The notes beneath the pieces were generated by a model. It searched no databases. It saw only the letters and a program-made list of their open reading frames with translations, and was not told the origin of the DNA. Shown here one piece after another: positions 1-64,000 of a stretch of 64,000 nucleotides of DNA. Source of the stretch: Hexactinellida sp. DTS-2022 (taxonomy: Eukaryota; Porifera; Hexactinellida); contig JAPNXP010000010.1 in assembly GCA_028753945.1 (NCBI GenBank), forward strand, positions 3,847,042 through 3,911,041, given 5' to 3'. A program made the position numbers and the translations under genes. How positions within the stretch are numbered: the stretch's first letter is position 1; each line of letters starts with the position of its first letter.

Positions 1-165
1 TTTTTACTGTGCCTACTATACTATTGTATAGTGGCCCTGTATTGAAATCACTGCCTTTATTATCGATATTATTATTATTATTATTATTATTGTGCAGACT
101 ATACTATAGTATAGTGGCCCAGTTCTAATCTTACAGCCTTTAATATTTTTATTTTATTTTCCCAC

Positions 166-290
166 TAGACGTTGCCCTGGGCACACCTTTATACATTGAG
201 GGCTGAAGCTTGGCATGTAGATGCGGAGTGCCCTTCTAATTTGCACATGGGGTTACGATTTCTTATCAAATAATTTTTACACCTATTTAA
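166..290. repeat. Dispersed direct repeat, copy 1
   Basis: A ~125 bp block beginning TAGACGTTGCCCTGGGCACA recurs in the same orientation at 976-1100 with about 85% identity, and both copies end ACACCTATTTAA. No coding potential or terminal structure is visible. The rest of 1-840 is AT-rich, with a short (ATT)n run near 68-92, and I see no gene in it. Confidence 0.7.
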
Positions 291-840
291 TCCAAGAAAT
301 TACTTATATAGAGCTCAGCTCTAGTAGAGTTCAGTTTTTCACTATGTGTATTCTGGCACTGAGAAAGGTCAGTTTTTCTCCAAGCTTTGAAATTGACCTT
401 TAGAAAGTAAACCTGGGCTTTTAGTATGGGAAAAATCTGAACTCCACAAAGCTCAGCTCTATATAAGGATTCTCTTGATCCAATTATGGCTTAGCCAATT
501 AAATTCGAGGGTTGTCCCAGTATGGATTAGCAGCTAGCATCCAATTAGTATAAAAGGATTTTCTATCAATTGCTAGTGTGCATTTGAATGCCCTAACCGA
601 GGCTGTAATTTAATTGCCCGAGAGTAAGAAGTCTTTAATTCACTGCACATATTGAGGTTTAGTCATTACCTGCATGACGCCACCTGCATCATTTCAGTTT
701 AGCTAATTCTATTGAAGTACAAATTAATTCTAGCGAAGTATAAATTAAAATATAAATTATATAGTTGTTATCCTTTTCATTATTTCACTTTCTGAAATGG
801 TTTAACACCTTCATAGTGATGATGGCATGGCGAAAATAAA

Positions 841-959
841 TCAAAATTGCAGCTGTGCCGACAGTATTTTCCTTGGAGGCATTATCAATTACCCAAACGG
901 TAGACACCAATAGATAGTGCCACCAAAGGGAAATACGTCGGCACAGCTGCAATTTTGGA
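841..959. mobile_element. Short MITE with AAAATTGCAGC termini, copy 1
   Basis: A ~119 bp near-palindrome. It starts CAAAATTGCAGCTGTGCCGA and ends with the inverted complement GTCGGCACAGCTGCAATTTT. Two more copies lie at 1662-1778 and 19157-19272. It has no coding capacity, so it is a non-autonomous inverted-repeat element or a structured repeat. No clear target duplication is seen. Confidence 0.65.
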
Positions 960-975
960 TTTTTATTCTTTCTCC

Positions 976-1100
976 GTAGACGGTGCCCTGGGCACATCTT
1001 TTTACATAGAGGGCTGAAACTTGGCATGTAGCTTCGGAGTGACCGTTTAATTTGCACCTGGGGTTACGTTTTTGATCAAATAATTTTGACACCTATTTAA
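976..1100. repeat. Dispersed direct repeat, copy 2
   Basis: Second copy of the block at 166-290. It lies directly after the small inverted-repeat element at 841-959. The following stretch 1100-1395 holds only an imperfect ~60 bp tandem duplication (about 1283-1395) and no gene. Confidence 0.7.
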
Positions 1101-1394
1101 GCTAATTATGGCTCTTAACATGAACTAATTTATGGTGCACTAAGATAATATTTACATATTTGGATAGAGAATTAAATTCTACACCTTTTCACAGTGCACA
1201 AATTTTCAAATTGGGCTTAGATTGTGCCACAATTGAGTTGCAAATTTCCTTTGTTTACTCACACTTCAATTTCAGTAAAACTGTAAAATCTAATTCTATT
1301 GTTTCAACTTGTAATAATTATATTGATTTGACTTGTTAAATCTTATTCTATTGTTTCAACTTGCGATAAATATATTGATTTAACTTATAAATTA

Positions 1395-2083
1395 CAGCTG
1401 GCTTCTATTTAATAGTAGTATTACTATACAATGGATTAAATAAAATAAAATAATATAAGGAATTTGTTGACTCTACTCAACTCACCGTGGATAACATTGC
1501 TAAAATATATAACTAATAATATAATTTATTATCAATACATTATGAATGAATGGCATGTGACTCAAGATGGTTTATGATAGAAACAAACTTCAAATTTATC
1601 TACCGTTCCTTGTGACAACGACCAATTGACAAATGGTTCTTCACACCTTGGGCGTTAGAAAATCCAAAATTGCAGCCTGTGCCGAATGCATGTTCCTTTG
1701 GAGGCACTATCAATAAACAACCACAAAAATATAGTGCCACCAAAGGAACATGCGTCGGCACAGGCTGCAATTTTTTTGGTCTGCGGGGCGAAATAACTAT
1801 TCTATAGTGAGTTGGTCATGAATATATTCAATAATTTTATTATATATTTGTTCCTTTCAGCAGGGCTTATTAGTAATATTATATACATTACTTTACTTGG
1901 AAGCATTATGAGCACTGTTATTATTTTAGATTTCTTGTTCTGCGGCCGGAAAATAAGGATGCTATAGTGAGTTAGTCAGGATTATGTGCAATAATATTAT
2001 TATAGATTAGTTAGTTTGTGCAGGGTTTATGAGTAAATACATTACTTACTTGGGCTGCATTATAAGCACTGTTATTAATATAG
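1395..2083. repeat. Arm 1 of an inverted segmental duplication
   Basis: This ~690 bp block matches the reverse complement of 19005-19565, including the internal MITE and short pieces of the ~79 bp satellite. The two arms are about 17 kb apart and diverged by small indels. No gene is seen in it. Confidence 0.7.
1662..1778. mobile_element. Short MITE with AAAATTGCAGC termini, copy 2
   Basis: Same ~117 bp palindromic element as at 841. It lies inside the block 1395-2083, which is duplicated in inverse orientation at 19005-19565, so this copy and the one at 19157 descend from one insertion. Confidence 0.65.
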
Positions 2084-3225
2084 ACTAGCGCGCTTCGCTT
2101 GCTCAGTCGCTTCGCGGCAGAACACAACCACACACCAACCGCTTTTCGGTTGGTGTGTGGATTATACACTTCGAACATTGATTTAAAGCGTGAATAGGCC
2201 TAAATAGTCAAATTTAACAATGTGAAATTTTAGTGATTACGTCATCATGCGATAATGAGTAAGCATATTGGTGATCTGGTGTCACCAACGTGTCCGCATC
2301 ATAATGTACATGTTCTATTCAAATTTTAAATTTTAACTCTTAGAGGGTGCAATTATGTGCGATTAAGTGAATTTTCAGGTTTCTCGAAATGTGACAATGA
2401 CGTCATAAATTGTCGAGGTGTGAGATATTTTGAGTGGAAAGCACAACTTGTTGGCGGGTGATGTAAGGTACCCTAATATGCCAAAAATAACATTTGGATA
2501 CCGTCCAGTTTCTTCAATCAACTCGGAACATACAAACAAATATCTCTACTATTAAGGCTAATCAATATCAGAAACTAAAAAAATATTTATGATCTAAAAT
2601 ACACTCATTTACAGTTTATTGCATTAAACACTACTTCTATATATGTAGTATATAGATCCAGAAAAATTAATTACTAAAATCGGTCTAGAACTAAATTTTT
2701 TGGTATTTTTGCTTTTTTTTTAAATATTAAAACAGAAGGCTGCGTGGGTGTGTGGGTATATATATTTATTTGTTTGTATGTTCCGAGTTGATTGAAAAAA
2801 GTGGACGGTTTCCAAATGTGATTTTTGGCAATAGGGGTGACCTTTGGCACCCGACAATAAGTTGAGGTTTTCACTCAAAGTTTCTTACACCTTGACAAGT
2901 TATGACGTCATTGTCACATTTCGAGAAGATGGAAAATTCACTTAATCGCGCATAACTCGCCCTCTAAGGATAAAAATCTGAATATAATAGAACAGGCGCA
3001 TTAAAGATGCGGACATGTGGTCACACAAAATCGCCACTATGCTTACTCATTATCGCATAATGACGTATTCATTAAAATTTCACATTGTTATTAAACTTTA
3101 CTATTTAGGCCTATTTACGCTTTATAATCAATATTAGGAGTATATAAACCACACACTAACCGCGAAGCGGTTGGTGTGTAGTTGTATTCTGCCGCGAAGC
3201 GACCTAGCAAGCGAAGATCGCTAGT
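2084..3225. mobile_element. Palindromic element with long inverted repeats and terminal hairpins
   Basis: A 1.14 kb element starting ACTAGCG and ending CGCTAGT. Its halves are inverted copies over roughly 450 bp each. Close to each end sits a perfect hairpin formed by CACACACCAACCG facing CGGTTGGTGTGTG, next to CGCTTCGC-rich sequence. The small reading frames in the centre look like chance. A half copy is at 15370-15848. It is a foldback/MITE-like DNA element of unknown superfamily; the AT-rich flanks give no clear target duplication. Confidence 0.75.
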
Positions 3226-3289
3226 ATATATGTATATATACACCCACATAGGTTTGTGTTTTAATAGTATAGATGTAATTTTCGCATCG

Positions 3290-5052
3290 ATTATGACAAT
3301 TGTATATTACTTAGTTGGGAGCACAATAAGCACTGTTGTTATTATAGAGAGGTATTTTGAGCACCAGTTATGACTAATGTATATTACTTAGGTGGGAGCA
3401 TAATAATGACTGTTATTATTCTAGAGAGGCACTTTGGGAACCGTTCATGATGAAATGTATATTACTTAGGTGGGAGCATAATAATGACTGTTATTATTCT
3501 AGAGACGTACTTTTTGGCACCGTCTATGACTAATGTATATTTCTGAGTCGAGGAGCATAATAAAGACTTGTTATTATACAGATGTACTTTTGCGCACCGT
3601 TTATGAGTAGATATATCATTTAGTTGGAAATATAATATGGACTGTTGTTATTATAGTGAAGTACTTTTGCACACCTTTTCTGACAAATGTATCTTTCTTT
3701 ATTGAGGAGCATAATAAGCAAAGTTGTTATTATAATGAGAGGTACTATTGCGCATCGTTTATTAGTAAATATATTACTTTGTTGGTAATATATTCTGGAC
3801 TGTTCTTATTATAGAGAGGTACTTTTGCGTTCCGTTTTTGACAAATGTATATTTCTTTATCCGGGAGCATAATATGCACAGTTGTCATTAAATTGAGGTA
3901 CTATTGCGTACCTTTTATGATTAATTGGGAACATAATCTGGACTGTTGTTATTATAGACAGATACTTTTGAGCATCGTTTCTGACTAATGTATAATTCTT
4001 TATCGGGGAGCATAATAAGCACAGTTGTTATTATAGAGAGGTATTTTGAGCACCAGTTATGACTAATGTATAATACTTTTGTGGGAGCATAATAATGACT
4101 GTTATTAACTTATTATTCTAGATAGGCTCTTTTTGCGCACCGTTCATGACTAATGTATATTACTTAGGTGGGAGCATAATAATGACTGTTATTATTCAAG
4201 AGACCTACTTTTGGGTACCTTCTATGACTATTGTATATTTCTTTATCGGGGAGCATAATAAGCACAGTTGTTATTATAGAGAGGTTCTTTTGCGCGCACC
4301 GTTTGTTAGTAAATACAGTCAGGTTCTTTTATTATGAACATTCAAGGGACCAAAAATTGTGTTCATAATAGAGAGACTTCATAATAAGCGAACTCAACTT
4401 AATACAAACCCTATGTAAGTTGTTAAATCGGGACCGTAGGGTTTGTTCATAATAAAAAATCTTCATATTAAGCAGACGAAATCTTGTTCATAATAAGCAG
4501 ACCTGACTGTATATCACTTAGTTGGGAATATAATAAGCACTGATGTTATTATAGAGAGGTACTTTGCGCACCATTTATGACAAATGTATATTTCTTAGTC
4601 GGGGAGCATAATAAGCTCATTTGTTATTATAGAGAAGTACTTTTGCGCACCGTTTTTGAGTAGATATATTACTTTCTTGTTAACATAATCTGGACTGTTT
4701 TTATTATGGAGAGCTAATTTGCGCACCGTTTATGACAAATTTATATTTCTTTATAGGGGAGCCTAATAAGCACAGGTGTTATTATAGTGAGGTACAATTT
4801 CGCACCTTTTATGAGTAAATATATTACTTAGTTGAGAACAAGATCTGGACTGTTGTTATTATAGAGAGGTACTTTTGCATACCGTTTATGACCAATGTAT
4901 GTTTCTTTATCGGTGAGCAAAATAAGCACAGTTATTATTAAGAGAGGTACTATTGCGAACCGTTTAGGAGGAAATATATTACTTTGTTGTTAGTATAATC
5001 TGGACTGTTTTTATTATAGAGAGGTACTTTGGCGCACCGTTTATGACAAACG
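3290..5052 (+). repeat. ~79 bp satellite array, plus orientation
   Basis: Tandem ~79 bp monomers. In this orientation each contains GGAGCATAATAAGCAC, TATTATAGAGAGGTACTTTT and GCGCACCGTTTATGAC. Two monomer types partly alternate (GGAACATAATCTGGAC and GGAGCATAATAAGCAC). Within each monomer ATAATAA and TTATTAT form a 7 bp inverted repeat. The array is interrupted by the MITE at 4316. The small reading frames here are repeat artefacts. Confidence 0.85.
4316..4509. mobile_element. TA-duplicating MITE (CAGTCAGGT ends), copy 1
   Basis: A 194 bp element with inverted ends CAGTCAGGT/ACCTGACTG and TA on both sides (4314-4315 and 4510-4511), inserted in satellite. The interior is itself palindromic (GTTCATAATA/TTATGAAC blocks). 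A second copy lies inverted at 45461-45654. Terminal sequence and TA target suggest a Tc1/mariner or pogo-type MITE; no transposase is encoded. Confidence 0.8.
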
Positions 5053-5261
5053 AGCCCTTCGGTCTCCCTCGCGTTGCGACAGATCGCTGCTACGCACCTC
5101 AAGTTAACGGTCGCTATGCGGCCTTACTCCTCACTAAACTTACTAACTAATAATTATATTTTTTTATTGGTTTTGTCTTTTTTAATCTACACTATTCTTG
5201 CACCAATGATTAGTTACTTCAACTTAAGAAAGTGAAAAGTAAAGTGAAAGTTGGGACAAAT
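5040..5261. other. Spacer between satellite and P-type element
   Basis: AT-rich sequence after a short CG-richer patch (5050-5125) that resembles no other block here. No gene is visible. It ends with GACAAAT, the left copy of the 7 bp target duplication of the next element. Confidence 0.4.
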
Positions 5262-8200
5262 CATAGCCTACTATACATAAGGCCTATTCACTCATTAAAA
5301 CCAGGGATAACAGGAAGTCGAGTTTTCCATAAGTGTTAATTTAATATAGTGATACTGATATCATGTGTACTTACACTAAATGAGTTACAATCACCACATA
5401 AGTGAATAGAGGGTATCACAAATAATACATTATTACTTTGAACTAAGTTTTAAAATTTTCCTTTCAGAGTCTTTCGAAAGGGCATGGGTAGCTGATAGAT
5501 TGATATTCTTTGCTTTTTATTATTAAGAAAACAGTTGCTCGCAGTCACCAACACTCCATGTAACATTTCTCTACCTGTTGCATTACACTGGAAACACTCA
5601 TAGGCAACCTCATCATTTTCTTCGCTTTCAAGTTTTAAGAGAGCGAGTTGGACTAAAATTGAGCGAGAATTGGAAGTGAGAAAGTTATTTAATAGAATAG
5701 GAGACTGTTCTATCTCGATAAATAATTTCCAAAGGGTAATAACTACGCCTAAAACAGTTTTCGATTGCCACTTTAATCCACCACGATCAGACAGCTGAAT
5801 CAGTTTAAAAGTAGGTGGAATTTCTTCAATATCGAGAGATTTATCTTGAGTTAAAAATAGGATACACTCATTACATAATTCGAAGGTTTTAATGAACTTT
5901 TTCATCATAGAGAAGGCTGCGTAACCAGAGATAAATGCCAATGCTTGTTGTATTTCCAAAGATGGGTCAGGAGACTCCTTACCAATGATCGAAGAATATA
6001 TTTGTAAGTCAATAGCTTCTCCACAATCGGAAATGTCATCTTGTTCAGATGTGAAGGTGTTGAGAAATTCGATAAAAGAAGCTCTATCCTTCCGAACTGT
6101 AGTTTTGCGATTGAAAAGTTTTAGTATATTGGATAATTTTAACGTTCTCTCATTCTCAAGCACTTGACAAACTGATAGATTATAATTAGAGCCCGACATT
6201 TGCCTGTACCACCCAAAGTGGTGCTCAATAGGATCATTCTGCACAAATGAACTGAGTACGTAACTAAACTCGATATCTTCTGTCAGGTATTCAACAAGTT
6301 TGGGAAGAGTTATGCACGAATGTCGAAAGCTTGTAAAAGTTTGGGGTGTTAATTTACCTTCTCGAAATCCTAATCCTTTCCACTGATCCAGCCAACAAAC
6401 TACTGAAGATAAGAATTGGAACCTGAGGTCATTCTGCTTGAGTGGCAAGCTATCTCGATCTCTGAGATGGATACCTTTCCAAGGGGTATTGACGTTAAAT
6501 TATTTCCATACGCGACTAATTATTTCAATAAAGCTACCGGTCTGGGTTCTGCTAATTTGGTCCATACTCGATTGCTGGATATTAAGAGCAGCGACGTTGG
6601 AACAATTGAAGATTCGTAGAGCTAGTTTAACATTCTGTCTTTCTAGAATAGATGGCCAACAAGCCTTGTAAGTTAGCATCGGTGCAAGTTTTGCAACAGA
6701 CAGCTGTTCAGATTTATACTGTAGCCTCAAATCCTAAGTATATAATGTAGTGAGTTATTTGTAATGTAATAAGTAATACAAAAATAGTCAAAGATTACCT
6801 GATAGGCTGCCTGCGACAATCTCATTGGATAGTTGGAGTGCAAGATATCTTCAAAGTGTGGGAAAATGTATGTACAGTTAAAGTCTTTTTGATTGAGCCA
6901 ATTATTTCTAATGGTCTTTATAATATGCACAAAACCGAACATCAAGTAGAGCGATCGTTGGTCATTGTTTGGGTGTTGCACACGAGATAGAATTTCTTTG
7001 CTATTTCCAAGCAATTTGAAAAGGTTGACATTAAGGGGATAATTGTCAGAGACAATTACATCAACCAAAAGACCAAACTGTTCGACATCTTTAATAACTT
7101 GCACGGTAACAGGAAGTAGATCAGAAGCTTTCGGATTAACTAACGGGAGTAAACGTACAACAGAAGACCATTTCTTACATAAACTTGACACCATAAAACA
7201 TAAAATAGTCTTGGCAGGTTCTATCCCACCAAAAGATTGGGAACCTTCGGCATAACCATAGATCCTTCCGCCTAATAAGAGATGTTTGGTTTAAAACAGG
7301 TCTTGGATACATTTGTATGTTCCATAAACGGATATTTAACATAATGACATACTGTATATGTATATATAGAGCATTCTACTAACCTTTATATGTGATATTA
7401 CATTTAATATGTATTTCTTCCATATTTAGACAGAGATGACGTTCGAATTGATTGAAGTCATTCGTTTCAGCTTTTAAAAATGTTAAAAACTCTGTGTCGA
7501 GACCAAAACTAGAGTATAAACGTCGTAATGATGACTCGTGCGGCAAGGAGATACAGTCCATATTGCGTAGTTGTTTATAGCAAGCATGGGATGACAAATG
7601 AGACTTAAGTGAAAGAATCATTGTAATCATGTTATAGCGCCGCCTAGGTTTTTTAACTATCGAGTTCTCCAGTTGACCCAAAATAAAGTGCAATTGAGTT
7701 AACAGATCTGGAAAATTATGCGTACCTAAAGTCAGTTAGTAAAAAGTGAGATTCAAAGCAGTAAGTGTAGTTAATAATTAGTAGTTACCTGGCTCGTGTA
7801 CTGTATCTTCAAGTAGTGTAATTTGCTTGTTTTACAGATGATATGCTCTTTTGTACCTCTAAAGGACATTTAATTAGCTCTAATGAACCACCAAATTACA
7901 AAATGATTATTTTTTACTTACCGATTAATACTCGATCAACACTGTAATTTCTCAGTAGATCAATCAAAGTACTGATTTGACGAATGTCATTAATGATTGG
8001 AATATTAAGATCAACTTGAGTTCCATGGTGGCAACATCTGACTTGTAGAGTATGGTCAATTGCAAGATAATTTTGAAGTATAATCGGATGAGTGGATGTA
8101 AGGTTAACAAAATTCAATGCACTAGAATCAGGTTGCCAAATAATCCATCCAGAGGGAACTTGTATATCAGATAATCTGATAATGAGTTCATCAAAACTTC

Positions 8201-9373
8201 CTATTGCAAACTTTCTCTGTTCCGCTTCAAAACACTCACTACTTAAATGTATTGCCTAAAGATAAATAGAACAGAAATTAAATTCAGTTAGCCATAAAAA
8301 CGAAATTATTTTTCTCTACATACTGAATCTGCAGCTCAGATTCCCTTCTATCCCTATCAAGGCGCTGTTGTTTTATAGAAGTATCATTAAAGTAAGTAGG
8401 ACAGTTAAGAAGATATTTAGGTAATGCTCCTTTCTTCAATCTAGCTTGTATACTTCGAGTTTTATACATGCCATCAACGTCTAAATATGTTTGGGTATTG
8501 ACTATGTCCTGGGGATCGAAATGCTTGGCACATAGGTAAACCTTTTTTAGTTGGTCAGCATCTGAAGTTAAACAATTTTTATAAATGCAAACTCTATAGG
8601 CAGTGGTTCTCAACCGGGGATATACGTGCCTTGGGGTACGCAGAGGTTCTCTAGGGGCTATGTACGCGAATATGATTTCTGTAATAAACTAGTAAGTATT
8701 ATATATACGCAGTGGCGGCGCTAGCATCCTACCTTAGATGGGGCACACTAACATTAATTTATGCCTGTGCCCGACTCAGGTGGGGCACAGGCCTCACCCT
8801 CTCGCCACCCCTGTTTATACGTAATAGTTATATATTACTCAATGCTGTGTATTGTGTTAATAAATAAAGGCATCAGATTATACAAAGGAGTACGTAGTAT
8901 AAAAGATTGAGTACCACTTCCCTGAGGAATATCTACAAATTTATAGAAATGAATTTGTATATTGGTAAATAAATAACTTACCATCTCTGTGCAAAAAAGT
9001 CTCCACTTCTGCTCAATGTCTGGACAGTTAGACGGCATCTGGAAGACTGGTATACCACTGTGGTCATTGTAGTAACCAGTTTGACATCTGGGTGCAGAAC
9101 AAGAATTTGGCATACTAGTACGTAAATTGAGAAATAATTCTAAGGAAATTAGTCAAAAGGTAGAAGAGACGAAATAAATGCCCTGAGAAGAAGGAAAATG
9201 AGAAATAAAACCAAAATCCTAGTATAAGTAGGTACACAAGTAATAGTATAACAGGAAATGGTTGTTATTGTTGTCTATAATTGTATAATTTTTATTATGG
9301 GTGAATAATAAAATCGCCTTCCTGTTATCCCTGGTCTTAGTGAGTGAATAGGCCTTATGTATAGTAGGCTATG
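5262..9373. mobile_element. P-superfamily (THAP) DNA transposon, copy P1
   Basis: A 4,112 bp element with ~60 bp terminal inverted repeats starting CATAGCCTACTATACATAAG and containing AGGGATAACAGGAAG. It is flanked by a perfect 7 bp direct repeat, GACAAAT (5255-5261 and 9374-9380). It carries one minus-strand transposase gene. A 7 bp duplication is shared with copy P3 and, within the P superfamily, is known from Galileo; canonical P makes 8 bp. Confidence 0.88.
5450..9113 (-). pseudogene. P1 THAP-domain transposase, multi-exon, one visible stop
   Basis: Starts at 9113 with a THAP zinc finger (MPNSCSAPRCQTGYY). Exon 1 ends at a GTAAGT donor near 8981. The rest of THAP (VYLCAKHFDPQDIV) is around 8500-8600. 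Downstream blocks at 8117-7914, 7693-7379, 7194-6727 and 6730-5450 give the P-type RNase H-like core. The second catalytic motif reads IVSDNYPLNV and the third reads NDPIEHHFGWYRQMSG. The first reads NMEEIHIK where copy P5 has QMDEVHIR, so the first Asp appears replaced by Glu. An in-frame TAA at 6502-6500 replaces the Leu of WKLFNVNT seen in P2, and the exon 1/exon 2 phase does not match cleanly. It would bind its own ends and cut and paste DNA in the nucleus; this copy looks recently dead. Confidence 0.82.
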
Positions 9374-9380
9374 GACAAAT

Positions 9381-9566
9381 CTATTTATATCCCTAACCCC
9401 AAGTCACGTTGGAGTTTACGTAATAAATTTAATAAGATAAATTTGTACTGTAACTTTAGTATTTAAATAGGGAATGTTCTAGAACTTTTATTGTACAGTA
9501 ATTAGTTAGTTATTAATTCATTAATACTTTAGTCATTATTTCTTTATATTAATTAGTTCTCTTAGC
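9381..9566. other. Unannotated spacer
   Basis: About 190 bp of AT-rich DNA between the P1 target duplication and a hAT-like MITE. It contains no gene, repeat or regulatory signal that I can recognise. Confidence 0.4.
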
Positions 9567-10282
9567 CAGGGCCGGATTAACCCATGGGCAACCGGGGCAA
9601 CTGCCCCGGGGCCTCCACCACCAAAGGGCCTCCACCACCAAAGTTGTACTTCATTTTTCACTGGACAATTGTAGTGGAAGGCAGAGTGGATCATGGGTCA
9701 ACATTGGTGACCCATCTGACCCATCGCATTTGTGACCCATGACCCATTGAGTGACCCATTGACCCAACGTGTTATCCATTGACCTTTTTAAATATTTATT
9801 TTTAATATCCAAACATTATGTAACACAATATATGTATAATGTATGATGCTTGTCAATCAATTAATTTTGGTAGATTTCTAATACCAAAGAAATACCCTGT
9901 AATGTTTCTGGGTAAATTTGATTCGTTCTATAACTGGAATTCCAAATGGATCATGGGTCATGGGTCACAGCCGTGACCCATGACCATCAATTTAAGTGAC
10001 CCATCTGTCCCATGACCCATGACCAGGGCCGGCGGAAGTTCGTGAGAGGTGGGGCGGCCTTGTATTATGATGATAATTGTGAGGATTGCAGGGTCAAAAA
10101 ACAGCCCCGCGAAATTTCAGAGTACCAAATAATCACAGAAAAAGTGGGGCGGCCCAGGCCGCCCCAACCGCCCCTCTTCTGCCGACCCTGCCCATGACCC
10201 ATGGTCCACTCTGGTGGAAGGAGTTAGGGGCCTCCACAACACTGGTTGCCCCAGGGCCTCCACCTCTGTTAATCCGGCCCTG
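9567..10282. mobile_element. hAT-like MITE (CAGGGCCGGATTAAC ends)
   Basis: Inverted ends CAGGGCCGGATTAAC at 9567 and GTTAATCCGGCCCTG at 10268-10282, followed inward by GC-rich CCCCGGGGCCTCCACC-like sequence. The middle holds degenerate repeats of GTGACCCATTGACCC and is internally palindromic. No matching target duplication flanks it (CTCTTAGC versus ATCAGGCG), and its right side abuts a truncated Helitron, so one flank has probably been rearranged. It hosts the younger MITE at 10024. Confidence 0.7.
10024..10190. mobile_element. Nested hAT-like MITE with 8 bp target duplication
   Basis: A 167 bp element starting CAGGGCCGGCGGAAG and ending CTTCTGCCGACCCTG, flanked by a perfect 8 bp duplication CCCATGAC (10016-10023 and 10191-10198). 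Ends and duplication length match hAT. It has inserted into the outer MITE and encodes nothing; the reading frames crossing it are artefacts. Confidence 0.88.
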
Positions 10283-11668
10283 ATCAGGCGATAGCTATAG
10301 AACTCCAGTGCAGTAACATCGCGTCTACCTCTGCTATGAGGGATACCAAGCTGCCAGCCACCGTTTCCTAGGGGAAACAGTAAGACATAATGCAGCGAGT
10401 CATACGCACAGTGTGTTTCTGTGATCCTTTTGAGACCACCGCTGTGGGCATGCAGCACAATATCCCTGTTTTCCACTCCCTCAGAGTAACCTCCACCAGG
10501 GAGCAGCACTGCAATTTCGGGAGCAGAAGGAGCATTGTATCGGCGTGGGTCTGGGCAACCATCAGCTCTGATGATCAGCCTGATGTCCACTCCTCCTTGG
10601 GCTCGCACTCATCACTATTTGGAAGTAACTTCCAATGTAATGGTGTACAACGCCCTGAATACGGAAGGTATATACACCACGTCTAGCATTAGCAAGCTCT
10701 TTGTCGATATTTGCTCCGAGGGAACAAAACGAAAGGCTTGAGTTGTATGCTCGTATGTGGCTCCTGAAGTACTTGCCTCTGCTATCAGCAGCTGTGAGCA
10801 GATGGCCTAACAACTCAGGAAGTTTATCTAAGGAGGAAAGAACAACCTTGCCCTCTCCGCAACAGAGGGAAAACTTTGTACATGCTTTCGTACTTGTGGA
10901 AAGCTTTTCACTCTCCCAAAACTTAGCATCACAAATTGAACAACTATAGGACATACTACCTTTTGAATGTTCATCAACCAAACCATCACTAACCTCAGAA
11001 GAGATTTGTGATCTGGCTAAATTGAAGTACCTCTTAGATTGGAGAGTCTTACTCGTCTCATACAACAGAGACCGGGACTTCAAACGAACAATTCGCTCAT
11101 TTTCATACTCACTTTGTCTGAGGGCCCCCTGGTGAATGCGCTGGTATTCCAGGCGATCAGCAGACTGAGCCTCAGACTCATTTTGTCTGAGGACCTCCTG
11201 GTGTTTTCGCTTGTACTCCAAGCGATCAGCTGATTCGGCCTCAGACTCACTTTGTCTGAGCGCCTCCCGGTGTTTGCGCTTGTACTCCAAGCGATCAGCT
11301 GACTGAGCCTCAGACTCACTTTGTCTGAGGATCCCCTGGTATTTGCGCTTGTACTCCAAGCGATCAGCTGATTCGGCCTCAGACTCATTTTGTTTGAGGA
11401 CCTCCTGGTGTTCGCGCTGGTATTCCAAGCACTCAGCTAATTTAGCCTCAGACTCACTTTGTCTGAGTTCCTCCTGGCGTTCGCGCTTGTACTCCAAGCG
11501 CATAGCTGTCTCTGCGTCAGACTGCGCCAGTCTCCGAGAGGTTTGTCGCTCTTGTTGCTTCTCAAGACGGAGAGCTCTTTCGCCAGGAGACTCATTCTCA
11601 CGCATTGAGCGCTTTCGCTCAGCTTCTGTCTTGAGCAGTTTACTATTTAGAAAATTATCATTCGACAT
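10283..11668 (-). pseudogene. Helitron 5' fragment H1 with N-terminal 23-residue repeat
   Basis: Starts at 11668 (MSNDNFLNSKLLKTEAERK). From about 11480 to 11080 (roughly residues 60-195) it has about seven degenerate 23-residue copies of the form SESEAxSADRLEYKRKHxExLRQ, a highly charged, probably coiled-coil stretch. Then come a CxxC zinc-like motif (YSCSICDAKFWESEKL) and the conserved Helitron N-terminal region (ARRGVYTFRIQGVVHHYIG). After YIG about 170 bp present in copy H2 are deleted and the frame shifts; coding resemblance resumes (GGVDIRLIIRADGCPDPRRY) to about 10290, where the outer MITE ends it. The Rep HUH motif and helicase are missing. It is a dead fragment of a rolling-circle transposon. 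Confidence 0.85.
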
Positions 11669-11814
11669 TCTTGAACAAAATTTATTATTGAGCTCTACAG
11701 CTATACTATACAGCTAGTTATATAAAGCTCTCTGCATACATAATTAGTTAATTCTCATTGGTTAATAATTCCTGCATGCGAAATCTGTTATAAAATTAAT
11801 TAATTAAATTTATA

Positions 11815-11970
11815 CAGTGGATGCCGGTTATAAGCACATCGTCGGGAACTGCACTTGATGTGCTTATAACCGACATAAATTATACAGGGTCTATGCAACC
11901 GTTTCCCAACATAGTGTGCTTATATCCGATATGTTCTTATACCCGGTGTGCTTATATCCGACATCTACTG
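11815..11970. mobile_element. TA-duplicating MITE (CAGTGGATG ends)
   Basis: A 156 bp element with ends CAGTGGATG and CATCTACTG and TA on each side, with internal inverted GGTTATAAGCACAT/ATGTGCTTATAACC blocks. It has the typical form of a Tc1/mariner- or pogo-related MITE. The flanking sequence 11669-11812 and 11973-12305 is AT-rich and without genes. Confidence 0.72.
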
Positions 11971-12300
11971 TAGTTTGAAGTAGAAAATTCTCATTGGTTA
12001 ACTCCACTATTTTACATTCTAATTAATCGAATTATCTATAGTATCTATCATACAGGGTTGGGTTCAATTATAATTGTAAATAATTCAATTACAATTAATT
12101 TTTCATTAATTTGTTTACTTATTTGTGTCAACAACAACAACAAATATTCATATTATAAATTTATAAATGCGAAATTCGTGTTCAGCATAATTGTTTACCT
12201 ATTATATCATTTGTTTACCAATTATATCATTTGACAGTTAATTTCTATCTCATATATTAATGCGGTTTCTATTCCCCCATCACTTTACTACAATCCGGAC

Positions 12301-12305
<5 letters not shown>

Positions 12306-12391
<86 letters not shown>
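12306..12391. repeat. (AC)n microsatellite
   Basis: About 43 uninterrupted AC dinucleotides, probably highly variable in length between individuals. The Cys-Val reading frame across it is an artefact. Confidence 0.97.
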
Positions 12392-12392
<1 letters not shown>

Positions 12393-12414
12393 CAATCGAA
12401 ATTTAATAATATAG

Positions 12415-12596
12415 ATGTATATTTCTTTATAGGGGAGCATAATATGTTCATTTATTATTATAGTGAGGTACTTTTGCGCACCGTATATTAGTAAATATAT
12501 TACTTTGTTGGGAACATAATCTGGACTGTTGTTATTATGGAGCGATACCTTTGCGCACCGTTTGTGACAAATGTATATTTCTTAGTCGGGGAGCAT
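12415..12596 (+). repeat. ~79 bp satellite, plus orientation
   Basis: About two and a half monomers of the same satellite as 3290-5052, still in plus orientation. This is the last plus-oriented piece; beyond the adjoining P-type element all satellite is reversed. Confidence 0.85.
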
Positions 12597-15344
12597 CACA
12601 GCCTAAGTAACTATAGCCTATTCACGGTATTTAACCATGGGTAACTTCAAGTCTTACATGCAAAATACACACAATATATATGCATAGTCTACTCTATATA
12701 TTGCCTGACAGTAGATGTACCAGGGATGCACAAGAAGATGGGAAATTTTAATTTGTTAATGTTTTCTATATTGAACTACTAAGTTCTTTATGGGTCTCTA
12801 GGTCGTAAACATAACTCAGCAGTGCTAGCCCGTGATTAGTATTGGCTGTAATGAGAACGGTGATCGGATTTTCATAATTTAATAGTAATAATAAACACAA
12901 ACAGTACAATTTCTAATATTAATATACAGTAAATAATACACAATTATTTGCTTTCTTTCCTTTCGCCTCTTTCTCCTTTCTCTCTCTGGCTCTAGCAGTG
13001 ACACACGACACACTTAACTACATAATAGAAATAGAAATAAGAATAACAGAGTAATACAAATCATTGGTAAATACAAATAAGTAGACACATAATTAAGAGA
13101 ATTTCAAAAATTTACGCTTTCTATACTTTTTGAAAGAACCAGCGAGTTATAATTCTTAACATTGTTTGCAAGAAAGCAATTCGCTGCAGTAAAGACGAGC
13201 TTCGATAAGATGTTCCAACTAAACACACCACAGCTAATACAAGTAGACTTCCAAATACTTGGATCACGATTATCACTATCTTCCAAATACACCAACGTGA
13301 GTCAACTAGTATTTTTCTAGAAGGTCCACTTACAAGCTTCGCCATCAGCTCTTTATTGTTTTCGATGGCACTAAAGGTCTTCCATATAACAAATATGGAT
13401 TTTAAAACTGGCTCAGAAGGATATTTAAGTCCGCCACGGTCCATTAGCTGCAGAAGTTTATACTGAGAGTCCAGGTCTAAATCAAGGAGAAATTCTATAT
13501 CAACTATTAGCATATGTAGACAGACATGACACGGTTTTGTTTGTTTCAGGTACTGATGGACAGTATAGCCTGCAATAAAGGCTAATGATTGAAGCAACTA
13601 TGAACCACAATCAATTGTTGATAGATCATTAATCTCATCAAGAAATGGCTCCAAATTGAACTCACCAGTAGTCGAATACGCTATACGGAGAAGAAAATGA
13701 CTTAACAAATGACTGAATAGATTGAAAGGAAGTGTCTTGTTGGTCAGTAAATATGTTTCATTATGCTAGAAAGTTTAAGTCGGCGCTCGGTTCAAGGATT
13801 TGAAGATAGATGTGATAATTAGAACCCGACATCATACGATATAGACCGAAATGGTGTTCCAAGGGATCCGTCTGTAGAAAGGAGGACAACAGATATGTAA
13901 AGCCACAAGATTGGGTCAAATGATTGGTAATTTGTGGTAAGGCAATACAAGCATGTCTAAAACTGGTGTGTGTTTGTTTACTCAGTTTGCCAATTTTTTC
14001 TAGTAAAGTTTGCCAAGCATCTAACCAAAACTACACGAGTCAAAAATAGAAATCGCTCGTCATAAAAAGTCAAAGGTCTAGGTCTAGAGAAATTATCGTT
14101 CAAACGTATTCCTTTATATGGTGTGTTCACGTTGAATAATTTCCAAACAGTAAGAAGGGTATCCACAAACTCAGGAGTATTATTTCTATATTCTGGATAG
14201 TTAGCGCAGATATTGTTAATTCGTTAACGACTTTCAAAACCAGTTTTACATTTTGACGCTCTATGCTAGACGGAAAACATGACTCCATAGTCAAATGAGG
14301 AGCTAACTTGGATAAACTTGTTCTTTCTGAATTATATAATTGACATACATCTTCAAAGGATGCACAACCGAACTTAAGGGGATAATCACAATAAGAACTA
14401 GAGTTGTATTTTAAAGCAAGTTCTTGCAAAACAGATTCAATTTCTCGGATGCCACTAATTGAAACAATGGAAACGGATATACTCTGTCCATTAAAATAGG
14501 CTGAGGTGGATAAATAAGCATTGATTTCAAGGTACAAATCTACTGAGATATTTTTTCAGCCATTTTAGCGAGTACAAACGTTATGTTGCTTTCATTACGG
14601 AACCACACCAACCAACTATAAGGTAAATAAATCAAGGTTAACTTATCTTTCAAGTCCTGTGGAGAGTTACCACAAACTTCTCTTTCTCTTGACTCTCGGA
14701 TCTCAAGCTGAGTTGTAGTGTTTGGTTCATCAATTCTTCCTCTTTTGCATCGTATGAGAAGCGATTCCGTTTGTAAGGTTTGGATAAGTAATATGCTGGG
14801 CAGCGAGTTAGTAAACTTGGTACAGCGCCTTCCTTCAGCTTTGGCTTTGCCCGCGGTACTTCAGTAAAAGTACTATCTCCTCTTGGGACTTGGAAAGTGT
14901 AGTCTATGTCTTCTTTCTGAAAATGGTTGATACATACATAGACCACCTTCAGGTCACCGATATCCTCGCGACGAAGAGCGTATGTCCAGGCATGATTCAG
15001 GGTTGGTGGATTTTGAGGCATCTTGAACACAGGGAACATGGTCATCTGGGTTGTAGTTGCTCTTGCATCCGGGGACAGAACACGAGTTAGGCATGAATAG
15101 AAGCTAATATGAATAAAATACCAAAGCGAAATTAAAAGGATGAGATTTACGTCAATAGAAGAGTTTGGAATAAAATCTGATCAATAATTGTATATATTTC
15201 AAGAATATTTCTAATTAATGTGGTTGATTATGATTATTATTTTTGAAATTAAATATTGTGGTTGGATAAATATTACCATCTTCTCCTTCATCCTTGGTCC
15301 ACATTTTCTAGGTTACTGTGAGGCCATATATAGAGTAGGCTATG
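12597..15344. mobile_element. P-type element copy P2, internally deleted
   Basis: The left end CACAGCCTAAGTAACTATAG and right end (inverse of CATAGCCTACTCTATATATG) match the P1 termini with divergence. No target duplication is present: the left flank is GGAGCAT in plus-oriented satellite and the right flank is ATATATG in another element. The flanks therefore look shuffled by recombination rather than made by one insertion. Confidence 0.72.
13121..15090 (-). pseudogene. P2 THAP transposase remnant
   Basis: A THAP-like segment lies at 15090-14650 (PVFKMPQNPPTLNHAW, VVYVCINHFQKEDI). It is joined almost directly to the late part of the transposase (SCFPSSIERQNVKLVLKVVNE; WKLFNVNTPYKGIRL), so the first two catalytic Asp motifs are deleted. 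The third survives as TDPLEHHFGLYRMMSG around 13850. C-terminal blocks continue to about 13121 in shifted frames (IAGYTVHQYLKQTKPCHVC, LLQLMDRGGLKYPSE). It can still bind DNA in principle but cannot be catalytic. Other P copies here share the C-terminal LxDRGGLKxPS signature. Confidence 0.8.
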
Positions 15345-15369
15345 ATATATGCTAATATAGCATATCTAA

Positions 15370-15848
15370 TTTACCTGTTGGTATATGTTTATATATTTGT
15401 TTGTATGTTACGATTTGATTGAAGAAGATGGACGGTTTCCAAATGTGATTTTTGGCATTAGGAGTAACTTTTGGCAAACAAGCCAACAATTTGAGGTTTT
15501 CACTCGAAAATTTCTCACACCTCGACAAGTTATAACGTCATTGTCACATTTCGAGAATCCTGAAAATTCACTTAATCGCACATAATTCGCGCCCTTTAAG
15601 AGTTAAAAATGTGAAAATTTAATAGAACATGTACATTAATGATGCGGACACGTTGGTCACCCCAGATTGCCAATATGCTTACTCATTATCGCATGATGAC
15701 GTAATCACTAAATTTCACATTGCTACTTTTTTAGGCCTATTTACCCATTATAATGAATATTAGGAGTATATAAACCACACACCAAGCGCGAAGCGGTTGG
15801 TGTGTTTGTGTCGGCCGCGAAGCGACCTAGCAAGCGAAGCGCGCTAGT
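15370..15848. mobile_element. Half copy of the palindromic element of 2084-3225
   Basis: About 480 bp matching the right half of the element at 2084-3225, ending in CGCTAGT after the same hairpin (here AGCGCGAAGCGGTTGGTGTG). The left half is absent, and the break lies next to the right end of P2. Confidence 0.78.
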
Positions 15849-15865
15849 TTACTGATAAAACGTGC

Positions 15866-16130
15866 GCAAAAGTACCTCCCTATAATAACAACTATGCATA
15901 TTATGCTCCCCGATAAAGAATTATACATTTGTCAGAAACGGTGCACAAAAGTACTTCCCTATAATGACCACAGTCCAGATTATGCTCCCAAATAAGTAAT
16001 ATATATACCAATAAACGGTGCGCAATAGTACCTCACTATAATAACAACTGTGCTTATTATGCTCCCCTGTAAAGAAATATAAATTTGTCATAAACGGTGC
16101 GCAAAAGTACCTCTCTATAATAACATCAGT
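15866..16130 (-). repeat. ~79 bp satellite, minus orientation
   Basis: About three monomers, now reversed relative to 3290-5052 (reads GGTGCGCAAAAGTACCTC, TATAATAACAACTGTGC). Its last 7 bases CATCAGT (16124-16130) are the left target duplication of P3, so P3 inserted into satellite. Confidence 0.85.
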
Positions 16131-16377
16131 CATAGCCTACTAAAGATAAGGCCATTTCACTGAGCCAAATGCGCCTGGACCAGGGATAAGATGAAGGCGA
16201 TTTTCTTATATACCCATAATGTAAATATATAAATTTTGTTCAAAACTACAAATGCTCATCTGGTTTAGAAAATAGTTAACGAGATTCGTCTTTAAATCTA
16301 ATTACAAATTCTCTTTAATTCAATCTTACTTTGCCTTTATAATGCTACTTCCTTGTTTATTTATATCCTGAACTAAT

Positions 16378-18330
16378 GCCCAACTCTGTTCTGCTCCCAG
16401 ATGTGCTACTGGTTACTATAGTCACCATAGTGGTGTTGCAGTATTTCACATTCCTTCTGGGCCGCAATACATCGTCCATAAGTGGAAACGTCTGCATAGA
16501 GATGGTGAGTATGCTTTACTAGTTGGACATGCTTAATTAATTAATTTCCAGTTTTTCCTTTAAGCTTAATTAAGTTTAACATCACTTACATTCCGTATTT
16601 ACTCGAATAGTATCCTAGGCGATTATTGTTTTTACTCCATTTTTCGACCAATAATTTTGAGCAATTTTCTAGAATATCACATTTTATTACAATTTAATTA
16701 TGATAATCGTTTGATAATCGTATTTTGAGTTATATTAGATGTAAATGTTTACTCCGGGTAGCAGTAATAAATTTTTATTTGCTACTTTAGGGGGGCGATT
16801 ATTGGAGGTAGGCGATTATTCGAATAGAGGCTACTATTCGAATAAATACGGTACTTTAATTAATAAATAACTTATATCTACGTAGACCGTATATTTCTAG
16901 ACCAGGTTTTCTTACATATACATTAGTAATACCCATAGACGGCAGGGCTTTTGGTCTACAGAATTTATAGACGGTCGACAATTTTTTGGCTTATTTGTTT
17001 GGGCTTTTTATATAGACCGTCTACATATAAGGATGCTCTTTAATTAATCATACGTAATTATGTAATTATATTCTAGATCTTCACATACTGAAAAACATTT
17101 TCGTTTGTGCTAAACACTTTGATCCTGATGATATCATTGACACACAAACTTATCTTGACATTTATGGCCAAACTAAGATACGACCAATAAAAGCTACATT
17201 GAAGTAAGGCGCAGTACCTAAATACCTTCCTGGTGGCCCTGATGGTCTTAATCACACTGCACTATCAAGTATCAGCGGATTGATAGAGACAACAGGAGCA
17301 TGATTTACAGATCCAAGTATGTCAAGTTGTGCTAAATGTAAAAGTTTTGTATTTTAACATGTTGTATGTTATTGTATATAGGCAATAAAACAGATTGTTG
17401 ACTTGTACGAAGAAGAACAGAGAAAATTCACTGTCTCTAAATCATCTGACATTAAGATCTCCAAGGATTGTTTTTGGCACCTTGATACCACATTTATATT
17501 GTCAATAAAACATCAAATATTGTCATTTCAGTCCAAAACATTATTACTATTGACAAGTTTCTTCAAGTTAGAGTGTAATAATCGTGGACCCATGCGAATT
17601 TCTCAATCAGCTGGATGTTTGAAAACCGATAAATATGGACATTGATTGATTAATCAACACTCTTGGAAGGGAGTTCGTCTCAAGGAACAAGATTACAGAT
17701 GTAAAACTACAATGTATTGGTTCGTCAAATCCTGGAAAATGAGAGGGCACTTAAACAGTCTAATATTCTCAAGTTGTATAATAGGAAAGATTATGTCCAT
17801 AAAGATCAAGATTCGTTTATGGAATTTATCAGCAGATCTTTATCGCAGCATCCTGAGAATTGTGATTTCACACATAATGATGTGGCCACTCTTTTGAATT
17901 CTTTTCCTGAATTCATACACAAGACAAACCTCTAGCTTTTATCGGAGGATATGCTGCCTTTCTTATTAAGGAAATTGTCTAAAATCTCAGATTTGTACCC
18001 CGATCGTTGTTCAGTACTCACTGAAAGTATACGGAATTGAATGGAAATTGAAGACCCGGATTTTAACTTTTGCCTTTTGATTGGACTTTTTAATCGTGGC
18101 AGCTTAAAATGGCCCTTCCAATTACGTGCTAAATGTGGTGTTTACACCTTGGAAAGTGTTTACAATTATGTTTTCAATCGGATTCAATCAACTGCCCCTC
18201 CTGGAACTCGATAGTGAAAAGTGCGAAGACTTCGTTGATGAGTGTATAGATTGCTTATTACAGAAGGAAAATCAATTTCTTATTTTAAATTTTATCAACA
18301 GTAGCCAATTGTAACTTAACAGAAGCAAGG
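16378..18330 (+). pseudogene. P3 THAP transposase remnant
   Basis: THAP exon 1 starts at ATG 16378. A 1 bp loss after the third codon breaks the frame, but TGYYSHHSGVAVFHIPSG is readable. Exon 1 ends at a GTGAGT donor near 16503. Exon 2 opens after TTCTAG near 17077 (VCAKHFDPDDIIDTQTYLD), then hits a TAA after ATLK. The intron between holds the MITE at 16593. After 17400 most of the catalytic core is deleted; QILENERALKQSNILKLYNR (about 17725) and LFNRGSLKWP (about 18090) mark the C-terminal part. The DDE motifs are missing, so it is dead. Confidence 0.8.
16593..16851. mobile_element. MITE with CCGTATTTACTCGAATAG ends, copy 1
   Basis: A 259 bp element with inverted ends CCGTATTTACTCGAATAGTA and CTATTCGAATAAATACGG and GGCGATTATT blocks near both ends. 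A nearly identical copy in the same orientation is at 56861-57119. It sits in the THAP intron of P3. No target duplication could be fixed. Confidence 0.8.
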
Positions 18331-18635
18331 CAAAGAACCATATTGTATTATTATTCCTACTACCTGCCCCAAAGAAAATAATGAGAGATTCCTCTAAATA
18401 TTTGCTTAGTATTCATAATTATACTATCTACTTTGCATGTAATAATAATACTTGAGCTTGAATTTATGTTGGGGGACAACTATGACCCATATATAAAACT
18501 TTGATATGTGTAGTTGATATAAAGAGTCTAGTATTAATCAGCTAATTGGTTACAGTTAGAAAAATAAAACCGCCTTTATCTTATCCCTGGTACAAAGCTG
18601 TGAAATGGCGTTTATATAGTAGGCTATGCATCAGT

Positions 18636-19095
18636 GCTTATTTTGTTCCCAACTAATTAGTATATTTGCTCATAAACGGGCGCAAAAGAACCTCTCTATA
18701 ATAACAACTGTGCTTATCATGTTCCCCGACTAAGAAATATACATTGGTCATAAACGGTGAACCAAAGGTACGTCTCTAGAATAATAACATTCATTATTAT
18801 GCTCCCACCTTAGTAATATACAATTGTCATGAACTGTGCGCAATAGTGCCTCTCTAGAAAAATAACTGTCATTATTTTGCTCCCACCTAAGTAATATACA
18901 TTAGTCTTAACTGGTGCTCAAAAGACCTCTCTATAATATTCAAGAGTGCTCATTGTGCTCCAAACTAAGTAATATACATTTGACATAATCGATGCGAAAA
19001 TTACCTATAATAATAACAGTGCTTATTATGCAGCCCAAGTAAGTAATGTATTTACTCATAAACCCTGCACAAACGAACTAATCTATAATAATATT
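18636..19095 (-). repeat. ~79 bp satellite, minus orientation
   Basis: About five monomers in minus orientation to the right of P3, running into the inverted duplication arm at 19005. Confidence 0.82.
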
Positions 19096-19565
19096 ATCGC
19101 ACATAATCCTGACCAACTCATTATAGAATAGTTATAACGCCCCGCAGACGAAAAAATCCAAAATTGAAGCCTGTGCCGAATAATGTTCCTTTGGTGGCAC
19201 TATATATCTATGGTGTTTTTTTGATAGTGCCTCTAAAGGAACATGCTGTCCTCACAGACAGCAGTTTGGATTTTTTTTTCGCAAAGTCATCAACGCCTGA
19301 AGGTGTGAAGAACCATTTGTTAATTGGTCCGAGTCACAAGGAACGGTAGATAAATTTGAAGTTTGTTTCTATCATAAACTATCTTGAGTTTAAAGCTATT
19401 CATTCATTAAGTATTGATAATAAATTATATTATTAGTTATATATTTTAGCAATGTTATCAACGGTGAGTTGAGTAAAGTCAACAAATTCTTTATAATAAT
19501 TAATTTTAATTTAATCCATTTTAAAGTAATGCTACAATTAAATAGAAGCCAGCTGCAATTTATCA
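19005..19565. repeat. Arm 2 of inverted segmental duplication (with MITE at 19157-19272)
   Basis: Reverse-complement match to 1395-2083. It includes the third copy of the AAAATTGCAGC MITE at 19157-19272 and ends at AGCCAGCTGCAATTTATCAG just before P-type copy P4. Confidence 0.7.
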
Positions 19566-19572
19566 GTTAAAT

Positions 19573-21690
19573 CATAGCCTACTTAATATAAGGCATACCA
19601 TCAAATGTACCATGGATGAAGTAGTGTACGATGAGAAAGTGATAAACACAGTTCAATGTTTTCAACTTCATTTAGAAATTGATCTGTTATAATAAATAAT
19701 TCTAGTAAATTAACATATTTTCTCTATTGAGTCTTTATTGCTCACTTAACAACAATGATAAGAATACATAAAGAATAATGTGGGATCAAATAACAATAAT
19801 ACTAACAATAATAATAATAGAAGAGTAGCCTTGCCTTCTGGTGTATTTCATTAATGTGAGAACTTCTTCAGTTTTCGCTTTCTCTATTCAGTAAAGATAC
19901 AACAGCGGGGTTATAATTTTTAACCTTGTTAGCTAGTAAATAAGATTTTTTAGGATAGTCAAAATAGAGACACCACAAGAAATGCAAGTCAATTTAGCAA
20001 TCGCATCAGTCTCTTCTAAGAATATCAAGGTTACTTTCACAATAATTTTTGTGGATGATCCTTCCCTCAATATCGCCAACAAGTTTTCTTTGCTTTCAAT
20101 TGCAATTAACGTCTTCCATAAAGTTACTATAGATTCGAGGATAAACTCAGATGGATACTTTAGGCCACCACGGTCAATTAATTGCAAAAGCCTGAACTCG
20201 GGTTGTGAATCTTCATCAAAGATAAAGTCTTTGTCAATGGTCAAAAGATCAATGCAAACATGACATGGCTGAGTTTTTAAAATATATTTATGTACTGCAT
20301 AACCAGCAATAAAAGCTAATGACTGAAGAGTCCGTAAACTACATTCAATGGAAGTTAGATCATCAATTTCATCCCAGACTAGTTGGACATCGATTTCATC
20401 GCCATTATTCGTATCAAAGGATGAGTATGAATCAATAAATGTCTGAATTGAATATAAGCCACAATCTTGTTGTGAAGCAAAAATCTTTAATATGTTAGAT
20501 AACTAGAGGCGGCGTTCAGTTTCAAGGATTTCAAGTGCGAGATTTGATAGTTTAAACCTGACATCATACGATATAGGCTAAAGTGATGTCCAATGGATCT
20601 GTCTGTAAAAAGGATTTCAAAAGATAGTTAAATCCACAAAATCCAGTTAAATGTTTGGTTATCTGAGGCAATACAGTACAAGCATGTTTAAAACTGGTAA
20701 ATGTTTGTTTACTTAACTCTCTTACATATCCTGGCAAGGCCATCTAAGTCTCTAACCAAATAACAACACAAGCTAAGAATGAAAATCGTTCGTCCTGGTA
20801 TGTTAGAGGTCTTGAGATATCATCATTCAAACTTTTACCTTTAAGTCGGGTATTTATGCTTAAAAGTTTCCAAATTTGAAGAAGCATTTCAACAAAGTCG
20901 TGGCATTGTTTCGGTCTTCTTGGTTACGGAGTTCATTCTGTAACTTCAGAGCTGCAACAGTTAATTCGTTGATACTTTCAAAACAAGTTACACATTTTGG
21001 CGCTCAATAGCAGAAGGATAACGAGCTTTGATAGTCAGCTAAGAGCTAACTTAACTAAGGATTCTTTATATAAATTATAGAGGAGACGCACATCACTAAA
21101 AGATGCAGAGTAAACTTGAACAGGATACCCACAGTAATCCAGCTTAATGTTCTAAAGTTGGGAAAGTGAAAAGTTTTCCGAATATCTTTTTGAGTCAACG
21201 AGTTGTTTCGAATACTTTTAAAAATGTGCACAAAGTACTTTTAAAAATGTGCCAAAAGTAACATAGGGTTTTCTTTTAATATAAGATGGGTGTGGTACAC
21301 TAGTCTCTAACTGTTTAGTTGGAGAAAATAACTTGAATAAGTTCACGTTTAAAGGGTAATTGTAAGTAGAAATAATCTGTACTTTCAAACCGCAAGATTC
21401 GATATCCAAAATACAAGACTTAATTATAGGAAAGGTATTCAGCAGATATAGATGCGCAAGGTATCAAACGCGAAATACAGGACCATTTTTTGTGTAAACT
21501 AGAAACCATGATAGCAAATACAGTTTTTGTGGGATTTTCAGGGGATAAGTTAGGACCAAATATTTTTCACCCTAATATGAGATATCAGACTTAACGTGGA
21601 TCTTATCCATCTGAATAACACATCTGGCTGAGGGTTTTTGGAGGAGGAAAAACAAGGATAACATCTTTAACAACATCATAAAAGGGATCC
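19573..21690 (-). pseudogene. P-type copy P4: one end plus C-terminal transposase remains
   Basis: The left terminus CATAGCCTACTTAATATAAG is at 19573. Minus-strand homology runs from about 21690 down to 19862. QMDKIHVKSDISY (about 21590), a motif around LKVQIISTYNYPLNVNLFKLF (21400-21330) and LLQLIDRGGLKYPSE (about 20180) match P-type blocks, with many stops and shifts. The second catalytic Asp is lost (STYNYP). The THAP region and right terminus are gone; sequence passes straight into satellite at about 21690. Confidence 0.75.
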
Positions 21691-22808
21691 ATGCGATTAA
21701 GTACCTCTCTATAATAATAACTGTGCCTAATATTCTGCCCGACTCAGAATATACATTAGTGTCAGACGGGGGCCAAAAGTACCTCTCTATAATAACAACT
21801 GTACTTATTATGCTTCCAAGCAAAGAATATACATTAGTGTTTGATGGTGCGCAAAAGTACCTCTCTATAATAAAAACTGTGAATAATATTCTGCGCGACT
21901 AAGATTATACATTAAAGTTATTCGGTGCGCATATGTAGCTCTCTATAATAACAACTGTGCTTATTATGCTGCCCGACTGAGAAATATGCATTATTCATGA
22001 ACGGTGCTCAAACGTAAAATTCTAAAATAACTACTGTGATATTAAGCAGCCCGAATTCAGAAATATACATTACTCATAAACGGGGCGCAAAGTTGCCTCT
22101 CTATAATATCAAAATGGTCTTATTATGCTCCGCTACTAAGAAATATACATTTACCTAGAACGTGTAACAAAGTTGCCTCTCTATAATAACAAAATGGGGT
22201 TATTCTTCTACGCTACAAAGAAATATACATTATTCATGAACGGTGACAAAAGTTCAACTCTTTAATAACAACTCTGCTTATTATGTTGCGCTACTAAGAA
22301 ATATGCATTAGTCCATAAACGATGCGCAAAAGCACATCTCTTTAATAACCACTGTGCATATTATGCTTCATGTTTAAGGATACACATTAGTCTGCGACTA
22401 TTTGCTTAATTACCCTCAATAATAACAATTGTGCGTTTTGGATGCCCGATTAGGATCATACATTAAAGTTAGACGATTCGCTTATGTAGCTCTCTATGAT
22501 AACAACTGTGCTTATTATGCCGCCCGATTGAGAAATATGCAATATTCATGACCGGTGTTCAAACGTACAACTCGTCAATAACTAATCTGATAATGTGCAG
22601 CCCGACATCAGAAATAATCATTTCTCATACCAGGGCGCAAAGTTGCCTCTCTATAATAACTAAATGGGCATATTATGCTCCGCTACTAAGAAATATACAT
22701 TAGTCATGAACGGTGCGCAAAAGTACAACTCTATGATAACATCTGTGCATATTATGCTCCCCGTCCAAGAATATATATTAAACAATGACGGTAGGCAAAG
22801 GTGCATCT
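21690..22808 (-). repeat. ~79 bp satellite, minus orientation
   Basis: About 14 diverged monomers (AAGAAATATACATTAGTCAT, GTGCGCAAAAGTACCTCT). The array is broken by insertion of Helitron H2 at about 22810 and resumes near 30570. Confidence 0.85.
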
Positions 22809-22810
22809 TA

Positions 22811-23218
22811 TATATTAAATCACAATGATTTGTTTTTTGTTTTGTTCGGAATTGATTGTGGAACTGGTAAGAGCTCCATACTTCAAATTTGGCAGAGCGG
22901 TGGGAAATATTGTTTCTAGGATCATTTTCTAATATCTAAGAAAAATATTCATATCTTGCATTTCAAAAGGTGACAAAACTATCAGCTGTTAATTATGCAT
23001 TATAGTAAGCCTAACTGAGATCGCAATTTAATTGGCAGAAAAAAATAAATACAAATAATTCTGGGTCAATACATTTGACCAATAAATTTTACCCAACAAG
23101 TTAGTACTTTAATTGTCCCATTTATCGCATAATTAGTTAAACTAAAACCTTTCAAGATTCACATTTCATTCCACCTTATAAACTCTTCATTTCCAAACTT
23201 TTGATCAATTAATCAATA
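22811..23218. repeat. ~410 bp direct repeat upstream of Helitron H2
   Basis: Starts ATTAAATCACAATGATTTG, in which AAATCA/TGATTT forms a small hairpin, and runs almost to the H2 start codon. It is about 90% identical in the same orientation to 28611-29017. It probably represents the element's 5' terminal and promoter region. No retroviral primer-binding site or polypurine tract is seen, so a true LTR is unlikely. Confidence 0.8.
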
Positions 23219-23229
23219 AAACCTTCATA

Positions 23230-26200
23230 ATGCCCCGAATTACAAAACGCGGTCCTCAGAGCAAATCACGTTTTACTAAAAACGATGCGTTGAGAATGGA
23301 AATTTCGAGGAGTAATGAAACATTAGAAGCTAAACAGGCCATGTTGGAGAAACAGCTTGAGTATCAACTGGCATAGCACGATAATCATTGCGGTGAAGAA
23401 CGAGCTTCCCGCCTCGGTCAACAGCTTAAATATCAGAAAGCATACTATTTAATTGAGAGAAGCGAAGAACTAATTTCCGCCGCAAGCGCCAGCGAGATCA
23501 TAATAAGGCTCATTTCGCGGACGAGTGTAATGAAAGACGAATTACCCGTCAAGATTATCAAAGAAAGTACCAATCCTGATTGACTAAAGGTAATAGTAAT
23601 TATATTTATCTCAATATAGCACGATCCGTTCCTGCATCTGAATTTAACGATAGTATAATCAACCAAAATTCTTTTGGTGCAATGGAATTTATTTGTCCAC
23701 TTTGTGGTGCGAAGTTATGGGAGAGCGAAAAGCTTACCACTAGCACTAAGTAATGCAACAAGTTCACACTCTGTTGTGGACAGGGGAAGGTGGTTCTACC
23801 CCATTTAGTCTCACCGCCTGAGATGCTTCAGCATCTGCTGACTACTTCTGACAAACGAGGGAGTGAGTTCAGAGATAAAATTAGAGCCTACAACTCAGCT
23901 CTATCCTTTGCTTCGCTGGGAGTAAAACTCGACAAGGAACTTGCTAGCGCGAGACGTGGAGTGTACACCTTCCGTATCCAGGGGGTTGTGCACCATTACA
24001 TCGGACAGCAGACACCCAGAGAGGGAGAGGCTCCCTCCTTTGCCCAGATTTACATCCATGATGGGACAGCTGAGGGCGAGATAGAAAACAGGCAGCGGCA
24101 TCTGGGAGAGGCATCTCTGCCAGAACTGAAAGCACTGCAGGTCCTAATGCACGAGGTCAATCCTTATGTGCAGTACTTCAGGCACGGAATAGTTCTAATG
24201 AGAGCGAAAGGAGGAACTGACGTTAGGATGATTATCCGAGCTGATGGTGTCGCAGATTCCAGACGCTATAACGCCCCTGCTGCCCCAGAGGTAGCCGTCA
24301 TCATGCCCGGAGACTGGTATTCAGAAGGCGTAGCCAGCAGAGACATAGTGCTACATGCACGTACAGGGGGTTTACAGCGTATAACCTAGTGGAATTGCGC
24401 ATATGATTCTTTGCATTATGTACTTTTGTTCCCCTCAGGAGATAATGGCTTTCACCTGAGAATCCCTCACTGCAGAGAGAAAGGAGATGTGTCTGCATTG
24501 GAGTATTACTCTTCCCGTCTGATGGTGAGAAGTGATTTGAGCTATCTACACATGTTTGGCAGACTCTTTCATCAGTACTTGGTGGATATGTTTGCTAAAG
24601 TGGAGCAACAGCGACTGAACTGTATTAAGTGCAATCAGCAAAAGATTAGAGTAGATCTATACAGTGGCCTTGCTGATGCTATTTCTGCTGGCGATTCTAA
24701 TCCCAGAGATTTGGGACGTAAAGTGATATTGCCTTCTTCCTTCACAGGTAGTCCTCGACAAATGTTTGAGTTATACCAGGACAGTATGTCTATAGTCAGG
24801 AAATATGGTAAGCCAGCTTTATTCTTTACATTTACATGCAATCCTAAATGGGAGGAGATATCCTCTGCTCTTATAGGAAACCAAAAAGCGATCGATCGTC
24901 CTGATTTAATTGTTAGAGTGTTTTAGATGAAATTGAAAGAATTACTTAATGATATCTGTAACAAACATGTATTAGTTAAACCGTTGGCGCATGTTTATAC
25001 AATAGAATTCCAAAAACGGGCATCCCCAATGCACACATTTTGGTAATTTTCTGTCAGAGCGATAAACCTAGAGAACCATCAGATTATGACAAAATTGTAT
25101 GTGCGGGAAATCCCGACCCAATCCATAATCCCAGGCTTCACTATATTGTTAAGCGTTGTATGATGCATAGTCCGTGTGGCTCTATAAGGAGAAACGCTCC
25201 TTGCATGCGCGATGGTAAATGCACAAAAAAATATCCAAAAGCTTTTGCTGAATGTACTACAACAGGCAACGATAGCTATCCTATATACCAACGTCGTGAT
25301 AACAAACGAACTGTAAAAGTAAATGGTGTTGAATTAGACAATCGCTCGGTTGTTCCTTACAATCCGTAATTACTTCTGAAATACAATGCACATATAAATG
25401 TTGAGATTTGCAGTACAGTTAGTGCAGTTAAATATTTATACAAATACGTGTACAAGGGTCATGATAGAGCCATTGTAGAGTTCCACACTGCCGACAGTAG
25501 TAAATTATTAAGACTAAGAACGTAGATGAAATTGTAAACTATCTAAAAGCTCGATACGTGTCTGCTACTGAAGCTTGCTATCGTCCCTTTGCATTTTATC
25601 TCCACGCAAATTTTCCACATGTGATGAGACTAGCTTTGCACCTGGAAGATCAGCAACCTGTAGTGTTTGCTTCTATAGAAGATGTCCTCATAGGCAGAGA
25701 CACACTACCCTAGCTAGGTGGTTTGTTGCTAATCAAAAATTTGCGAGTGCAAGGGATCTTACTTACACAAATTATCCGGATAAATTTGTGTGGGATAAGA
25801 CTGATCGTGAATGGGTGGAGAGGATCAAAGGGCATGGCACTTTGATAGGCCGTGTCTATTCAGCTCATCCAGGTACGGGGACCATTATTTCTCTAGAATG
25901 CTTCTTAATCATGTCACGGGCAGTACCAGTTTTCGGGAGATCCGCACTCTCCCTGATGGCACCGTGTGTGATACCTTTAAGGAAGCAGCCCGTAGACGAG
26001 GCCTTTTGGAGGATGATCAGGAATCTGATGACTGCTTGACAGCAGATGCCATAAGTGAAGCACCAGCACAGCTACGCCAGCTGTTTGTGACTTTTCTTTT
26101 GTTCAACGAGCCATCTGAACTACTAGCTTTGTGGAATAAGCATAAAGTCTCCCTGTCTGAGGACTATTTATTTAAAGCTAGAGTATTAGCTCCCAATCTC

Positions 26201-28618
26201 GAATTGAACGAGCACTTGACTAACAAGGCATTAATAGATATTCAGTATCGACTAGAACAACAGGGTAAATCACTATCAGATTTTCCTGGAATGCCACTTC
26301 CGTCTCTTGACAAGAGTCCCTATGACCAACCTAGCATCATTCGATATGAAATGGATTATAATGTCACTGAACAATTAACTGTTGCTGAGGAAAATATTCC
26401 GGGGCTTAACTCTGATCAAACTGACGTATTTGAATGCATAATGAAGGCAATCAAAGATCCCATGATTGCACAAAGAGCATTTTACTGATGGACCAGGAGG
26501 TACTGGCAAAACGATTCTGTACAACACGATATTAGCTAATGTCGGATCACAGGGTCAGATCGCACTAGCGATGGCTTCTTCTTGGATAGCAGCTCTCCTG
26601 CTGCATGGCGGGAGGACTGTTCATTCTAGGCCAAAGATTCCAATTCCTGTGAATGAGTTATCCGTGTGTTACAATTCTAAACAGAGTGCCTAAACTAATA
26701 CAATCTGCCAAGTTATTAGTATGGGATGAAGCCCCAATGATACATAGACATGCTGCTGAGTGTATAGATCGGAGTTTGAGAGACCTTTGTTCGTGTGACC
26801 AACCTTTTAGTGGAAAGGTTATCGTATTTGGAGGTGACTTTCGTCAAATTCTACCAATAATGAGGCACGGAAGTATATCAGAAGTTGTATCTGCCTGTAA
26901 TAATAAATCACCACTTTGGCGTTGTGTTAAAGAGATGAAATTAACGATCAACATGCGTCTTCAGCGATTATCATCTCAGGATTCTGTTGAAGTGAGCGAA
27001 TTCTCAGACTTTTTGCTAAGAGTAGGTGATGGTACTGAACCTCAAAACGAAGATAATATGGTTCAAATAAATGAGAAATTTATAGTACGTGGTGAAACTT
27101 TCGCAGACTTGGCCACAACTATCTACTCTGATATTGAGGAAAATTATCAAAATCGTGATTATATCACTTCCCGCTTAATTATGTATCCTAAGAACGACAC
27201 AACAGATCAAATCAATGAGTTTGTGATGAATAAAATACCCAGTGAGGCTAAAGCATTATTGAGTGCGGATTCTGTTGATTCAAATCAGGCTGCCATGTAT
27301 CCAACTGAGTTTTTAAATTTTCTTACGCTTGCTAGCTTACCTCCGCATCGCCTCTATCTTAAGAAATACACCTCAGTAATACTTTTGCGTAGTATAGATC
27401 CCACTCAAGGGATGTGTAATGGCTCTCGCTTAACAATTATTGAAATGTCAAGCCATGTTATTGATGCTGAAATTGCAACTGGCACACATCGTGGCAAACG
27501 TGTGTTCATACCTCGCATACTGATGATACCTTCTGAGACACACTTCCCGTTTGTTCTCAGGCGAAAACTATTTCCAATTCGTCCTGCATTTTGGATTACT
27601 ATTAACAAAGGTCAGGGCCAGAGTCTTAATTCAGTTGGTATATTTTTACCTCCTCCAGTGGCTATATTTAGTCAAGGACAATTATATGTTGCTCTTAGCA
27701 GAGTACAGAAACCTGGTGGCTTGAAAGTAATGGTTTGTGGAGGAACTTACTCTGCCTCTGGTGGAGTTTCGCTACGGAATGTAGTCTATTAGGAGGTATT
27801 TCATTATCATCTGGGAAACATTTCTCCCTCCTACCAAAACTCTGGATATTGTTCCCCAATGGATTTGTCATTCGAGAATGCATTTTCTGATTCTGAGCAA
27901 GACTCTGTTCCAGATAATACTGAAAAAGAGGGAAGTTTGGCTTTCTCTCAAGTTCGACAAACTGAATTGATAGAATCTCAAACAGGTTCTTTTAACCAAT
28001 TTTCCATACTCATGCGTAACCATATAGCAATGACTCTTGATATGGAAATACAACCAATATTATCCTTCCGAAATATTGAAATGGTTATATTTGTTAGCAC
28101 TTTAAAAAATTACTACGCATCGCTTGAAGCAAGGCTATCACATTTATTTGGTCACAATTTTGAATTATGCCCTGTAATTGGAGATGGTAATTGTCGTTAC
28201 CGAGCCTTAGCGGATATTGTTTTTGGTACAGAGGCAATATATGAACACTTAAAATTTCAATTGATTCGTCAATTTCGAAATAGCCCTCTACACTGTTATA
28301 ATGTAATGAAAATGTTACATTATAGCTGTGAGGAGGATTTGAACAATTATTTAGACCTCATAAGCTATCCAAATGAATATGGTACTGATGTAATATTAGC
28401 TATATAGGGTTCTCTATCGGAGATAGATGTATTAGTAATCACGCTACTCACACTAATCCTAATATGTGGAGAGTAGACACTATCTATGCTCATGACACAT
28501 TGTCATCTACAACACAGTGTAACCCAGTGTTCAGCGGCCAGAAACTTGGTGTAGTGCTGCACCAATTACACAATGTTGAAGAGCTCTATCACTTCGAGCC
28601 ATTTTATCATATAGATTA
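23230..28618 (+). pseudogene. Helitron H2: Rep + PIF1-type helicase + OTU, multiply broken
   Basis: Near full-length autonomous Helitron (Helentron-like). Start ATG 23230 (MPRITKRGPQSKSRF). The N-terminal zinc-like motif is at 23690 (CPLCGAKLWESEKLTTSTK). The Helitron-conserved block is at 23790-24900 (YTFRIQGVVHHYIG, TFTCNPKWEEI). The Rep HUH region near 25020 is destroyed by a 1 bp insertion, while the Rep tyrosine motif reads AVKYLYKYVYKGHD around 25430. The PIF1 helicase has Walker A GPGGTGKT near 26490, Walker B-like LLVWDEAP near 26720 and the terminal INKGQGQSL...VALSR block near 27600-27700. At least eight stops or frameshifts interrupt it (for example at 23374, 23752, 24388, 24924). 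The final OTU part is listed separately. Confidence 0.9.
27859..28618 (+). pseudogene. OTU cysteine-protease domain of Helitron H2
   Basis: Begins MDLSFENAFSDSEQD. The catalytic cysteine box reads CPVIGDGNCRYRALADIVFG (about residues 109-128), the classical OTU DGNC motif. The frame stops at 28407, but the C-terminal part with the candidate catalytic histidine continues in another frame to 28618 (NVEELYHFEPFY). OTU domains remove ubiquitin-like modifiers; in Helentron-type elements they form part of the large Rep-helicase polyprotein, and their exact role is unknown. Coding resemblance ends exactly where the downstream direct repeat begins. Confidence 0.85.
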
Positions 28619-29017
28619 AATCACAATGATTTGTTTATTTTGTTCGGAATTGATTGAGGAACTGGTAAGAGCTGCAGACTTGAAATTTGGCAGAGGTTTG
28701 GGAAATAATGTTTCTAGGAACATGTTTTAATATCTAAGAAAAATATTGATGTCTTCCCTCTCAAAAGGTGTCAAAACTATCAGCTGTTAAGTATGCATTA
28801 TAGAAAGCCCTTAACTGAGACTGCAATTTAATTGGCTGAAAAAATAAATACAAATAATTCTGGGTCAATACATTTGACAAATAAATATTTTCCTATAAGT
28901 TAAACTTCAATAGTCCCATTATTCGCATAAATAGTCCATTTAGTAAAAGTTAAACTAAAACCTTTCATTCCACCTTATAAACTCTTCATTTCCAAACTTT
29001 TGATTAATTAATCAATT
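28611..29017. repeat. ~410 bp direct repeat downstream of Helitron H2
   Basis: Same-orientation copy of 22811-23218. It starts at the terminal stop codon of the OTU region and stops just short of where an ATG would lie. The simplest reading is the 5' end of a second, truncated tandem Helitron copy; an LTR-like arrangement is the alternative. Confidence 0.8.
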
Positions 29018-29640
29018 AGATTTCAGATTTGCTACTCATAAACCCGAAAAAAGATATATTTGTTAGTTAGGAATAATTTCGTATCAATGACAGTTTCAGC
29101 ATGAATTAATGTATCAATTTTCCGAGGATCATGAGCACATATTAAAATGATTTAGTCTAAAAGTATTTCTTTCTGAAATAACATATTTGTCTATTCTAAT
29201 TAAGGAATCAAAATTGTTGTAAATTCACACGAGGGCCGAAGGATCGAGAATTTGTAGTGAGAACACGCGTAGCGCGGTCGGTTAGGTTAAATATGCTGCT
29301 TCGGGGGCCACTACATACTGTAAAGTAGAATCTGCTAAAGGGTACTCTATACACGGTCATTTGTACATAGGCTAGCGGACAGCTTTTATAATTCCAAAAT
29401 GATTTCCAGTAATATAATTAACCTGAGTATGAGGCCTTCGAACGCTACGTAACGCTTTCGAGGGGGGAGAAGGATTACGAATGTCACAGATCGTACTTAT
29501 TATTCAAAAATGGCAAAAAACGTGACGTAATTAGAGGGATGTATAATTTTCGAAAATTTCTGTCACACTCCACAGGACCTAAATACAACAGGAATAACAT
29601 TTGAAAAGGTATTTGCCATTAAGCAGTCACAAAGCTTAAT
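29018..29640. other. Non-coding spacer after Helitron H2
   Basis: About 620 bp of AT-rich sequence with one CG-richer patch near 29230-29310 (CACGCGTAGCGCGGTCGG). No gene, and no repeat shared with the rest of the window, was recognised. Confidence 0.4.
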
Positions 29641-30490
29641 ATGGCCAGTTTCTATAGAACGTCTCTACAAAGTTAATCATAACACTCCAATTTTTATATC
29701 AGCATGACTGGAAGCACATAAAAAGTCATCAAAAAAATTTCTAGACGGTCTGAAGTATAGTCTTGTAAGGATAGATCAAAATGTCGTAAATCCACACCTG
29801 CAGGGCCAGCAGGGTGCAGAAAATGGACTATCTGCTATAAGTTCGTCAAATTCAATCGTATTGCATAGCAAATTTGGATTTAGACTTATTAGAATGGCTC
29901 AAAACAGTTGAGAAAAGAAAATTCACATTTCTGCAAATTTTAATTTATTTGACCATTTATGGTCATATGGGTGCGCCACTTTTGATGACGGAGCAATTTA
30001 TTATCTCACGAATGCGAACTCGTTGCGACTAGCTCTAACCATGTAACGAAGTCAATTAATCAATACAAATTCACTGGGCAACAAATTTGGATTACATACC
30101 TTGTAGTTTACATTCCATGATTTTGTTTACCTTATATGGATGTGTCATGCGGCACAATTTGATGACGTAAGCAAAAATCCAATCTTCGTTAGAGCTTAGT
30201 TCTAACTTCCAGACACTTATAGCGGCAGATTTTAGACTTATTTACCAGGATTATAATTATATAACAAAGGTATTTAGACCCGTTATATCTGACGAGTGCC
30301 ACGTGGTTTAATGTCCTTTTGTCCGAATTTCAGACGGATTTGCGACGTTTTGTACTTTCCTGACAAGAATATACATTTGAATCTTCTAGAAATTTCTTTG
30401 AAGACTTTTTATGTGCTTCCTGTCATGCTGATATATAAATTGGAGTGTTCTGATTAACTTTGTCGAGGCCTTCTATAGAAACTGGCCATT
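29641..30490. mobile_element. Palindromic (foldback) element
   Basis: Arms 29641-29795 and 30340-30490 are inverted copies (for example TGGCCAGTTTCTATAGAA, GAAGCACATAAAAAGTC), with weaker inverted similarity continuing inward. The centre has no coding capacity. It is probably a non-autonomous DNA element; the outer ends are not clear enough to define a target duplication. Confidence 0.6.
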
Positions 30491-30569
30491 TAAAACTTCC
30501 TGACTCCTTAATACAAGGGAGGGCAGCAGGCCCGAGTGCAAGTTGTAAGAACGCGCGTCTCGGACGAGC

Positions 30570-32293
30570 AGCTTGTCTCTATAATAAGTACTGTGAATAT
30601 TATGCTTCCCTCTCAAGAAGTACACATTAGTCATAGATGGTGCCCAAAAGTACTTCTCAATAATTACAATTGTGCGTATTATGCTTCCCGACTAAGAAAT
30701 ATCCATTAGTCATGAACAGTGCGCAAAAGTACAACTCTATATTAACAAATGTCCATATTATGCTCCAACTAAGAATACATATTAAAGAATGACGGTGGGC
30801 AAAGGTACTTCTCTATAATAACTACTGTGAATATTATGCTTCCCCCTAAAGAACTACACATTAGTCATAGACGGTGCCCAAAAGTACCCCTCTATAATTA
30901 CAATTGTACATAATATGCTTCCAAGCAAAGAATATACATTATTGTTTGATGTTGCGCAAAAGTACCTCTCTATAATAACAACTGTGCATAATATTCTGCC
31001 CGACTAAGATTATACATTAAAGTTAAACGATGCGCTTATGTAGCTCTCTATAATATCAACTGTGCTTATTATGCTGCCCGACTGAGAAATCTACATTATT
31101 CATGAACGGTGAGCAAACGTACAACTCTATGTTAACAACTTTGCTTATTATGCTCCCCGACTAAGAATATATATTAAACTATGACGGTGCACAAAGGTAC
31201 ATCTCTATAATATCACCTGTGCATATTATGCTTCATTACTAAGGGTACACAGTAGCCTGAACCCATGCTCTTAAGAACCTCTCTAAAATATTAACTGTCC
31301 ATAAAATTACCCCCGACATAGAATATACATTAGTGTCAGACGGGGGCCAATAGTGCCTCTCTATAATAACAACTGTGCATAATATACTGCCCGACTAAGA
31401 TTTTACATTAAAGTTAGACGGTGCGCTTATGTAGCTCTCTATAATATCTACTGTGATATCCTGCAGCCCGAATTCATTAAATATACATTACTCATAAACG
31501 GTGCGCAAAGTTGCCTCTCTATAGTAACAAAATGGGCTTATTATGCTCGCTACTAAGAAATATACATTAGTCATGGAAGGTTAACAAAGTTGCCTCTCTA
31601 TAAAAACAAAATGGGGTTATTATGCTACGCTAACAAAGAAATATACATTATTCATGAACGGTACGCAAAAGTACAACTCTATAATAACAACTGTGCGTAT
31701 ATTGCTCCACGACTAAGAATATATATAAAACTATGACGCTGCACAAAGGTACTTCTCTAATAACCACTGTAAATATTATGCTTCCACTTAAGAAGTATAC
31801 ATTAGTAATGGATGTGCCCAAAAGTACTCCTCTATAATTACATCTGTGCTTATTATGCTTCCCGACTAAGAAATTTATATTAGTCATAAAAAGGGCGCAA
31901 TTGAAAACATTCATAATAATAACTCGGCTTATTATGTTGCGCTACTAAGAAATATCCATTAGTCCATAAACGATGCGCAAAAGCACATCTCTATAATAAC
32001 CACTGAACATATTATGCTTCATGACTAAGAATACACATTAGTCAGATAATATTTGCTAAAGTACCTCTCTATAAAAACAAATGTGCTTTTTGGATGCCCG
32101 ACTAAGATATATAGATTAGTCATAAAAGGTGCCCAAAAGTTTCTCTCTATAATAAGAACTGTACGTATTATGCTAAAAGCTAAGAATATACATTAGTGTT
32201 TGACGGTGCGCAAAACTACATCAATATAATAATCACTGTGCATAATATACTGCCCTATAAAGAAATATGCATGGGTCCATAAACGGAGCGCTT
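30570..32293 (-). repeat. ~79 bp satellite, minus orientation
   Basis: About 21 monomers, diverged, with local shuffling of monomer types. It ends at GCGCTT (32288-32293), the left target duplication of MULE A. Confidence 0.85.
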
Positions 32294-32500
32294 GCAATTG
32301 ATCGACTTCTGAGGGTTTTCAATTGATCGACTTTCTAAGGTTTGCAATTGATCGGCTTCAGGTTTTCAATTGATCGACTTTCTAAGGTTTGCAATTGATC
32401 GACTACAGGTTTTTAATTGATCGACTTTCTAAGGTTTGCAATTGATCGACTACAGGTTTTCAATTGATCGACTTTCTAAGGTTTGCAATTGTTCGAAAAT
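32294..32500. repeat. Iteron array, left end of MULE A
   Basis: Tandem units of CAATTGATCGACTTTC plus a short linker (CTAAGGTTTG, AGGTTTT or similar). Inverted copies close the right end at 34355-34418. The array is a plausible binding-site cluster for the transposase's FLYWCH domain. Reading frames that start inside it are spurious extensions. Confidence 0.9.
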
Positions 32501-32554
32501 ACAATTGTCGATAAATTGTAAACTATACAAATGTATACTAGAGACGTTTCATTG

Positions 32555-32564
32555 TATAAATAAG
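32555..32564 (+). promoter_or_regulatory. TATA box of MULE A transposase
   Basis: TATAAATAAG lies just inside the iteron array and 75-80 bp before the chosen start at 32635. Elements C, D and E show the same array, TATA, start order. Confidence 0.6.
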
Positions 32565-32634
32565 TGTCCGTTTTACAATTTGTTTATTCGAATACGTACT
32601 TATCTCTTACTTTATTTCCACTCTAATCTCAACA

Positions 32635-34291
32635 TGGACTACGCATGCGGAAATTATAAACATAGAAGGGGAACAATTTTCACTACGCCAGATGGTTTTA
32701 AATACACACAACACAAAGCCAAACCTGGGGTAATGTATCTCCGATGTGTTTTACATCAGAAAGTGAAGTGTAAAGGATCTGCAAAGTTAAACTCTGAATC
32801 CAATACTATTGATCCCATAAAACACCATAACCATCTAGTTTCTGATTATCATACTGAAGTTTTAATTTTAAAATCTAAATGTGTTTCTGCTGCGAGATGT
32901 TCACGTGAAAGGTTATCTAAAGTGTTCAAAGATGTTGTTCGATATGATTCTTCTGCAGTTCATGTGTCCTATAAAAATTTGGGGAGTGCAATGTATCGAG
33001 CAAGAAGAGAAATTGAACCACGTATTCCTAAAGGTGCTACTGAGTTTTGTCAACTTATTGTATCATCTGATTTTGGTTTATACTATAAAGGTGAAGTACA
33101 AGTAGGTGGTGACACTGGTGTGATATTTTTCTCAGATAAGATGAAGATTTCTCTCCCTGAAGTGGATCACATCTATTTTGATGGTACATTTTATACGGTA
33201 CCATCCCAGTTCTATCAATTGTGGACTATCTTCGCCCGCTTTGGACGCCAAGTACTTCCGGTTATCCATTGTCTTCTTACAGCCAAGCATGAGGAAATCT
33301 ATACAGCTGTTCTCGCTAGAATACACGAACTTGTTCCACAACTAAAACCTAGCCATGGAATGTCTGATTGGGAGAAAGGGGCTAGAAATGCTGTAAAGAG
33401 ACAGTTCCAAGGTATTCATCTACGGGGATGTCATTTTCACTATACTCAATGTATTTGGCGGAAAATACAAAACTTAGGTCTATCTACTCTATATCAAACT
33501 AATCCAGATTATAAAAAACTATTTAGATCATTTGTGACTCTTCCTTTCCTTCCTGAGGATCAGATTATATTTTTATTCAATCAACTGGAAGTGAGAGATT
33601 TGCCTCTTAGTGAAGTTCATAAGAATCAATATGCAATCTTTAAGAAGTATATAAGACGACAATGGATTATTTCCATTCCTAAGAACGAATTATCTATCTT
33701 TAACTGCCAACATATCACAAATAATGGAGCAGAGAACTACCACTATAGATTAAAAAAAGTCATCGTGGTCTCTCACCCGCGTGTATGGTTTTTTGTTGAA
33801 ATCCTCAATAAGACGATACAAGACACAGATTTAGACATTGAGAGCCTAGGAAAAGTTATTGATATACTCGCAGTCGTAAGTTGAAGGACATCCAAAATGA
33901 TTCGTTTCGTGCTCAATGCAAAGAAATGCTTGTATCTGGAGAATATAGTCCAACTCGATATGTGGGTGCCATAGCTAGCTCTATTCACCCAGTTACAAAC
34001 CCAATTAGCCTTGGAGATTTCCAAGATGAGTCTTTGACGGATGAAGAGCCTGAAGATGATATTCAGGTTAATTGCTGTGTATGCTTACTTCAGAGAATAA
34101 TAACAGTCCTATTTCTTCCATGCAGGCATGCAGAATGTTGTGAGGAATGCAGTGCATCCTTGGAACAATGTCCAATATGCAGGTGCAATATAGAACAAAG
34201 ATTCAATATTTTACTTAATTTTTATTCTAATATTTTTGTTGTTGTTGTTATCCAATTTTTATTCATTATCTTTTCTCAATTCCTTAATTAA
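32635..34291 (+). pseudogene. MULE A transposase: FLYWCH + MULE DDE + RING, one frameshift
   Basis: I choose ATG 32635 (MDYACGNYKHRRGTIF) because the frame upstream is iteron sequence. Residues about 10-70 form a FLYWCH zinc finger (YLRCVLHQKVKCKG, then HHNHL). The MULE catalytic core has YFDGTFYTVP (first Asp), SDWEKGARNAV (second Asp), RGCHFHYTQCIWRKIQ (conserved C-x-H) and ITNNGAENYHYRL (Glu). The frame ends at 33884. A 1 bp shift near 33865 restores homology (TRSRKLKDIQND) leading to a C-terminal C3HC4 RING finger at 34073-34180: Cys65/Cys68, Cys81/His83, Cys86 or 87/Cys90, Cys97/Cys100 of the second frame. The catalytic residues are intact, so it died recently, unless the shift is recoded. 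Confidence 0.87.
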
Positions 34292-34418
34292 ATCATTATA
34301 TTCTCAAAAATATTACTCAAAGTTAGAATAAATCACATATTATGTCTATCACTAAGTCGAACAATTGTAAACCTTAGAAATTCGATCAATTGCAAACGTT
34401 GTCAGTAGATCAATTGCC

Positions 34419-35360
34419 GCGCTTCCCCATAAATGATGCCCAAAAGTAAGTCTTTATAATCACAACTGTGCATATTATGCTTCATGACTATGGATACACA
34501 TTAGTCTGAGACTATTTGCTTTAGTACCGCTGAATAATAACAATTGTGCTTTTTGGATGCCCGACTAGGAAATATATATCAGTCATAAACGGTCCCCAAA
34601 AGAACCTCTCTATAATAACAACTGTACTTATTATGCTTCCCTGCCAAGAATATACATTTGTATGAGAAGGTGCGTTTAAACTACTTTCTATAATAACAAC
34701 TGTTCTCATTATGCTCTCCAACTTAGAAATATACATTAGTCTTGGATGTGCACAAAATTTCCTCTCTATAATAACAAATGTGCTTACTATGCTGTCTAAC
34801 TAAGAAATATGCTTTACTAATAAACGGCGCACAAAAGGAACCTCTACAATTAGAAACTGTGAATATTATGTCCAGACTAAGAATACACATTTGTCCTATA
34901 CGGTTCGCTTAAGTACCTTTCTATAATAACAACTGTGCTTTTTATGCTTCCCGACTACGAATATCCATTGTGTTTGAACGTGCACTTAAGTATCCCACTC
35001 TAATGACAACTGTGGTTATAATGCTGGCCGACTAAGAAATATACATTAGTCATTTTCGGCAAGCAAAAGTACATCTCTATAATAACGACTGTGCTTATTT
35101 AGCTTCCCCCTTAAGAAATATACATTAGTCATAAACATGGGAGCAAAAGTATTCTATATATTAACAAAATGTGCATATTATCCTCCCCTACTTAGAAATA
35201 TACATTAATCATTGACAGTGTCCAAAGGTACCTCTCTATAATTACAACTGTCCATATTATGTTCCCCTACTAAAGAATATCCATTAGTCATGAACGTTTC
35301 GCAAAAGTACCTATCTATGATAACCACTGTCCTTATAATACTCCCCTAATAAGAAATTTT
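34419..35360 (-). repeat. ~79 bp satellite, minus orientation
   Basis: About 12 monomers continuing the array interrupted by MULE A. It ends at the S inverted repeat (35352). Confidence 0.85.
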
Positions 35361-35450
35361 CTATATTAGAGAAAATTGATATTGTCAAATTGAAACTAAA
35401 TGAACTGTCTCAAAGAAAAATTTAGCTTGGAAATGTAATAACAGATCAAT
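35352..35450. repeat. S repeat, left copy (inverted at 61098-61205)
   Basis: About 100 bp matching the reverse complement of 61098-61205 (shared blocks such as AACTAAATGAACTGTCTC here). At both ends it is followed inward by arrays of the 19 bp F iteron, which lie in the same orientation, not inverted. It may be the left terminus of a large composite element. Confidence 0.6.
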
Positions 35451-35479
35451 TAAAATGAAGAAAAGTTCGTGTAAAACAT

Positions 35480-35585
35480 GAACTAAATTGATCCCTATCA
35501 AGTCCATTAATCCCATTCAAGTCCATTAGTCCCTTGTAAGTCCGATCATCCAGCTCAGGTCCATTTGTCCTGTTCAGCTCCACTA
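35480..35585 (+). repeat. F-iteron array 1 (degenerate)
   Basis: About five diverged copies of the 19 bp unit GTCCATTCGTCCCGTTCAG. The array ends abruptly at TACATTGG inside Helitron coding sequence, at the codons for YIG where copy H1 also carries a deletion. Confidence 0.7.
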
Positions 35586-36407
35586 CATTGGACATCTCAT
35601 GCCGAGAGAGGAACAGGCCCCGGCATTTGCTCAGATATACATCCATGACGGTACCCCTGAGGCTGAAGCGGAGTATCGCCAGCTGGATCAGGGTGGGGCG
35701 TCCCTACCCGAGCTCCCGTGTCTACAGGATATGCTGCATGAGGTCAATCCCTATGTTCCTTCTTCAGACAGGGAATAGACGTTATGCGAGAGCATGTAGG
35801 TGCAGACGTGAGGATGACGATTAAATTTGACGGCTCCTCTGATCACCGTCGGTACAACGCCCCACTATACCTGAGATCGCCGTTATCATGCTTGGAGACG
35901 GATATAACGAGCTGGAAGCCAGCAGAGACATTGTCTTGCACGCGCGGAGTTGGTGACTTGCAGCGCATTACCGAGACCCACCGCGCCCACGATTCCCTGC
36001 ACTATGTGCTCCTATTCCCTCGATGTAAGTACTGCTGATTGATTGACATATGTATTAGTGTGCACTGTTTACACTGCTTCTCTTAGGTGAGGATGGCTGG
36101 AGGCTTTAATTCCCTCACAGCAGAGGAAAGGGTTGCGTCACTCCGATGGAGTACTACACCTACAGACTGATGGTCCGGAGCAGCCTGAGCTACCTGCACG
36201 TGTTCGGGAGACTGTTCCATCAGTACCTGGTGGATATGTACGCTAAGATAGTGCAGCAGAGAGTGAACTACATAAAGTTTAACCAGAGGCCGATCAGGAG
36301 TGATCTCTACAGCGGTCTGGCTGACGCTCTGTCCTCTGGCGACACGTACGCCGGTGAGCTGGGACGCAGTATTGTTCTCCCCTTCTCTTACACAGCTAAT
36401 CCCATTG
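35586..36407 (+). pseudogene. Helitron H3, 5' part (interrupted by element K)
   Basis: Homologous to H2: PREEQAPAFAQIYIHDGTPE at about 35600, then ITETHRAHDSLHYVLLFP and LSYLHVFGRLFHQYLVDMYA. An intron-like or inserted segment near 36025-36085 separates LFP from the next block. Homology stops at YTANP (about 36405), where the terminal repeat of element K begins. It resumes with RQMFELYQDAMA at 53740, so the two halves are one Helitron split by K. The N-terminus before YIG is absent. Confidence 0.87.
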
Positions 36408-36814
36408 TGCAGCCACTTAGTGGAAAATTGTGCTTTTGATGATAAAAGCGTGCAACTTGGCACAAAGTAAGACCAAATCATACCAAACCTTTTTGGATAT
36501 AGGGGCATCTTTGATTTTTCTAATGCATAAAAATTTTGAGGGTCAAAATAATTGACACCAAAAAAAAAATCGCCGTTTTCAAGAATCAAGATTATCTTTG
36601 CCAGTGCTCTTAAAACAACTTTTATTCTCAGATTCGTACTTAATACTTAATTACCAGCATTTTTATGTGTATATAGACCATATTTGGAGATTTTTTTGTT
36701 GCTCACTAGCAAAGGTCTTAAATGTTACACATTCTATCTCCAACTTTACTTTAACCATATCGTGTTGTCCTTTGTTTACCTTATCCTATCTAAGTACTAG
36801 ACCAGTGAAAGACT

Positions 36815-39800
36815 ATGTCTAAAGCCTGCAATATAGTAGGGTCCTTGCAACCAGGAATATCGGAAATAAAATATGTCACTATAGACTGGAATTTATGTGT
36901 TATATGTCAGGCAGACACATATGAAAGCCTCTCTTGTCCTGCTGATTCAAAACATGACAAAAAAGGAGCCGGTTATAAGACCACTGCTGAAAATCTTCAG
37001 GCTTTCGAAAAACTCGATTGCTTGCCAAGAACAATAAGTTTATCTCGATTAGATAAAGGTGAGGGTATTGAATCAAGCTTCCAACATCATAAAGTGAAAT
37101 GGCATGATTCATGCAGACTGAAGTTTAACAAAACAGAACTTCAAAGGGCAGAGAAGAGGAAAGTGCCCCGTCGAACCCGAAAACAGTTTGCCTTCAAACG
37201 TCGATAACATTTTCACCCGTGCAAGTAAGAAACGGTTACATTCCACCGCCCATGACTGTTTCTTCTGTGGTACGGAGGCTCAAGCTGGTGAGTCTTTGCA
37301 CAGAGCGTCTACACTTCATCTCGATGTTCGTGTCCGTCATTGTGCTTCTAAATTTGCAGGACAAATTTGTACTAGCTAAACTGAGTGCAGGAGACATGGT
37401 TGCTCTGGATGCTGAATATCATATCAAGTGCCTAGTTTCTCTATACAATAGAACAAGAGAAGCAAAAACTTGTACCACAGAATCTCATGTAGATGCTCTT
37501 AACCACGGCGTTGCATTTGCTGAACTAGTGTCCTTTATTGAAGAGGCCCGAATCGACGATCTTGTCATACCAATTTTCAAACTGTCTGATCTGACAAATC
37601 TGTACAGCAACAGACTAGAACAACTTGGAACATTAATGTCAGGGCATGTCCACACTACCAAACTCAAGAATAGGATATTAAGTTATTTTCCAGATATGGA
37701 AGCTCACATACAAGGACGTGAAATTGTTCTTGTTTTCAATGAAAAGTTGGTGCTGCACTGGGCAAAGCATCTGAACATGACTCTGATAGTGATGCAGTTC
37801 ATCTTGCAAAGGCAGCCATGATAGTTAGACGACATATGAATGCAATGAAAAGTAAATCCAATGGTTCATTTGACACCTAATGTCAGTGGCAATCTGTGCC
37901 GTTTTCACTCAAAGTACTAGTTAATATGGTGCTGAAAGGGCCTAACATCAAATCACAATCAGGTTCCTCATCAATTTCTCAGTCAGCTTTAAATATATCT
38001 CAGCTTCTGTTTTACAACAGCTCGAAGCGTTCCAAGGAGGATACGGATAACGTCAGGCACATCCAACAGCAAGAAACACCACTGCCCATCTATTTAGGCG
38101 TGATGATCCATACAAATACCCGGAAACGTAAACTTGTTGACACTCTTTTTAAACTGGGTCTGTGCATATCGTATGACCGGGTATTTTAAACATCTCCATT
38201 GATCTGGGTAACAAAGTTTGTTATCACTATGAGCAGGAAAAAGTTGTTTGCCCCCTTCAACTTAAAGGCGGACTTTTCACAACTGTCGCAGTAGATTATA
38301 TTGACCACAGCCCCAGTTCAACTAGTGCTCATGACTCATTTCATGGAACTGGAATATTCCTATTTCAGCACCAAAGTCAGAACATCCATGGAGTCCAACG
38401 GGCTGTTATCGCTATTCAGGATGATACTAATGCGAAGAAATCGAAATTAAACCTTCCAGAATCTTACACTAGTGTGCCTCCTATTATTTTGCATAGGCAT
38501 GATCCACCTGTACCAAAGCTATATGGTCCCAACAGAGGAAACTGCGAGCGCATGCCTCAAGCTTTACAGAAGGAATAGAGGTACATTCTAATTTAACTTA
38601 CCCTACCCAGTTTATTATCATTATATATATTTTTCTTGACAGGTGGCTGAAACAAGTTAATCGAGTGGTGTCGACTGAAAAGAACCAGGGAGATGAGGCA
38701 GTTTCCAGGTCTGCATACCATGCTAGCCTTCAACCTCCCAATGAAGCATTAGATAGCTGTGCGACACACAATTCTCTTCTGCCGCTTTTTACGATCAAGC
38801 TCACTCCGTAGCCATGATTCGCCACTCAAAGGATGTAGTTGAAGAAGGCAGTTAATATTCTAAATCCTGGACAGGTGCCCGTCATCACTATGGATCAGCC
38901 TCTGTGCGCAATCGCACAACAAATCCAGTGGAACTGGACAACAAGCTACGGCGAAAATCAATTCATTATATTTTTTGGAGGAATTCATATAGAGATGGCA
39001 GCTTTCAAGACAATTGGCGATCTTCTAGATGGCAGTGGTTGGACAGGTGCACTAGTACAAAGCAATGTTGCTACACCTGGCACGGCTTATTCATTTCTTC
39101 GGGTCGTTCATGTGTCACGCACACGACGAACTCACCATATAACAGCTTGCAGCCTGTATCTACTTCTGCAGATAGCATACTTAGGTATTGCAATAGTTAG
39201 GGAGAGGAAGAGAATAGTTTGTCACTGGAAGATTGGTGCTCAAATAGGGCCGAATTATATCCACAGTTCAAGTTCTGGTTGTTAATCCTGCAGATGGAAA
39301 TGGTAGTGATGGTCTACGTGAGATCCATAAGAGAGCCAGATTTCGAGCTATACATAGACGCTCTTGCCAATATCGTTCCCTGGTTTTTCGCTTTGGACCA
39401 TACTCATTACGCTGGATCTCTGTTCATCTTCGGGACATGGTTACACTAAAGGAAGTTCATCCTACTGTGTTTTCCGAGTTCCTAAAAGGGGATTTTGTTG
39501 TGAAGAAGACAATACGCAGATTCTCTGCTATTGTCATTGACCATGCCCACGAGCAAAACAATGCTTCTGTGAAAGATGATGGTGGAGCCGTAGGCCTAAC
39601 TGACAACCCTGCTGCTCTTCGACGCTGGATGGTGTCTGGACCTGAGATGTCCAGACTTATTGGAGAGTTTGAAGCAGCAACTGAGACTAGAAGAAGACAT
39701 GATATGAGACATCACGAGGAGTCTAAACATGTACAATTGGCGTTTGCACGAGATGTAAAATGTCTAGCAAATACCATAGAAGAAATGAGAAACCCGTTCA

Positions 39801-40869
39801 CTGAGAACAGCAGCGATCTTGTTGTACTGGATAGTAGAGACCTTGCTGATCCAGCCGTTATTAACACTGTGCGTAAAATTGTGAAATTAGGAGAAGAGCA
39901 GTATGACACCTATGTTATTGATCGGCTTGTCATATAAAACAAAACCCATTTCAGCTCCCATCAAGAAGAACAATCTTCCTCTGTTTAACCGGCTTCCTGT
40001 CCGAGAGAAGACTAAGGTACAGCTACAGTTAACTTCTCTGAAGAATGATTGTTCCCTATTTTCTCGGCTGTTTCTTGAATCACAAGTACGTGGCGGTAAC
40101 CTAGATTATTTTTTGGAGCATGAAAATCATGCATATCCACCAGCGTTATCACAAAATGGTAAACTGAGATTGGGTACAAAGTCCGATCTATTTAGATGCT
40201 TGGAGGACTTGGTGGTCTGCCAAGAGGACGCCACGAATCCAGTGTACAAGTTATTATTCTTGATGGATCTGTTAATGTGAATATGTTACGTCCTGCTTCT
40301 GCAAAGACTTTCTCGGAATACGCAAAACAAGTTTTCCTGCAATACGTTGAGTTCCAGTTGCAATATGCAAGCCGAGTCGACATTGTTTGGTACGAGTACA
40401 AACCCGACAGCTTAAAGGCCGAAACACGAAGAAAGAGGGGGAATGGTGTTCGGAGACGTGTGGAGCCTTCAAGTTTAGTTCCTATAACTGGCAAGAGTTT
40501 TTGCGCTTTGATGAAAATAAATTTGAGCTTTTCTCTTTCCTCGCAACTTCTATAGCATCCATTGACAGCGATAAACAGAAAATCAGCACACATCACATAG
40601 AGATACTTTGTAATCTTCCAAAATATATATCAAGGCTAGCTCCATGCACACATGAAGAGGCAGACACAAGGATCATTCTACATCTGGAAGATGCTGTGAA
40701 AGAAGGGAATACCAAAGTATCAATACGCACAGTTTGCCCAGATGTGGTAGTATTGGCAGTGACATCAGCCCAGGGTCTCAAGAAAGCTGAAATATGGATC
40801 GCTTTTGGTGCTGGAAAAAGCTTCCGTTACTTAGCAGCTCATGAGATGGCTAGAGCTTTGGGGTGTGTA
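36815..40869 (+). pseudogene. Element K gene, 5' part: repeated animal family with nuclease-like motifs
   Basis: Starts ATG 36815 (MSKACNIVGSLQPG). It has a Cys-rich N-terminus (CVICQADTYESLSCPADSKH; HDSCRLKFNKTELQRAEKR), a second Cys motif (HDCFFCGTEAQAGESLHR), KLSAGDMVALDAEYHIKC, and a long core. Near the break it reads HEEADTRIILHLEDAV (acidic cluster at about 40654), then CPDVVVLAV and LWxAFGxGK-like IWIAFGAGKSFRYLAAHEMA. Several frameshifts and a possible small intron (about 38580-38642) are present. I recognise it as a multi-copy family in invertebrate genomes, usually unnamed. Coding is cut at codons GCV by MULE B and resumes at 52620. The acidic spacing resembles FEN/PIN-type nucleases (inference). 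It is probably the element's own enzyme. Confidence 0.75.
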
Positions 40870-40879
40870 TATATTTTGA

Positions 40880-41495
40880 TAGAATTTTATGTAGAACTTT
40901 GATCGAATTTTCTGATGTCGAACTTTGATCGAATGATGAAAAGTACCAATTTCGATCAAAGTTCTACCAAAATGTCCAGAGTCGAACTTTGATCGAAGAT
41001 ATGTCGAACTTTGATAGAAAAAAGAGAACTTTGATCGAAAAGGAGAACCTTGATAGAAAAAAGAGAACTTTATCGAAAAGGAGAACTTTGATAGAAAGAT
41101 GAGACACATGATGGAAAATCTGACACTTCAACAAAAGTAAGAACATTGATCGGAAAGGTAGAACTCTATAGAAAATTTGATCGAAAAGGTAGAACTTTGA
41201 TAGAAACTTTGATCGAAAAGGTAGAACTTTGATAGATAAGGAGAACTTTGATAGAAAATTTGATTGAAAAGGTAGAAGTTTGATAGAAAATTTGATCGAA
41301 AAGGTAGAACTTTGATAGAAAATTTGATCGAAGATATGTCGAACTTTGATAGAAAAGGAGAATTTTGATAGAAAAAAGAGAACTTTGATCGAAAAGGAGA
41401 ACTCTGATAGAAAGATGAGAACTATGATCGAAAATCTGACACTTCAACAAAAGTAACAACTTTCATCGAAAAGTGAGAACTTAGATGGAATTTAA
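40880..41495. repeat. Iteron array, left end of MULE B
   Basis: About 30 units of 18-19 bp, GAACTTTGATCGAAAAGGA, with GATAGAAAAAAGA variants and some units reversed in the first 120 bp. The core TTGATCGA is shared with the iteron of MULE A. Confidence 0.9.
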
Positions 41496-41745
41496 TCTTT
41501 ACAGAAAAATTTAGTAGTATTCAGTGAGATTTGAAATCTGTAAACTTTTGGGAGGTCAAACACCTAATGTAAATGCTAGCTTCATCTGATGGCGATTGCT
41601 ATTTTCGTACCTGATATGTCTCCCAGATAGTATATTAATCATTTTCTACAAGGATTGTCAACCTTTCTTTTAGTCTTTGTGATTCAGAACCGATAATTGT
41701 AATTTACTTGTTATACACGAATTCGAACCTATTATTTTAGAAATC

Positions 41746-43345
41746 ATGGAGTATAAAATAATTGAAGGCAAGAAGTTGGGCTCTCGAAATTTTGAATGCG
41801 AAGGTTACCGGTATACGCTATCTAGTCAATCCGAAACATCCATCTATTTGAGATGTACACTTTGGAGGTGTAGAGAAAGATTTTGTCACGGTAGTGGACG
41901 AATCGATCGTCTTTTAAATCTATTATACATTAAACGGATACATAATCACACTGAAGCTGCATACAAGTCGAATATCATTGCTCTAAATAACAGACTCATG
42001 CGCGCAGCTGAAACTTCAACAGACAACCTTCAACATTTTTTTACGATGTAACCTCTTCAGATCAGGCTGGTGCTTTAGTAAACATATAAAGACGTTCGCA
42101 ATACGATGGTAAAACGGAGACGGTTGGAATTACCAGGGAATCCAAAGACAGCTGCAGAATTTGAAAACATGATCATGCAAACCCGTTTTTCAAAGGTTTT
42201 TCGGTCGATGATCATTCTAACAGAGGGATTCGCTGCAATATTTTGGTCAGATCGCATGTTTGAATATCTGAAAGCATGTGACCTCATCAATTATGATGGA
42301 ACATTCTATGTAGTGCCCAAATTGTTCTACCAGTTGTTTACCATATTCATTCAGGAGAGTCATCATGCCATACCAGCCATACATGTCCTGATGTCTAAAA
42401 AGAATGAACTTCTTACGAGGCTGTGCTGCAGAAAATTGCTAATATGATACCCCGTTTTAAGCCAAAATTAGCCATAGGTAACTTTGAGAAAGCATCCCGA
42501 AATTCCTTTCGTACAATCATCAGTACAATAGAAGTTTCGGGCTGTCTATCCATTATACCCAAGTAATTTGGAAGAAAGTGAAAAAGTTTCAGCTTTCACC
42601 AGCGTATACTCAAAATTCACATCTTAATAAGTGGATCAGGTCAATAATGGCTCTTCCCATGCTACCAAAAGAAGAAATAGCTTCAGTTTATCAATTTCTA
42701 GCGGATTCACCACCTCCTGAACTCACCTCTATTGAAATGAAACTTTTTCGAAAACTTCGTTCTTACATAAAAAAGGAATGGATTGTGAGAAATGATATGT
42801 CTGTGTACAATTCATTGCAAAAAACTAACAATTGTTGTGAAGTTTATCACAGAAGTTTGAAGTCACTTATTCGTGTGAAAAAGCCGAACATATGGGCGTT
42901 TATGGAGTGTTTCGAAAATAATCTGATAAAGTATGACTTAGAGTTTCAGAGATTGAAAAATGGGTTGGAAATCGGTGGACGATCGTAAAAGGATGTCGAT
43001 AGCGAGAGACAAAGGCTGATCTGCAAAGATAAGCTTAAGAATAGAGAGTATTCGATACTTGAATATCTGGACAAAATTTCGGATACTATTGGTAGCCCCC
43101 AATATTATGGTTACTCTCAAAGTACGCTTTCAGACGAAAGTTGCAATGATGACTCGAATCATTCTGATGATGATATTGTGTCCAATCCCTGTGTGATATG
43201 TTTGATGAGTAGAGCGGCTACATTCGTGATGTTACCATGTGGACATGCACAGATATGCGGGAACTGTGAAGGAAATATTAATGAAGGCGATAGATGTCCT
43301 ACTTGCAGATCAATAATATCAACCAAACTACAGATTTTCCAGTAA
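41746..43345 (+). pseudogene. MULE B transposase: FLYWCH + MULE core + RING, decayed
   Basis: ATG 41746 (MEYKIIEGKKLGSRNF). A FLYWCH-like finger runs to about 41960 (YLRCTLWRCRERFCHG, HNHTEAAY). Stops and shifts follow at about 42050. The core reads NYDGTFYVVPKLFYQLFTIF (first Asp), IGNFEKASRNSF at about 42480 where the second catalytic Asp is replaced by Asn, and QKTNNCCEVYHRSLKS (Glu). An in-frame TAA at 42986-42988 precedes further homologous sequence (DSERQRLICKDKLKN). The C-terminal RING is at 43190-43306 (CVICLMSRAATFVMLPCGHA, then CPTC). The stop TAA is at 43343. It is closest to MULE A in order and in the RING tail. Confidence 0.83.
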
Positions 43346-43964
43346 TTAGAAACATATAGGATTCGTTAGGAATCACTCAGCTTATTTACTCTCCGATCTC
43401 CACAAATGGAACTGCAAGCTAACACAATAATTATAGGTATTATATAGCCATATGTTAGTCCTTTAACATATAGTATATGTCATAACACATTCGTTATATT
43501 ATTTAGGGATCAAAATAAGACATCATTGGTAATTGCACATCATCGAACATTTTTTCTTAATAGCAGGCAATATGGTTAGACTTGTCTATAACAGCCACAT
43601 AAGGGGGTAAAGGGATTAGGTAAATAATTTCTATATACTGTTGACAGCTTTGAGAGTCCGAAATTTATACAGTGGTGGTTGTTAAGAATGTTTAACTGTA
43701 TAGTGTATACCTAGTACCTTATACTAACAAAAGGGGTCATTTCTTAGTATAAGGCACAATAAATTAACATGTCATTTTTCATAAATAGATGAACTTTTAA
43801 CCATTATTGAGATAGTTTGTGACTCAAGTTATCACGTATTTCAAATATTTACCGTTTTATTAAAGACCAAGTGAACTTACCTTCGGAGTTCACACATTTA
43901 CAAAGTCAACGTCAAAACTCCAACCTTATTCAATATTTCATTTTTCAGTTAGTGGTCACATTTT
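43346..43964. other. Interior of MULE B downstream of its gene
   Basis: About 620 bp, AT-rich, without coding potential. An imperfect hairpin TACCTTATACTAA/TTAGTATAAGG lies near 43710-43765, and a segment near 43570-43700 resembles CAGTGG-type MITE debris. Confidence 0.35.
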
Positions 43965-44341
43965 CGACAAATTTTCTATCAAAGTTCTACCTTTTCGATC
44001 AAATATTCTATCAAAGTTCTACCTTTTCGATCAAATTTTCTATCAAAGTTCTCCCTTTTCGATCAAATTTTCTATCAAAGTACTACCTTTTCGATCAAAT
44101 TTTATTTCAAAGTTCTATCTTTTGTTGAAGTGTCAGATTTTCGATCATATGTCTCATCTTTCTATCAAAGTTCTCTTTTTTCTATCAAGGTTTTCCTTTT
44201 CGATCAAAGTTCTCTTTTTTCTATCAAAGTTCTCCTTTTCTATCAAAGTTCGACTCTGGACATTTTGGTAGAACTTTGATCGAAATTGGCACTTTTCATC
44301 ATTCGATCAAAGTTCGACATCAGAAAATTCGATCAAAGTTC
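43965..44341. repeat. Iteron array, right end of MULE B (interrupted)
   Basis: Inverted counterpart of 40880-41495 (TTCTATCAAAGTTCTCCTTT units). The last ~120 bp mirror the first part of the left array almost exactly. The final bases were displaced to 52592-52617 by insertion of element C. Confidence 0.9.
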
Positions 44342-44469
44342 TGTTGTGTGGTATTTTGAGACGCTGTGGTATTTTGAGACGCCTATATGATACACTCTAC
44401 ACACCATGGATGTGCTATTACAAATTAGACTGTGGTATTTTGAGACGCTGTGGAATTCTGAGACGCAAA

Positions 44470-44477
44470 TATATAAG
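44470..44477 (+). promoter_or_regulatory. TATA box of element C gene
   Basis: ATATATAA immediately after the last 18 bp unit of the left terminal repeat, about 110 bp before ATG 44588. The inverted repeat itself therefore probably supplies the promoter. Confidence 0.55.
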
Positions 44478-44587
44478 GCAAATTTTATCCACTCTCTTTG
44501 TCTACAACTATCACAACACTCACTCAATCATCAAACAAATCAAAACAAATCAACACAAATAATCAATCATTTCTATACTGATTTACA

Positions 44588-45137
44588 AATGAATTCAGAA
44601 GAGTATCAAGAAATTATTCAGTTTCTTCGCGAACAAAAATATCCTGAGACAGTACAAGACTCACGGCAAACAAGATGGAATTACAAAAGGTAACTGTCCT
44701 CCTATTTCATTGCAGAATCCGACACACTTTTCATGGTGAGATTTATTTTTTAAACCCCAAAAATGACTCGCTATACTAATAAATAATCCCATTATTTATA
44801 TATTAATTAAAATACAGAAGAATCTGAGTAGATCCTCTTTAACAGCCACTGTATAACGGTTACTTGTCTATAACGGCCATTTTCCCCTGTCCTTTCCTGG
44901 TCCTTAATACTTAGCAGGTTCTACTATATTTGATTTAATAGTTTTAATAAATATTCTCCTTAGAGAGTTAAACTGGGAGGTACAGAAACAGATTTGGAAG
45001 TTCCATTGAAGTCTCAGTTGGATGATATTTATCAAAGGTTCCATGACCAAGTTGGTCATCCAGGGATTCACGCCACTCTTCATTCAGTTCAGCAAAGATA
45101 CACATGGACAGGCATGCACATTGACGTTCGAGATTAT
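44588..45137 (+). pseudogene. Ginger/KRBA2-like integrase gene, first two exons
   Basis: Exon 1, 44588-44690: MNSEEYQEIIQFLREQKYPE, ending at GTAACT. Exon 2 begins after an AG near 44966 and reads TETDLEVPLKSQLDDIYQRF then HDQVGHPGIHATLHSVQQRY and TWTGMHIDVRDY, ending at GTAAGT (45138). The H-x3-H spacing and the RYTWTGM block are the integrase zinc-binding (H2C2) region, as in Ginger transposons and gypsy-type integrases. The catalytic core is not found downstream, where MITE, MULE D and P5 occupy the space, so the gene is broken. Confidence 0.68.
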
Positions 45138-45460
45138 GTAAGTTAATATAATAATGAAATTTATTTGAACAATTGATATCGTTATTTTTGTTTGTATTTC
45201 ATTGTTTTTGTTTTTTAATTTACCCTAACAATGTGATAGGTATTTCATGTCTTTATAATTAAAATTGCTTAATTAATAAGGGTAACTGTTATCTACTCAA
45301 AATAGGAAAAAGTAGTTGCTTTTCAAATTATAGCCAACTGGATCACCCTTGTCCTCATTTTGCAACTTAAACCAATCTAATCTTTGACTTCTGCACGAAA
45401 AATTTGCCTATTTCCTTGCGATTATATAATATATATATATATATATCCCTTAACCTACTA
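45138..45460. other. Intron-like AT-rich spacer in element C
   Basis: Follows a good GTAAGT donor. There are no coding blocks; a (TA)n run at about 45425-45447 precedes the MITE. Confidence 0.35.
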
Positions 45461-45654
45461 CATTCAGGTCTGCTTATTATGAACAATATTTCGTCTGCTT
45501 AATATGAAGATTTTTTAATATGAACAAGCCCTATGGTCCCAATTTAACAACTTACATAGGGTTTGTATTAAGTTGAGTTCGCTTATTATGAAGTCTCTCT
45601 ATTATGAACACAATTTTTGGTCCCTTGAATGTTCATAATAAAAGTACCTGACTG
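45461..45654. mobile_element. TA-duplicating MITE (CAGTCAGGT family), copy 2
   Basis: Inverse orientation of the copy at 4316-4509, flanked by TA (45459-45460 and 45655-45656). The left terminal sequence has one change (CATTCAGGT). Confidence 0.8.
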
Positions 45655-45656
45655 TA

Positions 45657-46615
45657 TTAGTTGGATTTATTTTCAATTAAAATCAATTTGTAATGTTATG
45701 TAGATATATTCATTTGATATATTTTACAATTACTGGGCAAATTGCATTGCAATTATCAATTCAGTACATACTCGAATCAGACGTACCAATTTCTATTTCT
45801 AGAAATCTGTCAGCAGAACTCCGTTAGTGTTTTGATTGTCTGAGTACGTGACAACCAAAATACTTTTATCTTATCGTTAAGTATGTTTGAAAACTTGTAT
45901 ATCCTTACATCGTATTTACACAATTGAACAAGTCAGTATTTCGACCTGTGGATTATGCATACGGTAAGACATGCCTCGGTTAGTACGTACTGTCTTGTTT
46001 CCCAAGGCTGGTACGCCTTAATCGAGTTCTACTATATTTCTATTCTAATTGATGTACGTACATCCCAAAATTTCATTAGAATGCAGTGTTAGTGGAACAT
46101 TTTAGTTGAATCATCCATGTGCTGTAATCGTAATTATTCAGTTCTAGATTGTTTAATTAGTAAAGCATTTTATTTTGACGACTAATAACAACTAACATGA
46201 TTTCGCAAGATCCCAAATTGTTTTTATATTTATTTTTATAACAGTTAACTTCAATTAACCATTTACGAATTTTATATAACTCGATTAAATTATAATAGGA
46301 AATTAGAACAATTTACAAACAAACTGGTTTTTAATTAAAAAGAAATAGAATAATCAATTTACTAATACTACACTAGGTACAGCAGCTAGAAACGATATTA
46401 ATTAATAATTGTTATATAGCGCTGTCGTATGCCATAAAAAAGAGTATCTAATTTCAGTACATATGTCTGGCTATAATTTGGTGGTTGTTGTGGAATACTG
46501 AGATAATAACTAGCCAAAATTTCCATTTCTTTCAGTTAGCTAAGTTAAAACTTTCGTTGTGATAACTTATCATAGTTTTTATTAAACCTTCTGTTTAATA
46601 AAATCCCTCAGTCTC
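45657..46615. other. Non-coding interior of element C
   Basis: About 960 bp of AT-rich sequence. A weak pogo/mariner-type MITE relic may lie at about 45890-46040 (ends with GAGTTCTACTATA). No gene is seen. Confidence 0.3.
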
Positions 46616-46630
46616 ATGTAATGGCTAAAT

Positions 46631-46805
46631 TGTCCTGAGCCTAGGTCTCGCTAATGGTGTCAAGAGATAAGTTAGGTGTTCTCAGGTAAGCTCTTGACAT
46701 CCCTCAACCGTAAGGCTCCCGGTTGGGGAAAGGTACAGAGTGTGTTCCAAGTACACTCACAGCGAAACTACTCTTTAGTAGCTAGCTGCAGCCCTGAGGG
46801 ACCAA
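46631..46805 (+). other. GC-richer segment with a series of stem-loops
   Basis: Four consecutive hairpins can be drawn: TCAAGAG/CTCTTGA (46660/46691), CCTCAACCG/CGGTTGGGG (46702/46720), GAGTGT/ACACTC (46738/46753) and CTACT/AGTAG (46768/46777). No tRNA, snRNA or hammerhead consensus is recognised. It could be a structured RNA, a SINE body or a decayed MITE. Confidence 0.4.
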
Positions 46806-46973
46806 CGTACTATTTATTCATTAATTAATTAATTAATTAACAGTACTTCACAGCATAATCAATTATCTTTCCATATAGCTTACTAACAGGCAGTTATCAA
46901 GACATTTTATCTTATTACTCTGCGAGAAGAATCGAGCCTGAACATTGTATAAGCCAGAAGGGGTTTCCCCAGT

Positions 46974-47130
46974 TGAGCGAAACTTTATTGAGCGAAACCC
47001 GCTTGAGCGAACCCAATTGAGCGAAATCCAAATGAGCGAAACCCAAATCAGCGAAACCCAAATCAGCGAAACCCAAATGAGCGAAACCCAAATCAGCGAA
47101 ACCCAAATCAGCGAAACCTATGAACTAATT
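46974..47130. repeat. Iteron array, left end of MULE D
   Basis: About eleven 15 bp units, GAGCGAAACCCAAAT. The reading frame across it that mimics a GFADL-type pentapeptide repeat protein is an artefact of 15 bp periodicity. Confidence 0.92.
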
Positions 47131-47227
47131 GAGCGAAACATAAGCAAGTTAGTTTAATTAATAAGTTTAATTAATAATTGGAACTTAATTAATTATGAAT
47201 GACAGATAAATATTTGAACAAATGGTA

Positions 47228-48616
47228 CTATAGAGATATGCTTGTAGGTTGTGCAATGTTGTAAGCTATTCCAGTTAGATATTGGTCAATATTCTTTCGC
47301 CCTAAAGTGTAATCATCTGTAAGATGTTTAATCTTTTCATTAATCTGCTTATATTTGAGATTATTGCTATGAGGCTTTATATTTCCTGCTGCAACTTGTG
47401 CTAAAAGAGTTTCTGTACATCCCTGCTCTCTGATCAGCTTTGATACAAATTCATAAATATTTGCATGGGCCTTTCCAACCGAACGATTTAACCTAAGATG
47501 CCAACCTTCTAGATTATTATTGGTTCTCCTTTGTACCCCATACATATTCCAAAGCTTATTGTCCACAACTTCAATCCAGTAGTGCTCAAAATAATCGAAC
47601 AGTGTTTGCAATTCAACTGGACCATCATTCCTTAGGCCTTGAAATGTTAGAGAGATAAGTTCAATGGGGACAAAGGCCAGTGCAAGAAGCTTTCGTATAT
47701 ATATTCTATGAGGTCCATCATGAACATATAATTGTGATAAACCCAAAACTTGCACCTTGCGATAAATTGCCTGGCAAAAATGAAAGTAACATCCACGGAC
47801 ACAAGCATTTGGAAATTCCAGTCTAATGCTTTTTATCAGGCCACTTTCAAAATCACAAGTGACTAACTCAGGTGCTAATACTACGTTTAAATTGCCAGCG
47901 TTATCTTTGAGAGCACGAAATAATTCCGAATAAATGACTCGCGTTTTAGCGGAGAGTAGGCAGTAAATGAGAGGAATTAATTTGTCACCTTCGAACGCAT
48001 GGATGGTGAAGAGTTGAAGATATAAGTGAGGTACACTCCTAAATGTACCGTCTACACACCAATGTACTTTAGTAGAAAGCATTCGAATATTGTCTTCTGT
48101 ACCGAAAATAAGGATTTCATTGTTTGAAGAAGAGTATTGCAGAAAGGTAGAACCAGCAATTGTTTGTTGAAGGTCTGTAGGCAAATTAAGTGCTTCTCTA
48201 GAAATTGGGAGTGTAGGGAATTTCTTCAATCTCTCTCGATATAAAGAGGAGTCAATTTGACTAAATAAGGGGAATCGTGATGCAATTGTAGGAGTAACTG
48301 AGAGCATTGCTGTAGCATCGCCGTAGAGCGTTGGTATAGGAGTTAATTGAGTCCTTGCCTTCACTTTAAGATCAGATACTACAATTTCAATATACCTAGC
48401 ATCTGGATCTGGTATGCAATGCTCACGGTGAGGTATTCGCGTTTGAATATCTGTATTTTCCTGGATATTTGCACTATAGACACACCCATTGCAGTCTCGT
48501 GTGCGACACCGCCATCGTTTTTTAGTATTGGCTGACACTAATTTGTCAAATCTATAAGAGTATCCTTCAAAACAAAGTGCAGGGCAGTTTTTTGTTGTTT
48601 CGTATTTTGATGCCAT
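47228..48616 (-). CDS. MULE D transposase (FLYWCH + MULE DDE), 462 residues, intact
   Basis: One open frame from ATG 48616 (MASKYETTKNCPALCFEGYS). FLYWCH-type finger, about residues 12-75: GYSYRF, WRCRTRDCNGCVYSA, then HREHC. The MULE core has HWCVDGTFRSVPHLYLQLFT (first Asp), ELVTCDFESGLIKSIRLEF (second Asp), RGCYFHFCQAIYRKVQVLGL (C-x-H) and RRTNNNLEGWHLRLNRSVG (Glu). There is no RING tail, unlike A and B. It should cut and paste element D by binding the GAGCGAAAC iterons (inference). The start sits about 40 bp downstream of a TATA-like TATATAAA on the minus strand. All catalytic residues are present, so the element may be or recently was active. Confidence 0.92.
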   Translation of the reverse strand: MASKYETTKNCPALCFEGYSYRFDKLVSANTKKRWRCRTRDCNGCVYSANIQENTDIQTRIPHREHCIPDPDARYIEIVVSDLKVKARTQLTPIPTLYGDATAMLSVTPTIASRFPLFSQIDSSLYRERLKKFPTLPISREALNLPTDLQQTIAGSTFLQYSSSNNEILIFGTEDNIRMLSTKVHWCVDGTFRSVPHLYLQLFTIHAFEGDKLIPLIYCLLSAKTRVIYSELFRALKDNAGNLNVVLAPELVTCDFESGLIKSIRLEFPNACVRGCYFHFCQAIYRKVQVLGLSQLYVHDGPHRIYIRKLLALAFVPIELISLTFQGLRNDGPVELQTLFDYFEHYWIEVVDNKLWNMYGVQRRTNNNLEGWHLRLNRSVGKAHANIYEFVSKLIREQGCTETLLAQVAAGNIKPHSNNLKYKQINEKIKHLTDDYTLGRKNIDQYLTGIAYNIAQPTSISL

Positions 48617-48652
48617 TTGAAGATACGTATTATATAAGATATAAAAGCAGTA

Positions 48653-48660
48653 TTTATATA
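48653..48660 (-). promoter_or_regulatory. TATA-like box of MULE D transposase
   Basis: TATATAAA on the minus strand about 40 bp upstream of the start codon and about 120 bp inside the iteron array. Confidence 0.45.
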
Positions 48661-48779
48661 AAATTTATCTGAGTGCTGTATAGTATTTACATACACCTTA
48701 TTAATCGTTTATCCTAATCACCTTCATTTTGGCCATTGTAAGTAAATTCTTCATTGATAGCATCATGTACATTTAGAAC

Positions 48780-48927
48780 TTCGCTCAATTAGGCTTCGCT
48801 CAATTACGTTTCGCTCAATTGGGTTTCGCTCAATTAGGTTTCGCTCAATTGGGTTTCGCTCAATTAGGTTTCGCTCAATTGGGTTCGCTCAAGCGGGTTT
48901 CGCTCAATAAAGTTTCGCTCAACTGGG
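48780..48927. repeat. Iteron array, right end of MULE D
   Basis: About ten 15 bp units TTTCGCTCAATTGGG, the inverted counterpart of 46974-47130. The outermost three units match the left end exactly, including the aberrant CGCTTGAGCG spacing. Confidence 0.92.
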
Positions 48928-48943
48928 GACGAATCAGCCAGAA

Positions 48944-49418
48944 CAAGTAGTCCCGTCCTGAATTTGTGTATTTTGATGGATTAGTTTTATACATAGCATT
49001 CTAATATTCTAAGGCAATGGTGGTCAAGTTTTTTTGGGACCATGGATTGGTTAGACAAGTTAAATATGATTATATACACAAGTTCAAAATTAGATATATT
49101 GATCAGTTTGGTAGTGTTTTACAGTGAAATTACACTGTTGAGTTATACTTCTTCACTCTACTTTGTACCTCCCCCCCTCTAATATAATATTGATCCCTAA
49201 TAGTAATTAGTGAAGGTGTGAACAATAGCTACATGTTTAATTCATTCATGAAAAATAAATATTTGTTACATTATGAAAGAACAGAACAACATAAAATGTA
49301 GTTTGGGAACTTCAGAGCTTCGTATAGGAACATAAAAACAATACACTGTCAACAATAGTTATCATCAAAAGAATTTGTTGCTTTAACAAACATCTGAGAA
49401 GTATCTAAATAAAGAAAA
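48944..49418. other. Non-coding sequence between MULE D and P5
   Basis: About 475 bp of AT-rich sequence with no coding block. It presumably includes one edge of the P5 insertion, but no CATAGCC-type terminus is visible. Confidence 0.35.
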
Positions 49419-51814
49419 TTAGTTACTATATTTTTTAAGCTTCGAATTGTCAGATTTCACTACCATCGTATTATAATTCTTAACTTTTTTTGAGAGAATA
49501 CAATTAGAAACAGTCACTATAATTTTTTGTAATATATCCCACCGCCAGACTTTGCAATCACACCATTCTCTCCATTTGCCAATGAGATTATCTTCAATAA
49601 CCTTCATACTTATTCTAACTAACATAGTACGACAGGGACCAACAAAGAAATTTTTACTGAGAATTTCTGAGCTATTTATTTTAATAAAAGTTTCGTTTCC
49701 AATTTTGGCACACTCGCTAACTGCAATAGATGGATATTTAAGCGAACCTCTGTCTAATAATTCAATGAGAATAAATTGAGACCCCATATCATTCACTACT
49801 TCCATTTGTTTTTCAGTAGATAAGAAATTATGACAATCTGCACAAGCCTTAGACTTTTTTAGGTACGAAAACACGGCATACCCAGCAACATAAGTAAGGC
49901 ATTCAATCTGAGATAAATGTATTTGAGGTTAGGGAATTAATTGAAGTGTCTCAAGATATAACTGAAAATCAAAAATAGAATCTGATTCCTCCCCACAAGC
50001 GTTTTCGGCAAATTTGTGTATATAATTCACTAACGATAAAGGCTTGACAACTTCTTCAGAATTCAATTTCGTTGAAAATAATTTCAGAATATTTGAAAGT
50101 TGGAGTCTTCTTTCACTTTCTAATATTTGACAGTATGTAATATGGTAGTGAGCGCCAGACATTTGTCTATATAGTCCGAAGTGATGTTCAAAGGGGTCAT
50201 TTTGAATTCTAGCTGATAATACATATTTGAAATCACATTCACTAATAAGTCGATCAACTAGGAGAGGTAGTGCCATACACGTGTGTCTAAAACTCGTAAC
50301 GTTTGTGGAGTTAGTTTACCAAATTTACATGGTAAATTTCTCCAACAATTTAACCATGCAACCACTTTTTGAATAAAGCATATTCGAAAATCGTTTTGAC
50401 ATAATGGAGCTGAGTACTCATTTTTGAACCGGACATCTTTTCCAACCCAATTAACGTTAAAAATGTCCCAAATATTACTAATTACTTTCAAAAATGCAAC
50501 TGTTTGGTTTTTCTCTACAATTTCTTTTTCAGTTTTGAAAGTTAGCAGTCCATAGTATGTAGATTCGTGGAATATCTTAAGTGCCAAGTTAACATTTTGC
50601 CTTTCTAATTTAGATGGCCAACATGCCTTAGAAGACAGTTTAGGTGCCCTTTTCAGAATATTGTACACGTCTGATTTGAATAAAGTTCTTATGTCCTCAA
50701 AAGGAGCTGTACATACTTGTGGATAGAGTGACGGGTGTTCAATAGGATTAACGGTAACATTTTTTGTTTGAATAGAAACACAAAGACTATTAGGTGGAGT
50801 TAAGTAGTTTGAATAACCTCCAAGGCAATCTTCAAACAGGGGGAAAACAAATGTCTTGTCATGTTCGTGTAAATTTAACCAATTATTACGAATTGATTTA
50901 ATAATATGCACGATATCAAAAAGTAGAATTAAATTTCTGGCTGGGTTACATGGATGTTTAACTTTAGGTTGTAAAGTTTTTGAGTCGTTTGAAAATAATT
51001 TAAATAAACTCACACTCAGGGGACAGTTATCAGTACAAATCGCTTCAACAAACAAGTTACAACTTTCAATATCAGAAATAGTTTTTCTGATAATTGGGAA
51101 AAGGATCTCTGCTGACGAAGATCCGAGTGGTATCAAACGAACAATGGTTGAATATTTTTTAGCCAAACTGGAAACCATTATAGAAAAAACAGTTGTTGGG
51201 GGATCTTCAGGGTTCTCAATGGATCCAATAATTCTACCCCCTTTGTAGCTAGCATCACTTCGGATGTGCACTTCATCCATTTGAACAATTATAAGGCGAT
51301 CGAGCTGGCTAAATGTTGTGGCAGTTTCCTTAAGGACGTTGAAGTACTCACTCTCTAAGCCAATTGAATTTTTAATTTTCAAAATATTCCTCTCGTGTGG
51401 CAGAATTAAACAATTCGAAGAGAGAATAAGTCGATAACCAGCAGGCGATATTCCATGAAGTTTTAATGCAAAAACTTGGGTAATAATACTATAGCGGCGA
51501 CTATATTTGTCAGTGATTAAATATCTCAGCTGGTCTAGAAGGAAGTGGAGTCGAATTTTCATTGAACTTGAGTCTTCCATTCCAGTTTCACTTAAGCTAT
51601 TTTGACCAAGGTCTAATTGAGTAATTGCGCAACCGATATCACTAATCGCATGTTCTACATAATTTTTCATCGTAATACTTGTGATATTTAAATTTTGGGG
51701 TAAAGAATAACAATTAACTTCATCAATAAGTGTTTCAATTTGACGTATATCATTTATCACCCTTGTTGACAATTGGATAGGATGTTTTTCCATATATAAT
51801 GCTTTAGCATTCAA
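49419..51814 (-). pseudogene. P5: P-type transposase lacking THAP, two lesions
   Basis: From 51814 (MNAKALYMEKHPIQLSTRV) 518 residues are open. They include the three P-type catalytic regions' first two motifs, LIIVQMDEVHIRSDASYKGG (Asp) and EAICTDNCPLSVSLFKLF (Asp), then SKACWPSKLERQNVNLALKI. A frameshift near 50290 leads into ALPLLVDRLISECDF and the third motif IQNDPFEHHFGLYRQMSG (Glu). A stop at about 49930 precedes the C-terminal VAGYAVFSYLKKSKACADC and LLDRGSLKYPS. All three acidic residues are intact. No THAP domain or P-type terminal repeats are found, so it is 5' truncated or a THAP-less lineage. It differs clearly from P1-P4 and lies inside element C. Confidence 0.83.
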
Positions 51815-51919
51815 ATCATGGTCAATTATGAGGGTTCGTTCAATGGAAGGGATTCAGAATCAGCCGAAGAGCAGATCGAGCTACCGAGATGCAGTCGAAC
51901 AATTTTAACAAATTGATTC

Positions 51920-52135
51920 TTTTAATTAAGAGCAGAGCATCCCTGGAGAATGAGAGAAGAGTATGGCCGGATGAGAGAAATGCTTTGAAAAGAAAAGTTT
52001 GGGAGAAAATTAGAAAACTGCGAAATATGGAGACTTAGCTGGAGGGTTCCGAGAAGTGTAGGGATATCATTGGAAACTAGAATAATTTGTATACTTTATT
52101 ATTTAGATGTTTGTTGTGTCAATTAATGAAATAAA
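51920..52135 (+). pseudogene. Likely 3' terminal exon and poly(A) signal of element C gene
   Basis: A short plus-strand frame (RASLENERRVWPDERNALKR, then VWEKIRKLRNMET) ends at TAG 52036-52038. AATAAA follows at 52130-52135. Position and strand fit the last exon of the gene started at 44588, but no family match is recognised. The remaining sequence to 52445 is AT-rich without features. Confidence 0.4.
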
Positions 52136-52444
52136 GTTGAGTTGCTACTACGTATTCATTAATTAACACCTTCTTTTAATAAAGCAAGTGGATTACAATT
52201 AAATATATAAGTTAAGATAATAAAAAGGGATAAATTATTGTAGTAGAGAGTAAATTTAGATAAACAATTAATTTTATAATAAATTAATCTGTAAAGTGGA
52301 AAATTCTTTTCACTACCAGCGCTCAAAAGACCACAGTAAATTGGAAAGCAAATCCAGAATTCACGAGTTATACTAAGTCTCAAATTCACAATTAGATTAA
52401 TTAATTAAGTATAACATTAAATGTTCAGTAAACTTATAGTAGAG

Positions 52445-52591
52445 TGATAAAATTTACCTTATAGTTGCGTCTCAAAATACCACATCGTCTCAAAATACCT
52501 CAGTCTAATTTGTAATAGCACATCCATGGTGTATAGAGTGTATCATATAGGCGTCTCAAAATACCACAGCGTCTCAAAATACCACACAACA
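52445..52591. repeat. Right terminal inverted repeat of element C
   Basis: About 147 bp, the near-perfect inverse of 44342-44489, with four copies of GCGTCTCAAAATACCACA in two pairs. Confidence 0.9.
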
Positions 52592-52619
52592 GTTCTATAT
52601 AAAATTCTATCAAAATATA

Positions 52620-53230
52620 CACATCCCAGTTCCCAAGCCTGATCGGTGTATGGCTCTGCTAATGTTCAATGCGTTCACAGGCTGCGATACAGTGTCATGT
52701 TTTGCAGGTAGGGGAAAAAGGAGAGCGTGGGACACATGGAAAGTCTACGACGATGTAACACCAGCTTATGTTAGTTGATTGCTAACCCAGAATCCATAGA
52801 GAGTGTTATGAAGCCATTGGAGCGATTCGTAGTATTAATTTACGACCGTACCAGCAGCCTGCAATGTATCAATCAGGTACGAAAGCAGCTCTTCACACAG
52901 AAAGGCAGATCAATAGAAGGGCTTAGGGAAGGCCCGACAAAAGAAGCTCTCATACAGCACACAAAGCGAGCAGCTTATCAAGCCAGTTACTCTTGAGCCC
53001 AAGCAATGGTTGCAGACCCAAAGATTCCATCTCCGAGTGAATGGGGTTGGAAAAGTAAGGAATCAGGCGGCTGGGAAATATGCTGGACAACTCTTCCGGA
53101 AGCTACGAAGGTTTGTAGAGAACTGCTGCGGTGTGGGTGCAAAAAAGGTTGCAAACAGTGCAACTGCCTAAAGGCAGCACTCCAGTGTACTGCACTTTGC
53201 GACTGTGGTGGACTGTGCACTGAGAACTAA
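52620..53230 (+). pseudogene. Element K gene, 3' part: TGCDT motif and CXC domain
   Basis: Continues the 5' part in frame: HIPVPKPDRCMALLMFNAFT, then TGCDTVSCFAGRGKRRAWDTW (Asp at 52686-52688). After a TGA near 52770 and a frameshift near 52996, it ends in a Cys-rich CXC (tesmin/TSO1-like) module at about 53135-53227, with CGCKKGCKQCNCLKAALQC and CDCGGLC. CXC modules bind DNA, which suits a transposon-encoded protein. The stop is at 53228-53230. The right inverted repeat of K begins about 200 bp further on. Confidence 0.78.
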
Positions 53231-53737
53231 AAAAAGAATCAACAATATTGTTATTTCTGTAATTTCTCATCACTACACTTGTCTAGCTTTCAATAAATTT
53301 TACGATTGGTTAGTATCCATATTAGTTGATTCGTACATAGTGGACATAACAAAATAAAAGGGGTCACTCAATAAAGCTAGAGTAAATATGCAATTCTGTG
53401 AAATTTCAGGCCGTTGCTAGTGATTCAGTAGTGAACATCAGAAATTTCTCCAAATACGGTCTACATACACATTAAAATGTGGGAAATTAAGTGCTGAGCA
53501 CGAATCTGAGAATAAAAAGTTATTTAGAATGCATCTGGATAATATAACCTTGATTTTTAAAAACGGCGATTTTTTTAGGGGTCAATTTTTTGACACCCAA
53601 TATTTTTACCATGGGAAAATCCAAGATGCCCTTACATCCAAAAACGTTTGGTATGATGTGCTCTTACTTAGTGCCAAGTTTCACGCTTTTATCATCAAAA
53701 GCACAATTTGACCAATATGTTGCACTTAGCGGCTGCA

Positions 53738-54527
53738 CTACCAGGCAAATGTTTGAACTGTATCAGGACGCTATGGCTAGTCTGGAAATATGGTAAGCCA
53801 GACTTATTCATTACATTTACCTGTAATCCACAATGGGAGGAGATTACTTCCGCGGTGCTATTAAATCAGAAAGCGAGCGATCGCCCTGATTTAATAGTTC
53901 GAGTTTTTCGCCTTAAATGCGTGAATTATTGAGCGATATTATCAAAAAGCACATTTTTGGTAAGCCTCTTGCCTATGTGTATACCATAGAGTTCCAAAAG
54001 CGGAGCCTACCCCATGCTCACATTCTAATTATACTTACCGATGAGTATAAGCCGCGATACCCGTCTGCATATGATAACATTGTGTGTGCTGAGATCCCGG
54101 ACCCAGTTCCTAAACCGAGGCTACATAGCATTGTGAAGCGCTGTATGATGCATGGTCCATGTGGTTTGTCTAACAAAAGCGCCTCTTGCATGCGTGATGG
54201 TAAATGCTCTTAGAGATTCCCGAAAGAATTTTCTTCCGTGACCAGCACTGCTAATAATGGCCGCAGGGATAATGGCCGTAGCGTGCGAGTAGGGAAGGCT
54301 CTTCTTGACAATCGTGGGTAGTCGCACACAATCCCTATTTGCTGTTGAAGTACATTGCGCACATTAATTTAGAGATTTGTACCACAGTTACTGCTGTTAA
54401 GTACATCTTCAAATATGTGTACAAGGGTCACGATAGCGCCATTGTTGAGTTCAGTTCAGGTGAAACTGCGAATAATAGCGTATCTAAGCCTAAGGACGAG
54501 GTCGCTAATCACGTAGAAGGTCTATGA
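53738..54527 (+). pseudogene. Helitron H3, 3' part: Rep region
   Basis: Resumes H3 after element K: RQMFELYQDAMA, FITFTCNPQWEEITSAV, ASDRPDLIVRVF. The Rep HUH motif is intact, SLPHAHILIILTDEYKP (about 54000-54050), and the tyrosine motif reads AVKYIFKYVYKGHDSAIVEF (about 54395-54450). At least three frameshifts or stops lie between (TAG at 54212; after LLDNRG). Homology ends at VANHVEGL, where the G array begins; the helicase is missing. Confidence 0.85.
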
Positions 54528-54539
54528 GAATTGCCAACT

Positions 54540-55092
54540 CTAGGAGAGTTTCGAATTGTTGGAAAGATGCGCCTTCTTGGAGAGATGCGCCTTCTAGGAG
54601 AGATGCGTCTTCTAGGAGAGATGCGCCTTCAAGGAAAGATGCGCCTTCAGGTTGAGATGCGCCTTCTAGGAGATATGTGCCTTCTAGGAGAGAAGCGCCT
54701 TCTAGGAGAGATGCGCCTTCTAGGAAAGATGCGCCTTCTAGGAGAGATGCGCTTTCTTGCAGAGATGTGCCTTCTTGGAGATATGTGCCTTCTTGCTGAG
54801 ATGCGCCTTCTTGCAGATATGTGCCTTCTTACAGAGATGCGCCTTCTAGGAGATATGTGCCTTCTAGGAGAGATGCGCCTTCTTACAGAGATGCGCCTTC
54901 TTGCAGAGATGCGCTTTCTTGCAGAGATGCGCCTTCTAGGAGAGATGCGCCTTCTAGGAGATATGTGCCTTCTTGCAGAGATGTGCCTTCTAGGAGATAT
55001 GTGCCTTCTAGGAGAGATGCGCCTTCTAGGAGAGATGCGCCTTCTAGGAGAGATGCGCCTTCTTGGAAAGATGCGCTTTTGGAACAATTGCG
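54540..55092. repeat. G array: ~30 copies of an 18 bp unit
   Basis: Tandem units of GAGATGCGCCTTCTAGGA with a few changes (GATATGTGCC, TTGCAGA). Because 18 is a multiple of 3, several frames stay open on both strands and give artefactual GEMRLL or RRISPR repeats. The array truncates Helitron H3 and resembles the iteron arrays of A to E, but no inverted partner is in the window. Confidence 0.9.
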
Positions 55093-55627
55093 CCTTCTTG
55101 CAGATTTACCGAATGACCCTCTTGAATTGACACTGTAAAAACGGTTGACATTTTGCCTTTACAATGATATTTTTTCCTATAGTGCTTTTTATTGATATTC
55201 CGTGGCGTATTAATATATAGTGTCGCAATCTATTTATGAGAATGCAAGAATTATTTGTTTGATATAACTTAGCATTTCATATTTAAATTAAACTTTACCC
55301 ACCCTTATTCAAGGATTGGCGCATTGCACATCTTATTATTTCGGTCTTTATATGCGCACAGGAAATATTGTTGTAGATCCGAAATGTCTCGAAAGCGCAT
55401 CTTTTCCTCATTAATAAGGATGTCTCGTTCTGCAGCCTCAATATTCGGATGCATCTGCTGCAAATGCCTTCTAGGCTTGACTTTACATAGATTCAAATAC
55501 AAACAGTATATGTTAGCAGACACTATATAAATCAATTGAACTAAATTTGTAAAAAGCGATATCAACTGATAATTTATTAATGGCTACACCGTCCAAAAAA
55601 GTTGCCTGCACAATTTGCAAAAGAGAC
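55093..55627 (-). other. Region beside the G array; possible coding relic
   Basis: A minus-strand frame at 55565-55305 (HPNIEAAERDILINEEKMRF, FLCAYKDRNNKMCNAPILE) looks protein-like. It could be a piece of a FLYWCH-type transposase gene belonging to the G array, but no catalytic motif is seen. Two small upstream frames are uninformative. Confidence 0.25.
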
Positions 55628-55992
55628 ACAGAACAAGTGCAAAACTGGATGCGTGCATGGGTACTACTATCATTTGCCTGTGTACAGTATTTTTGTAGAT
55701 ACCGTAAATGAATAACAATGCTTCATCCATTTGTCACATTTAATTCCATTCGTCCCATTTAAATCCATTTGTCCCGTTCAGGGACATTCGTCCCGTTTAA
55801 TTCCATTCGTCCCGTTCAGGTTAGTCCCGTTCAAGTCCATACGTCCCGTTCAGGTCCATTCATCTCGTTCAGGTCCATTCGTCCCGTTTAGGTCCATTCG
55901 TCCCGTTCAGTTACAGTATCTACAAGAATGCATACAGTACACAGGCAACTGATAATAGTACCCAATGAACAAATCCAGTTTTGCACTTGTTC
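55628..55992. mobile_element. Small inverted-repeat element with a central F-iteron array
   Basis: Inverted flanks (CAGAACAAGTGCAAAACTGG near 55633 facing TTTTGCACTTGTTCTG near 55977, and GCCTGTGTAC near 55677 facing GTACACAGGC near 55940) enclose about nine copies of the 19 bp F iteron (55740-55915). It is about 365 bp and non-coding. Confidence 0.68.
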
Positions 55993-56033
55993 TGATTTAC
56001 ATTGATTCAAATGCAAACAGTATGTGTTTGCAG

Positions 56034-56615
56034 CAGGCTTGTCAAAAAGTCAGGTCATGACCTGACCTGACCTGACCTTTGAGTGACCTGAACCTATTTT
56101 CTGAACGCCTTGACCTGACTGACCTGACCTGAACCTAATCTTGCATGATTTTGACCTGACCTGACCTGACCTGACCTGACCTGACCTGACCTGACCCAAC
56201 GTAGTCTTTCAAAGGGTCAACTCGGTTGGATTTAATTTTTAAGATATATCAACGCCACTTTTCCCACAAAGCGTGTTAAACGCGCTTTGATTTTGAATTG
56301 AGTATATTTTTGCAAAAATGACGCGCTTAAGTATTGATAACACGCCCGTAAAGCGTCTCTCAAGCAATTATGAACGCATCGCAAAAAGTCGGAGGAAATG
56401 TTGATCAACGCCACACCAATTAATAAATTGATGCTCTATTTTGTATGAACCCCACTATTACTGAATTGACCTGAAATGACCTGAAATTGACCTTAGAATG
56501 TGAAATACCTGACCTGACCTGACCAGAATGATTTATTTTCCACCCTGAACGTAAATATTGTATATAAGACCTGACCTGACCTGACCTGACAATGCGGGAC
56601 CTTTTGACAAGCCTG
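56034..56615. mobile_element. hAT-like MITE built of GACCT repeats, 8 bp target duplication
   Basis: Ends CAGGCTTGTCAAAAAGTC and GACCTTTTGACAAGCCTG, flanked by a perfect 8 bp duplication GTTTGCAG (56026-56033 and 56616-56623). Both arms are long (GACCT)n-type arrays in inverted orientation around a ~250 bp unique centre. Ends and duplication size identify hAT; it encodes no transposase. Confidence 0.9.
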
Positions 56616-56623
56616 GTTTGCAG

Positions 56624-56860
56624 ACACATATATTATAAATCAGATGAAAAAGCAAATTACTGCAGGAAGTACAGATGTGTATCTAAGATTTTACGCCTCG
56701 TTTATGTTACACTTGCACCAAAACTTTAAAAGCACATTCCCACTTGAGAGTTATAACAACATAGAACAACGGATCCACAGGTATGTTATCATTCTGCCTA
56801 ATTAACTACTATAACTTAAATAAAAATCGAAATAAATTAATATTTTCTCTGGGTAAATTA
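56624..56860. other. Short possible exon, otherwise unannotated
   Basis: A plus-strand open stretch (about 56640-56782) ends at CAG/GTATGT, a fair splice donor. No family is recognised, so it may be chance. Confidence 0.2.
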
Positions 56861-57119
56861 CCGTATTTACTCCAATAGTAGCCTAGGCGATTATTGTTTT
56901 TACTCCATTTTTCCACCAATAATTTTGAGCAATTTTCTAGAATATCACATTTTATTACAATTTAATTATGAATCTCGGTTGATAATCGTATTGTGAGTTA
57001 TATTAGATGTAAATGTTTACTCCGGGTAGCAGTAATACATTTTTATTTGCTACTTTAGGGGGGCGATTGTTGGAGGTAGGCGATTATTCGAATAGAGGCT
57101 ACTATTCGAATAAATACGG
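56861..57119. mobile_element. MITE with CCGTATTTACTCGAATAG family ends, copy 2
   Basis: Same 259 bp element as at 16593-16851 with only a few differences (CCGTATTTACTCCAATAG start), indicating recent spread. Confidence 0.82.
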
Positions 57120-57770
57120 TACTTAATATAAATTTAGTTTAACCCAATAAAGAGAACAACATCAACTCAAATTAACATATTATACAAGTGAAATACTTCA
57201 TAAAGGTGGCATATGGGGCTCAAAAAGATGGCAAAACTGGAAAATATGACAAAAGAAGAGAAACTCTACATGAAACAACAACAAAAAAATGCGTTACATG
57301 ACAACCGTAACACCTACCCACCCTCAACGCCCAAAGCGAGTTGATTTCCAACTAAAGGGCGACCCAAGCAAACACCCCCCAAAATCCTATCAAGCAAAAT
57401 TTCTGCAAGCATTCCTAGTTCACACAACAAACATCCAATTATACCCAATGACATCAATCACTTAATTACCAATTCAACTAAGGTCAATCATTAAAAAAAC
57501 AATTAAAAGAAAATTAGAAAAATGAACATTCCAACAACCAAGCAACTAAATTTTCAAAGTATAGATCAATTACGTCATACTAATAAATTTAATTACGTAC
57601 ACTACGCACACAGTACAATTCTTTCTTCAAACGTCACTGTGCTCTGCTTCGTGTTTCTTTGATTCTAAAAATAATACAGTATAATTTTAATTATTATTTA
57701 TCTATTTTTACAATTCAAATATTTTTTGTTATTTCCCCAATTGCTTCAAATACCATTTATTTGGTGATTT
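57120..57770. other. Unannotated AT-rich stretch
   Basis: About 650 bp without recognisable gene or repeat. A weak open stretch near 57210-57350 has no family resemblance. Confidence 0.35.
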
Positions 57771-58575
57771 CCTCTCCCCATTTGTCCATAATATTTATCC
57801 GCGGTGCTCGCCTGATGTTGCATGTATTCAGAACAATTTGTTTTTTCCAGGTTTACTTCTGGCTATAAATGTAGATGCCGCTATCTTGGATTTTATTGAA
57901 GTATTTCTTGAAATTTCCTGCAAGTGCAGTACGTAGTTTATTTAAACTTGTTTGTCCCTGCATGATTGATTTCCCATTATAAGAGATAAAAAATGGACCC
58001 TTAGTATCATTAATTTCCAAATCTGCTGTGTGGAAGAATATTATCCCGATATTTCTCGAATACTTTTGCTGCAGTTTTTTCTAAATACTATTGCTGTTGC
58101 AATTTTCCAGTTTTATGTTTATAAACTATAATTTTCAAATGTTGATTTTAGTCTTCAGTATTGTAACTTAATTTGTAAATTCAATGTTCCTTCCGCTGCG
58201 AAATAAATATATTAATAATTTGATCTTGTATATTTTGTTAATTCGTCCCGTTTAGGTCCATTCGTCCCGTTTAGGTCCATTCGTCCCGTTCAGGTGCATT
58301 CGTCCCGGTGAGGTTCATTCGTCCCGGTGAGGTCCATTCGTCCCGTTCAGGTCCATTCGTCCATTTCAGGTCCATTCGTCCCGTTCAGGTCCATTCGCCC
58401 CGTTCAGGTCCATTCGTCCCGTTCAGGTCCGTTCGTCTTGTTCAGTTCCATTCTTCCCGTTTATGTTCGTTCGTCCCGTTCAGGTCCATTCTTCCCGTCA
58501 GCTCCATTCGTCCCGTTTAGGTCCATTCTTCCCGTCAGGTCCATTCGTCCCGTTCAGGTCCATTCGTCCCTTCCA
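57771..58575 (+). repeat. X unit, insertion and F-iteron array 3
   Basis: X (starting near CTCCCCATTTGTCCATAATA) recurs at 60628-60780, and both copies lead into F-iteron arrays in the same orientation. This copy carries a ~300 bp insert (about 57895-58190) bracketed by CCGCT. The F array, 58240-58575, has about 17 copies of GTCCATTCGTCCCGTTCAG. Confidence 0.75.
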
Positions 58576-58920
58576 GATTTACAAATTTTCTCAGTTTGTC
58601 CTATTCCCTTGTTTGTATTTTTTGTATTTCAATTAAATATACCACTCAGCTATATAGGTACCAACACTTGCACACTTTACATTAATTCATTATTTATATA
58701 CTACTCGGGATACCGACAATTCGTAACACGACAATTCGTAACAGACAATTCGTAACACGACATTTCGTAACACGACAATTCATAACGCGACAATTCGTAA
58801 CACGACAATTCGTAACGCGACATTTCGTAACATAAGATATATCTGATTACTCATTCTATTACTTATAATTTAAATAGTTAGTACTTTATTATTAAGTAGT
58901 ATAATGTAGTGGAAAATAAA

Positions 58921-60319
58921 TTAGTCAGATCCAATACTAAAGTGGTACGATACTCCTCTTAGAAATTCCATTCTGGGGCGGTGCGGATAACTAAGAATTA
59001 GATTTTTCAGGGCTCTTTCATTATCTTTGACTGCTTTCCGTTTTACTGGTTGGTCCCCAACAATGTACTTGGCTTGCCTCACTTCTACTAATCCTTGTTC
59101 CCTCTTGAGTGCAGAAATAAATTTCCAAATAGTGGGATGGTGGCAACCCACAGTGAAATTAAAGCTCCGGTGCCATGCTTCCACCGCATTTGTTGTTCGA
59201 GGGATCCCTAGGACTGTATCAAAATGGTAGTTCCATATACCAATTGGAAACAATGGCTGTTGGTATGCCCCACCAGGTAACCTTCGTCCTATATAGGTCC
59301 TCTCGAAGTACTCAATTAATTGATCCGCCTGAGGAGTAGGGAGCTGGGATGCCACTTCAGCAAACAGGCTGGGGACTTCGAAAGGATCTGCAAATGCCAG
59401 AGATGCTATCATTCTAATACTTATAGCGAATTCTTGATCATTCGAATATAGTGTCTGCAACCCTACTGCTTGGACTTTCCGCCATATATTCTGGGTGAGA
59501 TGAAAAAAGAATCCTTTAACAGTAGAGTTAGGCCATGTCTGCTGAAAACTGTTAACAGCAGCCTTCTCAAAGTCCATCAGCATATCTTCTGCGTGGGCTT
59601 GCGGACAAAGAAGCTGCACCTGTTGCCACATTCTTTTATATGTTGCTTCCGATTTGTTGGGGAGTAAAATAAAAATACTTGGCAACAAATGGCCATCTTT
59701 CAGCAAATCAGGGCCTCCTCGAAGAGCATGTATTACATATACTTGTGTGAAAAGTAGAGGAGCCGTCCTAAAAGTACAATCAGCTAACCATACCCTGGAG
59801 AATTGCAACTTAGTATCCTCTGGATCTCTGGACCTGAATCATATAAGAGAAAAAGCTCGTCTTTTGATGTCCGCATGAATTCTACTGGTATTATAAGTTG
59901 TTCCAGAGTAGTAGGTTGAACTGGTGCTGTTAGAACACGTTGACGTTGTATAGTACGTTTAAGACTATCCAATTTGGGCAGCTTGGCAGCAATACCCTCA
60001 TTTACTGTTTGGACACATTCACCCACAATATAATGTGAACTATCTTGGGATCCCTTTGCTTTTCTTTTAATATTTATTTTACTTCACTGCAGCTAATTGC
60101 TTTCTCATCAGGAGGATGTAAGTGTTGGTTTGTTCGTTTCACAATTTCAAATCCTTGTGTGTGTACAATTGCTTTACACAATCCTCGTTGAACACACAGC
60201 CAGTGAGTTGTTTCTCCAATTCTTCTATGCTTTCCATAAATGTATCCCCCTTCTATGAGCTTCTCTGCGCCTCTCTGAGATATACTTAGTCTGAAAGACT
60301 GATGATGAGATTGTGCCAT
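58921..60319 (-). pseudogene. MULE E transposase: FLYWCH + MULE DDE, two frameshifts
   Basis: Starts at 60319 (MAQSHHQSFRLSISQRG) with a FLYWCH finger (LIEGGYIYGKHRRIGETTHW, LCVQRGLCKAI, then HLHPPD). A frame break near 60075 leads into INIKRKAKGSQDSSHYIVGE. A second near 59805 leads to the catalytic part: VWLADCTFRTAPLLFTQVYV (first Asp), DMLMDFEKAAVNSFQQ (second Asp), VKGFFFHLTQNIWRKVQAVG (here the usual C-x-H Cys is Phe), and PRTTNAVEAWHRSFNF (Glu). It ends at 58921 without a RING. It is similar in plan to MULE D. A TATA (TATATAAATAAG on the minus strand, about 60351-60362) lies between the start and the right array. Confidence 0.87.
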
Positions 60320-60350
60320 GGAAAATAAATTACATTGATCACAACAACAA

Positions 60351-60362
60351 CTTATTTATATA
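60351..60362 (-). promoter_or_regulatory. TATA box of MULE E transposase
   Basis: TATATAAATAAG on the minus strand, about 32-43 bp upstream of the start codon and inside the right iteron array. Confidence 0.5.
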
Positions 60363-60627
60363 ATTTTACAGAGGTTTATATTAGGCACCTCAAAATGTTT
60401 TATATAACAGGTTTGTTTACGCATTATATACAATATAGATATCCAAATTAATCAAAAGGATGACATATAGCAGAATTAATAGAATCAAAATATTTATTAT
60501 TCTCACGTTACGAATTGTCGCGTTACGAATTGTCGTGTTACGAATTGTCGCGTTACGAAATGTCGTGTTACGAATTGTCTGTTACGAATTGTCGTGTTAC
60601 GAATTGTCGTGTTACGAATTGTTCCTC

Positions 60628-61090
60628 CCCCCATTTGTCGATAATATTTATCCGCGGTGCTCGCCTGATGTTGCATGCAATCTGAACTATTGCATTTTTC
60701 CAGGCTTATTTCTGGCTATAAATGTAGATTCCGCTGAGAAATAAAAATATGACTAATTTAACTTGTAAATTTTGTTAATTCGTCCCGTTCAGGTCCATTC
60801 GTCCCGTTTAGGTCCATTCTTCTCGTTCAGGTCCATTTGTCCCGTTTAGGTCCATTCGTCCCATTCGTCCCGTTCAGGGTGGTCACGCTTATTGCCACGG
60901 TGTCTCCTAACCCGGTGTCTAATTCCCTCCTGCAGGTAAAGTAGTCCCGATTATGCAAACTCCTTAGTCCAGTTATTCCGTTACGTCATTAGTCCCGTTC
61001 AAGTCCTGTTATTCCGTTAAGTTCAATAATCCTGTTCCTGTTTAATTATCCCATTAAGTCCATTCTTCCCGTTAAGTCCAGTTATCCCGT
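60628..61090 (+). repeat. X unit copy 2 and degenerate F-iteron array 4
   Basis: X (TTTGTCGATAATATTTATCC) runs to about 60778. F units follow at 60780-60885, then after a gap with CTCCTGCAGG a more degenerate stretch at 60980-61090 (GTCCATTCTTCCCGTTAA). It leads into the right S repeat. Confidence 0.7.
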
Positions 61091-61097
61091 TTAGTTT

Positions 61098-61205
61098 CTT
61101 CCTTTTAATTGATCGGTTTTACATTTCCCAGTAAATTTTTGTTTGAAACAGTTCATTTAGTTTCAATTTACCAATTTATTTTTCTCTAAATTTAGAAAAT
61201 CATTT
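61098..61205. repeat. S repeat, right copy
   Basis: Reverse complement of 35352-35450 (TTTAGTTTCAATTT, ACAGTTCATTTAG). With the left copy it brackets 25.7 kb that includes Helitron H3, the nest, the G array and MULE E. Confidence 0.6.
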
Positions 61206-61542
61206 TTCTTTGAAATTAATTAGAATATTGAGTTTCAATCTATTGAACATGCTCAGTTTGATCAAATTTCAAAGCACTTTATTTTTAAAATTATCCCGTT
61301 CATGCTTTACTAAAATAAACCTAATTCTCTCCATGTCAATCAAACGGAGAGGTATACTTATGTTCTTTAAAAAATATAGAACATAACAACATTACACGCT
61401 GATAATATAATAACTGCAAGTTTGCAACCATATGTTCAGGTCAACTATGAATATATACAAACAATAGAAAATAAACTAGTTCAACAAATGAATCTCTAAG
61501 GAAGGATATTAGGGTTGGGTGAACAGTATGCTGAAATATAGT

Positions 61543-61905
61543 CTATTGTTGGTCTTTTCGATAGATGAATATTTTCTCCGTGGGAATTCCTATGTAAAAG
61601 ATTGACCTTTTAACCATCCTTAGTGGTTGTAGTAACGTGAGATAATCTTTTGGGTATTGTTTCGAACACGAACAATTGCGCATACAAAGATCAGCCTTTT
61701 TTGCAGTACAATATCGACCATGTAACATACAGCGCTTTACAATCTGATGCAATCGCGGATTGAGATCAGGATCAGGATCAGGATCAGGAAGTTCAGCACA
61801 CACAATCTTATTGTAATCAGAAGGGTCACGTGATTTGCAATCATCAGCTAACATAACCAATATATGAGCATGCGGAAGACCACGCTCCTGAAATTCAATT
61901 GTGTA
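61543..61905 (-). pseudogene. Helitron fragment H4 (Rep HUH region)
   Basis: A minus-strand fragment that begins at the edge of the MITE at 61919. It reads FQERGLPHAHILVMLADDCK, an intact HUH motif, then DPSDYNKIVCAELPDPDPDP, LNPRLHQIVKRCMLHGRYC and a Cys-rich block. An internal PDPDPD expansion (GGATCA repeats) distinguishes it from H2 and H3. It is truncated at both ends. Confidence 0.83.
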
Positions 61906-61918
61906 GACGACGACCGTT

Positions 61919-62244
61919 CAGGGTTGCCGTGGGTATGGGAATCCTTTGGGAATTCCCACAGGATTCCCATATGGGATGGGAATGGGTCTTTTTTTAGCCT
62001 ATGGGAATTCCCACAGGAATATCAATAGAGTTTCCACAAATTCCTATAGCTTATTGGTTTACCGTGTATACACTGGTGTACAACGTGTACAATAGTCATT
62101 ATGATAAACTGCATAATATTTACGATTTAACTCTTAAGCTAGAAGTGGGATTATCCTGTGGGAAACCTATGGGAAATCGTAATTCCCACAGAAATCCTGT
62201 GGGAATGGAATGGGAATGAGAATTCCCTTCCCACGGCAACCCTG
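61919..62244. mobile_element. hAT-like MITE with TGGGAATTCCCA palindromes
   Basis: A 326 bp element with ends CAGGGTTGCCGTGGG and CCCACGGCAACCCTG. Its interior is rich in GGGAATTCCCAC-type inverted repeats. The 8 bp flanks do not match (CGACCGTT/CTAATGGC), so one side has been rearranged or decayed. Confidence 0.75.
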
Positions 62245-63530
62245 CTAATGGCCCTAGGTACACTACTAATCCTTTGAATAGATAGTTAACTTCTTATCTA
62301 AATTGTTAACATCTGCTAAGTTCCGTTCAACCGAATGTAACGCTTCCTAAGGTTGAAGGGCTTTAGTTATCTAACAATTTGCCATTAAAAGTTCATTTTG
62401 TATTACAGACCGGCCGTAAAAGCATGATGTATGGAGGTGGGATGCCATTTTAGGGATCTTTGCGATATTTAATATTTGAACGTCCCGAAGTATGGGAGTT
62501 GAAATGGAATCGATAAGAAGTGTACTACTAAGCTTTTGTGCATAGCATAATCAAAAAATTTGAATGCATCGTTCACGAAAGTAAAATTTAGTCTACTATT
62601 GTGCAATTGTGGTGTACAGTGCAGTGTACAAATGAAACAAACGACATTATATATGAATATTAGAGCTAAAATTTGCATAATTTAGATTTCTCAATATGAA
62701 AAAGACCGAAAATGGAAAATTGAAAGACAGAGAACTCGGTAATAACGTAGTACCTTGGGATTGAAATAACTACCTATAATCCGAGTGTACGTACTAACCA
62801 AATTTATTCTATATAGAAAACAAACTTGTTTATAAACTTGGATAAAAATAGAGGTAATACATACTAACCCAGGTAAGGTATAGCTGAGTTCTAGTCTATA
62901 AAACGTGACACAAAATCAAAACAATTCACGAACGACTCACGGATGTCAAATAAATAATAGATTAGACTCGCTTACAAAACAATGAATAATATCCAATAGT
63001 AAGGTTCACTAGAGAATAAACCAATTTAGAATATGTAATATATCAATTTTAAAAATTATTACGAATAATGATACGATTTCCCTGATCTTCGGGAGCACTA
63101 AGGCTTGGGACTTGGGAGCTCTTAGTAGGTTCAGCCATGGCCTACTATATATACCACTACACATGATGCCGAATCCTATCAAAAGTCCAGTTTTGTAAAT
63201 CACATAAATGAAAGAGTTAGTTTCTAATGTATGCGAATACAACTTTCTGGGGTTAATAAATACAAGGAATCAATTAAGACTACTTAAAAAGTTCAAGAGG
63301 CCATCACTCATTTGATTTAGGCGCATTTTAATCATGAGTCAGCATTTACATAATGGTTGTTTATCATAAAGATTTCTATACAATGATATATCTTATGTGT
63401 ATCCACGTCAGGGACTTCTTTGATATAGGGACTGTAAACTTCGTTTTACGGTAAAATTAACGTAGGCCTAAAAAAGTATTGTTACTTAATGATATCCCGT
63501 AATCCGCTAATGCTAAACACTGGAAATGTA
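62245..63530. other. Unannotated AT-rich stretch
   Basis: About 1.3 kb in which I find no gene, array or inverted-repeat element. Short open frames have no recognisable family and no splice context. Confidence 0.4.
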
Positions 63531-64000
63531 TTATTGTCGTATAGGGAATCATATTTTGGGAGTACAACAGTCATATTGATATATCGAAAATATTTGTGGA
63601 ATGTAAGTTGTGCGATGTTCACACCTTTCCATATATGGTAATATTGTTAAAATCTCGAGATTAGTTAGCTTTATATACATGAAATGTATTATTGTCCTAG
63701 GGCGCCGGCGGCACGGGTGCAACGTGTGCACGGTGCACCCGTTGCCCAGTCAATTTTTTGAAGGGGGGTGCAGGGGCTTTGCCCCCCCCCCCCGCTTTTG
63801 GTTTATCATTTCTACTTGTGCACCCGTTGCTCCGGCGGGTCGCCCGCGCCCCAGTTGTCGTATAGGTAATCATATTTGGGAGTCCAACGGTCATATTGGT
63901 TTATCGAAAATATTTGTGGAATGTAAGTTATGAGATGTTCACACCTTTACATATATGGTAATATTGTTAAAATCTCGAGATTAGTTAGCTCTATATACAT
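63531..64000. repeat. 163 bp tandem repeat interrupted by a GC-rich insert
   Basis: One full monomer (63531-63694, starting TATTGTCGTATAGGGAATCA) and a second from about 63849 to the window end match closely. Between them lies a ~150 bp GC-rich segment (63695-63848: GGGCGCCGGCGGCACGGGTG...). It is bracketed by TTGTC and looks like a hAT-type MITE insertion. The array probably continues beyond the window. Confidence 0.75.

Follow-up and report, generated by a model that had tools for sequence, protein, structure and literature searches.

Inverted unit arrays at the ends of FLYWCH-type MULEs diversify together with their transposases in a glass sponge genome

Introduction

Five transposable elements (A to E) in the window, the stretch of 64,000 nucleotides analysed here, end in short tandem arrays that face each other. 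The first-pass annotation read them as unrelated transposons converging on one type of end through a shared way of building it. This raises the question of whether such ends were gained repeatedly or came down with a transposase lineage, and it touches a wider open question: how a transposase and its ends change specificity jointly without loss of function.

Results

Ends of the five elements

Facing arrays were located in the window sequence where they had been described for all five elements and their inverted arms were measured (Table 1), bearing out that the arrays form the element ends. The limits proposed for C (44342-52591) and D (46960-48935) proved exact to the base; for E, the array was confirmed but the element starts at 58707 with GGGATACC, not at 58711. 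A, B, D and E are MULEs whose facing arrays consist of short, family-specific units, and C is a separate, Ginger-like element. D lies within C, which itself sits in the right array of B. In A, C, D and E a TATA-like stretch and an ATG were seen by eye on the inner side of one array, as previously described.

Table 1. Positions of element features in the window
Feature	Position	Strand	Details
Element A left iteron array	32292..32496	+	core CAATTGATCGAC, spacing 21-25 bp, ~8 units; TRF
Element A transposase	32634..34291	+	FLYWCH + MULE; Pfam; open frame 32433-33884, ATG 32634
Element A C-terminal RING	33863-34291	+	frame differs from FLYWCH + MULE frame; Pfam
Element A right array	34360..34420	-	short, ~3 decayed units; by eye
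Element B left end and array	40866..41490	+	core AACTTTGATMGAAA; TRF; outer limit by eye
Element B transposase	41683..43345	+	several broken frames; FLYWCH-like motif 41683-42051, RING 42989-43345
Element B right array	43956..44341	-	interrupted by C insertion; outermost portion at ~52592-52625, beyond C; TRF and inverted-repeat search
Element B inverted arms	40893-40997 / 44238-44342		105 nt, 98%, plus longer arrays
Element C (Ginger-like) left end	44342..44473	+	TGTTGTG terminus; four units TGTGGTATTTTGAGACGC, two pairs
Element C integrase zinc-binding domain	44964..45146	+	Integrase_H2C2, E 3.6e-13
Element C right end	52460..52591	-	units in two pairs
Element C inverted arms	44341-44473 / 52460-52592		133 nt, 95%
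Element C 4-bp duplication	44338-44341 and 52592-52595		GTTC
Element D whole	46960..48935	.	inside C; flanked by 8-bp repeats AGCCAGAA (46952-46959, 48936-48943)
Element D left array	46974..47137	+	unit TGAGCGAAACCCAAA, 15 bp; TRF
Element D transposase	47228..48616	-	open reading frame, FLYWCH + MULE; Pfam
Element D right array	48780..48929	-	TRF and inverted-repeat search
Element D inverted arms	46966-47115 / 48780-48929		150 nt, 89%
Element E left terminus and array	58707..58832	+	terminus GGGATACC; unit CGACAATTCGTAACA, 8 units
Element E transposase	58921..60319	-	broken; MULE part 58921-59838
Element E FLYWCH-like N-terminal part	frame 60074-60355	-	ATG 60319; motif alignment
Element E right array	60507..60622	-	8 units; outer terminus of window copy damaged
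Element E inverted arms	58714-58820 / 60503-60609		107 nt, 95%

Inverted 9-mer scoring gave 10 for B, 6 for D, 5 for E and 2 for A; among 2000 random anchors placed in window positions 1-30000 as a chance control, none reached 3 and 34 reached 2. With an inverted score of only 2, element A is therefore weak on window evidence alone. Its two arrays are unequal in length, and its direct-repeat score of 4, higher than the inverted score, has a neighbouring satellite as its source. Across the genome, arrays of the A unit form 12 facing pairs.

D is flanked by an 8-bp target duplication and A by an imperfect one (by eye); neither B nor the E copy in the window yielded one. In the E family, 8-9 bp repeats flanked all five copies with two termini (four perfect, one with 7/8 positions matching), and all six whole copies encoded the E transposase between their arrays. 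E copies are 94-98% identical inside and differ in unit number per end (e.g. 6/14, 9/7 and 2/6, counted in the six whole copies only), which makes replication slippage, as suggested earlier, or unequal recombination a plausible source of array length. The outer motifs of D, GGGGTTT and GATTCGT, are short and asymmetric (by eye).

Element C as a separate case

Ginger elements have an Integrase_H2C2 domain, TGT...ACA ends and a 4-bp duplication. Element C shows the domain by profile match, and the 4-bp duplication with TGT...ACA ends was found in 5/5 end pairs compared and in the window copy. The likeness to Ginger is drawn from the H2C2 domain and the ends; the layout differs, exactly four units in a fixed 2+2 arrangement, together with a GNNC flank, being present in 20/20 fetched ends (of 40 found).

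A P-like gene was considered as part of C and rejected: both protein matches among the 20 fetched C-end loci fell outside C, and the DNA of 48939-51838 matched none of these 20 loci (reaching 1.5 kb inward). No inverted ends for this gene were found within the window.

Arrays follow one transposase lineage

A sample of 40 MULE loci among 150 scored hits (961 first-look candidates) was analysed in the 112 Mb host genome, comprising the 30 best-scoring loci and 10 hand-picked ones with long frames and distinct scores; several are near-identical copies. Thirty-two fall into lineages in which a FLYWCH finger is seen in intact members. Of these, 21 (14/20 families at 80% identity) have facing arrays at both flanks, ten have an array at one flank within the stretch examined, and one has a doubtful unit only. 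The 21 leave out L060, with a 123-bp inverted repeat and a doubtful unit, and include L039, L041 and L062 (score 2), which qualified by their inverted repeats (84-153 bp) and, where available, by unit counts. In L062 the inverted 9-mer scoring picked a best word other than the unit, and direct-repeat scores equalled or exceeded inverted scores in L062, L039 and A because of neighbouring repeats. In the lineage without detected FLYWCH, where several frames do not extend far enough to reveal an N-terminal finger, facing arrays were found at 0/8 loci (0/5 families) within at most 1.5 kb around the MULE domain; L034 and L036 in this group do carry tandem repeats, none facing. The idea that copies of these transposases usually lack arrays thus did not hold in the sample, arrays being usual in FLYWCH lineages.

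A tree of 28 proteins separated the array-bearing from the array-free group with support 100/100, and placed A, D and E within one clade of 23 array-lineage proteins (100/100). B was left out of the tree and clusters with the lineage of A by protein cluster. Arrays are usual in the clade of A, D and E, and the feature is therefore inherited. Pfam identified the MULE transposase domain in A, D and E, and the domain was present in 43 of 46 rows (fragments included), B being assigned by protein cluster. FLYWCH was above the Pfam cut-off in A and D and reached E 0.01 in 24 of the 46 rows, again including fragments; in B and E it was visible by motif alignment only, which also holds for L047 and L066, long proteins in which Pfam found no FLYWCH. 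One clade of array MULEs adds a C-terminal RING finger, and unit spacing reaches 25-31 bp in some families.

Four families gave, among the places listed, 44 pairs of neighbouring arrays no more than 5 kb apart; 43 of these face each other, and 38 of 125 arrays are unpaired. These places were typed by hand, condensed from pattern listings, one of which comprised the first places of 385.

Units and transposases diversify together

Unit similarity dropped with transposase divergence, down to background (Mantel rho -0.516, P 0.0001), compared with a rho of -0.09 for the wrong unit orientation. The analysis used 22 units, one per family, hand-typed from TRF consensus sequences; L060 and L067 were excluded, having no clear two-sided unit. 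Arrays are therefore not associated with transposases at random in this sample. Of the earlier proposal that each element has a private motif, the part that stands is that the unit goes with the transposase lineage; sister families, however, have most of the unit in common. Related variants include GACAATTCGTAAC (E), GACATTTCGTTAC (L063) and GACAATTCGTGAC (L064, L069), with a fourth, ...CGTACC, among the matches listed in a pattern search. CAATTGATCGAC and CAATTCATCGAC are likewise sister units, and some arrays mix both.

In 13 sister pairs, fourfold sites differed at 0.54-0.77, near saturation (unrelated expectation 0.71), and 12 of the pairs reached 9-10 in the best 10-base unit match, the remaining one 8. 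Cores, picked by hand for this comparison, were commoner than any spacer word in 9/9 array pairs, indicating that cores outlast spacers. Collectively, the Mantel correlation, the conservation of sister units at near-saturated synonymous sites and the persistence of cores indicate that units pass down with the transposase and are constrained by it. Sister-unit and core persistence also fit the earlier suggestion of selection for clustered protein sites. The FLYWCH region was more diverged than the whole protein in 10/12 sister pairs, and therefore no residue-to-base links were resolved.

An association between unit and transposase would arise also from function-free inheritance of whole ends. 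The saturation and spacer tests oppose this, yet are few in number.

Sites attributed to proteins of the FLYWCH/WRKY fold group include the W-box TTGACC (WRKY) and YDTGCCRW (C. elegans PEB-1). One W-box- or PEB-1-like core in all units was appealing by eye and was rejected: units of distant families scored 6.62/10 in both orientations, against 6.44 +/- 0.09 for shuffles.

Discussion

We consider it probable that A, B, D and E are foldback-type MULEs of the FLYWCH-transposase kind whose units are most likely FLYWCH sites, and that C, with its fixed 2+2 unit end, is a Ginger-like integrase element independent of them. The sequences themselves show the family membership, the target duplications, the facing layout in four families across the genome, the association of unit and transposase, and the conservation of units against near-saturated synonymous sites. 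Each end has a short terminal motif, behind which one short site is repeated in inward-facing orientation; this site is most likely bound by the N-terminal FLYWCH zinc finger of the transposase. Repetition would turn a short, weak site into a specific and strong one, and paired arrays may draw both ends together in synapsis for cutting. Since the transposase gene begins directly downstream of one array, binding there could also tune its expression and provide autoregulation. The number of units would grow and shrink and their sequence would change slowly, together with their own transposase, so that each lineage would carry its own address. More tentatively, and with slightly less than even confidence, we propose that this address evolves as a whole: changes of one or two bases would occur in the units of both ends and go along with changes in the FLYWCH domain, reducing cross-mobilisation between sister families and allowing a small genome to house many MULE families side by side.

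An unlikely alternative is that the arrays serve mainly expression or anti-silencing rather than transposition, like the VANC-bound tandem motifs of Arabidopsis VANDAL MULEs. It would account for the array that, judged by eye, precedes the start codon at a short distance in A, C, D and E, and VANC motifs are also described, in an excerpt of PMC5735166, as fast-changing, family-specific tandem repeats. However, arrays are kept in facing orientation at both ends, the promoter-distal one included, and persist in short gene-less copies, two facing pairs of the A family spanning just 527 and 578 bp with no room for a gene; moreover, A, D and E (~2 kb each) seem to leave no room beside the transposase for a second gene of the VANC kind. 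We think it very improbable that unrelated transposons repeatedly gained inverted iteron arrays through an end-building process common to the genome. C, from another superfamily, does have repeated units at both ends, but convergence is unsupported because four of the five cases are of one kind (A, D and E in one clade, B beside A) and because the fixed layout of C is unlike the variable MULE arrays; as the lone unrelated element, it lends little weight to a common mechanism for making ends. Among first-look candidates, P-like (928), hAT (638) and Harbinger (231) elements are abundant, and the ends compared were those of MULEs and C. Also very improbable is that the arrays are functionless products of slippage, carried along: unit number varies within the E family and 10/32 loci have a one-sided array, but 12 of 13 sister pairs keep 9-10 of the best 10 bases at near-saturated synonymous divergence, cores outlast spacers, 43/44 listed pairs face each other and the other lineage has facing arrays at 0/8 loci.

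Returning to the reading of the arrays as FLYWCH sites, this genome presents a graded series of sister families, each with its matching unit and transposase, that runs from near identity to unrelatedness; co-changing residues and bases can therefore be sought. As a caution, tandem units at transposon ends may pass for independent minisatellites.

The following comparisons draw on excerpts of the cited papers. Rehavkus (PMC6446971) is MULE-like with a minisatellite near an end, but its minisatellite precedes the 3' end and it has a PHD finger; no PHD family was among the 14 families matched in our transposase rows. Galileo (PMC3688188) has repeated transposase-binding sites in long ends, THAP sites there having been footprinted, with limited cross-binding between subfamilies; the sites here are putative, and Galileo belongs to the P superfamily with a THAP binding domain, whereas A, D and E match MULE and not a P-type transposase. 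In VANDAL/VANC (PMC5735166), a MULE-encoded protein and family-specific tandem motifs diversify together, but the motifs are non-coding, bound by a separate anti-silencing protein and not arranged as facing arrays at both ends.

The architecture itself is already known from Tm1 of nematodes and Muta1/Muta5 of mosquitoes. Tm1 of Meloidogyne (PMC3169594) encodes a MULE domain together with a finger of the FLYWCH type, which is incomplete in Tm1-A, and its ends carry a 14-bp unit in variable number, 9-bp duplications and short asymmetric outer motifs like those of D. Its unit sequence differs, and its authors judged it inactive, in contrast to the E copies with their nearly identical interiors. 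Muta1 and Muta5 of Aedes aegypti (PMC5225508) encode a FLYWCH + DDE transposase of ~500 aa; their long inverted ends have a terminal motif of 10 bp (Muta1) or 8 bp (Muta5) and nine subterminal tandem units (12 or 15 bp each), with 8-9 bp target duplications and derivatives that vary in unit number. In this mosquito, 10/12 long-ended families have subterminal tandem repeats, and Muta1, whose layout is that seen here, is mobile in yeast (PMC5225508). The window MULEs share the FLYWCH transposase, long inverted ends, tandem units and 8-9 bp duplications, and differ in host, units, the wider spacing and the RING finger of one clade. A link between unit and transposase lineage is not described in the excerpt of PMC5225508; the co-diversification of unit and transposase is the new part.

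Facing arrays in the window

From the sequence alone, the first-pass annotation had proposed that four Mutator-like elements (MULEs A, B, D and E) and the Ginger-like element C end in facing arrays of short, element-specific units, and all five were found in the window sequence (C2:3847042-3911041). Pfam placed MULE transposase domains in A, D and E, and a FLYWCH finger above its cut-off in A and D. The B gene is broken; one piece grouped with the lineage of A by protein clustering and another carries a RING finger. C is inserted within the right array of B, and A lies between two blocks of the satellite of about 78 bp.

One FLYWCH-MULE clade, including L047, L055, L066 and L067 elsewhere in the genome, carries a C-terminal RING finger on the transposase, and zf-C3HC4_3 was matched by 8 of 46 scanned rows as well as by pieces of A and B. 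Named Oopsacas minuta proteins made up 11 of the 111 relatives of an E-lineage transposase (54-67% identity), and one further database protein was 95% identical. As O. minuta is a glass sponge, the host too is probably a hexactinellid. The ATTCGTCCCGTTCAGGTCC arrays around E are perhaps the ends of another family.

Features of the window
Feature	Position	Evidence or remark
Helitron-like gene, in pieces	24411-28407	Helitron_like_N and PIF1 (Pfam)
Satellite, about 78 bp	3291-5050, 15858-16125, 18638-19006, 21699-22780, 30576-32291, 34569-35357	TRF
RING (C3HC4) finger	33863-34291, 42989-43345	
Two inverted matches, 109 and 287 bp	35356-36708, 53429-61200	far apart, flanking B to D
Element C	44342-52591	Integrase_H2C2 domain; TGT...ACA termini between GTTC repeats
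Element D	46960-48935	flanked by AGCCAGAA repeats; nested in C
P-element/THAP9-like transposase fragment	49419-51853 (-)	within C
18-bp tandem repeats in open frame	54528-55130	sub-threshold LED_rpt match
18-19-bp arrays (ATTCGTCCCGTTCAGGTCC and variants)	55726-55910, 58241-58570, 60778-60866, 60966-61095	one strand, around E

Unlike a fluctuating array, the end of C is fixed. A search for it gave 454 candidates, of which 40 were scored and 20 fetched, and at least 40 copies of this end are present in the genome. Four units at query positions 7, 25, 91 and 109 and a GNNC flank were found in 20/20 fetched ends, and a 4-bp duplication in 5/5 compared end pairs. First-look candidates for the P-element/THAP9-like family number 928 genome-wide; no ends of the fragment within C were found.

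Facing arrays accompany FLYWCH lineages

A PF10551 search of the genome (112.4 Mb, 18 contigs) returned 961 first-look candidates; 150 were scored, all above the cut-off. Array status was judged in 40 MULE loci, 30 top-scoring and 10 hand-picked, from TRF, a search for inverted repeats and the number of facing units. Among these, two-sided facing arrays were present in 21 of the 32 loci of FLYWCH lineages, or in 14/20 families at 80% protein identity. The inverted 9-mer score was at least 3 in 18 of the 21; L039, L041 and L062 scored 2 and were counted as two-sided on inverted repeats of 84-153 bp. With 2000 random anchors in window positions 1-30000 as a chance control, a score of 3 was reached by none and a score of 2 by 34. 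In ten of the 32 (L044, L050, L052, L056, L057, L058, L064, L067, L069 and L070) the stretch examined carried an array on a single side, and L060 had an inverted repeat of 123 bp whose unit is doubtful. L067 has a one-sided 31-bp array, and a separate plain 83-bp inverted repeat lies further out.

The remaining eight loci (L031-L038) formed a separate protein cluster, and facing arrays were found in 0/8; tandem repeats in L034 and L036 were non-facing, and L038 had a plain 78-bp inverted repeat. The seven scanned singly showed MULE plus weak SWIM, FAR1, ZSWIM or Mutator-family matches; FLYWCH was not found in them, four of the seven frames being too short N-terminally to judge. A maximum-likelihood tree of 28 proteins, omitting B, L031, L037 and L038, split 23 of the FLYWCH-lineage group from 5 of the L031-L038 group at 100/100.

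Array geometry and mobility

Four unit patterns were searched genome-wide, with 0 matches for the reversed control. Among the matches listed, clustering of places gave 125 arrays, 38 of them without a partner, and the 44 neighbouring pairs within 5 kb comprised 43 inward, 1 same-strand and 0 outward. Of these facing pairs, 36/43 matched a single element in span (1.68-2.53 kb); two A pairs of about 0.5 kb are probably non-autonomous copies. Sixteen pairs, every one from the L045 or D clade, contained a MULE hit from the list of 150. This was true of none of the A or E pairs, because the scores of these lineages fall short of the list (39.3 and 28.9 bits vs 45.7 for its lowest hit). A-type arrays mixing CAATTGATCGAC and CAATTCATCGAC units were seen at C7:1920559-1923127 and C15:3186731-3188942; among the matches listed, arrays of CAATTCATCGAC alone occurred at other places.

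Six whole E copies, the window copy included, were compared, and the transposase is encoded between the arrays in 6/6. Inside the arrays, the other five share 94-98% identity with the window copy, whose right terminus is missing. The five with both termini begin GGGATACC and lie between repeats of 8-9 bp (CCAATTTGC, TTCAACGG, TCTATTATT, TATGTAAAC, and GTTGTGT with one mismatched base). Left/right unit counts were 6/14, 9/7, 8/8, 8/8, 8/9 and 2/6, excluding stray matches (two outside one copy, one outside another); otherwise close copies therefore differ in array length.

Units track the transposase

Similarity between units, scored as the best 10-base match in the inward reading (22 families, 231 pairs), was 9.6, 8.7, 7.4, 6.5 and 6.5 of 10 by rising band of transposase distance (Mantel Spearman -0.516, P 0.0001, 9999 permutations; -0.09 in the wrong-orientation control). 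Distant families (198 pairs) averaged 6.62 in either orientation vs 6.44 +/- 0.09 shuffled, an excess too slight to be taken as a core common to all units.

Fourfold-degenerate sites differed at 0.54-0.77 in 13 sister pairs, vs about 0.71 for unrelated sites, and are near or at saturation in most of them. The best unit match was nonetheless 9 or 10 in 12 of the 13, and 8 in L062 vs L065. For example, CATCTTGCCGAA is common to L040, L045 and L059, TGAGCGAAAC to D and L039, and ACAATTCGTGAC occurs in L064 and L069, with ACAATTCGTAAC as its counterpart in E. One exception was L061 vs E (protein distance 0.52), where unit similarity was 6, at background level. With cores picked by hand, the core was commoner than every spacer word in 9/9 array pairs, the margin being small in A (12 vs 10) and L042 (14 vs 12). 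Such a pattern is expected where a binding site is under selection.

The arrays accompany FLYWCH lineages, face each other at both ends and vary in step with the transposase, and their cores are retained. They are most simply read as putative transposase binding sites for the FLYWCH finger. The finger would recognise the units and their repetition would confer specificity; binding, end synapsis and any autoregulation are what we infer. In 12 sister comparisons the FLYWCH region differed at 0.31-0.66, above the whole-protein value in 10; in L047 and L066 it was missed by Pfam and visible only as an aligned motif.

Comparison with known systems

Among open-licence PubMed Central papers, a search for a link between such units and FLYWCH transposases brought up Muta1, Tm1 and a giant-transposon review; no paper on glass-sponge MULEs was found there. 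Aedes Muta1 and Muta5 share the layout of A, B, D and E, 10/12 long-ended Aedes MULE families have subterminal tandem repeats of 9-15 bp, and FLYWCH occurs in 13/14 families (PMC5225508). Root-knot nematode Tm1 combines 14-bp units with asymmetric 7-bp outer motifs (PMC3169594), VANC targets are tandem motifs that co-diversify (PMC5735166), and in Galileo the THAP sites are repeated and cross-binding is partial (PMC3688188). That long ends supply several cooperative transposase sites was already suggested in a 2026 arthropod-wide MULE survey (PMC13359780). Given this prior art, A, B, D and E were assigned to an already described element type.
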